Source of the DNA: Prochlorococcus sp. AG-402-I20 | Lineage (GTDB): Bacteria; Cyanobacteriota; Cyanobacteriia; PCC-6307; Cyanobiaceae | DNA: 46,670 nucleotides | Assembly (NCBI GenBank): GCA_003216975.1 | Contig: QCHY01000013.1 | Coordinates: forward strand, 1-46,670 | Reading direction: 5' to 3' | Part shown: positions 1-46,670 of the stretch, in pieces | How positions within the stretch are numbered: position 1 is the stretch's first letter | Layout: each line of letters begins with the position of its first letter | The notes under the pieces: generated by a model | Told to the model about the DNA's origin: nothing | What the model saw: the letters and a program-made list of their open reading frames with translations, nothing else | Database searches by the model: none | Made by a program: the position numbers and the translations under genes

Positions 1-1
1 C

Positions 2-115
2 TATTGGTTAGGACAACTCACTAATGGAATAGAAACTAGATATGAGGTTCTTCTTGGATTCTCGGAATCAGCTGAGAACAAAGCGCTCTTTACAGAGATG
101 ACAGGATTTGCATAA
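2..115 (+). CDS. C-terminal end of a DUF4214 protein (cut by window edge)
   Basis: The first 37 codons are open from base 2 and end at TAA 113-115. The peptide carries the WLGQL...ENKALFTEMTGF ending found on the three large DUF4214 proteins further right, so this is the tail of another member of that family. DUF4214 is a domain of unknown function common in secreted or surface proteins of marine picocyanobacteria. Nothing can be said about the N-terminal part. Bases 16-99 recur with one mismatch at 3573-3656. Confidence 0.8.
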   Translation, partial: YWLGQLTNGIETRYEVLLGFSESAENKALFTEMTGFA

Positions 116-220
116 ATCAATACCTCTTTTATCACGCTAAACATCACATAACCTATTCAAATTATATGCTTATTGAATCAAGTTGATTATCATTAATTAC
201 ATAATGAGCAAACTTTCAAA

Positions 221-433
221 ATGAATATCAATACCATCTTCCTTTTTCTTTTAGTAATAGCTGCTTATTTAAATTTATATTTAACGTTTACCAAACAAAA
301 ACAGAGAAAAAAAACAAAATTACCCATATCATCTAAGGAGTGGAGAGAAAAAGTAGAAGACGATAACTTTCAATCATGGCTTTCTAATAGAGAGAGATTA
401 AAAGATAGAAGGAAAGGAGATCTTAATAACTAA
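221..433 (+). CDS. Small single-pass membrane protein, unknown function
   Basis: A 70-residue protein starting at ATG 221. Residues 4-23 form a hydrophobic helix, followed by a strongly basic stretch (KQKQRKKTK) and a charged tail rich in K, R, E and D. This predicts an N-anchored protein with a cytoplasmic tail by the positive-inside rule. No family was recognised. It stands alone between a DUF4214 remnant and a gene on the other strand, in AT-rich spacer DNA. Confidence 0.5.
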   Translation: MNINTIFLFLLVIAAYLNLYLTFTKQKQRKKTKLPISSKEWREKVEDDNFQSWLSNRERLKDRRKGDLNN

Positions 434-660
434 TCTTTAGATTTGTCCAAATCTCATAAATTAATCCTTTGAAAAAATTCTCTAAATTCATTGAGTATCC
501 CTGGCTGAGCTTAAGTATCCAAACTATTTACCTATAAATTACTAAAGTGATAGAATCAACTACAATTTATTAATATATAAATTATGAATTATTTTTATTC
601 TTTAGAGATGTGGGTAGGACAAATATTAGATATTCTAACTAATTGAAATTAATTATCACG

Positions 661-969
661 TTAACAAGATGTACCAGTAAAGCAAAATCCATTTTTAATA
701 CAAAAATTATAAGCAAATATTTTTAATGATTCAGGCATATCTTGCCATTGCATTTCTTCAAGTTTGTTTAATTGATCTGAACTTAAACTCTCTTGAACTT
801 CATATGCCTCCATCATTTTTGACCAACTTGAAGTATAAGTATCAAGATAAAAAGCTTTCTGATGCTGATTAAAAAAGTTTATTATATCTTCATTAGTAAC
901 TACTTCTCTCGATAGTTTCTTATAGTGTTCAAATTCTGAGGACCAATCTGGAGTTAAGTTTTCAGACAT
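661..969 (-). CDS. Hypothetical protein with cysteine-rich C-terminus
   Basis: The ATG at 969 gives a 102-residue protein (MSENLTPDW...). An upstream in-frame TTG at 978 would add three residues and is less likely. The body is acidic and probably helical, with no signal peptide. The last 15 residues, NFCIKNGFCFTGTSC, hold three Cys plus Thr and Ser. That is reminiscent of a modified-peptide core, but there is no Nif11-like leader, no double-Gly cleavage site and no modifying enzyme nearby. Function unknown. Confidence 0.5.
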   Translation of the reverse strand: MSENLTPDWSSEFEHYKKLSREVVTNEDIINFFNQHQKAFYLDTYTSSWSKMMEAYEVQESLSSDQLNKLEEMQWQDMPESLKIFAYNFCIKNGFCFTGTSC

Positions 970-1322
970 TAATAACAATATTTAATTCATCATTATAATT
1001 TACAGGGTGCCTAATAATAAATGGAATGACCAAATGAACATAATGATTTAATTGAAAATTCAACCTGTGCCATAAACACAATACTTAAGATAACAATCGC
1101 AAAATATTGCAGGACTTATTCTCAGCTCAAATTCAAATTCCAGAAAAATTAGCTCTACAAGACTTTGGGCATATCTAGGCAATACAGATGAGTGTAGTAA
1201 CTCATTTATTAACTACTCACATAACCATTCCGATGCGTGCAATGCGTAAGAGCAGCCACCTTTAGATTAGTTGAAATAAATTATTTATATTACGATATGA
1301 ACACCGAGTTATTCATTACCCT
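970..1322. other. Intergenic, no gene seen
   Basis: About 350 bases between divergent genes. No open frame of useful length, clear hairpin or repeat was seen. It must carry the promoters of both neighbours, but no convincing -35/-10 pair stands out. Confidence 0.5.
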
Positions 1323-1853
1323 ATGCAACTGAAAAGTTTAGAGGGATGTCGATTAACTATTGGTTCATATCCACCATTTAACTACAATGCTTCTGGGGGA
1401 GGAGGCAAAGCGACATTATTGCCAAGTTCGAACAATAATCTCCTGCACATAAGTTTTTCATCTGAAACATTTTCAATTCCTTCTCTTACGTCAAGAACAA
1501 CAAAATTTTTATCTCTTCCATTACCTCCAGGTTTAAAGATCGAAATGTCTATGGATAAGCTAGAAGGAACTATTGATAAAAATTCTGGAGAGACATTACT
1601 GAGATTTGATTCCAAATTTTATTTTAGCATTGGAGCTATACTTAAATTTCCTGAGTTGATGGTTAAAACCATGCTCAAAACAGGAAAAATAAAAAGTAAG
1701 TTACATGAAGGAGAAGGTCTTGCTCTTCAAAAAAATGGCAGAGCAAAGCTAGTAGGCATTTCCATAATCCCGAAAACTGGTAATAAAATCTTAGATACCT
1801 TTCTGGGACTTCCTAATGAAGCATTAGCAGAACTACAATGCGAAATTAAATAA
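1323..1853 (+). CDS. Conserved-looking hypothetical protein, 176 aa
   Basis: Starts at ATG 1323. The sequence has a Gly run (SGGGGKA, about residues 24-30) and alternating polar/hydrophobic stretches suggesting a beta-rich fold, with no signal peptide or membrane helix. Phrases such as LPLPPGLKIEM and DTFLGLPNEALAELQ look like those of a conserved cyanobacterial protein, but no named family was recognised. It is monocistronic and balanced in composition, so it is probably a genuine gene. Confidence 0.65.
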   Translation: MQLKSLEGCRLTIGSYPPFNYNASGGGGKATLLPSSNNNLLHISFSSETFSIPSLTSRTTKFLSLPLPPGLKIEMSMDKLEGTIDKNSGETLLRFDSKFYFSIGAILKFPELMVKTMLKTGKIKSKLHEGEGLALQKNGRAKLVGISIIPKTGNKILDTFLGLPNEALAELQCEIK

Positions 1854-1904
1854 TCAAGTTGATTTACTAAATATCTCCTATTCCTAATCCAATAAATATT
1901 TTTC

Positions 1905-2114
1905 TTATCTTATAAATAATTCGCGTTCGGCATCTTCAAAATCCTCTACTAAAATTTTTTCTAGTATGTATAAATACCAAAACAGAAACAAATTACTTAT
2001 CGCAACGCATAACAAACTTTTCAGCAGCAAATAAATAAGAAAGAGTAATGCTGATGAAACATTTAGAAAAACAAGCAAACTACTAAAGTCTATGGATGAT
2101 TCATCCGGAAACAT
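1905..2114 (-). CDS. Possible small membrane protein
   Basis: A 69-residue frame from ATG at 2114. Residues 12-52 are almost continuously hydrophobic (two possible helices), and the tail is acidic. It faces the gene at 1323-1853 tail to tail. There is no family match and no clear ribosome site. AT-rich DNA yields such Leu/Phe/Ile-rich frames by chance, so this is a weak call. Confidence 0.3.
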   Translation of the reverse strand: MFPDESSIDFSSLLVFLNVSSALLFLIYLLLKSLLCVAISNLFLFWYLYILEKILVEDFEDAERELFIR

Positions 2115-2341
2115 TTACAAGCTTGATTGAATTTGTTAAAAATCATCTAGCTAATCGAATTTCTGTGTCATTATCAAACGCCGTATCCCCGATATCACGA
2201 GGGTCCAAATATTTAAAGCTATCTAAGTCAAATAGCAGAATATCTCTCAAGTAAATCAATTTTTAAGAAAATAGATTTCTTTCAATAAATAAAAGCAATT
2301 ACTACATCCCCTGATCCAATACACCTACCACTCAATAACGA

Positions 2342-2677
2342 ATGACAACTGATCTACCCATTATTCCTTCGTCAAAATCAAAAAAGAAAAAACTAGCAGA
2401 TAGTAGAATTCCTAAATGGACTCTTTTTTCGCTATGTTTTATAACTACTTTAGTAGTCGTTAGTCTCATTAAAGCATATCTTCCATTACTTGTATCTGCA
2501 CTTGCGATGCTTTTTGTATGGAGTCAAATGACCAAGCCAATAGCAGAAATAGAAACCAAGGCTACAAACGATAACAGTAACCAGTTAAATCTATTCCATA
2601 AACAATACAAAATTGGACGGAAGTATTCTAAGGTAAAAAAAGTATTACATGAAAAAGAAGACCCAAAAGTTGCATAA
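2342..2677 (+). CDS. Small membrane protein, unknown function
   Basis: A 111-residue protein from ATG 2342. A basic segment (SKSKKKKL, residues 11-18) precedes a long hydrophobic region (about 27-60) that could form two close helices, followed by a charged cytoplasmic-type tail. No family was recognised. The layout of basic N-terminus, hydrophobic core and polar C-terminus supports a real inner- or thylakoid-membrane protein. Confidence 0.55.
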   Translation: MTTDLPIIPSSKSKKKKLADSRIPKWTLFSLCFITTLVVVSLIKAYLPLLVSALAMLFVWSQMTKPIAEIETKATNDNSNQLNLFHKQYKIGRKYSKVKKVLHEKEDPKVA

Positions 2678-2720
2678 TAATTTCTATAAAAAGTTTAAGT
2701 AAGCCATAACTTTGACTCTG

Positions 2721-2867
2721 ATGAATACTATGCAAAAACTGATGATAGTTTTGGATAATCCATGGTGTAAGGAAGCCACCCTTAGAGTCTTTGTTTCTGA
2801 GTGTATAAAGGAAATTGACAAGCTATACAGACATGTAAAACTTGATTCATATAATCTCAGCGTATGA
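2721..2867 (+). CDS. Short hypothetical protein, 48 aa
   Basis: An open frame from ATG 2721 to TGA 2865-2867 encoding MNTMQKLMIVLDNPWCKEA... and ending in LDSYNLSV. The mix of charged and hydrophobic residues is protein-like. It lies in the same orientation as, and just upstream of, another short frame at 2940. No family was recognised. Confidence 0.4.
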   Translation: MNTMQKLMIVLDNPWCKEATLRVFVSECIKEIDKLYRHVKLDSYNLSV

Positions 2868-2939
2868 GGCTAAATGATTACCCTTTGCTGTTTGCTCTGC
2901 TTGCAAATCATTATCATCACAGCCACGAGATTTAACTAA

Positions 2940-3086
2940 ATGACAAATTTGGAAAAAGCACGTCTTGAACTCACCGAATCACAACTACTTAGCATTAAAG
3001 ATCGAATTAAAACCTGGAGTACAAAGGAACAAGTAATAGACATAATGAGATTTCGATATGGTCGACTGAAAGATCCAGCCGCTTAA
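2940..3086 (+). CDS. Short hypothetical protein, 48 aa
   Basis: ATG at 2940, TAA at 3084-3086. The peptide begins MTNLEKARLELTESQLLS and ends RFRYGRLKDPAA. It is amphipathic and highly charged, consistent with a helical hairpin of a small soluble protein. The composition is clearly protein-like for such a short frame. No family was recognised. Confidence 0.5.
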   Translation: MTNLEKARLELTESQLLSIKDRIKTWSTKEQVIDIMRFRYGRLKDPAA

Positions 3087-3282
3087 AAAGGTTTGCCAGC
3101 AATCATCTACTCAATGCTCAATATAGGTACTTTTTTAGGCAATTTATTAGCAAATGGAAACTCCCTAAATCATTAATATTGTGGAGCCAAAGAGCGTATA
3201 AAAAAAGCAGCAAATTAGCACCTTCTACCTCTTGCAATCATTGTCTACATAAGTAAAGCTTAATTTATCATTATAAATTCAA

Positions 3283-3492
3283 ATGCCTTTAGAATTCTAC
3301 GTGTTAATGATTCCATTCTGCGTTATTCCTGTATTTCTAGTCTCGCTAGATTACTTAAATAAAAGTGATGAAATCAAGCGCAAAAATAGTAACGTAATTG
3401 ACTTTGATAAATTCGTAAAGCGTAAAAAAGAAGGAGATACAGTAGATAGTGATATCGCGCAACTATTAGATATTGATAAAATTGCGGCATAA
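3283..3492 (+). CDS. Small membrane-anchored protein, unknown function
   Basis: A 69-residue protein from ATG 3283. Residues 4-24 form one transmembrane helix. The remainder is charged (KRKKEGDTVDSDIAQLL). It resembles in layout the proteins at 221 and 2342: an N-terminal anchor with a polar tail. No family recognised. Confidence 0.5.
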   Translation: MPLEFYVLMIPFCVIPVFLVSLDYLNKSDEIKRKNSNVIDFDKFVKRKKEGDTVDSDIAQLLDIDKIAA

Positions 3493-3572
3493 GTCTCTCC
3501 TCCTAGTTCGTGATTATTTTTTCAAAATCGCTAATTTCAATACATCCTCAACCCTTACACCCTCATTCAACC

Positions 3573-3672
3573 ACTCACTAATGGAATAGAAACTAGATAT
3601 GAGGTTCTTCTTGGATTCTCAGAATCAGCTGAGAACAAAGCGCTCTTTACAGAGATAGCAGGACTTGGTTAA
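3573..3672 (+). pseudogene. Remnant of a DUF4214 gene 3' end
   Basis: The stretch from 3573 reads TNGIETRYEVLLGFSESAENKALF... and ends at TAA 3670-3672. It matches bases 16-99 of the window with a single mismatch (64 versus 3621), then diverges slightly over the last codons. No upstream DUF4214 coding sequence is attached, so only the last 32 codons or so survive. The near-identity of the two remnants points to a recent duplication or gene conversion. Confidence 0.85.
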
Positions 3673-3779
3673 GCATAGGAAGCCTTAGCCCTAACATAAA
3701 GAGATAATAAGTTTTCTTTATCTATACTTGTAGTCAAATATCTCATTCGTTTTAGTGGCATAGAACAATATATTAATGA

Positions 3780-3992
3780 ATGGCTTCTGCTAACCAAATC
3801 AAATCCCTAATTGAAAAAGTAGACAAGAACCCAGAATATAAAATTAACGAACAAGAGGCTAAGGGTTTCTTATCAGAAATCAAGCGAATCACGCAAGAAG
3901 ATACAATCGATATGCCACCATTAGTTGTGATAATAATGGCTTATATAAATATGATTTTCCCAGAACTAGATGAAGTAAAGGTTCACAATTAA
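3780..3992 (+). CDS. Hypothetical protein, 70 aa
   Basis: Starts at ATG 3780. The N-terminal half (MASANQIKSLIEKVDKNPEY...) is a charged amphipathic helix. The C-terminal half has a moderately hydrophobic stretch (PPLVVIIMAYINMIFP) that may be a buried helix or membrane contact. No family was recognised. It stands alone. Confidence 0.5.
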   Translation: MASANQIKSLIEKVDKNPEYKINEQEAKGFLSEIKRITQEDTIDMPPLVVIIMAYINMIFPELDEVKVHN

Positions 3993-4336
3993 TCATCTCT
4001 TACTTTATTAATCCAATAAGGCATCAAGGTTTTTTCCTTCTTCGCTGAATCATTTAGATAATTAGATGTACCTTTTACAAAAATGGATCCTAATTTTTCT
4101 GACAAAAATTTCTAAAGCCTTATGAGATTTAGTACGATGATTCAATAAGCTCAATGGTTTAACACAAAGCTAAAAAATAAGTAAATATTATTTATAGTAT
4201 TATTGTCATCAGATAAACACTCTTTTATTGCCACTAAAATCAACTATTATATCAAGCTTAATAGTCATAATTGTACAATCGAAATTAATTTATTACAGAA
4301 ACTTTAAAAGCATATTATTAATAAATTAAACGAAAA
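3993..4336. other. Intergenic, no gene seen
   Basis: About 340 very AT-rich bases between convergent genes. No open frame of note and no strong terminator hairpin was found. Confidence 0.5.
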
Positions 4337-5047
4337 TTAATTAGAGATGTTGACTGGTATTGGGTTATCAATTTTTACTGTTGTATTATTAACTGATGGA
4401 TCAACACAATTTGATCTATAAGTAAAAGAATCGTCAAAAAACGATTGAGATGAAGCAGGTGTAACTCGAATATCACTGACCACATTCCTTTTCAAACTTA
4501 AGTCTCCAGATGGTCGTAGTAGATATTTTGTAGCTGTATCTGATCCTGAGAAGCTATCTTTTCCAGTTAAGATACAATTAGTAGTTGGACCAGATTGGTC
4601 ATGATTCGCAGAGAGACCTGATAAAAGCTCTAATGAACTTAAAAAACTTTGAGCAGACTTAAAATTATAAAAACCTATTTCATTGAATTTTCGTTTACCT
4701 TCGCTGTTAAATGATTTGATTAAAAACCTATAATCTTCATTTTTATTATTAAATAAAAGCCCACCTCTATTAGTGGCATTGGTTAATGTCCATCCAATAA
4801 TCCGATCAGAACTAATTCGCGTGCCTTCACTAGTTACTATAGTTTCACCGTTAATTCCAATAACACAAGAAGAAGTTCTGCCACAAGTTCCCTTTAACTT
4901 TAAAAACTCGTCTGAATCCAAAGCATTAGAATTAATAATTTTGGCATGTTGATCTGCTAAAAAACCAGGTTCAATAGTATTGGCATTTACTATTGCAAAT
5001 AGTTGGACAGGCAACAAAGTTGCAATAGCAATACCAACGGACTTCAT
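4337..5047 (-). CDS. Secreted protein of unknown function, 236 aa
   Basis: Starts at ATG 5047. Residues 1-22 look like a Sec signal peptide (MKSVGIAIATLLPVQLFAIV, possible cleavage after ANA or NAN). The mature part has Cys in CGRTSSC and two more further on, compatible with periplasmic disulfides. It is Ser-, Thr- and Asn-rich, and probably beta-rich. No family was recognised. It is monocistronic, with a 611-base spacer on its upstream side. Confidence 0.6.
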   Translation of the reverse strand: MKSVGIAIATLLPVQLFAIVNANTIEPGFLADQHAKIINSNALDSDEFLKLKGTCGRTSSCVIGINGETIVTSEGTRISSDRIIGWTLTNATNRGGLLFNNKNEDYRFLIKSFNSEGKRKFNEIGFYNFKSAQSFLSSLELLSGLSANHDQSGPTTNCILTGKDSFSGSDTATKYLLRPSGDLSLKRNVVSDIRVTPASSQSFFDDSFTYRSNCVDPSVNNTTVKIDNPIPVNISN

Positions 5048-5305
5048 AAGTAACTAACTAATTAGATATATATTATATAATTTCTAGTTGAGTATCTACT
5101 ACCGTTGACCAAAAAAAATTAAGAAATCATCGCTTGCGATGATTGAAAGTGATAACACGCTGAAGCATATCTTCTTCATCTCGCTGAAGAGAGAGGAATG
5201 AAGAACCAAGAGAAAAAATTATTTAATTACTCACTTACTTACTTAATCGACCTCACAGCGTACTCCAAGTCTGAGATAACTATAAGTTTCAATAGGCAAT
5301 AATCA

Positions 5306-5335
5306 ATATCAATCTACTTGATAGTAGGTTGATAT
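5306..5335 (+). repeat. 13-bp stem-loop
   Basis: ATATCAATCTACT, loop TGAT, AGTAGGTTGATAT. The arms are complementary over 13 bp with one G-U wobble. No T-run follows, so it is not a standard intrinsic terminator. It lies in a spacer between divergent genes and could be an operator or an RNA element. Confidence 0.6.
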
Positions 5336-5537
5336 CAAACAATTACAGATACAATAAAAGAAATTCATCATAGGTGATTATGATCAAGAGTATCTTCCTA
5401 GAAGCACAAAATATCTATAACTCAAACAAATCCAGATCGATTGATATGACAGTTTAAAGCCTATCAAAACAAATCACACTCAAAGAATGAGTCAATAAAA
5501 TCATATGTCTATAGTTTTCTTTGATTCGAATAAAGCA

Positions 5538-5583
5538 AATCATCACACTCTCAAGTTGTTTAGGCAGTATTAATACATATTGA
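5538..5583 (-). pseudogene. Decayed copy of the argJ 3' end
   Basis: Read on the minus strand this begins CAATATGT, ends ACAACTTGA, and continues with AGAGTGTGAT. The intact argJ end at 19238-19283 reads CAATATGT...ACAACTTGA then AAGTGTGAT. The two share the final TT-stop codons, the QYV codons and about 10 bases beyond the stop, with a short deletion and several changes between. It is in the same orientation as argJ. Confidence 0.5.
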
Positions 5584-5658
5584 AATTAAATAGTTAAGTA
5601 AAGAAGTCTAGCCATATTTTTAAGAGGTAGTTTTAATATATAGAGTTATAGATTTTAA

Positions 5659-6249
5659 ATGTCCCCTGGAATCACTAAGCTTCAGTTGACAGACGCTAGT
5701 ACAATTTCAATTCCTACAGATACAATATTAATACTATTTCTACTAATTGTCTTTCTTTTAATAGGTTATTTCTTTCACAATATCCAACACAATCAAACAA
5801 ATAAATTTTTGGAAAAAGTAGACGATACGTCACATCTGGAATTAGTCAAAGAAAAGCTAGAAGATCAATCAACTCTAGAAACAGCAAAAGTTAATCACGA
5901 AAAATTAGAAAAGTTAAATAATAAACAACTAAATTTGTTATCACCTTCGAAAGCTTGGGGGATTGGTAGTTTGGCTGTTTTAGCCTTAGGAGGATCCAGT
6001 CTTTTCAGGATTCAATCTATCCAAAATTCATATCCAGAAGCGAACACTAGTCAGATCAATATCAAGAGAGAAGATCAATCGGCAAAACCTTTATTATCAA
6101 TAGCTAAAATAAAATCATCTAATCAATCTCAAACTAAAATCAAAAAGATTAGTTATATTAATCCCTTATTATCATCTAATAATAGTTCCAAAAATAATAA
6201 TTTTTTAGGGGTTAGAAAAAGAAAAACAGAAGATTTTTTCTCTTTCTAA
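5659..6249 (+). CDS. Membrane protein with two helices, unknown function
   Basis: A 196-residue protein from ATG 5659. A hydrophobic helix lies at residues 20-41 (ILILFLLIVFLLIGYFF) and a shorter one at about 99-113 (WGIGSLAVLALGG). A charged, probably coiled-coil segment rich in E, K and L (about 50-92) separates them. The C-terminal third is Ser-, Asn- and Lys-rich and probably disordered. No family was recognised. Confidence 0.5.
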   Translation: MSPGITKLQLTDASTISIPTDTILILFLLIVFLLIGYFFHNIQHNQTNKFLEKVDDTSHLELVKEKLEDQSTLETAKVNHEKLEKLNNKQLNLLSPSKAWGIGSLAVLALGGSSLFRIQSIQNSYPEANTSQINIKREDQSAKPLLSIAKIKSSNQSQTKIKKISYINPLLSSNNSSKNNNFLGVRKRKTEDFFSF

Positions 6250-6310
6250 GGCGTAGTAATTTTTTATAGAGGATTGAAAAAGATAATCACCTAAAAATTA
6301 ACAAATAAAT

Positions 6311-6335
6311 AGGGGTTGAAAACATTTTATCCTGT
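6311..6335. repeat. Degenerate copy of the GGGG-TGAAAACATTTT hairpin repeat
   Basis: AGGGGTTGAAAACATTTTATCCT shares the core GAAAACATTTT and the left arm with the hairpins at 14554, 17157 and 19116. The right arm is decayed, so the stem is weak. It lies downstream of the 196-residue membrane protein gene. Confidence 0.5.
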
Positions 6336-6420
6336 ACACAATCAACTACCCCCTCAAGCTTTAAAATTACAAGGTTGATAAGTCTTCAAATAGCACTAGG
6401 AACGGCATAAAGGTCAGCCA

Positions 6421-6470
6421 GCAGAAGAAAGCTTGAGATAGATTGGATCAAGTTTGTTTCACAATCAGAA
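6421..6470 (+). repeat. Dispersed 50-nt repeat, copy 1
   Basis: GCAGAAGAAAGCTTGAGATA and the following 30 bases match 10686-10735 with about 8 differences in 50, and weaker similarity extends some 10 bases to the left. Here the copy abuts the ATG of the SNase gene; the other copy lies about 85 bases upstream of the barrel-like gene at 10820. Both could be leader or promoter regions of common origin. Confidence 0.6.
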
Positions 6471-6943
6471 TGTCAAAGAACAAACTGAACTCCGAGCAAC
6501 GATTCATTAGGAATATCCTTATTGGATTTTTCTCAGCGTTATTTATTGTCTTTATATTTGCGATGCTTGCACTCTTCCAGACACTAACTACTTATCCAAG
6601 CGCTTCTGATATGCCAACAGTCACCATACAAAACTGCTACGACGGGGATACTTGTACAACTAGCGAAGGAGAAAAGATCAGACTTGCTTGTATTGATACT
6701 CCTGAATTGAGAGGTAAGAAAGCTGATCACATTCCTGCGAAAGCAGCAAGAGATTATTTAAATGATTTAGTTGCTGAATCAAAAGTAAACATTCGACGTA
6801 TCGCCGAAGATCGATACGGAAGAACAGTCGCTGAGATATCAAAAGGTCCTATCAATATTCAAGAACACCTAGTTGAAAAAGGCTTTGCAAGGATCTATGA
6901 AAGATATTCAAGTCAATGTGAGTGGAGTAAGAATCAAGTATGA
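6470..6943 (+). CDS. Membrane-anchored staphylococcal-nuclease-like protein (SNase domain)
   Basis: ATG 6470 gives 157 residues. A TTG nine codons upstream (6443) is open but lies in the dispersed repeat, so the ATG is preferred. Residues 14-39 form a membrane anchor, and the SNase domain runs from about 49 to the end. The catalytic residues are visible: the DGDT motif with D60, R71 and D76-T-P-E79 in RLACIDTPE, and R118 in DRYGRT. They match D21, R35, D40, E43 and R87 of staphylococcal nuclease, so it is probably an active Ca-dependent nuclease facing the periplasm or lumen. The C-terminal helix usual in the family is short. Its TGA overlaps the ATG of the next gene, so the two are probably translationally coupled. 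Confidence 0.85.
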   Translation: MSKNKLNSEQRFIRNILIGFFSALFIVFIFAMLALFQTLTTYPSASDMPTVTIQNCYDGDTCTTSEGEKIRLACIDTPELRGKKADHIPAKAARDYLNDLVAESKVNIRRIAEDRYGRTVAEISKGPINIQEHLVEKGFARIYERYSSQCEWSKNQV

Positions 6944-7557
6944 AACTCCGCAACACTGCGATTGCACTAGGAATTGGTGCTGCCACTGCTACTGGTTTAT
7001 CGCTGCTAAAAGTTAACAAGGATCTTGTTGTTGGATCAACTGCTGTCGTTATGGGTGCAGGGTTGATGATTGCTTTAAAAGAAAAGAACGATCTCAATTT
7101 AAAAGAAAGAAACTATGAATATTTTTTTAATAGAGCACAAGATAAATTAGAACTTGCAGATTATGAAGGGGCAATAATCGATTACAACAAAGCATTAGAA
7201 CTTTCACCTAAGGAGATTTGTCTTGTCTACTCAATGCGTGGAAATGCAAAACGTAATTTAGGTGATTTTGATGGCGCAATATCTGATCAAAATAAGGCAT
7301 TAGATTTTGATCCTTTATATGCCGATGGATATTTCAACAGAGGTATTGCCAAGTTTAAAAAGGGAGATTTTGATGATGCAATTCAAGACTATTCACAAGT
7401 TCTAAAAATTAACCCAAAAGATTCAGATGCATTTTTTAATCTTGCCAATGTAAAAAAAGAAATTGGAGATATACAAGGCGCATGCGAGGACTGGAGAAAA
7501 GCAGCAGATCTTGGGGATGATGATGCTACACAGTTCTTAAGGGAGCATTGCGAATGA
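6940..7557 (+). CDS. TPR-repeat protein with N-terminal hydrophobic segment
   Basis: A 205-residue protein whose ATG overlaps the SNase stop (ATGA). Residues 5-47 hold one or two hydrophobic stretches, so it is probably membrane-attached. From about residue 58 it has four tetratricopeptide repeats with the usual A/G/Y/P spacing (NRAQDKLELADYEGAI, MRGNAKRNLGDFDGAI, NRGIAKFKKGDFDDAI, NLANVKKEIGDIQGA), ending in a Sel1-like DWRKAADLGDDDA. TPRs are protein-binding scaffolds. The coupling suggests that it partners the SNase and the following membrane protein. Confidence 0.8.
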   Translation: MKLRNTAIALGIGAATATGLSLLKVNKDLVVGSTAVVMGAGLMIALKEKNDLNLKERNYEYFFNRAQDKLELADYEGAIIDYNKALELSPKEICLVYSMRGNAKRNLGDFDGAISDQNKALDFDPLYADGYFNRGIAKFKKGDFDDAIQDYSQVLKINPKDSDAFFNLANVKKEIGDIQGACEDWRKAADLGDDDATQFLREHCE

Positions 7558-7739
7558 CTCTCTTCCTTGCTGTCTTTATCCCAATAGCAATCTTGGGATT
7601 TCTCTATCTCTTCATCATTGAGAACAATGGTCTTCCAGATTGGATGGCAAGAGCATCTCGAAATAGCAGCTCGATTTGGACCTATGGAATTATCACAATC
7701 ACATCTCTCTCAATCATTAAATTCCTAGTGTCTCGTTGA
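7554..7739 (+). CDS. Small two-helix membrane protein, third gene of the SNase operon
   Basis: ATG 7554 overlaps the TGA of the TPR gene (AATGA). A TTG six bases earlier is also open but less likely. The 61 residues include hydrophobic helices at about 2-22 and 40-58, with a polar loop containing NNGLPDW between them. No family was recognised. The stop codon lies inside a small palindrome TGTCTC-GTT-GAGACA (7729-7743), with no following T-run. Confidence 0.6.
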   Translation: MTLFLAVFIPIAILGFLYLFIIENNGLPDWMARASRNSSSIWTYGIITITSLSIIKFLVSR

Positions 7740-7912
7740 GACAAAGCTTGACTTGCTTAATATTTAAAGCTAGTCATACCAACGCTAAACAGGAATTACA
7801 ACTTTTCAACAACGAGACAGCTGCGTCTGAGTCTGGAATCAAGTCATATATCGCAATAGAGAATGGAGAGAATTTCTAGCTGATCTGGTTTATTAGAAGT
7901 TGTTTAAAAATT

Positions 7913-8107
7913 TTGGCGAGAAGAATTCCTCTAAATTTTGGGAAATCTGAAGATCTTAAGTGTTTAGAGGGTATTGAGAATTTCGACATTCCAACTGCTG
8001 ATGGTTTAACAGAAGTTTGTTACGCAGCAAAAGTTGCTACTCAGTCATTTTTCATCCCATGGCGTGTTTATGTAGATGATTATGTATTTGCCATAGATGG
8101 ATCTTAA
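7913..8107 (+). CDS. Hypothetical protein, 64 aa, no ATG start
   Basis: The frame runs from TTG 7913 to TAA 8105-8107. No in-frame ATG or GTG lies nearby upstream. The peptide (LNFGKSEDLKCLEGIENF...YVDDYVFAIDGS) is balanced and protein-like, without a signal or membrane segment. It may be a small gene with a TTG start or the remnant of a longer gene whose start has decayed. No family was recognised. Confidence 0.4.
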   Translation: MARRIPLNFGKSEDLKCLEGIENFDIPTADGLTEVCYAAKVATQSFFIPWRVYVDDYVFAIDGS

Positions 8108-8189
8108 TCTGGTTATTACAACACAAATGATTCCGTTAAAAATCTCTCCAAAGTACTGAGAAACTACCAACTCCATTACCTGAATATAA

Positions 8190-8318
8190 AATACAGGATT
8201 CGATCTTATATGGGGTAATGCAGCGTGGTTATTTGTTGCTTATGTCGTTATAGCAACTTTAGTTGAGACAATTAAAGATAAGCGAAAAGAAAAGAAAGAA
8301 GAAAATACTGAAGCTTAA
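8190..8318 (+). pseudogene. Possible small membrane ORF without a start codon
   Basis: A 42-codon open frame following TAA at 8187-8189 and ending at TAA 8316-8318. It reads NTGFDLIWGNAAWLFVAYVV and continues with a strongly charged KDKRKEKKEENTEA tail. The helix-plus-charged-tail layout is typical of picocyanobacterial small membrane proteins, but there is no ATG, GTG or TTG in frame ahead of the helix. Either the start codon has been lost or a rare start is used. Confidence 0.3.
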
Positions 8319-8459
8319 AAGAGATACCTCTTAAGTCGCTAAGGAGCTTGATTTGCTCCCTTCGAGTCATCACTACATGGTTGTGAACAATATATAGATA
8401 ATCTATTTTTTCTATATTCTTATATTTTATACTAGGAAAATCAAAGGTATGCAAACAAT

Positions 8460-9839
8460 ATGCCTCAAAATAATCCCCCAATTCTTTTAGAGAACCCACC
8501 CGAAAGTATGCCAGAGCAGGGGAGTAAGGATTATGAATTACTTTTAGAAGAAACAGGGGGAGCATCTGCAAACGAAGGATTTAACTATGAAGCTCATATT
8601 GCTGCTACTCGTCAACAATCAGACACAACTTCAACTTCTGGCTCAACTTCAACTTCTGGCTCAACTTCAACTTCTGACTCAACTTCAACTTCTGACCCTG
8701 AAACAGATGCCAACGGAAATTTAATTGCTCCTGTATATCTTGAGAATCCACCAGCAACAATGCCCGTTAAGGGTACAGACGAATATGCATTATTAGTTAA
8801 AGAAGTGGGCAATACAAATGGGGAAATTTCAGAAGGATTTAACTACAAAGCCCATATCGCTGCTACTCGTCAACCAAAAGATTATCCAGATTGGATAGAC
8901 CCTATAGCAGATATCGATGATCGATGGATTCCCAAGGCAGATCGAGAAGATGCACCTGACCCTGGTTATGTTCCTTCAGCAGATGAAGAAGAGGCATTAC
9001 AACTAACGCCAGACCAAATCCAACCCATTACATATGAAGAGACAGATGCCGATGGCATTGGTATTGCTCCTGTATATCTTGAAAATCCCCCAGAAACAAT
9101 GCCGAAGAAAGGAACTTTGGAATATGCATTACTAGCTAAAGAGATAGGCAATACAAATGGAGAAATACCAAAAGGTTTTAAATATAAAGCTCATATCGCT
9201 GCCACTCGTCAACCAAAAGATTATCCAGATTGGATAGACCCTATAGCAGATATCGATGATCGATGGGTTGAATCAAGCAAACTTAATACCTCTAAAACAT
9301 TTGAAAAAAACCTAGAAGAGTATGATTTCTTTAAAAGAAGTGATGGATCAATTGAAATAAAAACATCAGAAGGTTTTTTTGATGACATCACAGGTATTCC
9401 TAAACTTCAATTTGCAGATAAAGCTGTAAGTGCCATTGCTGAAATAGAAGCAACCTTTGATCAAGTCAAAGCAAAAGATGATGTCACAGGAAAAATGTTT
9501 CGTGTCTATAACGCTGCTTTTAACAGATTTCCTGATTCTGATGGACTTGAGTACTGGATTGAAAAAAATAGTTCAGGAGAAAATACTGAAAGACAGGTAG
9601 CAGAATCTTTCTTAGCATCCTCTGAATTCAAAGAAAAATATGGAGAAGATGTCTCAAATGAACAATATGTGAACAACCTCTATAACAATATTCTTGGACG
9701 AGACGCTGATGCAGACGGATACAACTATTGGGTTGGACAACTCAATAATGGAATTGAGGATAGAAGCGAATTACTTTTAGGGTTTGCAGAATCAGCAGAG
9801 AACAAAGCACTCTTTACTGAGATGACAGGTATTGGTTAA
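8460..9839 (+). CDS. DUF4214 protein with three internal LENPP repeats (probably exported)
   Basis: A 459-residue protein from ATG 8460. Three repeats of the form LENPPxxMPxKGTxEYALL...GFxYKAHIAATRQ occupy about residues 9-52, 93-138 and 206-251. The second and third are each followed by DYPDWIDPIADIDDRW. A Thr/Ser linker (TSTSGS units, residues 57-79) separates the first two. Residues about 283-459 hold the DUF4214 module (FRVYNAAFNRFPDSDGLEYW and VNNLYNNILGRDADADGYNYW). There is no Sec signal; the RTX-associated relatives suggest a C-terminal export signal for type I secretion (inference). It is flanked by a spacer homologous to the one after 16799. Confidence 0.8.
   Translation: MPQNNPPILLENPPESMPEQGSKDYELLLEETGGASANEGFNYEAHIAATRQQSDTTSTSGSTSTSGSTSTSDSTSTSDPETDANGNLIAPVYLENPPATMPVKGTDEYALLVKEVGNTNGEISEGFNYKAHIAATRQPKDYPDWIDPIADIDDRWIPKADREDAPDPGYVPSADEEEALQLTPDQIQPITYEETDADGIGIAPVYLENPPETMPKKGTLEYALLAKEIGNTNGEIPKGFKYKAHIAATRQPKDYPDWIDPIADIDDRWVESSKLNTSKTFEKNLEEYDFFKRSDGSIEIKTSEGFFDDITGIPKLQFADKAVSAIAEIEATFDQVKAKDDVTGKMFRVYNAAFNRFPDSDGLEYWIEKNSSGENTERQVAESFLASSEFKEKYGEDVSNEQYVNNLYNNILGRDADADGYNYWVGQLNNGIEDRSELLLGFAESAENKALFTEMTGIG
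8628..8696 (+). repeat. 18-bp tandem repeat encoding TSTSGS
   Basis: Nearly four copies of an 18-base unit TCAACTTCAACTTCTGGC-type, in frame, encoding TSTSGS, TSTSGS, TSTSDS, TSTSD. It forms a flexible linker and is a likely site of slippage-driven length change. Confidence 0.9.
8865..8927 (+). repeat. 63-nt perfect direct repeat (copy 1; copy 2 at 9204-9266)
   Basis: The two 63-base segments encode the same TRQPKDYPDWIDPIADIDDRW and are identical base for base, while flanking parts of the same protein repeat differ. Identity at silent sites indicates recent duplication or gene conversion inside the gene. Confidence 0.9.
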
Positions 9840-10213
9840 TCGCCTAAATATCAACTATAAATTTATTCACTCTCATTATTCATAGAACCACAACTCATTT
9901 ACCCCCATACGCCGCTTTAATTTCGCTATGCTTAAAGGAATAAAATCTGTCACTTTGTTTCAATCCAACTATGTGCGGATTATATGTGAGCAAAGCGTGA
10001 GCAGCTAAATCCGACACCCTCTAATCTCTTTCATGCCAATCGATCTCAGATTACGTTGTATAATCAACATTTATACTAACCTTTGGGTAGGTTAGTAGTC
10101 TACATCCCTAAGAATGACTGCTATAACTTGACTTTTGAAGAGAAGGCAATATCACACAATTCTCACACTTTCATAGAGAGAGTGAAAACTATTAGCCGCC
10201 TGTAACAATACAA
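9840..10213. repeat. Long dispersed spacer repeat, copy A (matches 16800-17216)
   Basis: Directly after the DUF4214 stop, this segment aligns with the segment after the stop at 16799: CACTCTCATTATTCATA, CCCCCATACGCCGCTT, CAATCCAACTATGTGCGGA, GAGCAAAGCGTGAGCA and so on through TCTCACACTTTCATAGAG. The homology continues from the coding DUF4214 ends, so gene end and spacer were duplicated together. It contains an argJ 3'-end relic (10051 onward) and a decayed hairpin (about 10175). Confidence 0.85.
10051..10110 (-). pseudogene. Decayed copy of the argJ 3' end (copy A)
   Basis: On the minus strand the codons read stop-GCRLLTYPKVSINVDYTT-stop, against WGCDLSDQYVRINADYTT-stop at the end of the intact argJ. 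GC, L, V, IN, DYTT and the stop position are kept. The Trp codon is now TAG. Several differences are synonymous (TAC/TAT, GAC/GAT), as expected if this was once coding argJ sequence rather than a chance match. Confidence 0.65.
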
Positions 10214-10690
10214 TTAAGCAGTTAAAGCAACCGTATCAGCAAATCCATGACCAGTTAAGTAGTTAGTCATCTGATCTAAATTTTGATAATTAGCTTATTG
10301 AATATTGCCATCAGCATGCATAACAGCTCTAAGATATGCAGTATTGTCTACCTTGCTCAAGTACACTTCTTGAAAACCATCTGAGTCATAGTCACCAACA
10401 GTTTTGAGAATCAAGTTGTCAAGTTTTCAATCATTGATAAAAGTCCGAGATCCATCAAAAACACTATCTTTTTCTACAACTCCTGCAGTAACTAAAGGAT
10501 CTTCATAGATACCTACAACTCTTGTAGAACCTCCATATCCATTTTTTGAAGTATCAAATTCTCCAGTAATAGGATCTAATGATGCTGTTAGCCAACGACC
10601 ACTCTCTTGGTTTGTAAAAACTGCTTCTGTAATTCCGTCATTATTAACATCTAATTAACCTTGGTATTTGAGGAAGATCAACCTAGCAGA
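10214..10690 (-). pseudogene. Broken gene end of a calcium-binding/VCBS-like surface protein
   Basis: Reading the minus strand from about 10690 to TAA at 10216-10214 gives LIFLKYQG-stop-LDVNNDGITEAVFTNQES, GRWLTASLDPITGEFD, FINDstop, VGDYDSDGFQEVYLSKVDNT, AYLRAVMHADGNIQstop, NYLTGHGFADTVALTA. Three internal stops break an otherwise continuous frame. DVNNDG and DYDSDG are acidic Ca-binding-like motifs of the FG-GAP/VCBS type, seen in large surface proteins of marine Synechococcus and Prochlorococcus. It is the eroded C-terminus of such a gene. The frame has no long open stretch, so simple ORF finding misses it. Confidence 0.8.
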
Positions 10691-10735
10691 GGAAAGTTTG
10701 AGATGGATTGGCTCAAGTTAGGCTCACAATCACAA
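10686..10735 (+). repeat. Dispersed 50-nt repeat, copy 2
   Basis: Matches 6421-6470 with about 8 differences in 50 bases. It lies between the broken gene at 10214-10690 and the gene at 10820. Confidence 0.6.
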
Positions 10736-10819
10736 ATCAACTTTCAATGCAAACACGTTAGAAAAGCTAGAATAACTAGACAAGCACCCAAGCGAAGAAT
10801 ATTTAAGTGACTTCTTATA

Positions 10820-11512
10820 ATGAATATTTTCCTTACATTATTTTTTTTTATATCTGCATGTAATCTAAAACCAGCCCATGGAGAGGAAAGATTACAAATA
10901 AAAGGTTTAAATTTAGGTATTTATGAAAAAGGTACATATATGGGCATATTTACAAATTTGAATGATAACGATCAACTAAATTTGAGACTAAATTACTTCA
11001 AAATACCAATAGGAAAATATGATATCGGTTTGTCTGAAAGTATCAAGTTAAATTTTTCATCTTTTGGTGCACAATTTAATTATAGAAAATACTTTCAGGC
11101 TAAAAGATATCAGGGGTTCTTCACACAAGCTGGAATAGAGTTAAATAATTACTCTTTATACTCCAGAGTCAATTTATCTGAATTAGACTATCAAATAGGA
11201 AATGTAACACTCCTTTGTCCATCTTGTAGTTCTCTTGAATTAAGTATTAAACCCAAAGCTATAGCAATAATCCCTAGTCTATCTCTTGGCTGGACAAAAA
11301 AATTAACTAAAAATATATCATTAGACTCTTCTATTGGATTTCAATACCTTAAGATCAATAATGCAGAATGGGAATACAATTTTAATTCTTCATTACCTTT
11401 TTTTGTAAGAGATGAGATAGAGGAGGCAGTAGAAGATATAAATTCACAAATTCAAAAATTACCACGTATATATCCTACCGCTAGCATAAATCTTTCATAT
11501 TATTTTAAATAG
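10820..11512 (+). CDS. Exported beta-barrel-like protein, possible outer-membrane protein
   Basis: A 230-residue protein from ATG 10820 with an N-terminal signal (MNIFLTLFFFISAC). Cleavage could be at the ISAC lipobox, giving a lipoprotein, or after AHG (residue 21). The mature part alternates hydrophobic and polar residues with aromatic girdles (LNLRLNYFKIP, FGAQFNYRKYF, YPTASINLSYYFK) and ends in an aromatic residue near the C-terminus, as in outer-membrane barrels. CPSC near residue 132 could form a loop disulfide. No named family was recognised. It sits just ahead of a DUF4214 gene in the same direction. Confidence 0.6.
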   Translation: MNIFLTLFFFISACNLKPAHGEERLQIKGLNLGIYEKGTYMGIFTNLNDNDQLNLRLNYFKIPIGKYDIGLSESIKLNFSSFGAQFNYRKYFQAKRYQGFFTQAGIELNNYSLYSRVNLSELDYQIGNVTLLCPSCSSLELSIKPKAIAIIPSLSLGWTKKLTKNISLDSSIGFQYLKINNAEWEYNFNSSLPFFVRDEIEEAVEDINSQIQKLPRIYPTASINLSYYFK

Positions 11513-11632
11513 AATAAAGTAATTAAAACAATTTATAATAATAGATTAATTTTTGTATTTTTTTGGTTAAAAATCTAAGTCTTTGAATTAATTTAATAAT
11601 CTATACAATCTAGAAGTAGTAGTAAAGCCTCA

Positions 11633-13093
11633 ATGGCTGAGATTTCATTCACAACACTTTCATATTCAGGAGTAACTTTTACCCCTAATGAATATTTCAT
11701 TGGTGATTCAATAGCATGGATGAACAGCCATATCAAAAATATTCAAAGAGAAATAGATTTAGTTAATGAAAGTCCTAATCAGGGGAAAATTAATTCAGCT
11801 AAAAATACTATTGATTATGCGATAGCTTTAAATGATTTACCTCGACTTTCATTTACACTTACAATAGGCGACGATTTCAACTTAAGAGCTGTATCTCAAT
11901 CAGGATATGAAACAAATATTGCTTTTAAAGGATACTATGAAAATATTGCTGGATCCATAGGAACAGAAGTCAATGGATCGATATCTTTTAATGGGATTGA
12001 TATAGATATAAATTTCAATGGCGCACAATTATATAAAGCACAACTGATTGGAAATTTTTCCATAAATATATTGACTAACAATATAGATCTTTCTTCAGAT
12101 ATATCTAAGTTGAGTTTCATATCATCTACTGGAGAGGAGATTTCATATAAAGGAAACCTTTCATTTTCAATTAATGACGAGACTTCTAAAGATTATTTCA
12201 ACTATCTAACTAAAGATTCAGATATTATATATGGCACACAATATATTGATGAGATTAATTCTGGCTCTGGTGATGACGCAATATATTCCTATGGAGGCAA
12301 TGATCTTATAGATGGAGGTTTAGGAATTGATACTGTCAAGCTCACGGGAAAATTTGAAGAGTATACTTTTGCACGGTCATCAAACTCCCTGAAAACTACC
12401 GATAAAGCATTGAATCGTGTTACTCCAGATAGAGACGGTTTGTTTAATGATGGAACAAATACTCTCACAAATATTGAATATATTCAGTTTTCAGATCAAA
12501 CAGTAGAAGCATCTAAAGTAGACGTAGTAAAAACATATAGCGGTAACTTTAGTGATTATAATTTCTATAGCAAAGGTAATGGTGTCTATCAAATAAAAAC
12601 AGACTCTGGATATGATGATATCACTGGATATCCTTTGTTGAGGTTTACAGGGGAAGCAAATACGAGTTCATTTAAAGAAGTCAGTGCAATTGCAGATATT
12701 AAAGGAACTTTTGATCAGATCACTGGATTGAATACTAATTCTGGACGCATGTTCCGTTTATATAACGCATCATTTAAACGATTACCTGATGCTGATGGTT
12801 TGGAGTATTGGATTAATCAGTTCAGCTCTGGAGCAAATAGCATCAGAGTTATTGCCTCCTCATTCTTAGGCTCTGCTGAATTTGCAGAACGCTATGGTGC
12901 GAACGTCTCTGATGAAAAATACGTAACAACCCTCTATCAAAATGTTCTAGGAAGATCACCTGATTCAAGCGGATTAAATTATTGGTTAGGTCAATTAAGT
13001 AGTGGCGCAGAAACTCGATATGAAGCTCTCCTTGGATTTGCAGAATCAGCAGAAAACAAAGCCCTCTTTACTGTCATGACTGGATTTGGGTAA
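11633..13093 (+). CDS. DUF4214 protein with one RTX-like calcium-binding segment
   Basis: A 486-residue protein from ATG 11633. Residues about 1-195 are of unknown fold. Residues about 203-230 carry degenerate hemolysin-type Ca-binding repeats (YGTQYIDEINSGSGDDAI, GGNDLIDGGLGIDTV), followed by a short domain typical of RTX protein ends (FSDQTVEASK). The DUF4214 module fills about 345-486 (FRLYNASFKRLPDADGLEYW and VTTLYQNVLGRSPDSSGLNYW). No Sec signal is seen. RTX proteins are usually exported by type I secretion to the cell surface or medium. The next gene starts 3 bases after the stop. Confidence 0.8.
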   Translation: MAEISFTTLSYSGVTFTPNEYFIGDSIAWMNSHIKNIQREIDLVNESPNQGKINSAKNTIDYAIALNDLPRLSFTLTIGDDFNLRAVSQSGYETNIAFKGYYENIAGSIGTEVNGSISFNGIDIDINFNGAQLYKAQLIGNFSINILTNNIDLSSDISKLSFISSTGEEISYKGNLSFSINDETSKDYFNYLTKDSDIIYGTQYIDEINSGSGDDAIYSYGGNDLIDGGLGIDTVKLTGKFEEYTFARSSNSLKTTDKALNRVTPDRDGLFNDGTNTLTNIEYIQFSDQTVEASKVDVVKTYSGNFSDYNFYSKGNGVYQIKTDSGYDDITGYPLLRFTGEANTSSFKEVSAIADIKGTFDQITGLNTNSGRMFRLYNASFKRLPDADGLEYWINQFSSGANSIRVIASSFLGSAEFAERYGANVSDEKYVTTLYQNVLGRSPDSSGLNYWLGQLSSGAETRYEALLGFAESAENKALFTVMTGFG

Positions 13094-13096
13094 CCA

Positions 13097-13288
13097 ATGA
13101 AGTATTTTCTACTCATCGTCCTAACCACTGTTCTTCTATTCCCCACCCCATCAAACTCAGACACCAATCACTTTGGTGCAGGAGCAGTCTTCGAATTAGA
13201 TCTAGGAGATAGCAAGATACCTTTGACACTTAAACAAGAGAGAGAACAAAAGCTTTTAGAAGAGCAATTAAAGAAGGGAGAGAAGTAA
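13097..13288 (+). CDS. Small secreted protein, unknown function
   Basis: A 63-residue protein from ATG 13097 with a clear signal peptide (MKYFLLIVLTTVLLFPTPSNS, probable cleavage after SNS). The mature part is about 42 residues and ends in a highly charged helix (KQEREQKLLEEQLKKGEK). It starts 3 bases after the DUF4214 stop, so the two are probably cotranscribed. No family recognised. Confidence 0.6.
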   Translation: MKYFLLIVLTTVLLFPTPSNSDTNHFGAGAVFELDLGDSKIPLTLKQEREQKLLEEQLKKGEK

Positions 13289-13329
13289 CTTTCTTCAGAA
13301 TTACTTGACAACACCTCCTTAGCGTTGCT

Positions 13330-13343
13330 AGTACAGATGTACT
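13330..13343 (+). promoter_or_regulatory. Predicted LexA (SOS) box
   Basis: AGTACAGATGTACT is a perfect palindrome with a 2-nt centre and matches the cyanobacterial LexA consensus RGTACNNNDGTWCB at every defined position. TATAAA at 13346-13351 would be the -10 element, placing the box over the -35 position, where a repressor would block transcription. A TTGACA lies further upstream at 13305. The next gene starts at 13438. The assignment is by motif only. Confidence 0.6.
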
Positions 13344-13437
13344 GCTATAAACACATGGCTCCAACGTCCTCACCCTATGCCGTTTTTCGTGCATCAGATT
13401 GGAATTCAGTGGTAGCAGAACCTATTGGATTAAGGCA

Positions 13438-13719
13438 ATGTCTTCGTATCGCACCCAAAAAGTTTTACCCCAGAAGCGTTACAACCCAGCAGAGGAGTGG
13501 GACTATCTCGAAGAAGACACTCTTCAACACACACGTTCAGCTAGCGTTTGCATGACATGTCAACATTTCAATTATTGCTGCGACAGGCATTGCAGAACAA
13601 TTCTTACTTGTCATCTCCATCAACGTCTTATTCCTCATGGAGATCATCTGACTTCAAAATGTCAGTGTTGGATGCAGCGACTAGAGAGAAAGATTGGATG
13701 GTGTCCCGAGGCTGCTTAA
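13438..13719 (+). CDS. Cysteine-rich small protein, possible metal-binding, predicted LexA target
   Basis: ATG 13438 gives 93 residues; a TTG at 13399 would add 13 but is not needed. Nine Cys (38, 41, 47, 48, 52, 58, 75, 77, 89) and several His (43, 51, 59, 61, 67, 70) are packed in CMTCQHFNYCCDRHC, TCHLHQRLIPHGDH and CQCW, suggesting one or two zinc sites or an Fe-S site. No signal or membrane segment is present. I recall similar Cys-rich proteins as conserved in marine picocyanobacteria, but no function is known to me. It follows the LexA-like box and precedes a 53-residue gene by 4 bases. Confidence 0.75.
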   Translation: MSSYRTQKVLPQKRYNPAEEWDYLEEDTLQHTRSASVCMTCQHFNYCCDRHCRTILTCHLHQRLIPHGDHLTSKCQCWMQRLERKIGWCPEAA

Positions 13720-13723
13720 TCAA

Positions 13724-13885
13724 ATGACAAAAGAACAGCTCGCACAAAAAATTGCTAGAGAAATCTACACAGGGAGAGGAAAGCTAGAAAGCTTTCACGC
13801 CTTTCAATGTATTCGCAGTTATTTCTCTGATCTTTCTATGGATGATCTTGAGGGTATTGCTGGACAGTATGGAATCAATATTTAA
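13724..13885 (+). CDS. Small hypothetical protein, 53 aa, second gene of the LexA-box operon
   Basis: ATG 13724 lies 4 bases after the previous stop. A TTG at 13694 inside the previous gene would extend it by 10 residues. The peptide MTKEQLAQKIAREIYTGRGK is followed by FHAFQCIRSYFSDLSMDDLE and is compact and mainly helical. No family was recognised. The tight spacing makes cotranscription with the Cys-rich gene likely. Confidence 0.6.
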   Translation: MTKEQLAQKIAREIYTGRGKLESFHAFQCIRSYFSDLSMDDLEGIAGQYGINI

Positions 13886-14009
13886 AAAGTTCAAAGAATC
13901 CCAGAGACAACCAGCATCTGCCTGATAACCACACCCACAACACAAAAAAGGATTACTCGGCTTAAGACATAAAAGGGAAGATTATTCATCTAACTTCTCA
14001 ACAGATCAA

Positions 14010-14285
14010 TCAATCACCAAAACGATAATGCTTACGGACTGCCTTATGAACATCCCATCTACAGTCCATTCCTGCAGGGAAGACAACTAAATCACCTGCA
14101 CCAAATTTCACAGGTTCTCCTCCTTCAGGAGTAACTGTGACTTCACCCTCAAGCAATAAGCAAGTCTCTTGATCGTCATATGTCCAATCAAAAGAGCTTT
14201 CTTCACAAGTCCAAATTGGCCAATTTTTAATTCCTAATTCTTCAATGGTACTCTCAGGACAAGGAGAGGTGACTGATATCGACAA
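14010..14285 (-). CDS. Cupin-domain protein (cupin_3/DUF861, EutQ-like)
   Basis: 91 residues. The frame opens with TTG at 14285; no ATG is in frame nearby, and the length fits the family. The single cupin barrel shows EESSFDWTYDDQETCLLLEG and GAGDLVVFPAGMDCRW, matching the two conserved cupin_3 motifs. The E of the first motif is kept, while the usual His residues are replaced, as is common in DUF861. The substrate is unknown; members bind small ligands or metals in the cytoplasm. It stands alone, on the minus strand. Confidence 0.85.
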   Translation of the reverse strand: MSISVTSPCPESTIEELGIKNWPIWTCEESSFDWTYDDQETCLLLEGEVTVTPEGGEPVKFGAGDLVVFPAGMDCRWDVHKAVRKHYRFGD

Positions 14286-14429
14286 GAGATAAAAACATAC
14301 TGGACTTCTTTTTTAGCTACTAATAGAAACAGTTGTCTAATAGCTACTCAAATTTTGACAAAAATATTTGAAAGCGTATTACGTATAGAGCGAGGATCGA
14401 GAGTCCCCCATACACCCTTCAAATAGAAA

Positions 14430-14608
14430 AATAATACGTCTTATAATACTGTTACCTTAGTGTTACCCCTGCACTCTGTGTTCTTTAAGTTAACTGCAAT
14501 AACTAGACTCTTGAAGAAAAGGCGATATCAACACGATTCTCACACTTTCATAGAGGGGGTGAAAACATTTTCATCCCCTATAGCAATTCAATTAGATAAT
14601 TAAGTCAA
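14430..14608. repeat. Dispersed spacer repeat, copy B
   Basis: Shares with copies A and C the stretch CTGCACTC...ACTAGACTCTTGAAGA, AAAAGGC, TTCTCACACTTTCATAGAG and the following hairpin, then AATTCAATTAGATAATTAAG. The left part (ACGTCTTATAATAC...) corresponds to the argJ relic position but is heavily decayed. The region left of the relic in copies A and C is absent here. Confidence 0.75.
14554..14579. repeat. Hairpin repeat AGGGGGTGAAAA/TTTTCATCCCCT
   Basis: AGGGGGTGAAAACATTTT then CATCCCCT: a 12-bp stem with one mismatch or wobble. It belongs to the family seen perfectly at 17157-17182. Here it lies between divergent genes, where a terminator is not expected, so it is probably part of a mobile or recombining repeat. 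Confidence 0.8.
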
Positions 14609-14622
14609 CAATTACCTCTACT

Positions 14623-14642
14623 GATGTCCCCTTAATGGACAT
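14623..14642 (+). repeat. 7-bp stem-loop
   Basis: GATGTCC, loop CCTTAA with T, GGACATC. Perfect 7-bp arms. It lies about 120 bases upstream of the short frame at 14763 and just left of a second hairpin. Confidence 0.55.
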
Positions 14643-14695
14643 CCTGTGAGTACTTTCTTTTATCTCTCCCAACTAACTATTAACTCTTCAATCAT

Positions 14696-14734
14696 GATGA
14701 TCTCTATCGTCCCTGAATGACGATCTGGATCATC
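14696..14734 (+). repeat. 39-nt imperfect hairpin
   Basis: GATGATC then ATCGTC, loop CCTGAAT, GACGAT then GATCATC. Outer 7-bp and inner 6-bp stems are separated by a symmetric 3-nt internal loop. No T-run follows. It could be an RNA leader structure for the short frame at 14763, or an operator pair. Confidence 0.6.
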
Positions 14735-14762
14735 CCTATTGATACTTACCTAACAACTACTA

Positions 14763-14888
14763 ATGAAAGAGAAGAAACAACAACCTACTACCTCAAAGAA
14801 ATCAAGTCACAACACTCTTGATTGGATAGAGAAGCAACTAAGAGATGTTGTAGCTTTTGAAATGGGATTATCGATAAAGAATGAATAA
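14763..14888 (+). CDS. Possible short protein, 41 aa
   Basis: ATG 14763 to TAA 14886-14888. The peptide starts MKEKKQQPTTSKKSSHNT and ends LRDVVAFEMGLSIKNE: a basic tail followed by an amphipathic helix. It is plausible as a small DNA- or protein-binding peptide but lacks family support. Confidence 0.35.
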   Translation: MKEKKQQPTTSKKSSHNTLDWIEKQLRDVVAFEMGLSIKNE

Positions 14889-15113
14889 TCAACGCACACA
14901 AGAATAAAAGACTAGTCTTTTAATATGATAGAAAATCTATGGTTTCATAGACAAAAAGCCTATGTCAACAATAGATTTTAGGAAAGGATCTCAAGAATAT
15001 TTAGGAAGAAATGCGTCTGGAATGAGAATAGTTTGATTTTGTTACTTATCTCGCTAGATAAAATAGTTTAGCTAGCTTTCGATGCTGTATATTATGCATT
15101 TCATATTTAATAG

Positions 15114-16799
15114 ATGTCTAATTCGAATATTGAATTTTTATTAAATAATTCTAATGCTAGTCAGAGAGATTATATAAAGACAATCTTAGAAAATAAATTA
15201 ATCAATTATTCTCTTTCCTCAAATCATAGTGATATTGAGTCTAACTGGTTTCAGAAAACTTTTAAACATATTACCAATCTTTCAGGCATAGAGTTTAAAT
15301 TAACAGATCAAACCTCATCAGATATTCATTATACTTTAGAAATAGTAAGTGAAGATGAATGGGAAAAAACTGATGATTTATCAAAGAGAATTATTGAAAC
15401 TGATAACAAGAAGTTCAACTACCAAACGCCACATAAAACTAATTCATATGGCGGAGTTAGTGCACAATGTGAAGTTTCAAGAGTAATTCTTAAGTCTCTA
15501 GGTTTATCATTTCCAAATGGTAATTCTTTGGATGCAAATTATACTTTTAATGATTCAATTATGTCAGGCAATTTAGTTGGTCAACTAAAAGCCGGAAGAG
15601 TGATTTCAACAACGGCTAATGATCAATTAGCTATTCAATCCATACTAGGTACAAATAATGCACAATTAGAAACTGAAAAATATCATAATACAAAATTAAA
15701 TGAGGATTTATTAATAGGAGAAAACGGGAGAAAGGATTATTTTATTCTAAATAGAAAAGGTTGCTATACAGGAGCAGATGCGGCTCATACATTTGAAGAA
15801 AGTTCTGATGGACAAGGAACTATCTTTAAGAATTTTGATTATTTAAATGCATCGGTTGCGAATTTTAATCCAGAGGAAGGAGATAAAATATTTTTATCTA
15901 GAAAATTATTTAGCCCATATGGAGATGGTTACCCTACAAGTGAAGAGATAGCTTTAACAAATGCATGGGTAAAAAATGATGGCAAAGATGTAGTGATCGA
16001 TCTTATACAAGCCTCGGAGGATTTAGGTCCATTTGAGACTGAAGATGAATTGCATATGAATTCATCCTCTAATTTAATTTTCAATGAGGCAGGTAAACTT
16101 ATATTAAATGTGAACGGTACAGAACAGTACGTTGGACCATGGGGAGGTGCTGTACCTTCATACGTGAATGGACACCTTGCAGCATTTATAGATATTCAAG
16201 ATACTCATTATAGAAAGCTGCCACTTAATTGTTTTGAGATAGTTGATTACGATTGGAAAGCTACATCTAATAGTTATGATAATAATTTTTACAAATTAGC
16301 TGATAATCGTTTTGGATTTGGTCAAACGAAAGATACTGTCGATGAAATTACAGGATTGGCCACGATTCAGTTTAATGACAAGAGTTTGCATGTAACTAAT
16401 GATATCAAAGGAACATTTGATCAAGTGACCGGATTAAATACAGACTCTGGAGAAATGTTCCGTCTTTATAACGCTGCATTCGCGCGCTTCCCTGATGCTG
16501 ACGGATTGAAGTACTGGATTGATCAATTCAGTTCCGGACGTAACACTAGACGAGTTGTTGCTCAATCATTTTTAGGTTCTGCAGAATTCACTGAGAAGTA
16601 TGGAAGCAATGTAAGTGATGAGACATACGTCAATAATCTCTATAAGAATGTCCTAGGAAGAGATGCTGATGCTGAAGGACTTAACTACTGGGTAGGAAAT
16701 CTCAGCAGCGGACTTGAAACCCGCTATGAAGCCCTCCTAGGGTTTGCAGAGTCAGCAGAGAACAAAGCGCTCTTTACTGAGATGACTGGTTTTGGTTAA
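15114..16799 (+). CDS. DUF4214 protein with inactive serralysin-like (M10) metzincin domain
   Basis: 561 residues from ATG 15114. The N-terminal domain follows the serralysin layout: a helix at 118-133 (QCEVSRVILKSLGLSFPNG) where HExxHxxGxxH is expected, DSIMS at 147-151 like the Met-turn, then QLAIQSILGTN (171-181) like the DIAAIQxLYG end of M10 domains. The zinc His positions are Cys119, Arg123 and Phe133; Glu120 remains. It therefore should not be a functional zinc protease. A middle domain of unknown fold follows, then DUF4214 at about 420-561 (FRLYNAAFARFPDADGLKYW, VNNLYKNVLGRDADAEGLNYW). It is probably a secreted or surface protein. Confidence 0.75.
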   Translation: MSNSNIEFLLNNSNASQRDYIKTILENKLINYSLSSNHSDIESNWFQKTFKHITNLSGIEFKLTDQTSSDIHYTLEIVSEDEWEKTDDLSKRIIETDNKKFNYQTPHKTNSYGGVSAQCEVSRVILKSLGLSFPNGNSLDANYTFNDSIMSGNLVGQLKAGRVISTTANDQLAIQSILGTNNAQLETEKYHNTKLNEDLLIGENGRKDYFILNRKGCYTGADAAHTFEESSDGQGTIFKNFDYLNASVANFNPEEGDKIFLSRKLFSPYGDGYPTSEEIALTNAWVKNDGKDVVIDLIQASEDLGPFETEDELHMNSSSNLIFNEAGKLILNVNGTEQYVGPWGGAVPSYVNGHLAAFIDIQDTHYRKLPLNCFEIVDYDWKATSNSYDNNFYKLADNRFGFGQTKDTVDEITGLATIQFNDKSLHVTNDIKGTFDQVTGLNTDSGEMFRLYNAAFARFPDADGLKYWIDQFSSGRNTRRVVAQSFLGSAEFTEKYGSNVSDETYVNNLYKNVLGRDADAEGLNYWVGNLSSGLETRYEALLGFAESAENKALFTEMTGFG

Positions 16800-17010
16800 C
16801 CACTTAGATCTCCACCACAAATTTCTTCACTCTCATTATTCATACAACCACCACTCATTTCCCCCCATACGCCGCTTCACTTTCGCTATCTTGCAAGGAA
16901 TCAAATCTATCACTTTGTATCAATCCAACTATGTGCGGATTATGCGTGAGCAAAGCGTGAGCAACTAAATCCGACTACCTCTAATCTCTTTTATACCAAT
17001 AGATCTCAGC

Positions 17011-17070
17011 TTACGTTGTATAATCGGCATTTATATTAACCTTTGGGTATGTTAGTAGTCTGCACTCTTA
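17011..17070 (-). pseudogene. Decayed copy of the argJ 3' end (copy C)
   Basis: On the minus strand the codons read ECRLLTYPKVNINADYTT-stop, against GCDLSDQYVRINADYTT-stop in the intact argJ. INADYTT-stop is fully kept at the protein level with synonymous differences (GAT/GAC, TAT/TAC, ACG/ACT, TAA/TGA). A stop codon (TAA, rc of 17068-17070) and frame noise appear further upstream, so it is a relic. Same orientation as argJ. Confidence 0.7.
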
Positions 17071-17156
17071 AGATTGACTGCCATAACTAGACTCTTGAAG
17101 AAAAGGCAACATCACACAATTCTCACACTCCTCTCAAAATTCTCACACTTTCATAG

Positions 17157-17182
17157 AGGGGGTGAAAACATTTTCACCCCCT
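17157..17182. terminator. Perfect 12-bp hairpin AGGGGGTGAAAA/TTTTCACCCCCT (repeat family)
   Basis: AGGGGGTGAAAA-CA-TTTTCACCCCCT, a perfect inverted repeat between the convergent genes 15114-16799 and 17219-19015. Its A and T tracts would give U-runs in either direction only weakly, so it may act as a bidirectional terminator. Related copies lie at 6311, 14554, 19116 and, decayed, about 10175. Confidence 0.65.
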
Positions 17183-17218
17183 GTAGCGATTCAATTAGAT
17201 AATTAAGTCAAGTAATCT

Positions 17219-19015
17219 TTAGATGATATCTGTAATCATGCTTTCAATTCCTGGGAAGATATCGTAATTAGTTTCGTTAATTTGATTGAAGTGATCTAAT
17301 CCAGAATTCATACCAATAAATCCAATATCCTCATAAAGAGAGGGTTCATATGAATGAGATACTATTTCTTTATAATTAATATCTGAGCAAAGGTAGTCAT
17401 TATCACTATCTGATGAAACTAGATTTTGTTCCTCAGTCGTTACCTTAAAAGAATTGCTATCAATAGTACTATTTTGTATATCAGTGATTGAATCTCTATT
17501 CGATAGATTTGGATCAATTAAAAGTTTAAAGCTACTTGATGAAGATAAACTTCCAAACTTTGCAACACTGCTATCAATACTCGATGAGGTATGTGTGTTG
17601 TATTGACCTATTCCAGATATATAATTTTTAGCTTCTGTCAAATTAGATCCTGTAACCCAAGGAGTTGTTGATTGAGGTTGATAATCAAGTATCAAAGATG
17701 TTTTTGTTTGAATTTTTGCTGTATAAGCAATTGCTGCATTAGTTTTATTCGAAAGTACAGTGGCATCAATAGAACCTCCAGAATTATTTTCAGCAGCCCA
17801 AATCAAATCATTGGCAATAGATGCTAGTTGCAATGAACCATTATTGATTTGAGTTGACCAATAAAGAAGTCCATCTACATCACCTTCTCTATTAAATAAA
17901 TTCAGATAGATTTGATTGACTTGCGCCATTACTGAAAGATTTCCGTTTGCATTATTAAATTCAGGTTGCAAGTACATATTTGCCGCGAAATCACTTCTGC
18001 TAATCCCCTCTTGTGTCCAATACTTTAGACCTGCTGGATCACAGGGACGACTAAAATAGGCAATATAGAGTTGTTGTAATTCTGTTGAAGTTGCAGAAAT
18101 TTGATTTGATGTATTGGTAGATGTAGAGGTAGAGGTAGAGGTAGATGTAGATGTAGTATTTGAAAGATTAAGAGATTGACTAGTAGTTTTTAAACCATCA
18201 GTAAATCTCAGATTTTCAATATTCTTTAGAGTGTCAGTTCCATCATTAGATCCACTACTAATATCTTTAACTGTTAAGTAAGAAGCAGTACCAGAAAATT
18301 GATAATCTGATGATTTTCCACTGAACCAAACTTCATCAACTCCAGACCCACCATCGACATCATCATTACCTTTCCCAGGTGTAATACTGTCTCCTCCAGT
18401 ACCACCTCTAATAACATCAGATCCATCTCCACCATTGATAATATCTGACCCTGATTCTCCATCTAAAATATCATTACCACCATTACCATAAATAACATCA
18501 TTTCCTGGACCAGCCTCTATTTCATCTGCAAAATTTGTTGCACTAAAAGTCTCATTTCCACTTACATAATATAAATAATCATCATACAAAGTACCATTTA
18601 ATTTTGAATAATCAAAGTTACCACTGATAACACCTTTAACTCCAGTAATGTAATCAGTAGATTCAGATTTTGTAAAATAACCAATAACATCTCCATCTTC
18701 TGTTGTGGATCCTGCACCATATACAGTTCCAGCAGAATATGGTCTACCGTATTGCTCTACATAAACATATGCATCCCCATAAGATAGTGTAGATCCATAA
18801 CTTCTCAAGTTTTTATACTCATAATCCAATCGAAAAGAATCAACAGCCAGTGACATTTTCCCATCACTTACTAATGATTCAGATAGAATCGAAAAATTGC
18901 CATTTTCTAGGTTGTCTAATGCTGATTGATATGAAAGTACTCTAGGATCAAATCTATAAAAATTTTTAGTATATTTAACCCCTTCTGATCCACCAGTCCA
19001 AGTTATTCTAGTCAT
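17219..19015 (-). CDS. RTX-type exported protein with DUF4214-like region, 598 aa
   Basis: Starts at ATG 19015. Residues about 1-165 are of unknown fold. Residues about 170-225 carry tandem Ca-binding nonapeptides (GPGNDVIYGNGGNDILDG, GGDGSDVIRGGTGGDS, GKGNDDVDGGSG). A short RTX-end domain with DGTDTLKNIENLRFTDG follows, then a TSTS linker (about 290-301) and a DUF4214-related segment (QQLYIAYFSRPCDPAGLKYW, NQIYLNLFNREGDVDGLLYW). The C-terminus is Ser- and Asp-rich. No Sec signal; type I secretion is expected for RTX proteins. It belongs to a different DUF4214 subfamily from the three forward genes. It is read in the same direction as argJ. Confidence 0.8.
   Translation of the reverse strand: MTRITWTGGSEGVKYTKNFYRFDPRVLSYQSALDNLENGNFSILSESLVSDGKMSLAVDSFRLDYEYKNLRSYGSTLSYGDAYVYVEQYGRPYSAGTVYGAGSTTEDGDVIGYFTKSESTDYITGVKGVISGNFDYSKLNGTLYDDYLYYVSGNETFSATNFADEIEAGPGNDVIYGNGGNDILDGESGSDIINGGDGSDVIRGGTGGDSITPGKGNDDVDGGSGVDEVWFSGKSSDYQFSGTASYLTVKDISSGSNDGTDTLKNIENLRFTDGLKTTSQSLNLSNTTSTSTSTSTSTSTNTSNQISATSTELQQLYIAYFSRPCDPAGLKYWTQEGISRSDFAANMYLQPEFNNANGNLSVMAQVNQIYLNLFNREGDVDGLLYWSTQINNGSLQLASIANDLIWAAENNSGGSIDATVLSNKTNAAIAYTAKIQTKTSLILDYQPQSTTPWVTGSNLTEAKNYISGIGQYNTHTSSSIDSSVAKFGSLSSSSSFKLLIDPNLSNRDSITDIQNSTIDSNSFKVTTEEQNLVSSDSDNDYLCSDINYKEIVSHSYEPSLYEDIGFIGMNSGLDHFNQINETNYDIFPGIESMITDII
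18118..18156 (-). repeat. 6-bp tandem repeat encoding a Thr-Ser linker
   Basis: About six copies of GGTAGA or TGTAGA on the plus strand, encoding (TS)n on the minus strand. It is in frame and therefore a length-variable linker. Confidence 0.85.
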
Positions 19016-19115
19016 CTATAAGCTAACGCAAGTAGAAACATATATAAACTTTAGTATATGTTCTAGTTTGTATATCTCGATCAAATAATATTGATATGGT
19101 TTTCAACAAGTACAT

Positions 19116-19140
19116 AGGGGATGAAAACATTTTTACCCCA
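19116..19140. repeat. Hairpin repeat family, degenerate copy downstream of argJ
   Basis: AGGGGATGAAAACATTTT then TACCCCA. The GGGG/CCCC arms and the GAAAACATTTT core are kept, with mismatches between them. It lies about 110 bases past the argJ stop and upstream of the RTX gene. It may terminate argJ transcription. Confidence 0.6.
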
Positions 19141-19249
19141 ATCATTTAAAAGATGCGTAGTGAAATCACATTATTCTCACAAAATCAAAATATGATTACG
19201 CACATCGCAAATAATTCAGTCATGCTAATGGATTTCAATTATCACACTT

Positions 19250-20491
19250 TCAAGTTGTGTAGTCGGCATTTATACGAACATATTGATCAGACAAATCACA
19301 CCCCCAAGCCGTAGCCGAACCATTACCTATCCCTATAACTAATTTGATACTTATAAGATCATCGATCAAATATTTCCCTTTTAATCTTGCTTTCATAAAG
19401 TTACTAACTATTTGTCTATCAAAGTCCAGAGGTACTCCATTAGAGAATATTTCATATGGTCCAATCCATAATTTAACATCATTAAAATTAAAAGAAGTAC
19501 CTGCTCGACCAAGTGCAGCAATAATTCTTCCCCAATTAGGATCTGAACCATGAACTGCAGTTTTAACTAAAGAGGATGAAGCAATTGTGCGAGCTACTAG
19601 ATGAGCATCTAAGTTAGTTTTAGCACCCTCTACTTTTATCTCAAGCAAACAATTAGCACCTTCACCATCCCTTGCAATTGATTTAGCCAGGTATTGAGCG
19701 GTTAAATGTAGTCCCTCTTCGAGGATTGATAAATATCTTGGATCTAATTTTGCTCCAGAAGAGAAAGCTAAAAAAGTATCATTTGTACTCGTATCTCCAT
19801 CAACTGTAATGGCATTAAAAGATGATTCTGCAACTCGCTTAATCATATCCGACCATAAAATATAATCTATACCTACATCACAGGTAATATAACTCAACAT
19901 TGTTGCCATTGATGGGTGAATCATACCTGAACCTTTAGCCATTCCTCCAATAGATATTCGTCTCCCTCCTACAACTGCTTGATATGCAATTTGCTTTACC
20001 TGAAGATCTGTTGTAAGAATTGCATTTGCTGCATCCAGATAAGCCTCCTTATCTAAACTCTGGATAAGATGATCCAAATGACTATTGACTCTTTCTACAG
20101 GTATTGGCTCACCAATTACACCAGTAGAACATATCAAAACTTCTTCATTAGATAATCCCAATCGTTGAGCAAGCTCATGTGTAATAATTTCACTATCAAT
20201 TTTGCCTCTCTTACCTGTACAAGCATTTGCCTGTCCCGAGTTGATCACTACAGCACGTATTTTGCCCTCAGATTCCTTAAGTCGATCAATGCATAAATCT
20301 ACGCAAGAAGCTCGAGTGATTGATTGAGTAAATGTCCCACTACAACACGCACCATTTGGCGCATAAAGCAACGCAAGGTCTTTCTTACCGGAGGGTTTCA
20401 ATCCTGCGGCAATACCAGCGGCTAAAAAACCATCAGGGGCGGTAATACCACCAGGAATTGGAGACCATACAGAAGATGTCAAAAAACTCAA
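19250..20491 (-). CDS. argJ: Arginine biosynthesis bifunctional protein ArgJ
   Basis: ArgJ transfers the acetyl group of N-acetylornithine to glutamate and can also acetylate glutamate with acetyl-CoA, in the cytoplasmic arginine cycle. 413 residues is normal. The self-cleavage site lies in KGSGMIHPSMATML, with the nucleophile Thr197 becoming the N-terminus of the beta chain. TSTNDT is at 235-240, and the usual INADYTT ends the protein. The frame opens with TTG at 20491, which places SPIPGGITAPDGF where the family has it. It is divergent from coaE, 37 bases away. Its 3' end borders the accessory island and is echoed by decayed copies inside it. Confidence 0.95.
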   Translation of the reverse strand: MSFLTSSVWSPIPGGITAPDGFLAAGIAAGLKPSGKKDLALLYAPNGACCSGTFTQSITRASCVDLCIDRLKESEGKIRAVVINSGQANACTGKRGKIDSEIITHELAQRLGLSNEEVLICSTGVIGEPIPVERVNSHLDHLIQSLDKEAYLDAANAILTTDLQVKQIAYQAVVGGRRISIGGMAKGSGMIHPSMATMLSYITCDVGIDYILWSDMIKRVAESSFNAITVDGDTSTNDTFLAFSSGAKLDPRYLSILEEGLHLTAQYLAKSIARDGEGANCLLEIKVEGAKTNLDAHLVARTIASSSLVKTAVHGSDPNWGRIIAALGRAGTSFNFNDVKLWIGPYEIFSNGVPLDFDRQIVSNFMKARLKGKYLIDDLISIKLVIGIGNGSATAWGCDLSDQYVRINADYTT

Positions 20492-20528
20492 ATTTAGAAG
20501 AGCATTTTTTCAATTACTATCAATATTA

Positions 20529-21173
20529 ATGATTGACCAACAACAAACAAACAAACTTTTCCTTAGATGGAAAGGCAAGCAAAGACGAATAGGTATCACA
20601 GGAGGTATTGCCAGTGGAAAAACGGTCATTGGAAATTTTCTTTTTCAAGCCAAGAAATGGCCCATCATAGATGCTGACTTATATGCCCATGAAGCACTTA
20701 GCGCTGGGAGCCCCATAGCCAAGACAGTCTTACAAAAATATGGAAATAAAATAATCCAAAAATCGAAGAAAAATGATCAAATTATTGATCGAAAAGCACT
20801 AGCCAAAATAGTTTTTAACAATGATGTTGAAAAAAAATGGTTAGAGCAACTTATACATCCATTTGTCAATAAAAGAATTGAAGAAGAATTAGAAAAGTTG
20901 AAATCAACTTCAGTAGTAATTTTGATTATTCCACTACTATTTGAGAAAAATTATACAAATTTATGTAGTGAAATTTGTTATGTAGATTGCCCAAGAGCAA
21001 TTCAGTTAAAACGCCTTCAAGCAAGAGATAAGTTCAGTATTGAAGAAGCTAATCAAAGAATTGATGCGCAATGGGAAAATGCTTTAAAAAAGCAATTTTC
21101 AGATCATATTATTACTAATGCTAATAATGATGAGACATGGAAAATGCAGTTAAAAAAATTATATAATTTCTAG
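20529..21173 (+). CDS. coaE: Dephospho-CoA kinase
   Basis: Catalyses the last step of coenzyme A synthesis, phosphorylating the ribose 3'-OH of dephospho-CoA with ATP. 214 residues. The P-loop GGIASGKT is at 25-32, followed by the IDADLYAHE motif and a lid region with RLQARD. IPLLFE near residues 138-143 is typical of the family. Start at ATG 20529. The C-terminal codons overlap the end of gatB on the opposite strand by 4 bases. Confidence 0.95.
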   Translation: MIDQQQTNKLFLRWKGKQRRIGITGGIASGKTVIGNFLFQAKKWPIIDADLYAHEALSAGSPIAKTVLQKYGNKIIQKSKKNDQIIDRKALAKIVFNNDVEKKWLEQLIHPFVNKRIEEELEKLKSTSVVILIIPLLFEKNYTNLCSEICYVDCPRAIQLKRLQARDKFSIEEANQRIDAQWENALKKQFSDHIITNANNDETWKMQLKKLYNF

Positions 21174-22645
21174 CCTAGTAACTTTTTATTTAATATTTGA
21201 TTAGCGAGTTTTGGATCCGCTTTCCCTTTTGTTTCCTTCATTAATTGACCCACAAAAAAACCTAACAATTTGGTCTTCCCTGCTCTAAAAGATTCAACCT
21301 CATTAGGATGATTAAGGATCAATTTATCAATAATTTCCTCAATAACTTTAGGATCACCAATCATACCTAAACCGCGTTCTTTAACTAATTGCTTTGGAGA
21401 ACCACCATTACTTAAAAGTTCAGGCAATATTTCTTTAGCAATTTTCCCACTTATTTCTCCTAAATCAATCATTTTCAACATTTCTGCTAATTGATTTGGC
21501 TTAAAAGATAATTGATCAAATGATAATCTATTAGATTTAATAAATGCTGCTATATCTCCAGTTATCCAATTTGCTGAAGATTTTGCTGCTCCACCTTCAT
21601 TAACAACTTTTTCAAAATATTTAGCCATTGAAGATTCGTCAGTTAAAACTCGTGCATCATAAATAGAAAGACCAAGTTCTGATGCGTATCTATTTCTTTT
21701 TGCGGCTGGCAATTCTGGTAATTCTGAGCGCCATTTTTCTTTTAAATCATGACTTACTTCAATCGGACCTAAATCAGGATCAGGAAAATAACGATAATCG
21801 CTACTACCTTCTTTTGATCTCATACTTTTAGTAAGTTGCTTAGCTTCATCCCATAACCTTGTTTCTTGTTTTACTTCTTCTCCAGATTCATAAGCTTTAA
21901 TTTGCCGCTTAATTTCATATTCACAAGCTTTCTGAATAGCTGAAAATGAATTCATATTTTTTATTTCTACTTTGGTACCAAATGGATCATTAACAGTTGG
22001 TCTAACTGAAATATTCACATCACATCGCAAAGATCCCTCCTGCATATTCCCATCAGATACTCCCAAATAACGCATTATTCTTCTAATTTCAGCTGCGTAC
22101 TCCGCAGCCTCTCTACCTGTTCTTAAATCAGGTTTACTAACTATTTCAGCAAGTGCTACCCCTGCTCTGTTGTAATCAACTAAAGAATGGGTGGAGCCTG
22201 ACAATTGATCACTACCTGCGTGAACAAGTTTTCCAGCATCCTCCTCCATATGTAGTCTTTCAATACCTATTTTTTTGATATAAGTTTCTTTTCCTTTTTC
22301 GGCTACTTCGACCTCTATCCAACCATCTTCTGCAATAGGTTCATCAAATTGAGATATTTGATAATTTTTTGGTAAGTCTGGATAAAAATATTGCTTTCTA
22401 TCAAATTTACTATGAGAGGCAATATTTAAATTTAAAGCCATTGCTGCTTTAACTGCATATTCCAGAACCTTTTTATTTAGAACTGGCAAAGTGCCTGGTA
22501 ATCCACAAACCACTGGATCAATATGAGTATTTGGATCGTCACCAAAATTGGTTGATGCGCTAGTAAATATTTTGCTCTTAGTCCCCAACTGAACATGGGT
22601 CTCTAATCCGATTACAACTTCCCAAGAAACATTTGATTCTGACAT
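21170..22645 (-). CDS. gatB: Aspartyl/glutamyl-tRNA amidotransferase subunit B
   Basis: GatB is the kinase/transamidase subunit of GatCAB, which converts Glu-tRNA(Gln) (and Asp-tRNA(Asn)) to the amide form. 491 residues. The N-terminal cradle domain begins WEVVIGLETHVQL, with DYNRAGVALAEIVS, MQEGSLRCDVNIS, VEIKNMNSF and DYRYFPDPDLGP, all family signatures. The C-terminal YqeY-like tail (about 330-491) includes KLLGFFVGQLMKETKGKADP. Start at ATG 22645. It is divergent from thiO across a 99-base spacer. Confidence 0.97.
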   Translation of the reverse strand: MSESNVSWEVVIGLETHVQLGTKSKIFTSASTNFGDDPNTHIDPVVCGLPGTLPVLNKKVLEYAVKAAMALNLNIASHSKFDRKQYFYPDLPKNYQISQFDEPIAEDGWIEVEVAEKGKETYIKKIGIERLHMEEDAGKLVHAGSDQLSGSTHSLVDYNRAGVALAEIVSKPDLRTGREAAEYAAEIRRIMRYLGVSDGNMQEGSLRCDVNISVRPTVNDPFGTKVEIKNMNSFSAIQKACEYEIKRQIKAYESGEEVKQETRLWDEAKQLTKSMRSKEGSSDYRYFPDPDLGPIEVSHDLKEKWRSELPELPAAKRNRYASELGLSIYDARVLTDESSMAKYFEKVVNEGGAAKSSANWITGDIAAFIKSNRLSFDQLSFKPNQLAEMLKMIDLGEISGKIAKEILPELLSNGGSPKQLVKERGLGMIGDPKVIEEIIDKLILNHPNEVESFRAGKTKLLGFFVGQLMKETKGKADPKLANQILNKKLLG

Positions 22646-22744
22646 TAATTTGACCTAGATATATGAATCTTATGAAAGAAAAGCACAGTCATGGAAGCTA
22701 ACGTACTCTAAAACATTGAAAATAACATTTTCCAAATCCAAGCA

Positions 22745-23848
22745 ATGGGTGTCTTAAATGAAAAACCATTGTTAATCCTCGGAGGAGGATTAATGGGTCT
22801 TGCAATCGCCCATGAACTTGCTCAAAAAGGGAAACGCGTAGAAATATTAAGTAGAAGCAGAAGTGAAGCAGCAGGTTTTGTTGCTGCAGGAATGCTAGCC
22901 CCCCACGCTGAAGGGCTTCAAGGTGATCTTTTAAATCTTGGTCAAAGTAGTCTTCGAAGCCACCCAAGTTGGATAGAAAGCATTGAAACCAATAGCAAAA
23001 TGTCATGTGGTCTCAAAACTTGTGGGATTGTTGTGCCATTTGAAAGACTTAAAGACTGTGAGTCCTACCCAACATATAAATTTGGTGAAAAGTTAAACAG
23101 GAATGAGCTCCTTCAAGAAGTTCCAGGACTGTCAGAAAAATGGAAATTAGGTTTACTTTTTAGGCAAGACGGTCAAATCGACAATCGAAGACTATTAATG
23201 AGAGCACTTGAAAAAGCTTGTGTTGAATTAGGCGTTCACTTTCAAGAAGGAGTTGAAGTGATTGAAATAATGAAAGATTCAAATCAATTTCATGGAGTCA
23301 AAATTAAAGACATTAATGGAAATATCAATCGCTTAAAAAGCGAAGAGGCAGTGCTCTGCTGTGGAGCCTGGAGCAAACAAATTTTCAAAACACTACCTAT
23401 TTTCCCTGTTAAAGGCCAAATGTTATCTATTCAGGGACCTAAACAGATTCTAAAAAGAATTATTTTTGGCCCTGGCATTTACTTAGTTCCAAGAGATGAC
23501 GGTTTGATAATCGTAGGGGCGACTAGTGAGCGTGAGGCAGGCTTCCAGAAAGGACTTACTCCAAAAGGACAAAGCGAGCTACAAAAAGGAATTCAATCTC
23601 TTATTCCTGAACTTAATCAACTACCTCATATGGAGAGATGGTGGGGTTTTCGTCCATGCACACCCGACGAAGGACCGTTACTTGGAATGTCATCAATTAA
23701 TGGACTCTGGCTTGCTACTGGGCATCATCGCAATGGAGTTCTACTGGCGGCGATAACTGCAGAATTAATTGGAAAATCAATTTGCTCGACCACTTTAAGT
23801 AATGAGGAAAGTAGTTTTTTGTCCCAATTTAGATGGGACAGATTTTAA
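22745..23848 (+). CDS. thiO: Glycine oxidase ThiO (FAD-dependent)
   Basis: ThiO oxidises glycine to the imine used to build the thiazole ring of thiamine. 367 residues from ATG 22745. The N-terminal Rossmann motif is LILGGGLMGLAIAHELAQ (about 10-27), followed by FVAAGMLAPHAEG, then the FPVKGQML and YLVPRDDGLIIVGATSE segments of D-amino-acid oxidase relatives. WWGFRPCTPDEGPLLG and ATGHHRNGVLLA close the FAD site. It is convergent with ndk. Confidence 0.92.
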   Translation: MGVLNEKPLLILGGGLMGLAIAHELAQKGKRVEILSRSRSEAAGFVAAGMLAPHAEGLQGDLLNLGQSSLRSHPSWIESIETNSKMSCGLKTCGIVVPFERLKDCESYPTYKFGEKLNRNELLQEVPGLSEKWKLGLLFRQDGQIDNRRLLMRALEKACVELGVHFQEGVEVIEIMKDSNQFHGVKIKDINGNINRLKSEEAVLCCGAWSKQIFKTLPIFPVKGQMLSIQGPKQILKRIIFGPGIYLVPRDDGLIIVGATSEREAGFQKGLTPKGQSELQKGIQSLIPELNQLPHMERWWGFRPCTPDEGPLLGMSSINGLWLATGHHRNGVLLAAITAELIGKSICSTTLSNEESSFLSQFRWDRF

Positions 23849-23885
23849 AAACTTCTCAAAAAAGATTATGGAATTCAACAATAAT

Positions 23886-24341
23886 TTATTCAACTCTCCA
23901 TAATTGATCTGATGGTGTCCAATCAACAAGTTCATTTTCCTGGAACCATAGATCGATTTCAAAAGCTGCTGTATCAGAACCATCAGAACCATGAATGACA
24001 TTACGACCAATATTCACAGCTAAATCACCTCTAATAGTTCCTGGTTCAGCCTCAAGAGGCTTTGTTGCTCCAATCAATTTTCTTGCACTTGCAATAACAC
24101 CTTCACCCTCCCAAACCATCGCTACAACAGGCCCACTTGTTATGAAATCAACTAAACCTGAAAAGAAAGGACGATCTTTGTGAACACCGTAGTGTTTTTC
24201 AGCAAGTTCTTTGCCTGGGGTTAGTTGCTTTAGACCTACTAATTTGAATCCTTTCGTTTCAAAACGACCAAGAATCTCAGCGATTAAACCTCTTTGCACA
24301 CCATCTGGCTTGATAGCAACAAAGGTTCTTTCCAAAGTCAT
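23886..24341 (-). CDS. ndk: Nucleoside diphosphate kinase
   Basis: Transfers the gamma phosphate between nucleoside triphosphates and diphosphates through a phosphohistidine. 151 residues, the usual size. The active site [10 protein letters not shown] carries His117. [10 protein letters not shown] (11-20), GAT (91-93) and [11 protein letters not shown] are conserved nucleotide-binding parts. Start at ATG 24341. It is divergent from speA and convergent with thiO. Confidence 0.97.
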
Positions 24342-24483
24342 TGCGATATTGAATAATATGAAGCCATAGTCTTCCTAAAACTACCCTCTTGGCAAGTAAA
24401 ACATGACACTTAATAAAACTGTTCTTAGATTTAATTGTATCAATCGTGAATGATCAAAACTTGGCAACTTTGTTATCGCATAA

Positions 24484-26427
24484 ATGGCTGTGAAAAATAC
24501 TGATCAATCTCTCTCTTGGACTATCCAAAATAGCTCAGACCTCTATGGGATTGATCGATGGGGAAAGGGTTATTTCAAAATCAATGAGAAAGGGAATATT
24601 AGTGTTTGTCCTAACGGTTCCAAAAATACATCTCATGATTTGATAGAACTTTTAGATGAACTCGAAAGTCGAAACCTAAAATTTCCTCTCTTAATAAGAT
24701 TTGACGATATTCTCGAAGACTGCTTAAAAAACTTACATAAAGCTTTTGAAAAAGCAATTAATCACTATCAATATCAAGGAAAATACCAAGGTGTATTTCC
24801 AATCAAATGTAATCAACAGCGTCACGTAGTTGAAGAATTAATCACCTGTGGTTCCAAATGGAATTTTGGCTTAGAAGCTGGAAGCAAACCAGAGTTACTA
24901 ATTGCTTTGTCAATCCTAGAAGATCCTAAAGCTTTACTAATATGTAATGGCTATAAAGATCAACGTTATATTGAAACAGCTATTTTAGCACGTAAGCTTG
25001 GACGTCAACCTATAGTAGTTATAGAACAAGCAAGTGATGTTGATCTTATAATCAAATCTAGTAATTTACTGGGAGCATCTCCACTCATAGGAATACGAGC
25101 CAAACTATCAAGTCAAAGCAGTGGAAGATGGAGTAGCTCGATTGGTGACAAGTCGAAATTTGGACTTTCAATTCCAGAAATCTTGAAAGCAATCAAAAGG
25201 TTAAAAGAAGCAAATCTTCTCAATGAATTAAAGCTTTTACATTTTCATCTAGGGAGTCAAATTAATGATATAGGTGTTTTAAAAGATGCCTTACAAGAAG
25301 CAGGACAAATTTATGCCGAATTAATTAATCTTGGGGCACCCATGGGATACTTAGATGTTGGAGGTGGTTTAGGAATTGATTACGATGGAAGTCAAACTGC
25401 CTCAATAGCATCTACTAACTATTCACTTCAAAATTATGCAAATGATGTAGTAGCAACAATTAAAGAATGTTGTGAATCAAAAAAGATACCACTACCCACT
25501 TTAATTACAGAGAGTGGAAGAGCTATTGCTAGTCACTTCTCAATCTTAATCTTCAATATTCTAGGCAAAAATTCGTTGCCTTCTGACATTCCTAAAGAAG
25601 ATGAAAAAGAATGTCTCTCTGTCAGAAATTTACGTGAAACATTAGTCCATCTAAATTCTCTAGAGCTTAAGCAAGAAGAAGATTTAGCCAAACTACAAGA
25701 AGCATGGAATGATTCTCTTAAATTTAAAGCAGATGCACTAGCGGCTTTTCGACTAGGTTATTTAGATTTAGTTGAACGTGCAAAAGCTGAGCAATTGACA
25801 TGGGCCTGTGCAAAAACAATAGTTAATCAATTACCAAAAAATATACTTCTACCTAAAGAACTAAAGAAATTAAGTGAAAGCTTAGCCGTAACGTATTACG
25901 CAAATCTTTCCGTATTTAGATCTGCTCCAGACACTTGGGCCATTGATCAAGTTTTTCCAATTATGCCAATCCATCGGCTTAACAAAGAACCGAAAAAACT
26001 TGGTCACTTTGCAGATTTAACATGTGATTCAGATGGAAAGCTTGACCAATTTATTGATAATGGAAAAATTAAAAATTTGCTACCTCTTCATGAATTTAAT
26101 CAAAACGAAAAATATCTAATTGGTCTTTTCTTAGGTGGCGCCTATCAAGAAGTAATGGGAAATCTACATAATTTATTTGGGAGTACTAATGCAGTCCATA
26201 TCAGATTTTCAGAAAAAGGGAAATATAAAGTTGAGCATGTCATTCGTGGGAATACAAAATCAAATGTTCTTGAATATTTGGAACATGATCCAGAAATATT
26301 ATTAGAGCGATTACGAAAATCAAGCGAATTAGCTATTGAAGGCGGGCATCTAAAAATCCATGACGCGCAAAAACTAATAGAGCATGTAGAAGCCAGCCTC
26401 CGCCAAAGCACTTACCTACAAAGCTAA
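24484..26427 (+). CDS. speA: Biosynthetic arginine decarboxylase
   Basis: PLP-dependent enzyme making agmatine from arginine, the first step to polyamines. 647 residues, as expected for the SpeA family. The PLP lysine is Lys108 in GVFPIKCNQQ. HFHLGSQI, YLDVGGGLGIDYDGS and ESGRAIASH are the alanine-racemase-fold signatures. The C-terminal domain has SAPDTWAIDQVFPIMPIHRL and DSDGKLDQF. Start at ATG 24484. Its end lies one base from the end of alaS on the other strand, leaving no room for a separate terminator. Confidence 0.96.
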   Translation: MAVKNTDQSLSWTIQNSSDLYGIDRWGKGYFKINEKGNISVCPNGSKNTSHDLIELLDELESRNLKFPLLIRFDDILEDCLKNLHKAFEKAINHYQYQGKYQGVFPIKCNQQRHVVEELITCGSKWNFGLEAGSKPELLIALSILEDPKALLICNGYKDQRYIETAILARKLGRQPIVVIEQASDVDLIIKSSNLLGASPLIGIRAKLSSQSSGRWSSSIGDKSKFGLSIPEILKAIKRLKEANLLNELKLLHFHLGSQINDIGVLKDALQEAGQIYAELINLGAPMGYLDVGGGLGIDYDGSQTASIASTNYSLQNYANDVVATIKECCESKKIPLPTLITESGRAIASHFSILIFNILGKNSLPSDIPKEDEKECLSVRNLRETLVHLNSLELKQEEDLAKLQEAWNDSLKFKADALAAFRLGYLDLVERAKAEQLTWACAKTIVNQLPKNILLPKELKKLSESLAVTYYANLSVFRSAPDTWAIDQVFPIMPIHRLNKEPKKLGHFADLTCDSDGKLDQFIDNGKIKNLLPLHEFNQNEKYLIGLFLGGAYQEVMGNLHNLFGSTNAVHIRFSEKGKYKVEHVIRGNTKSNVLEYLEHDPEILLERLRKSSELAIEGGHLKIHDAQKLIEHVEASLRQSTYLQS

Positions 26428-26428
26428 A

Positions 26429-29089
26429 TCAAGACAATTGTTGAGTCAAATCCTCATTAGCTTTTTCTAAAGCTAGATCCAACGATTGAGGTTGACTACC
26501 ACCAGCTTGGGCGAGATTTGGACGACCGCCGCCACCGCCGCCACACATTTTTGCAACCCCACATATAAATTTGCCTGCATGTAAACCATCTGAGACTAAA
26601 TCAGGAGAAAATGCAGCAACAAAAACTAATTTATTATCGATATCCTGATTTGGAATACCTCCAAAAACAACAGCAGAATAATTACCTAAATGATCTATTA
26701 AACTTGAAGCCGCAGATTGCAAGCCAGATCCGTCAACTCCATCTAAACGTCTAATTAATAATTTACTCTTACCAACAGATTTTGCATAACTCGCAAAACC
26801 CAATGCCTTTGCCACAGCGAGTTCATTTTTTACTTTGATAAGTTCTTTTGTTTTATCTTTCAATTCCTGTTGAAGAGATGAGACTCTCTCAACAATTTCA
26901 TATGATTGAACTTTGAATGATTTACTTAATTCCTTAACTACTAAATCACGTTCATTAAAATAATCTAAAACTGATGGACCAGCTATGGCCTCTATTCGTC
27001 TGATTCCAGAAGCAATACCTGTCTCATTAATAATCTTAAACGTACCTAGTTGTGAGGTGCGAGTTACATGGGTTCCTCCACATAATTCCATAGAAACACC
27101 TGGAACATCCACAACACGTACCACATCGCCATATTTCTCACCAAACATTGCCAAAGCACCAGCAGCCATAGCCTCCTTAATTGGCATTGTTTTAATTTGA
27201 ATTGGATGATCTTCAGTAATCCATTGATTTATTCGTACTTCCATATCTTCAAGTTCCTTTATTGTCAGTGGTTTTGGAGCATTAAAATCAAATCTTAATC
27301 GATCATTTGAAACTAACGAGCCTCTTTGACTTACACTTGAACCAATCGATAACTTTAAAGCTGATTGCAATAGATGTGTAGCGGTATGATTTGATGTAGT
27401 TCGTTGACGAAAAGATGGAGTAACATTCATCTGAACAGATGAGTTAGCTTTTAGAACTCCAGTGTTAACAATTCCAGAATGAATAAAAATATTCTTCTTT
27501 TTTCGAACATTTTCTATAGACACCTCAAGATCTTGAGACGTTATAAAGCCATTATCTCCTATTTGGCCACCGGACTCAGCATAAAAAGGCGTTCTATTAA
27601 CAATAATCTTGACTAAATCACCCTGAATAGCTTGTTTTACTAATTCATTATTTTTAAAGATGCCTATCACAGTTGAAGTGGTTTCTAATTTTTCATAGCC
27701 CTCAAATCTTGTTTCATCAAATAAAGAAATTTCTCTTTCAATTGAACCTTCTTCAGTTAAATCAATACTGACAGAAGCATCTTTTGCACGTTTGCGTTGC
27801 TTTGCCATCTCCCTCTCAAAACCATTAATATCAACAGAAATACCTTTTTCATTCGCGATCTCTTCTGTTAATTCCAAAGGAAAACCATAAGTATCATAAA
27901 GCTCAAATGCCTGCGCACCAGAGATAAGGTCACATTCATGAGCTGTTATCTCTGCCAAAAGTTTCTCTCCCCGTTCAAGCGTTTCAAGGAAACGAGATTC
28001 TTCTATTTTTAACTCATTTAGAATAATTTTCTTTTTCTCAAGTAATTGAGGATAAGCATTTTTCATCAACTCAATAGCAACTTCAGCCAGCTGTGGCAAA
28101 AACGGCTGATTAATACCTACCAGTCGACCATGTCGAATCATACGCCGTATAAGACGACGCAGAATATAGCCTCGCCCTAGATTACTAGCACTTACACCAT
28201 CACAAATTAAATGAGTGACAGCTCTACAATGATCTCCAATAATTTTTAATGATGTTTTATTTTTTTTATTTGTTTTTTCATAAGTAATTTGAGCTAATAA
28301 AGCCGCTGCCTCAATGAGAGGAAAAATAAGATCCGTTTCGTAATTGTTGGATTTTTTTTGCAAGATTTGAGCCATTCTTTCTAAGCCCATTCCTGTATCA
28401 ATATGACAATTCGCCAATGGTTCAAGATTGCCCTTTAAATCTCGGTTGTATTGCATAAAAACTAAATTATAAAATTCTATAAATCGACTATCGTCTTCAA
28501 GATCTATTCCATCACTGCCTAATTCTGGTTTAAAATCAAAATAAAGTTCCGAACATGGGCCACAAGGTCCAGTAGCACCAGATGACCAAAAATTATCAGA
28601 AGTACCCATTCTGATGATTCTTTTTGCATCAACCCCTACAACCTCTTTCCAGATTTTCTCTGCTTCTGAGTCTTCCTCAAAAACGCTAATAACTATATTC
28701 TGTGGATTTAGTCGAAAAACCTCAGTAGTTAATTCCCAGGCCCATTGAATTGCCTCTTTTTTAAAATAGTCACCAAAAGAAAAATTACCTAGCATCTCAA
28801 AAAAAGTATGATGCCTCGCCGTTTTCCCTACATTTTCAATATCATTTGTTCTTATACATTTTTGACTGGATGTTACTCTCGGAGTAGAAGACTCTTTTAA
28901 TCCTAAGAAGATAGGCTTAAAAGGTAACATCCCCGCAATTGTCAATAAAACTGTTGGATCATCTGGGATCAAGGAAGAACTTGCAAGTTTCTTATGATTA
29001 TGTTGGGTAAAAAAATTTATAAATGCTTCTCTTATCTCATCTCCCGAGAGGAATGGCGGATTCATTGAGGAGGAAGAATTTTTTTGCAT
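26429..29089 (-). CDS. alaS: Alanyl-tRNA synthetase
   Basis: Charges tRNA(Ala). 886 residues, the full length. The class II catalytic core at the N-terminus includes TSSQKCIRTNDIENVG and HHTFFEMLGNFSFGDYFK. The editing domain has HTATH at 568-572 and CGGTH at 670-674, the metal-binding residues that remove Ser and Gly. The C-terminal DHHA1-type domain ends in MCGGGGGGRPNLAQAGG. The frame opens at 29089 with ATG; an alternative ATG lies eight codons on. It is divergent from flv3. Confidence 0.97.
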   Translation of the reverse strand: MQKNSSSSMNPPFLSGDEIREAFINFFTQHNHKKLASSSLIPDDPTVLLTIAGMLPFKPIFLGLKESSTPRVTSSQKCIRTNDIENVGKTARHHTFFEMLGNFSFGDYFKKEAIQWAWELTTEVFRLNPQNIVISVFEEDSEAEKIWKEVVGVDAKRIIRMGTSDNFWSSGATGPCGPCSELYFDFKPELGSDGIDLEDDSRFIEFYNLVFMQYNRDLKGNLEPLANCHIDTGMGLERMAQILQKKSNNYETDLIFPLIEAAALLAQITYEKTNKKNKTSLKIIGDHCRAVTHLICDGVSASNLGRGYILRRLIRRMIRHGRLVGINQPFLPQLAEVAIELMKNAYPQLLEKKKIILNELKIEESRFLETLERGEKLLAEITAHECDLISGAQAFELYDTYGFPLELTEEIANEKGISVDINGFEREMAKQRKRAKDASVSIDLTEEGSIEREISLFDETRFEGYEKLETTSTVIGIFKNNELVKQAIQGDLVKIIVNRTPFYAESGGQIGDNGFITSQDLEVSIENVRKKKNIFIHSGIVNTGVLKANSSVQMNVTPSFRQRTTSNHTATHLLQSALKLSIGSSVSQRGSLVSNDRLRFDFNAPKPLTIKELEDMEVRINQWITEDHPIQIKTMPIKEAMAAGALAMFGEKYGDVVRVVDVPGVSMELCGGTHVTRTSQLGTFKIINETGIASGIRRIEAIAGPSVLDYFNERDLVVKELSKSFKVQSYEIVERVSSLQQELKDKTKELIKVKNELAVAKALGFASYAKSVGKSKLLIRRLDGVDGSGLQSAASSLIDHLGNYSAVVFGGIPNQDIDNKLVFVAAFSPDLVSDGLHAGKFICGVAKMCGGGGGGRPNLAQAGGSQPQSLDLALEKANEDLTQQLS

Positions 29090-29222
29090 ACCTAAAAATT
29101 ATCTTTAAAAAGGTTTTTTAAAACAATCACAAAAACGTCAAATGTGCTCAACTCACCCTAAACAATAACAAAATGGAAACCCGTGAGACTTCGAAAGACA
29201 AAATATTCAAAAAAATCATTCG

Positions 29223-29236
29223 ATAAGCTTGCTTAT
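29223..29236. promoter_or_regulatory. Palindrome upstream of flv3
   Basis: ATAAGC-TT-GCTTAT, a perfect 6-bp dyad in the 290-base spacer between alaS and flv3. It could be a binding site for a regulator of either gene. No known consensus was recognised. Confidence 0.35.
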
Positions 29237-29380
29237 TGCAAACAAATACTATTTACGGGAAGCAGTATCACACTTAGAAACCTCAATATCCTATTATGGT
29301 TAAATGAAATAGGTATTTTCACTTAGCAACCTTATTTATCGCAGCCTTCAGGCTTTACTCTAATTAATGGCTTTAGGAAC

Positions 29381-31156
29381 ATGCTTCTAACTGAATCAAC
29401 AGCTTTAGAAAATCAGAAAAGTGATACTCCTAAGCTTTCACTGCAATATGAACAAATTGCTGCAGATACACACACTTTAAGGTCATTGGATTGGGATCGA
29501 AGCAGGTTTGATATTGAATTTGGCCTTCGAAATGGGACAACATACAATAGCTTTTTAATAAGAGGCAAAAAAACTGCTCTTATAGATACCAGTCATTTAA
29601 AGTTTAAAGATATTTGGTTTGAAAAGCTAAAACAAGAAATCAATCCAACAGAAATTGATTATTTAATAGTCAGTCATACGGAGCCAGATCATTCAGGACT
29701 CATAAAATACTTAATTGAATTCAACCCAAATATTGAAATCGTCGCATCTAAAGTAGCTATAAAATTCCTAGAAAATCAAATTCATCAACCTTTTAGGTCA
29801 AGAGCAGTCAAAAGTGGAGAGGAACTCAATTTAGAAATTAATTCAATCAGCGGAATCGAGCATAAAATTGAATTTATTAGTGCACCAAATCTACACTGGC
29901 CCGATACTATTTTTTCTTTTGATAAAGGTACACAAGTTTTATATACTTGTGATGCGTTTGGTTTGCATTATTGCTCAGAAAAATTGTATGACGAAAATCC
30001 AAGCTTATTAAATGAAGATTTTCGATTTTATTACGACTGCCTCATGGGTCCTAATGCCCGCAGCGTTGTTCAGGCATTAAAAAAAATTGATGCATTGCCA
30101 ACTATCAATACTATTGGTGTTGGACATGGACCAATACTTAATTTTAATACGCAGTTATGGCTCAATCATTATAGAGAATGGAGTAAGCAAAGAAGTACAG
30201 GCGAAAATTACGCTGTGGTTTGCTATCTCAGCCAATATGGTTTTTGTGATCGGCTTAGTCAAGCAATTGCTCATGGCATAGGCAAGGCAAATGCTCCAGT
30301 CCAATTAGTTGATCTTATTGCTTCAGACACTCAAGAGTTAAGTGCTTTAATTAGTGACGCAAGTGCAGTCGTTGTACCAACTTGGCCCATCAAATCTGAT
30401 TCAGAATTACAAAGCAATATTGGAACCCTACTTGCATCATTAAAACAAAAGCAGTGGGTAGCGACTTATGACTCCTATGGCGGAAATGAAGAGCCTATTG
30501 ACTTTATTACCAACCAATTAAGAAAGCTAGGACAAAAAGAAGCTTTTAAACCACTTCGAGTTCGTGACGAACCAAACAAAAGTGTTTATCAACAATTTGA
30601 AGAAGCTGGTACAGATTTAGGTCAAATTCTTACTAGAAAGAAAAATTTAGCTGCTACTAAAAGCCTTGATGGAGACTTAAATAAAGCACTTGGTTGCATA
30701 AGCGGTGGACTCTACATTGTTACAGCGAAAGATAGTGAAGGCCCGGATAGTCGAGACGGTGCGATGGTTGCAAGTTGGGTTAGTCAAGCAAGCTTTGAAC
30801 CCCCTGGAATAACCGTAGCGGTGGCAAAAGATAGAGCCATTGAATCACTATTACAAGTCAATGATCGTTTTGTTCTCAATATCCTTCAAGAAAATAACTA
30901 TTTGCACCTCTTCAGACACTTTTTAAAACGGTTTCCACCAGGTGCTAATCGATTTGAAGGAGTTGAATTAATGAATGATCTTGCAGCTGGAGGACCAGTT
31001 CTATCTGATGCGTTAGCGTTCCTTTCATGTAAAGTTATTCAAAGAATGGAGACAACAGATCATTGGATCATTTATTCATCAGTTGAAAAAGGTAATTTAT
31101 CTAATACTCAAAGTAAAACAGCAGTACATCACAGAAGAGTTGGTAGTAATTATTAA
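29381..31156 (+). CDS. flv3: Flavodiiron protein, Flv3-type (canonical diiron ligands)
   Basis: 591 residues with three domains: a metallo-beta-lactamase-like diiron domain (about 30-260), flavodoxin-like FMN domain (about 270-420) and C-terminal flavin reductase (about 440-591), the class C layout of cyanobacteria. The diiron ligands are complete: H99, E101, D103 and H104 in HTEPDH, then H172, D191 and H249. This identifies it as Flv3-like. With Flv1 it passes electrons from photosystem I to O2, making water without reactive oxygen. Start at ATG 29381. A seven-codon frame (29367-29390) overlaps the start. The next gene begins 2 bases after the stop. Confidence 0.92.
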   Translation: MLLTESTALENQKSDTPKLSLQYEQIAADTHTLRSLDWDRSRFDIEFGLRNGTTYNSFLIRGKKTALIDTSHLKFKDIWFEKLKQEINPTEIDYLIVSHTEPDHSGLIKYLIEFNPNIEIVASKVAIKFLENQIHQPFRSRAVKSGEELNLEINSISGIEHKIEFISAPNLHWPDTIFSFDKGTQVLYTCDAFGLHYCSEKLYDENPSLLNEDFRFYYDCLMGPNARSVVQALKKIDALPTINTIGVGHGPILNFNTQLWLNHYREWSKQRSTGENYAVVCYLSQYGFCDRLSQAIAHGIGKANAPVQLVDLIASDTQELSALISDASAVVVPTWPIKSDSELQSNIGTLLASLKQKQWVATYDSYGGNEEPIDFITNQLRKLGQKEAFKPLRVRDEPNKSVYQQFEEAGTDLGQILTRKKNLAATKSLDGDLNKALGCISGGLYIVTAKDSEGPDSRDGAMVASWVSQASFEPPGITVAVAKDRAIESLLQVNDRFVLNILQENNYLHLFRHFLKRFPPGANRFEGVELMNDLAAGGPVLSDALAFLSCKVIQRMETTDHWIIYSSVEKGNLSNTQSKTAVHHRRVGSNY

Positions 31157-31158
31157 TA

Positions 31159-33009
31159 ATGACAGTAGAAAATATTTCTTCACCAAATTTAAATACTTTC
31201 ATAAAAAAAACCATTCAGATTCCTATTGAGGAGAACTTCATTTGCTTAAGAAGCCTAAACCCAAAAAAAACAAGATTTGAAGTTGAATATTCTCTTGAAA
31301 AAGGTAGTTGCACTAATTCTTTTTTATTGAAGCATTCTGAGGATGAACATTCTAAATCACAAGATTATATTTTAATTCACCCTCCTGGTTTAACATTTGA
31401 AAAAGAATTTTTAGACGAGTTTGAGACATTAATTAGCAGTGATTCCTCTGCAATAAAGTTAGTCATGGGTCATATCAATCCCAATAAAGTAGCTTTTGTA
31501 AAAAGAATGAATATGAAATATAAAAATTTAACGGTTATTTGTTCTAATCCAGGTGCAAAATTATTCAAAGAGATTTGGAATTTACGAAAACCCTCGCAAA
31601 ATACAAATCATAAAGAAACATTGGAGACAGTTGAAGTTCTTCCAAGCATACAAATCATTAAACAATTAGAAACTCTGTCACTCGACAATAATTTTGAGGT
31701 TACGTTCATTCCCGCGCCAACTGCTCGCTGGCCTGGTGGACTAATTGTTTTTGAAAAGCAAACAGGTTTATTGATGAGTGATAAATTGTTTGGTGCGCAT
31801 GTTTATGAAGAAAAATGGGCTGAATTAAACAGCAGTTGCATGGAAGAAGAGAGAAGACATTACTTCGATTGTCTAATGGCACCAATGTCTACCCAAGTCA
31901 ATAGCATTATCGAAAAATTTGAAGACTTTGAGATTGATACGATAGTACCTGGGCATGGACCTGCAATCAGCGGTAGTTGGAGGAGTTTATTAAACAACTA
32001 CCAAAGCTGGGGAGAAAGCCAAAAATACAGCAACTTAAGAGTTGCTCTATTATTTGCAAGTGCATATGGAAATACTGCTGCTATTGCTGATGCCATTGCT
32101 AGAGGAATTAGTAAAACAGGGGTCAAAGTTAAGATTATTAATTGTGAATTCACTGCATCAGATATTTTAGTCACTGAAATTCGTAAAGCAGATGGATATT
32201 TAATTGGATCTCCAACATTAGGAGGACATGCACCCACCCCGATTGTTTCAGCACTTGGCTCGCTTTTGGCTGAGGGAGATAGAGGAAAGCCGGCGGGAGT
32301 ATTTGGAAGTTATGGATGGAGTGGCGAAGCTCTTGATTTACTAGAAAAAAAATTAAAAGATGGAGGCTTTAAATTTGGATTCGATCCTATCAAAATTAAA
32401 TTTAGTCCTGATCCTTTAATGATTAAAAAACTTGAAGAAACAGGTATCCAATTTGGTAAGCAATTAATTAATGCAAAATTACGTCAACAAAGAAAGGCTA
32501 ATGTAGGTTTAAATACAAGTAAAAGTGATCCAACAATTAATGCACTCGGAAGAGTCGTCGGATCACTATGTATATTGACTGCTCAAAAAGGAGATGAAGA
32601 TAATCTGATTAGCGGAGCTATGGTTGCAAGTTGGGTTAGTCAAGCCAGCTTTTCTCCTCCTGGTATTACGATTGCAGTCGCTAAAGAAAGAGCTGTAGAA
32701 AATTTACTTCATACAGGAGATAACTTTGCTCTAAACATTTTAGAGCAAAACAATCACCAAAGCCTCCTCAAACAATTTCTCCAATCATTCAAACCTGGAG
32801 ATAATAGATTTAATGATCTAGAGATTAAATTAAGTCCAAGCAATCAGCCATTATTAAACGACGCTTTAGCATGGCTGGAGGGTACAGTTAGTCAACGAAT
32901 GGAGTGTGGGGATCATTGGCTGATATATGCTGAGATTAAACATGGAAAAGTCATTAAAAAAGATGGAGTAACAGCAGTTCATCATCGAAAGACCGGAGCG
33001 AACTACTAG
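31159..33009 (+). CDS. flv1: Flavodiiron protein, Flv1-type (non-canonical diiron site)
   Basis: 616 residues with the same three domains as its neighbour. The ligand set is altered: H105, N107, N109 and K110 replace HxExDH (GHINPNK), Arg190 replaces the next His (APTARWPGG), and SDKLFGAH carries Lys where the metal Asp is expected. His266 in GHGP remains. This is the pattern known for Flv1 (and Flv2), which are thought to work as hetero-oligomers with Flv3 (and Flv4). It starts 2 bases after flv3, so coupled translation is likely. The flavin reductase end reads VASWVSQASFSPPGITIAV, nearly the same as in flv3. Confidence 0.92.
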   Translation: MTVENISSPNLNTFIKKTIQIPIEENFICLRSLNPKKTRFEVEYSLEKGSCTNSFLLKHSEDEHSKSQDYILIHPPGLTFEKEFLDEFETLISSDSSAIKLVMGHINPNKVAFVKRMNMKYKNLTVICSNPGAKLFKEIWNLRKPSQNTNHKETLETVEVLPSIQIIKQLETLSLDNNFEVTFIPAPTARWPGGLIVFEKQTGLLMSDKLFGAHVYEEKWAELNSSCMEEERRHYFDCLMAPMSTQVNSIIEKFEDFEIDTIVPGHGPAISGSWRSLLNNYQSWGESQKYSNLRVALLFASAYGNTAAIADAIARGISKTGVKVKIINCEFTASDILVTEIRKADGYLIGSPTLGGHAPTPIVSALGSLLAEGDRGKPAGVFGSYGWSGEALDLLEKKLKDGGFKFGFDPIKIKFSPDPLMIKKLEETGIQFGKQLINAKLRQQRKANVGLNTSKSDPTINALGRVVGSLCILTAQKGDEDNLISGAMVASWVSQASFSPPGITIAVAKERAVENLLHTGDNFALNILEQNNHQSLLKQFLQSFKPGDNRFNDLEIKLSPSNQPLLNDALAWLEGTVSQRMECGDHWLIYAEIKHGKVIKKDGVTAVHHRKTGANY

Positions 33010-33059
33010 ATCCATTACAAAAACGACATCATCCATTCACACTTCCCTTTTGATTCACA

Positions 33060-33584
33060 ATGTCTAATAAAAAGCTTCTTGTTATAGCTGCTAGTAATGG
33101 TGAAAATCTCAAACTAGCCAAAAGATTTCTAGTCGCAGGCAAGGAACTAAATTACTCATGCGAATTACTTGATTTGACAGAATCACACAATGCTTTACCT
33201 ATATTTAATCCACGTCATAATGCAAAAGATAAAGCACCAGAAAATCTTAAGTCGATCAATACTCAAATGGAGAGTCACTCTCACTGGGTCATTTGTGCGC
33301 CTGAATATAACGGCTCAATTCCTCCAATTCTTACAAATGCAATAGCTTGGCTGTCTGTTCAAGGAACAGATTTTCGTAGTTTATTTAACGAACGTCCAAT
33401 TGCAATTGCAAGTTTTTCAGGAGGAGGATGTATGGAATTATTACTTTCGATGCGCATTCAATTAACTCATCTTGGAGCTTTAGTCTTAGGTCGTCAATTA
33501 GCTACGAATAAATCAAAAATAGCTGAGGATAAATCAATCAACGCAATTATAAATCAACTACTAAAACTAAATCATTCTAATTGA
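33060..33584 (+). CDS. NADPH-dependent FMN reductase family protein
   Basis: 174 residues, flavodoxin-like fold. The signature APEYNGSIPPILTNAIAWLS (about 81-100) binds the flavin, and IASFSGGGCMELLLSMR is the second loop of the family. Such enzymes use NAD(P)H to reduce free or bound FMN. It follows flv1 by 50 bases in the same direction, so it may be cotranscribed and could supply reduced flavin or act on quinones; that link is an inference. Confidence 0.85.
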   Translation: MSNKKLLVIAASNGENLKLAKRFLVAGKELNYSCELLDLTESHNALPIFNPRHNAKDKAPENLKSINTQMESHSHWVICAPEYNGSIPPILTNAIAWLSVQGTDFRSLFNERPIAIASFSGGGCMELLLSMRIQLTHLGALVLGRQLATNKSKIAEDKSINAIINQLLKLNHSN

Positions 33585-33613
33585 TTCAATATCCAATCTT
33601 TACTGCTAGTTAA

Positions 33614-35422
33614 CTAATTATCAGATTTTTGCTCATACCATGTCTGCAACATTTTTTTTGCCATAGGAAGAGCATGTACTGAACCACCACCAGGAGTATT
33701 CTGAGCAAATGCAACAATAACTATTTCTCCAGAGTCATATGGTGCAAAGCCAGCAAACCATGCATGGTCAGTACCTCCACTACTATCTTCTGCTGTTCCA
33801 GTTTTACCAGCAACTGGAGGAAGAAGAGAACTATCTAAATTGATTTCCATCGCAGTACCACTCGTTACTACTTTTCGAAGCCCACGACGAATTGTCTCAA
33901 GTGTTAAGTCTTTAATGTCTACTTTTTGTAAATATTTCTCTGATCGCCAGTTTTTATTGTCATGAACTAAATGAGGAGTAACCAGATAACCACCATTTGC
34001 AAAAACTGCATATGCTCGTGCTAATTGCAATGGAGTCACTAAAACAACAGATTGACCAATAGATGCACTAGCCATATCCTCTACGATCCAAGGAGTTTCT
34101 CCAGGATTTCCCCATCCACGACCCTCATCAGCCCATTTCTTGTTCCCTACTAAGCCTTTATTTTCATCAAGAAAAGTTTCTATACCAGTGTAATTGTCGA
34201 AGCCTAGTTTAGTTGCCGCATCGTATAAAGCCTTCGAGCCAGAACCGACACCAACTTGATAAAAGAAAGTATTACTAGAGACTCTGAATGCATCTTCATA
34301 TCCAATCCAACCAAAACCTCTTTTATTATATTCTGGAAAACAATGACTACCATATGTAATACAAGGAACCGTATTTAATTTTTGGCTAGCAGGAAATTTA
34401 CCACTTTCCATACCTGCAATAGCAGTTACAGGCTTCCACGTACTCCCTGGATCGTAGGCATTAAATGCTCTACTCAATAGAGGCAGATTAGATGACACAA
34501 AAAGATTGTCATATTGATTATTTGTAAAAGTCTGCGAAAAAAAATTAAGATCGAAAGTAGGTTGACTAGCAATTGCTCTGATTGCACCGGTACGTGGATC
34601 AATCGCAACTATTGCTCCAGCAATTTTGTCGGACAAAACTTTTTCTGCAGTAAGTTGTAGCTCCAGATCAAGAGTTAATTGGATATCCTTCCCAGCCTTA
34701 GGTAGCCTCAAGCCCAGGCTACGTTGAACGGTGCCTATTGAATCAATCTCAAGCATTTCACCTCCCCATTGACCTCTCAATTCAGATTCAAAAGCAGCTT
34801 CTATACCTTTACGTCCAATTCGATCAGATAACTGATAACCTTTTTCTGAAAGCTTAGAAAACTCATTTTGAGTTATTAACTGCGTATAACCCAAAGCATG
34901 AGCCGCCAAAGACTTATAAGGATAATTTCTTACTAAACCAATATCAATTTGAGCACCATACAAGTTATGCTCTTGTTCTCTAAACCTAATAACTTGCTCC
35001 GCAGATAAATCAGTTAAAAGTACTTTTTTATAAGGAGTCTCGGAATTACTTCTCTTAAATGCAATTTCTAATTGATCAGTAGAAACGTTTAACAAATCAG
35101 ATAAAGACTTTCTAAGATCAATCCATTCACTATTAGTTATCAGTCTAGGTTGAATAGATAATGAGTAAAAGAGTTTATTATCGGCGAGAACGACACCATT
35201 ACGATCTAATAATCTTCCTCTTATTGGTGGATTTGCAATTAACTTGATTCTATTTTCTTCTGAAAGCTTTTTATAATATGATCCATTAATTATTTGAATC
35301 CAAAAAAGACGAGCACCAGTGACTAAAAAAATCAAACAAATAAACAAAAAGAAAATTAGGGGTTGATTCAAAGCACCAACATGCTTTTTAGAACTGAGAT
35401 ATAATTTTTCTTTTTTCTTCAT
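33614..35422 (-). CDS. mrdA: Penicillin-binding protein 2 (peptidoglycan transpeptidase)
   Basis: 602 residues. A single N-terminal membrane anchor (about 20-40) precedes the PBP dimerisation domain (about 60-240), and the transpeptidase domain follows. Catalytic motifs are all present: S327-T-W-K330, S382-S-N (382-384) and K540-T-G. PBP2 crosslinks the lateral wall with the Rod complex (RodA, MreB). It is the last gene of a minus-strand trio with two small conserved-looking proteins, 22 bases after the stop of the preceding gene. Confidence 0.92.
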   Translation of the reverse strand: MKKKEKLYLSSKKHVGALNQPLIFFLFICLIFLVTGARLFWIQIINGSYYKKLSEENRIKLIANPPIRGRLLDRNGVVLADNKLFYSLSIQPRLITNSEWIDLRKSLSDLLNVSTDQLEIAFKRSNSETPYKKVLLTDLSAEQVIRFREQEHNLYGAQIDIGLVRNYPYKSLAAHALGYTQLITQNEFSKLSEKGYQLSDRIGRKGIEAAFESELRGQWGGEMLEIDSIGTVQRSLGLRLPKAGKDIQLTLDLELQLTAEKVLSDKIAGAIVAIDPRTGAIRAIASQPTFDLNFFSQTFTNNQYDNLFVSSNLPLLSRAFNAYDPGSTWKPVTAIAGMESGKFPASQKLNTVPCITYGSHCFPEYNKRGFGWIGYEDAFRVSSNTFFYQVGVGSGSKALYDAATKLGFDNYTGIETFLDENKGLVGNKKWADEGRGWGNPGETPWIVEDMASASIGQSVVLVTPLQLARAYAVFANGGYLVTPHLVHDNKNWRSEKYLQKVDIKDLTLETIRRGLRKVVTSGTAMEINLDSSLLPPVAGKTGTAEDSSGGTDHAWFAGFAPYDSGEIVIVAFAQNTPGGGSVHALPMAKKMLQTWYEQKSDN

Positions 35423-35444
35423 ATCTAAAAATTAAGAATATTTA

Positions 35445-35819
35445 TTAATCATCTATTTTTAATGAGTTGTTACTGATCAAACGTCTCAATTGATCTAGTT
35501 TACTGTCAATTCTATTTAAAGTTGAGACTAAAGAATCTTGATCATTGTTTTCATAATCACGATCATTCTCTTCAACATTTACCTCAACTGAAACAACTGG
35601 ATAACCTAAGCCAGGAATCAATTGTTCAATCTTATCCCTCACAATCTTTGCCGAGGTTTCACCATCAATCTGGAATTCTGAAAATGGATCATTTGATTTG
35701 AATACATTCATAATTTTTTGCAATCCACCAGTTTTAGCATTTTTAATAATGCCCATACCAAATGGCAAAGCAGACTCCATTGCAAATAAGTGGAGATCCC
35801 TCAATTGATCTTTAGCCAT
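35445..35819 (-). CDS. Hypothetical protein, 124 aa, in the mrdA operon
   Basis: Start at ATG 35819. The N-terminal part (MAKDQLRDLHLFAMESALPF) is amphipathic. The middle has PFSEFQIDGETSAKIVRDKI. An acidic segment and a coiled-coil-like end (STLNRIDSKLDQLRRLIS) close it. No family was named, though it looks like a conserved cyanobacterial protein. It lies 16 bases after the upstream gene and 22 before mrdA, suggesting a link with cell-wall growth or simple cotranscription. Confidence 0.7.
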   Translation of the reverse strand: MAKDQLRDLHLFAMESALPFGMGIIKNAKTGGLQKIMNVFKSNDPFSEFQIDGETSAKIVRDKIEQLIPGLGYPVVSVEVNVEENDRDYENNDQDSLVSTLNRIDSKLDQLRRLISNNSLKIDD

Positions 35820-35835
35820 AATGGCTGTAAAAGTG

Positions 35836-36447
35836 CTATTTAAGAATACCTGTTTCTGACGTTGGGAAGTAAGGAGTACAACTATTGTTTGAAATACCTA
35901 TGGACCAACCAGCAAATATTGACATCACAATTATTGCTGCGAATGGAAGAAAAGCTTGATGAGTAGTTTCAAGCATTAACCATTCTCTCCAACCTCTGAT
36001 AAAACGTTCTCTAGCAAACCTATTACGCTCTTTTGAAGCTTGATTAATTTTTTTTCTAAAAGATTTTTCTACCCAACGCTCAAAAGACTTTTTTTTAGTT
36101 ACTGCCATTTTTCTCTCTACCTCTAACAATTGTCCTGCAGTAAGGTAAGGGTGAAAAGTACTTATTAATTCAAGCGTTTTTAAAAACATTTCAACTGCCG
36201 CGTCTTTAACAACCCGCTCTTCGTCTCTAAGAAAAGTCCAATCAACCTCAGGATAAAAACGAGCTCTATTTAGATTTATCTGCTCCTCTCCTAACTGCCC
36301 AGGCTCTCTCAACCATCTATCAGTGTTGCTATCGAAGCGACGCCAATATAAAAAAGGATTAATGTATATAACCTTACCTGAGATAGTAATACTATCTTGC
36401 TGAAGCCGTCGGCTTAAATGCGAATCAGTCTGTTGTGCAACCGTCAA
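35836..36447 (-). CDS. Conserved-looking membrane protein, 203 aa, first gene of the mrdA operon
   Basis: The frame opens with TTG at 36447 (MTVAQQTDSHLSRRL). The soluble part is basic and Trp/Arg-rich (NPFLYWRRFDSNTDRWLR, ERWVEKSFRKKINQASKERN). One transmembrane helix lies near the C-terminus (about 165-187, FLPFAAIIVMSIFAGWSIGI), so it is probably tail-anchored. No named family was recognised. It is divergent from the TM2-type gene at 36623. Confidence 0.7.
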   Translation of the reverse strand: MTVAQQTDSHLSRRLQQDSITISGKVIYINPFLYWRRFDSNTDRWLREPGQLGEEQINLNRARFYPEVDWTFLRDEERVVKDAAVEMFLKTLELISTFHPYLTAGQLLEVERKMAVTKKKSFERWVEKSFRKKINQASKERNRFARERFIRGWREWLMLETTHQAFLPFAAIIVMSIFAGWSIGISNNSCTPYFPTSETGILK

Positions 36448-36622
36448 AAGTAATCAGCCATTGAACTAAGTTATCTTTTTTTTTTGAAGTAGACCACCCC
36501 CTCCAAAGGATTACTCAACTGAGAAATATCCAAATTTTTACAGGGACAAGTATCTTCGTTGATTAGTTCATGCAAAACAACAATCAATCAGTTATGTTCA
36601 TTGCGAACATACTCAAAAAAAA

Positions 36623-36940
36623 ATGCTACGTAAGCAAGAAAAAAATGCTATCACAAGAGGATTTATCCTTGCCATTGGTTGGGGATGGGGTTTAGATAGA
36701 TTTTATGAAGGTGACAAAAAAGGAGGAATTCTCTCAATCATTGGCTGGGGAATTGTATTCACAAGCTTTCTTTATTTGAAATGTTCAGGTATCGAATATG
36801 TTGATGGTGTAAAAGATTATTCGAACTATGATCCTAACCCTCTAATAATTCTTCCTGTAATTGCTGGTTTATACGGAGTTTATTTAATTATTAGAAAAGG
36901 TTTTAGATTAGCAAAACAATTTGAAAATACAGAAGACTAG
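36623..36940 (+). CDS. TM2-domain-like small membrane protein
   Basis: 105 residues from ATG 36623. AIGWGWGLDRFYEGDKKGGILSI fits the TM2 pattern: a helix, then G-x-D-R-F-Y-x-G, then a second helix. A third hydrophobic segment (LIILPVIAGLYGVYLII) follows a polar loop. TM2 proteins are of unknown function in bacteria. It stands alone at the boundary between the core block and the right-hand accessory region. Confidence 0.75.
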   Translation: MLRKQEKNAITRGFILAIGWGWGLDRFYEGDKKGGILSIIGWGIVFTSFLYLKCSGIEYVDGVKDYSNYDPNPLIILPVIAGLYGVYLIIRKGFRLAKQFENTED

Positions 36941-36982
36941 CTTGTCTAGCAGGCTGAAAATCAATTCAGCATTATGATCTAA

Positions 36983-37015
36983 GACATTTTGTTTTTGTAA
37001 TAATGACAAAATGTC
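36983..37015 (+). repeat. 10-bp stem-loop upstream of the Yfr1-like RNA
   Basis: GACATTTTGT, 13-nt loop, ACAAAATGTC, a perfect 10-bp inverted repeat. It could end the preceding gene (a weak terminator with no T-run) or be an operator for the RNA gene that follows. Confidence 0.5.
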
Positions 37016-37038
37016 CTCATACCATTAAAAATGAAGTA

Positions 37039-37113
37039 ACAGGACAACTCCTCACACAATCGTTCTGTAAAAAAAGCACCCAACTTCTTTTGTTGCAAGT
37101 AGGGTGCTTTTTT
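37039..37113 (+). ncRNA. Yfr1-like small RNA
   Basis: ACTCCTCACAC at 37047-37057 is the exact 11-nt sequence I know as ultraconserved in the cyanobacterial small RNA Yfr1, which represses outer-membrane protein mRNAs with Hfq-independent pairing. ACAGGAC (37039-37045) pairs with GTTCTGT (37062-37068), with one G-U, placing the motif in a 16-nt loop. A strong intrinsic terminator follows at once (37069-37113). About 75 nt is near the published 54-69 nt. Known Yfr1 has the motif unpaired between two stems, so this fold differs. The 5' end is inferred. The known locus, as I recall it, is near trxA/guaB, so this may be a relocated copy or a paralogue. Confidence 0.55.
37069..37113 (+). terminator. 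Intrinsic terminator of the Yfr1-like RNA
   Basis: GCACCC (37076-37081) pairs with GGGTGC (37102-37107), with an inner ACTT/AAGT extension, preceded by seven A and followed by six T. A textbook Rho-independent terminator. Confidence 0.9.
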
Positions 37114-37197
37114 AATTAGTAGTTATACAAATTGGCACATGTGACAGTCAAAAACTCACACGGTCATACTTGAGTGTGATGCTAATGCCTAAAGTTA

Positions 37198-37209
37198 ATT
37201 GTGTGAGGA
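37198..37209 (+). promoter_or_regulatory. Site perfectly complementary to the Yfr1-like loop
   Basis: ATTGTGTGAGGA is the exact reverse complement of TCCTCACACAAT at 37049-37060, the loop of the Yfr1-like RNA. It lies about 195 bases upstream of the gene at 37403 and could be in its leader. Confidence 0.45.
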
Positions 37210-37402
37210 ATTGAGATCCTTTGCAGTGGACACAAGGTCACACTTGCTCCTGATCTCCAAGAACCACCTTGTATGAATCGAGAAGGTTTTTATGATTATT
37301 TGGATCAAAAAAATCCCAAACAGGTCCAAAACGGTATTCTCTACAATTTTTAAGATTGACTGGCCAAAGAATCAATTAAATTAAGCAAAAACAAATTACT
37401 AA

Positions 37403-37642
37403 ATGACTGAAGAGAATAAAACAGAAAAAAACAAATGTGGTGGAAAAGGCAAATCGATGTTTGCTTATGGCATTATTCAACTTGGATCTAATGTAGTGTC
37501 TGCTATTGCTCTTACTGCAATCGCCATTAGTTTTTGTCCTGTTAAAGAAGAATCAAAATTTTTTAACGAATGTGTTGAAGAGGCTCAATTAACTGGCCAG
37601 AGTTCTTCCAATGCTGTCCGTTTTTGCAATGGTGGTAAATAG
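37403..37642 (+). CDS. Small membrane protein with Cys pairs, unknown function
   Basis: 79 residues from ATG 37403. The N-terminus is Lys/Glu-rich with C12-G-G, followed by one hydrophobic helix (about 19-46). The C-terminal part (FFNECVEEAQLTGQSSSNAVRFC) has two Cys that could be disulfide-bonded outside the membrane. No family was recognised. A terminator follows at 37690. Confidence 0.6.
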   Translation: MTEENKTEKNKCGGKGKSMFAYGIIQLGSNVVSAIALTAIAISFCPVKEESKFFNECVEEAQLTGQSSSNAVRFCNGGK

Positions 37643-37689
37643 TTATCAATAAATAAAAAAGGGATCCTACATTAATCAACCGAGAACAT

Positions 37690-37722
37690 AAATGGGATGA
37701 ATAAAGTCTCATCCCATTTTTT
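37690..37722 (+). terminator. Intrinsic terminator, usable in both directions
   Basis: AAATGGGATGA (37690-37700) pairs perfectly with TCATCCCATTT (37709-37719), 11 bp, followed by T-rich sequence on the plus strand and A-rich on the other side. It lies between the gene at 37403 and the minus-strand frame at 37745. Confidence 0.85.
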
Positions 37723-37744
37723 AGGTCTTTAAGTTTTCCATTAT

Positions 37745-37894
37745 TCATTCCACCACCTCGAAGTTCTCCATCAGATAAGGAGTTTTAAAAAACTTTCCTT
37801 TTGTATTAATTTGAGTCAGTGAACTCAATAAAACCATTAAATCTATTGCATCATTTTTGGTAAATGATTTTCCGTTATTAGGTTTGGATATCAT
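37745..37894 (-). CDS. Short hypothetical protein, 49 aa
   Basis: ATG at 37894, TGA at 37747-37745. The peptide starts MISKPNNGKSFTKNDAIDLM and ends FFKTPYLMENFEVVE. It is balanced and protein-like, and it stops next to the shared terminator at 37690. No family was recognised. Confidence 0.5.
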   Translation of the reverse strand: MISKPNNGKSFTKNDAIDLMVLLSSLTQINTKGKFFKTPYLMENFEVVE

Positions 37895-37993
37895 TTAGCT
37901 TTTTCACCTGAACGCACTCGGGTCATAGAACTGATCTGTAGATGTCATAGTGATATCAATTCAGTCAACGATAAAAAAACTGTTTTCTATCCA

Positions 37994-38386
37994 ATGCACT
38001 TAAAAACTATTAAAAGCATTTGTCTTGGTTGTTTAGCACTTCTGATTATTATCTATCCACTAAAAACATATGCTCTATCTCATGAGTGGATTGCAGTTCC
38101 GAAGAGTCAGTATGGAGAACAGCTATGGGATAAGAACAGCGTGCAAAAAAATCAAGATGGATTTATACGAGTATTAAGCAAATTTATTCCTAAAAGTACT
38201 ACTAACATTACTCAAGACATCTTATATACGATGGATATAAACTGTTCGGAACAAACCTTCAGAGATGTTGCAGTTGGTACAAAGGAATTTAATGAGTTCG
38301 AGAATAATAATTCAGAGTGGAAAGATCCCAATGGAGACAAACTGATTTTGAGTGTGATCGACCAGATTTGTACTTTTATGAATTAA
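37994..38386 (+). CDS. Secreted protein resembling surface-adhesin E domain
   Basis: 130 residues from ATG 37994 with a signal peptide (MHLKTIKSICLGCLALLIII, cleavage probably after TYA). The mature part shows W-I-A-V-P-K, LWDKNSVQKNQDGFIRVLSK, YTMDINCSEQTFRD and SVIDQIC. This matches the layout I associate with the surface-adhesin protein E family: an early Trp, the DGxxRVxSK strand, and two conserved Cys. It is probably periplasmic or surface-located. Monocistronic. Confidence 0.65.
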   Translation: MHLKTIKSICLGCLALLIIIYPLKTYALSHEWIAVPKSQYGEQLWDKNSVQKNQDGFIRVLSKFIPKSTTNITQDILYTMDINCSEQTFRDVAVGTKEFNEFENNNSEWKDPNGDKLILSVIDQICTFMN

Positions 38387-38506
38387 TCAGAAAAATGCAT
38401 ATTAGTTTTTAAGCAATATTATTTTCTAGATTAATATTCAATGACTAGATAAATTGAAAAACTAGCTTTTAGCGGAAAATTGTACGAGATAAAATTAGTC
38501 TTGCAT

Positions 38507-39256
38507 CTAATCAATGCGAATGTTCCCTTCAGAATCACTCATTTCAAGTGATGCACTGGTTTCATCTATAAAATGAATTTCAAGTTCATTACTAAAGTTA
38601 TCAGTTCCATTAGATGGAATCACTAGGGGTAAATTTCTGTAAGTAATCAAACAATTTTGCATATTTAATTCCTTCGATGAAAAATATCCCTCATGCTGTC
38701 CACCCTCTGTCTTAAACTCTCCTGCCTCGGTTCTTGACCAGATAATAAACCAATCAAGTTTTTCTAATTTTTCTAGTTTTGCCTCATTAGCTACGTGGTA
38801 GTCGTCTGAATCAAAAAACTCCATTATCGATGTCTCTACAGCCTTACCATCAACTTCTATTCCTCCTTCATCCAAGTGAATTTTGTATTCTTCTGCTCCA
38901 TCCTCTTCAAGAAGAACTTCATTATTAAAAGTCTTTTGGGCTAAAGCCAACATCTCTTGTTTTCTATCATCAAGAATTTTGCTAATAACCATATCTTCAT
39001 CCCAGTGACGCTCATCAATAACATAACGAAGTGAACCAAATCTTTCAGATAAAGCCTTATTAGCAGCATCTTTGGCAATCTTCGCTGCTTTTTCACTATC
39101 TTCATCCAGTTCCTGTTTAAGTCGTTTTAAATCACTCGCTAATGCATCCATTTGTTTATAAAACTCGCCATAGTATTTTCCAGCTCTCGTTTTTTCAGTT
39201 GAATAGAACACTTTAATATATTGAATATCCCCGTTGTAAGTAACTTCAAATGACAT
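38507..39256 (-). CDS. Hypothetical protein with coiled coil, 249 aa
   Basis: Start at ATG 39256. An N-terminal beta segment (MSFEVTYNGDIQYIKVFYS) is followed by a long charged coiled-coil helix (about 30-75, rich in K, E, D and A) and an acidic alpha/beta C-terminal half. No signal peptide or membrane helix. It is very acidic overall. No family was recognised. It is convergent with the adhesin-like gene. Confidence 0.6.
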   Translation of the reverse strand: MSFEVTYNGDIQYIKVFYSTEKTRAGKYYGEFYKQMDALASDLKRLKQELDEDSEKAAKIAKDAANKALSERFGSLRYVIDERHWDEDMVISKILDDRKQEMLALAQKTFNNEVLLEEDGAEEYKIHLDEGGIEVDGKAVETSIMEFFDSDDYHVANEAKLEKLEKLDWFIIWSRTEAGEFKTEGGQHEGYFSSKELNMQNCLITYRNLPLVIPSNGTDNFSNELEIHFIDETSASLEMSDSEGNIRID

Positions 39257-39884
39257 TGGATGCTAATTATCTCTTGTTACAATGATCACGCCTTTTACGA
39301 ACGCTCGCCATAGTTCATTATTAGTGACATTGGAAAATTCGACTGAACCAGAGAAAAAGTGATGAGATAGATAACAAAGAAAGCAACGTTCTAACTTTAA
39401 AAGTTAATCAGAAAATTAAGCTTTTTCGTATGAAGAGATTTTAATTAGTAGAAAAGTCCTAAATAGCTTCATCAGAGCAGATCCATTAGAAATAAAAAAG
39501 TAGAGAAAAGGTTTTTGCAATGTCTTTAGAAAAAGAGTTACAGAAGAACAGATTGAAAGAATTGGAAATGATATTTTAATAGATATGAAAATTTTAGTAG
39601 GTCTAATACTCGTCATCAAGAAATCAATCCCTAAAGCCTACTCGTCATCGAAATCACGAACAAGGATAATTTTTACACAATCTTGTATAAAACCTTTGTG
39701 AAAAAAATAAGAATGGTTTAAGGAATTCACATTTAACTCCTACTACATAACCTTAAAAATTACATAAATTAATTAGGTCCGAATTTGATATTAAAATTTT
39801 GTGTACTACTTTACAGATAGAAATTATATAAAGACCTACTTTTAATCTATCTCTATAAGCGTAGAAATCATTATAAAGGTTGAT
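39257..39884. other. Intergenic, possible gene relics
   Basis: About 630 bases. On the plus strand a frame from about 39502 to 39701 reads as protein-like (RKGFCNVFRKRVTEEQIERI, then DMKILVGLILVIKKS) without a start codon, possibly an eroded gene. Minus-strand frames here look like low-complexity shadows. No clear promoter or terminator. Confidence 0.35.
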
Positions 39885-41432
39885 ATTAGTAGTAAGATAG
39901 AAGCTAGACAAAAGAAGAAAAGAAAAGTGGAGAAATATTCTCAAAATAAGGAGGGCAAGAAGAAAATTAATCAAGTCAACACATTCCCAGTAGCATCTAC
40001 GTTAGAAGAAATTAAAAATAATTTTTCAACTTCAATTGATCAGCCAACTCAATCTTCTAAAGAACAATTAATCAGTCAAGCTTTAAAGTTTCATTCACAA
40101 GGCAATATTCAAAGGGCAGCAAAATATTATCAAGATTTCATCTCTCAAGGGTTCAAAGATTACAGAATGTTTTCTAATTTTGGTGTTATATTAGAGAATC
40201 TTGGCAAATTAAAAGAAGCAGAATTATTTACTCGCAAAGCTATTGAACTCAATCCTTCACTTGCAGAAGCACATTTCAATCTAGGCAATATTCTTAGGGA
40301 TCTTGGCAAATTAAAAGAAGCAGAATTATCTACTCGTAAAGCTATAGAAATCAATCCTGATTTCGCTCAAGCGCATACCAATCTAGGTAACATATTGAAA
40401 GTTATGGGACAATTAAAAGAAGCAGAAAGATCAATGAAAAAAGCAATTGATCTGAATCCTGATATCGCTGATGCTCATTATAATCTGGGAATAATTTTAA
40501 AAGAAATTGGCAATTTACAAGAAGGTGAAATATCAATTAGAAAGGCAATTAGAATTGAACCAGATTCAGCTAAACATCATTATATACTTTGTAAAATTCT
40601 GCTAGAATTAAAAGATTTTCGTGAAGCATTTAAATCAATAAAAAAAGCTGTTCGACTGGATCCAGAAAATCATATCTATCAAGGTGAGCTAACACGTATT
40701 AAATTTATTAACGGAGATTTAGAGGAAAAACTTAATCCTAGTGAATTAGCTTGGGATGACAATGATGATTACTTCTATGAAAACAATAATTCCAATGTAT
40801 TAATAATTATATTTAGTAGTAACGGACGAAATACTAGTATAATACCCTCATTTAATTTCTATAATTTGTTTAAAAATGATAAATCATTTGATAAGCTATT
40901 TATTAGAGATATTGACAGAAATTATTATCTTACTGGCCTAAAAAATTCAACTAAAGATATCAAAGAAACAACTGAATTAATCAAGAGATTAAGCTCAATA
41001 AAAAACTACACATTGACTTTATCAATTGGTGCATCATCTGGAGGATTTGCTGCGATTTTATATGGTCATTTACTCAAACTTTCGAAAGTGATAGTCTTTA
41101 ATCCTCAGACTGTAATATCCAAAGAGAAAGAATCTATAATCAAAGATTTTGTATATACCCAAGAAATCTGCAATAAATTGAGAAAAAGAAATACTAATGA
41201 TAAATTTTATCAAAAATGTTTAAACCTTAAGAATTTCATCCCTTTGAATACAAAAGTTGCGATCCATTACTCAAAATTTTCTGAAGTTGATAAAAACCAT
41301 GCTAATTATCTAAATCATAAAAACTGTACTCTCTTGGAGCATGCCTCATCAAGCCATTTATTAGCCCTTCAGCTTAGAGACACAGGTAAACTTAAATCAA
41401 TAATAAAAGATGAAATTGATCTATATTTATAA
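39885..41432 (+). CDS. TPR protein with C-terminal alpha/beta-hydrolase-like domain
   Basis: The annotatable start is GTG 39927 (501 residues), but the frame is open back to ATT 39885 and reads ISSKIEARQKKKRKVEKY, matching the N-terminus MSSKIVETVRTKKME of the paralogue at 42582. The true start may therefore be the ATT. Order from GTG: the shared motif NQVNTFPVASTLEEIKNN (about 16-33), about six TPRs (54-270), then a hydrolase-like domain with the nucleophile elbow G368-A-S370-S-G372 and candidate His472 or His477 in LLEHASSSHLL. The substrate is unknown; an esterase or acyl hydrolase is possible. It is first in a run of related TPR genes. Confidence 0.7.
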   Translation: MSSKIEARQKKKRKVEKYSQNKEGKKKINQVNTFPVASTLEEIKNNFSTSIDQPTQSSKEQLISQALKFHSQGNIQRAAKYYQDFISQGFKDYRMFSNFGVILENLGKLKEAELFTRKAIELNPSLAEAHFNLGNILRDLGKLKEAELSTRKAIEINPDFAQAHTNLGNILKVMGQLKEAERSMKKAIDLNPDIADAHYNLGIILKEIGNLQEGEISIRKAIRIEPDSAKHHYILCKILLELKDFREAFKSIKKAVRLDPENHIYQGELTRIKFINGDLEEKLNPSELAWDDNDDYFYENNNSNVLIIIFSSNGRNTSIIPSFNFYNLFKNDKSFDKLFIRDIDRNYYLTGLKNSTKDIKETTELIKRLSSIKNYTLTLSIGASSGGFAAILYGHLLKLSKVIVFNPQTVISKEKESIIKDFVYTQEICNKLRKRNTNDKFYQKCLNLKNFIPLNTKVAIHYSKFSEVDKNHANYLNHKNCTLLEHASSSHLLALQLRDTGKLKSIIKDEIDLYL

Positions 41433-41467
41433 TGTATTAAATTTCATTCATAGACAATCAATAGTAA

Positions 41468-42127
41468 ATGCTTTATTTAGCCTCTAATTTATTAGACCAA
41501 CAAAAATCTAATGATCTAAAAAAACGTCTAATGCTCTCAAATGATTGGGTCGATGGTAAATTAACAGCCACAGGAACTGCTGCGTTGGTGAAGAGAAATC
41601 TGCAATTGAATAATAGTGATAAAAAGACAAGTTTTACAAATGAAATAATTGAAGCCATTCAAAATAATGATTCAATTAATAGCTTTAGTTTCATAAATAA
41701 AGTTTTCAATATATTATTTACTAGGACAGGTATAGGAATGTTTTATGGTCCTCATGTAGACATTCCATATCTGCCCAGTGGAAGAAGAGATTTTTCTTTT
41801 ACAATTTTTTTAAATAACTCAGATGAATATGAAGGAGGAGAATTGATATTATATATATCTCCTGAAACAAAAAAAATTAAACTTAATCAAGGAGATATTA
41901 TCATTTACCCAACTAAATATCTACATGAAGTTAAACCAGTAACAAAGGGAGAAAGAATGGTTTGTGTTGGATGGATAGAAAGTCAAATACCAAGAGATGA
42001 TGAAAGAGAAGATCTTTATTTAATTAAAAAATCTCTTTCAGAAATAACAAGACAGTATGGAGCCTCAAATTCCACTCAAAATCTTCAAGTTGCTTTCAAT
42101 AGCTTATATAAACGCTTCTTAATGTAA
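41468..42127 (+). CDS. PKHD-type 2-oxoglutarate/Fe(II) dioxygenase (PiuC/YbiX-like)
   Basis: 219 residues from ATG 41468. The iron ligands are H96 and D98 in YGPHVDIPY and H153 in PTKYLHEVKPV; R163 in KGERMVCVGW would bind 2-oxoglutarate. RRDFSFTIFLNNSDEYEGGEL and KLNQGDIIIYPT follow the PKHD hydroxylase family closely. These cytoplasmic enzymes hydroxylate unknown, often protein, substrates. It starts 35 bases after the TPR/hydrolase gene in the same direction, so they are probably one operon. Confidence 0.88.
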   Translation: MLYLASNLLDQQKSNDLKKRLMLSNDWVDGKLTATGTAALVKRNLQLNNSDKKTSFTNEIIEAIQNNDSINSFSFINKVFNILFTRTGIGMFYGPHVDIPYLPSGRRDFSFTIFLNNSDEYEGGELILYISPETKKIKLNQGDIIIYPTKYLHEVKPVTKGERMVCVGWIESQIPRDDEREDLYLIKKSLSEITRQYGASNSTQNLQVAFNSLYKRFLM

Positions 42128-42581
42128 TATCCATATTATAAAATGCTCAAATTTATTTAATATCAATCGTTAATTGATATAAAGATAACCCTTTTACATG
42201 AAAAATAATAATAAAAGGCATAAATCAATATTATTTGATTTAATAAAAAAATTCATAGTCTCACTATATATTAAAAATCTATTGATTGGCATCAATAAAG
42301 TAATACAAAAAATCGCCTAATATCTAAGGGAAGAAGAATAACAGTTTTTCCATAGTTCATAATGAAAATTTTTGAAAGATATAGGATTTATTTGAAAAAG
42401 TTTGAGTATACTCTGACGATATAAGATTGAAATTACTCAAAAAAATTAGGTTCTAATTAATTATTAAAGTTTTTTTGTTCTTTTTCTATGTCTATAGAAA
42501 CAAAAATCATAGTAATATATACATTCAATTTTTATTCTTTAAGATTAGAAATAATTAAAGAAAGAGTTAATAGAGGTTGAT
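42128..42581. other. Intergenic, one small hairpin
   Basis: About 450 very AT-rich bases without a supported gene. A 7-bp stem-loop TTTCTAT-GTCT-ATAGAAA lies at 42483-42500, about 80 bases ahead of the next gene. Confidence 0.5.
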
Positions 42582-44474
42582 ATGAGTAGTAAAATAGTAG
42601 AAACAGTAAGAACAAAGAAAATGGAGAGTTTTGCTAAGGAAGAAGAAAAGCAAAAAAAAGTTAATAAGATCAAAATTTTCACAGTTCCATTCGCCTTAAG
42701 AGAAGTTGAGAAGAATATTAATATTATTACTGATGCTACTTCTAAAGAAGAAATAATCAATCAAGCATTTAAGTATCATAAAGCTGGAAATATTTTAAAA
42801 GCAGCTAAATATTATCAATACTTTATTGAAAAAGGATTTACTAATACAAGAGTTTTTTGTTATTATGGAGTCATATTAGAACAGCTAGGCAAAGTAAAAG
42901 AAGCATTTGATTGTTATATAAAGGTAATTGAACTTGATCCAAACTTTCCTAACATTTATCCAGCCATAACAACATTTTTAAGGAATTCAGATCCATCTAA
43001 ACTAAACAAATCAAAATTAAAGGATCTTTTAAATCTTCTATTTGAAAAAAACAATATTCAACATAAAGAATTATTTAACGCATTTATCTTTTTATATAGA
43101 AATGAAATAAAAAATATTATAGAAAGAGACTCATTCGACTCATTTATTAAGGATAAACTCATAATTAATGCCCTTAAGAAAACAAATTTTCAAGATATTA
43201 GATTTGAGAAAATTCTTACCTGTATAAGAAAATATTTTTGTGATAGGATTGACAAGCATAAAGAAGAAATAAATTGCTCTGAATTACAATTTATTATTGC
43301 CTTAGGAGCACAATGCTTCCTTAATGAATATATTTACGCAATAACTGAAAAAGAAAAAATATCTATAAAAAAAATCATTAATAGATGTGTAGATGGAGAA
43401 ATAAATGAAACAAATATCTCAATCTTATCTTGTTATTTTCCACTCTATAGACTTCTTAAAGAAATACCATCTTTAAAATCTTTTAATTCTTCTAATCAAA
43501 ATTTTACAGAACTGATAATATTACAAATATCAGAACCTATGCAAGAAATTGAATTATCGAAAAGTATAAGAAAATTAGGTGTAATAGAAAATATTATTTC
43601 TCAAAAAGTAAAATCTCAGTATGAAGCAAACCCTTATCCAAGATGGAGGTATGGAAATGAATTAAGAAAAAAGATTCCAATTTTAGAAGTAATTAATAAA
43701 GAAATTAATCCTAATCTTATTAATCAATATATTGATAATAAGAAATTGAATGTTCTCATAGCAGGATCTGGAACAGGTAATCAAATTCTAGAAGCACAGA
43801 AATATAAAAATACGAACATAATCGCTATAGATTTAAGTTTATCTAGTCTTTCTTATTCGCAACGAAAAGTAAATGAACTTGGAATTGATAATGTTGAAAT
43901 TATTCAGATGGATATTTTAGAAGTGAGTTTACTAGAAGAACAATTTGATGTTATTGAATGTAGTGGAGTTTTACACCATATGGAGGATTCAATAAAAGGC
44001 TTAAAAGCGTTATTAAATGTTTTGAAACCTAATGGATTTCTTAAACTCGGTTTATATAGTGAATTAGCAAGAAAAGATATTGTTGAAACAAGAGAATATA
44101 TAATCACTAACAACCTTCAACCAACTGATCAAGACATTAAAGACTTGAGAGAGAATGTTTTTTCTGGCAAGGTTCCACAAATCAGTAATCTTAGGAATTG
44201 GGGTGATTTTTATACGATGTCTGAATGTCGTGATCTTTGCTTTCACTCACAGGAACATAGATTCACGATTAATAAACTACAAAAAATGATCAAATCTAAT
44301 GAATTAGTTTTTCTTGGTTTTTCACTTCCTCAATCAATTAAATCCCTCTACTCTAAATATTTCCCAGAAGATAAAAAACAAACAAAGCTAGATAACTGGG
44401 AAAGATTTGAAAAACAATTTCCTACTACTTTTGTTGCTATGTATCAGTTCTGGGTATGTAAAAGTCAAGTCTGA
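42582..44474 (+). CDS. TPR protein with C-terminal class I SAM methyltransferase domain
   Basis: 630 residues from ATG 42582. The shared N-terminal motif NKIKIFTVPFALREVEKN (about 28-45) is followed by SKEEIINQAFKYHKAGNI and two or three TPRs (about 53-130). A helical middle region of unknown fold (about 140-340) leads to ANPYPRWRYG and then the methyltransferase: NVLIAGSGTGNQ (389-400) binds SAM, followed by IAIDLSLSSLSYSQRK and FDVIECSGVLHHMEDS (455-470). ANPYPRW is typical of methyltransferases fused to TPRs in cyanobacteria and proteobacteria. The substrate, perhaps a protein or glycan, is unknown. Confidence 0.8.
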   Translation: MSSKIVETVRTKKMESFAKEEEKQKKVNKIKIFTVPFALREVEKNINIITDATSKEEIINQAFKYHKAGNILKAAKYYQYFIEKGFTNTRVFCYYGVILEQLGKVKEAFDCYIKVIELDPNFPNIYPAITTFLRNSDPSKLNKSKLKDLLNLLFEKNNIQHKELFNAFIFLYRNEIKNIIERDSFDSFIKDKLIINALKKTNFQDIRFEKILTCIRKYFCDRIDKHKEEINCSELQFIIALGAQCFLNEYIYAITEKEKISIKKIINRCVDGEINETNISILSCYFPLYRLLKEIPSLKSFNSSNQNFTELIILQISEPMQEIELSKSIRKLGVIENIISQKVKSQYEANPYPRWRYGNELRKKIPILEVINKEINPNLINQYIDNKKLNVLIAGSGTGNQILEAQKYKNTNIIAIDLSLSSLSYSQRKVNELGIDNVEIIQMDILEVSLLEEQFDVIECSGVLHHMEDSIKGLKALLNVLKPNGFLKLGLYSELARKDIVETREYIITNNLQPTDQDIKDLRENVFSGKVPQISNLRNWGDFYTMSECRDLCFHSQEHRFTINKLQKMIKSNELVFLGFSLPQSIKSLYSKYFPEDKKQTKLDNWERFEKQFPTTFVAMYQFWVCKSQV

Positions 44475-44992
44475 ATACTTTAAGATCAGAAAATAATTTG
44501 ATTTTATGTAGGAAAGCGGCTTTCTATGATTTTCTTGTAGAAACAGAGAAAAGAGTTTATATGAAACCTTTATGAAACGCAAAATTCAATAAATTTACAG
44601 TCATTAATATGTAAATCAATCTTATGTAAAGTACCAAGAATTAAATTATCACTTAAAAGTAGACGTATCTGCAATCTAATTCAGAGAGACTATCCAAGTA
44701 TTTATACTAACCCCACTCTCACTTACTCACCCAGTTATCCTTAATTCTCGCAGGAAACGCATAAGAAAGATGTCTGCACTCTTTATCTTATGGTTAGAGA
44801 CAATAATTTAGAGATTGCATAAACACATTATATGCTGTTTTAGCTTATGAATTTAGCCCCTATGTCCTCAAGCGGGACGTAAACATAGAAAAAGCAACAT
44901 ACTGTTTCTATCAATAAATCAATTCCGAGAGAGTCAATAAAGATAAGAGTTAGTAGTAAAATTCAATAATACACTAGATATAAATAGCGTAG
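44475..44992. other. Intergenic with decayed TPR-gene start
   Basis: About 520 bases with no gene. TTAGTAGTAAAATTC near 44951 resembles the start region of the paralogue at 42582 (ATGAGTAGTAAAATAG) but is interrupted by stops, so the present gene starts later, at 44993. ATTTAGAGATTGCATAAA at 44806-44823 recurs at 46454-46471 upstream of the next paralogue. Confidence 0.5.
44806..44823 (+). repeat. 18-nt element shared upstream of two TPR paralogues
   Basis: ATTTAGAGATTGCATAAA here and ATTTAGAGATTGCGTAAA at 46454-46471 differ at one base. They lie 170 and 110 bases ahead of the two start codons. They may be a common promoter or leader element, or simply what is left of duplicated upstream DNA. 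Confidence 0.5.
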
Positions 44993-46303
44993 ATGAAAGA
45001 ATCTAGTCAAACAAAAACAGTTGATAAAAATGTCTCTAAAATCAAAACATTTCCAGTCCCATTTGCCTTAGAAGAAATTAAAGAGAAAATTTCTATTGAT
45101 ACTAATTCCAGTAATAAAGTTTCAAAAGAACAGATAATTAGGAAAGCAATTAATTTTCATCTACAAGGCAATATCCCAGAAGCAGAAAAATATTATCAAT
45201 ACTGTATTGATCGAGGTTTTAATGATCACAGAATTTTTTCTAATTATGGACTAATTTTAAACTATTTCGGAAGACAGCAAGAAGCAGAGAAAGTAACTCT
45301 AAAAGCTATTGAACTTAAACCTGATTATACAGAAGCCTATTCTAATCTCGGAATCATTTTAAGGGCTCTTGGCAAATTACAAGAAGCAGAATTATCCATT
45401 CGCAAAGCTATTGAACTTAATCCGAATTACGCAGTGGCTCATTCCAATCTGGGTAATATATTGAGTGATCTTGGCAAATTACAAGAAGCAGAATTATCTA
45501 TTCGCAAAGCTCTTGAACTTAATCCTACTTTCGTAGAGGCTACATGGAATTTATATGCCTTGTCTAATAATGTTGAAGAAGCAGAAGAAAGAATCAATCA
45601 ATGTCTGAAAATTAATGAAAATTATTTGACAGCAAAACTCACACTTAGTGCTTTAAATATACATAAAGGAGATACATCATTATTTAACAAGTTAACAGAA
45701 TCATCTCTTAAAGATCATCCTTATATTCGTTCCTTAAAATGGGTATTATCGTTGCCTAATCTACCAGAATTGTTTTTTCATAGATGGAGTTTATTTGACC
45801 ATGTAATTAATAAAAGCAAAAGAAATAGACCTTTCTATGAGTTTGGCGTTTGGCGAGGTATTTCATTTAGATATCTAATTGATAGCTTCAAAAAAGGATA
45901 TGGCTTCGATACTTTTGAAGGATTACCAGAAGATTGGCATAATGAAAAAAAAGGAACATATTCAGCAGACGGAACTATTCCTAATATTGAAGGTGGAACA
46001 TTTGTAGCTGGTAAATTTGAAGACACACTGCCATGCTTTTTTTCTGAACCTAGACCAATGGCATCAATTATTAATTTTGATGCAGATCTATATTCCTCTA
46101 CTCTATGTTCATTAAATTATTCAAAGCCTATAATAGATAAGCACACAATTTTAATATTTGATGAGTTTATTATCAATGAGAATTGGGAGCAAGACGAATA
46201 TAAAGCATTGAATGAATTTTGTTCTAATCATAATTTAACCTTTGAAGTACTAGCAATTTCTTATTTCACAAGACAAGTAGCCATTAAAATACTAGGGTTA
46301 TAG
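44993..46303 (+). CDS. TPR protein with C-terminal TylF/MycF-like O-methyltransferase domain
   Basis: 436 residues from ATG 44993. The shared motif SKIKTFPVPFALEEIKEK (about 15-32) is followed by SKEQIIRKAINFHLQGNI and about five TPRs (42-200). Two of these are nearly identical to each other and to repeats in the gene at 39885. The C-terminal domain from about 250 has YEFGVWRG (282-289), GFDTFEGLPEDW, GKFEDTLPCFF, INFDADLYSSTLCSL and ILIFDEF, the signature of macrocin O-methyltransferase-type enzymes that methylate sugar hydroxyls using Mg and SAM. A glycan substrate is thus plausible. Confidence 0.82.
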   Translation: MKESSQTKTVDKNVSKIKTFPVPFALEEIKEKISIDTNSSNKVSKEQIIRKAINFHLQGNIPEAEKYYQYCIDRGFNDHRIFSNYGLILNYFGRQQEAEKVTLKAIELKPDYTEAYSNLGIILRALGKLQEAELSIRKAIELNPNYAVAHSNLGNILSDLGKLQEAELSIRKALELNPTFVEATWNLYALSNNVEEAEERINQCLKINENYLTAKLTLSALNIHKGDTSLFNKLTESSLKDHPYIRSLKWVLSLPNLPELFFHRWSLFDHVINKSKRNRPFYEFGVWRGISFRYLIDSFKKGYGFDTFEGLPEDWHNEKKGTYSADGTIPNIEGGTFVAGKFEDTLPCFFSEPRPMASIINFDADLYSSTLCSLNYSKPIIDKHTILIFDEFIINENWEQDEYKALNEFCSNHNLTFEVLAISYFTRQVAIKILGL

Positions 46304-46580
46304 TTTATAACTATAAGCAAATAGTCGTATACTTCTCACTAAAATGTTCCTATCTCGAATATTGCTTATAATCACATGCTCTCACTCAAGAAATTGTTTT
46401 CTCAATTCTCATGGGCAACGTATATAAGACATTTGTTCCCTTTTATAATTCCGATTTAGAGATTGCGTAAATAATATTACCTCCTCCCTCTAAATATATT
46501 ATTTTCTATATATAATGCCAATAGCTAGAATAATATCAAGTCAAAGCTGACAAGTTACTCGGGCGGAGATTAAAGAAGCT

Positions 46581-46670
46581 GTGACAAAAAAAAATAAGAA
46601 AAAAAAAGCAACTAAAATCAAAACTTTTCCAGTTCCATTAGCTTCAACAGAAAGTAAAGAAAATATTTCT
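46581..46670 (+). CDS. N-terminus of a fourth TPR-family paralogue (cut by window end)
   Basis: The frame from GTG 46581 runs to the window end and reads MTKKNKKKKATKIKTFPVPL then ASTESKENIS, the same leader motif as the three preceding TPR proteins. It is open further upstream to a TGA at 46548-46550 without ATG. The C-terminal domain is not visible. Confidence 0.75.
   Translation, partial: MTKKNKKKKATKIKTFPVPLASTESKENIS

Follow-up and report, generated by a model that had tools for sequence, protein, structure and literature searches.

How does the end of one protein gene come to be repeated through the DNA behind it? The question arises in the window, the whole 46,670-nt stretch of Prochlorococcus DNA analysed here, in which argJ borders an island of about 16.6 kb that reaches to a group of conserved genes. 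A reading made from the sequence alone (the sequence-only reading) had placed the end of an intact argJ at 19250, seen four decayed copies of that end in the island, and proposed that insertions had followed one another at argJ, each bringing a replacement end. The argJ frame is confirmed, its product closing with WGCDLSDQYVRINADYTT directly before the stop. The features on which the argument draws are as follows.

661..2677, conserved genes past the island (105, 176 and 111 aa), marking its far side
5538..5583 (-), relic core 3, aligning with a 4-base gap, then an AGTGTGAT right arm, which resembles the window's argJ arm
6409..6453 (+), second decayed integrase tail, KGQPAEESLR*IGSS
8460..9839 (+), cargo, 459-aa DUF4214 protein
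10051..10074 (-), relic core 2, ATAAATGTTGATTATACAACGTAA, 11.4 bits
10099..10231 (-), L3-type arm adjoining relic core 2
10671..10718 (+), decayed C-terminal tail of a family-I integrase, RKINLAEESLRWIGSS, with weaker similarity from 10563
11633..13093 (+), cargo, 486-aa DUF4214 and RTX protein
14475..14608 (-), eroded junction with an L3-type arm; core near 14430-14475 no longer recognisable
15114..16799 (+), cargo, 561-aa DUF4214 protein
17011..17034 (-), relic core 1, ATAAATGCCGATTATACAACGTAA, 0 mismatches to the core pattern
17035..17211 (-), arm of the unit adjoining argJ, type L3; closest matches in G002 and G008
17219..19015 (-), 598-aa DUF4214 and RTX-repeat protein, cargo of the unit adjoining argJ (about 17035-19249)
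19250..19273 (-), putative current attachment core at the argJ 3' end, ATAAATGCCGACTACACAACTTGA, encoding INADYTT-stop
19250..20491 (-), argJ, the putative target gene; frame intact, listed from a TTG start; Pfam ArgJ E=1.5e-132

RTX repeats occur in two of the window's DUF4214 genes. A further arm, R1, comprises the roughly 210 bp past the 3' end of the 15114..16799 gene and directly adjoins argJ in six relatives (G002, G012, G014, G017, G019 and G021). Measured from argJ as far as the 111-aa gene, the corresponding interval spans between 7.2 kb (G006) and 21 kb (G003) in those same-genus genomes in which it was seen.

Relics were scored by local alignment of the argJ end (-60..+25), with 100 Markov shuffles of 19.2 kb as the control. 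The highest score anywhere in a shuffled 19.2 kb averaged 33.5, with a 95th percentile of 40 and an extreme of 44. The copy at 5538-5583 (score 54) lies above every shuffle, that at 17011 (44) equals the highest, and that at 10051 (42), in whose core two octamer bases are changed, exceeds the 95th percentile. On these scores, the match to the core pattern and the copies in relatives described below, chance similarity was rejected for the three, all of which share one orientation. The fourth proposed relic, near 14430, is not supported by its own sequence: its core is gone, and its score of 26 equals the per-140-nt 95th percentile and is thus not above chance. What marks a step there is solely the flanking arm, 14475-14608, which repeats 10099-10231 and 17059-17211 (repeats D5/D6). 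The relics of the sequence-only reading are therefore partly confirmed, with three upheld against shuffled sequence and the fourth known only by its arm.

Copies of the argJ end in relatives

Comparison among genomes shows that the core at the argJ end is a repeated element. We searched 41 same-genus genomes, 34 of which contained argJ, using a profile of the last 45 nt of those 34 genes. At a threshold of at least 10 bits, the 402,557 nt downstream of argJ held 47 matches, two of which are the best relics of the window itself; five Markov shuffles gave 0.0. Of these matches 43 lie on the argJ strand, and the four on the opposite strand all belong to G002, where the ladder is inverted. Matches of at least 9 bits were present at 24 of the 34 argJ loci; no relic at that threshold was found at the other ten, four of which have less than 2.2 kb of downstream sequence. 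In whole genomes, a scan for the core pattern was positive in 37 of 41, while a reversed control pattern allowing up to one mismatch gave 0 matches in the same 41.

The copies are concentrated behind argJ. In six single-contig genomes (G002-G007), 12 of 13 copies other than argJ itself lie within 17 kb behind it. Across the family, 268 of 350 genomes match with up to two mismatches, mostly through argJ itself among the matches listed, and the reversed control gave 4 matches in all. Ladders also occur in other genera, as in G092, where five cores including that of argJ are spaced at 0.7-1.3 kb. In a survey of eight complete or near-complete genomes of other genera, four had no relic in 12-13.5 kb (L271, L274, L275 and L276); the same survey found one relic each in G104 and G050 and none of at least 9 bits in G043, G079, G097 and G117.

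The sequence-only reading had also considered that the repeats might lie far from argJ with no likeness to it. The copies seen did not bear this out: some cores do lie elsewhere, but those seen away from argJ still carry its end. Many cores in draft genomes are on contigs without argJ. The ladder of G001 precedes the conserved genes, with argJ about 38 kb away, a layout that suggests rearrangement. In G004 and G015 a core lies inside an island that opens, directly behind rpsD, with another tyrosine recombinase; a repeat of the rpsD 3' end in this second island was not accepted, as only 10-15 bases matched.

The copies also follow the version of argJ that the host encodes. Some genomes, which we take to be high-light Prochlorococcus, end argJ with EINSEYTT. 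Behind four such genes we counted six relics, without a shuffle control; L269 has four of them, L270 and L256 have one each and L253 has none. All are of the INSEYTT version: four are exactly AATAGCGAATATAC and two differ from it by one base. Comparison thus shows relics that match the host's version of argJ, INSEYTT genomes carrying INSEYTT relics.

Insertion and exchange at the core

The DNA that directly follows the argJ stop falls into 15 types among the 34 genomes. In both G024 and G031 a 603-bp unit directly adjoins argJ, with a HupE/UreJ cassette next in line. A block of 1761 bp that starts at the argJ end in G024 starts about 1.4 kb further out in G006, at a relic, with 99.1% identity, and in G006 a different unit separates it from argJ. 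The G006 block is 89.9% identical to that of G004, and in G007 the same block stands behind three units with 97.7% identity. Sites that are empty in one genome and filled in another, with breakpoints inside the repeat, were thus found on comparing G024, G031 and G004 with G006, and G024 with G007; the matches begin 27-34 nt before the argJ stop, and a direct repeat of the target-gene end is present at the distal junction.

The rank of a unit also differs among genomes. A 1.3-kb cassette found in five genomes is first in line in G020 and G033, third in G007 and fourth in G014, and lies in the inverted ladder of G002; its gene, examined in G033 and G007, encodes cyanate lyase (Pfam E=2.2e-36). 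Some units are common to different genera (G037/G068 and G006/G078). The comparison of empty and filled sites shows insertion at argJ, and the proposal of serial insertion with replacement of the last codons is upheld by the 15 downstream types, the breakpoints in the last 27-34 nt and the linkage of core halves described below. On these comparisons, repeated site-specific insertion at the argJ 3' end is well supported.

The point of exchange can be narrowed by asking which parts of a core vary with which neighbour. We typed 109 cores by the flanking DNA on each side, using our own clustering threshold, on which the arm types depend. Linkage was tested on 102 of them, the seven without AAT at positions 4-6 or A at position 11 being left out; types of at least three members gave 82 rows for the right side and 52 relics for the left. 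Positions 4, 5, 6 and 11 are invariant through the way in which cores were selected, and octamer positions 7-10 vary in at most 5 of the 82 rows. Positions 12, 15, 18, 21 and 24 vary with the right-arm type (z 11.7-19.5, matched by 0 of 1000 shuffles) without a link to the left type, and position 23 goes with the right-hand unit (z 7.3). On the other side, the left type goes with positions -5 to 0, 2 and 3 (z 6.2-11.9, again matched by 0 of 1000 shuffles). Links across the core are weak: positions -2 (z 2.4) and 3 (z 2.3) show one to the right type, positions 16 (z 2.0) and 23 (z 2.5) one to the left type. Kinship within types inflates these z values, but not the switch of side at the same octamer. 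Comparison thus shows that the core halves to the left and right of the octamer AATGCCGA follow the left and right unit respectively, as a crossover inside AATGCCGA would leave them.

The octamer sits in an imperfect dyad (GTATnA/YTAYAC), and the arms around it carry a further motif. At fixed distances and with at least 12 of 16 matches, 41 of 109 right arms have a CAGTNATAGCAATNGATT-like sequence, where 0.5 would be expected; 21 of 75 left arms have it in inverted form, against an expected 0.2, and 0 of 34 argJ bodies do. Eight of the 75 left arms and 14 of the 109 right arms contain it in the opposite orientation. The fixed distances suggest that these motifs are candidate protein-binding sites.

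Integrases, units and alternative readings

The sequence-only reading had suggested looking for a tyrosine recombinase in related strains at this locus, and one is present there in G005, G037, G038, G039 and G040. We aligned 13 related tyrosine integrases, 26-58% identical to the first, in which R313, K350, YSFRH 434-438, and Y464 and Y469, the candidate tyrosines of the G005 protein, are invariant. Fifteen non-redundant integrases (18 rows with duplicates) start 95-204 bp from a core, many of these loci having been chosen for holding argJ or a core; the 22 near-full-length proteins from a protein search are a fairer test, with an alignment behind that search built from core-adjacent integrases. 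Across genome contigs the search returned 36 loci, all cyanobacterial and nearly all from Prochlorococcus, Synechococcus or Cyanobium. Comparison of the 22 shows the adjacency: 20 adjoin a core or argJ, and in 19 a core lies 48-173 bp from the start of the open frame. The integrase of L253 lies directly behind argJ itself, whose variant end the profile had missed. The two with neither core nor argJ are L237 and L240, the latter being a broken copy close to the end of a contig. The 22 include ten newly found loci, eight of which fit the adjacency. Families I and III lie on the strand opposite argJ, and family II behind the core on argJ's own strand. One query protein, III_G163b, proved not to be an integrase, and the rows that it brought (L213 10555, L222 start, L081) were left out.

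In the window's own genome (92% complete), a search run without a positive control found no intact family integrase; the window holds two decayed tails. The tail at 10671-10718 scores E=0.005 over the whole window, or 0.003 with a longer stretch, and that at 6409-6453, which repeats it (repeat D10), scores E=0.003 in a search limited to 5584-6500. Reversed queries reach E=0.14, and a forward match at 30110 (E=0.037) was taken as chance. Each tail has the strand and side predicted by its core (10051 and 5551), but the distance is 0.6-0.9 kb where about 1.6 kb would be expected, so the greater part of each gene has been lost. A phage origin was considered and rejected. Alignment A3 identified 0 integrase relatives among 114 pattern matches in the viral_contigs set, the G005 integrase had no match in 50,697 phage records, and the sole core-pattern match in viral_contigs, L140, looks like chance in a phage-like contig.

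The units between cores are small. The 82 intervals between neighbouring cores have a median of 1713.5 bp (about 1.7 kb); exactly one ORF of 60 aa or more is present in 39 and none in five, and the single ORFs run in either direction (21 against argJ, 18 with it). Unit cargo includes DUF4214/RTX surface proteins, cyanate lyase, porin-like proteins and restriction-modification. Among 73 proteins of at least 85 aa in intervals up to 4.2 kb, DUF4214 accounts for 15, cyanate lyase for six and HupE/UreJ for four (among the best 25 of 55 and 25 of 87 families), and TPR, beta-barrel and restriction-modification proteins are also present. Larger intervals supplied 74 proteins of 150 aa or more, 11 of which match Phage_integrase and eight Resolvase, with type I restriction subunits in two (among the best 25 of 79 families). 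Of the 19 intervals of 5-12 kb, 11 contain a near-full-length family integrase; of the 63 up to 4.2 kb, 0 do and three have a fragment.

These comparisons make it very probable that the last ~24-33 bp of argJ are the integration site of a tyrosine integrase family and that repeated insertion there builds integron-like arrays. This stretch would serve picocyanobacterial tyrosine integrases as a chromosomal attachment site, at which a circular unit with a core of its own would recombine with the argJ core by a crossover inside AATGCCGA. The incoming unit would bring new last codons and a stop, so that argJ stays intact, and the old argJ end would be pushed outward together with the previous unit; repetition would yield a ladder with the youngest unit beside argJ. 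Catalysis is likely to come from the adjacent integrase. Some large units would bring a near-full-length integrase together with cargo such as type I restriction, and the small, often one-gene units that have no integrase are probably mobilised in trans.

Other histories have to be weighed against this one. One, which we consider unlikely, makes the integrases passengers and attributes the gain and loss of units to homologous recombination, following DNA uptake, between cores and shared arms. Such exchange would accommodate the lack of a near-full-length integrase in units up to 4.2 kb, and one unit is present twice in L158. However, the shared stretch is just ~24-33 bp and the left/right-linked switch falls in one octamer, the integrases are placed at the core in an orientation fixed for each family, and the fixed-distance arm motifs suggest protein-binding sites.

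A somewhat smaller likelihood attaches to the idea that DUF4214 genes were duplicated in tandem and that the relics are their 3' flanks, copied by homologous duplication from one ancestral argJ-like junction. Cores in relatives flank unrelated cargo, with 15 right-arm and 12 left-arm types (the argJ body apart) seen at least twice; the two core halves assort separately; and a single unit sits at different ranks in different genomes. The idea draws its strength from the window itself, in which 16738-17037 and 9778-10077, including a DUF4214 gene end and the core, are 88% identical and the arms of three steps form one family. Since the steps at 17011, 14430 and 10051 share that arm family, and those at 17011 and 10051 one DUF4214 gene end, tandem duplication may lie behind one or two of the steps in the window.

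That the core is an independent dispersed repeat, regulatory or a terminator, merely resembling the argJ end is highly improbable: it would explain the cores away from argJ and the arm motifs at fixed distances, but not the empty reversed control, the clustering of 12 of 13 copies behind argJ, the copies that encode the host's own ending, INSEYTT included, or the gain of a unit exactly at the argJ end.

Insertion at argJ bears on how streamlined Prochlorococcus gains and loses genes. Niche genes, cyanate lyase for example, are carried by argJ-end units, and, since every insertion leaves a scar, the order in which genes were acquired would be readable from the ladder. The core and its integrase are directly testable in a laboratory host.

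Relation to known systems

In the literature covered we found no description of the argJ site, of one-gene arrays with a linked integrase family or of a core that follows the host; the tycheposons of Prochlorococcus were reportedly described by Hackl et al. in 2023, a work outside that coverage that could mention argJ. The passages covered that pair picocyanobacteria with argJ do not concern islands.

Integrons have one receiving site, an array of one-gene cassettes and a tyrosine recombinase, with the newest cassette beside the site. The argJ ladders resemble them in the single receiving site, the one-gene arrays, the newest unit next to the site and a recombinase presumably acting in trans, and differ in that their single genes lie in either orientation. 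Membership among the integrons is unsupported. Eight stretches (six relic and two argJ junctions) folded in an attC-like manner no better than shuffles (z -1.10 to 0.84); for one of these, L077:4216-4346, the fold prediction does pair one arm with the other. In a comparison with NCBIfam made without an IntI control, seven of the 13 integrases weakly match NF040815 (tyrosine recombinase/integron integrase), the first with 22.6 bits against a cut-off of 220; four match the XerD model, weakly and generically (best E 5.9e-9). A wider proposal, which we regard as tentative and not quite an even call, is that picocyanobacteria independently evolved an integron-like platform in which an integrase family, borne intermittently by larger elements, would act in trans on the argJ end as a permanent receiving site. 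Cassettes of one gene (for cyanate lyase, porin-like and surface proteins or methylases) would thereby be shuffled between lineages of Prochlorococcus and Synechococcus, with a core that follows changes in the coding sequence of the host argJ.

Closer in construction are the additive flexible genomic islands at tRNA genes, fGI-2 of Methylopumilus (PMC10872708) and fGI1 of Actinomarinales (PMC7771536). As in the argJ ladders, the passages describe small cassettes added serially at a gene end with direct repeats of that end left behind; their target is a tRNA gene, in contrast to the protein gene here, and they name no site-tied integrase family and no exchange point. Tycheposons, described in the passages cited as lying at seven tRNA genes and being 4-200 kb long (PMC10872708, PMC10654061), likewise combine a tyrosine recombinase with cargo, nitrogen genes included, in the same organisms. 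The argJ units differ in their protein-gene target and their median of 1.7 kb, and they do not qualify as an island at a tRNA gene: the target is argJ, and no tRNA gene was found in the window or in the 13 loci scanned (a single tmRNA was seen in L174). A putative P-SS2 phage integration site in Prochlorococcus MIT9313, related to the phage by a 53-bp match, is reported to hold 36 bp of tRNA-Met in five copies together with degraded transposases (PMC2784084); there too, copies of a gene end have piled up at a putative picocyanobacterial integration site, although the gene is a tRNA gene and not a protein gene such as argJ.

Fixed sites in protein genes are known from other islands. Those at dusA occupy a site in the gene's 5' end and use a tyrosine integrase, and PCR has shown their excised circles (PMC4482086); SGI1 inserts at the trmE 3' end (PMC8409611). 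The dusA site lies, unlike that of argJ, at the 5' end, and the passages on dusA and SGI1 do not describe arrays of one-gene units. The nearest known kinds are thus the additive islands and tycheposons at tRNA genes together with islands in protein genes. For Prochlorococcus, described as having no canonical transfer mechanisms in the passage cited (PMC10654061), and for its family, the argJ end adds to these a recurring receiving site that is a protein gene instead of a tRNA gene and that takes units down to a single gene.

Core and unit arrangement beside argJ in relatives

In genome G002 (locus L072) four relics, displaced copies of the argJ 3' end, were found 5.2-9.1 kb behind argJ, each of them inverted with respect to argJ. 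In two other genomes a second core with a left arm lies very near argJ, ~130 bp (L273, G050) or ~205 bp (L272, G104) past its stop, apparently a cassette shrunk to its ends. Locus L158 (G036, contig 27) carries two like units of 1711 bp with a different unit between them, as if one unit had been inserted twice or duplicated.

Integrase tails and spacer hairpins

Many decayed integrase copies, at the relatives' loci and in the window, are kept as the C-terminal ~16-60 residues (...AEESLRWIGSS). Near-perfect hairpins of type GGGGGTGAAAACATTTTCACCCCC recur in the island spacers of the window, the argJ 3' flank among them.

Decayed integrase tails and near-perfect hairpins in the window
6409-6453, decayed integrase tail
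10671-10718, decayed integrase tail
14551-14582, hairpin
17154-17185, hairpin
19114-19139, hairpin

rpsD as a possible second site

A tyrosine recombinase of 475-513 aa, different from the argJ-site family, starts immediately after rpsD (ribosomal protein S4) at two loci.

Loci with an rpsD-adjoining tyrosine recombinase
L156:10777-12902, genome G004
L141:7819-9940, genome G015

A repeat of the rpsD end was sought at the G004 and G015 islands, with no convincing copy found; the position of this different recombinase right behind rpsD suggests a second protein-gene site for insertion.
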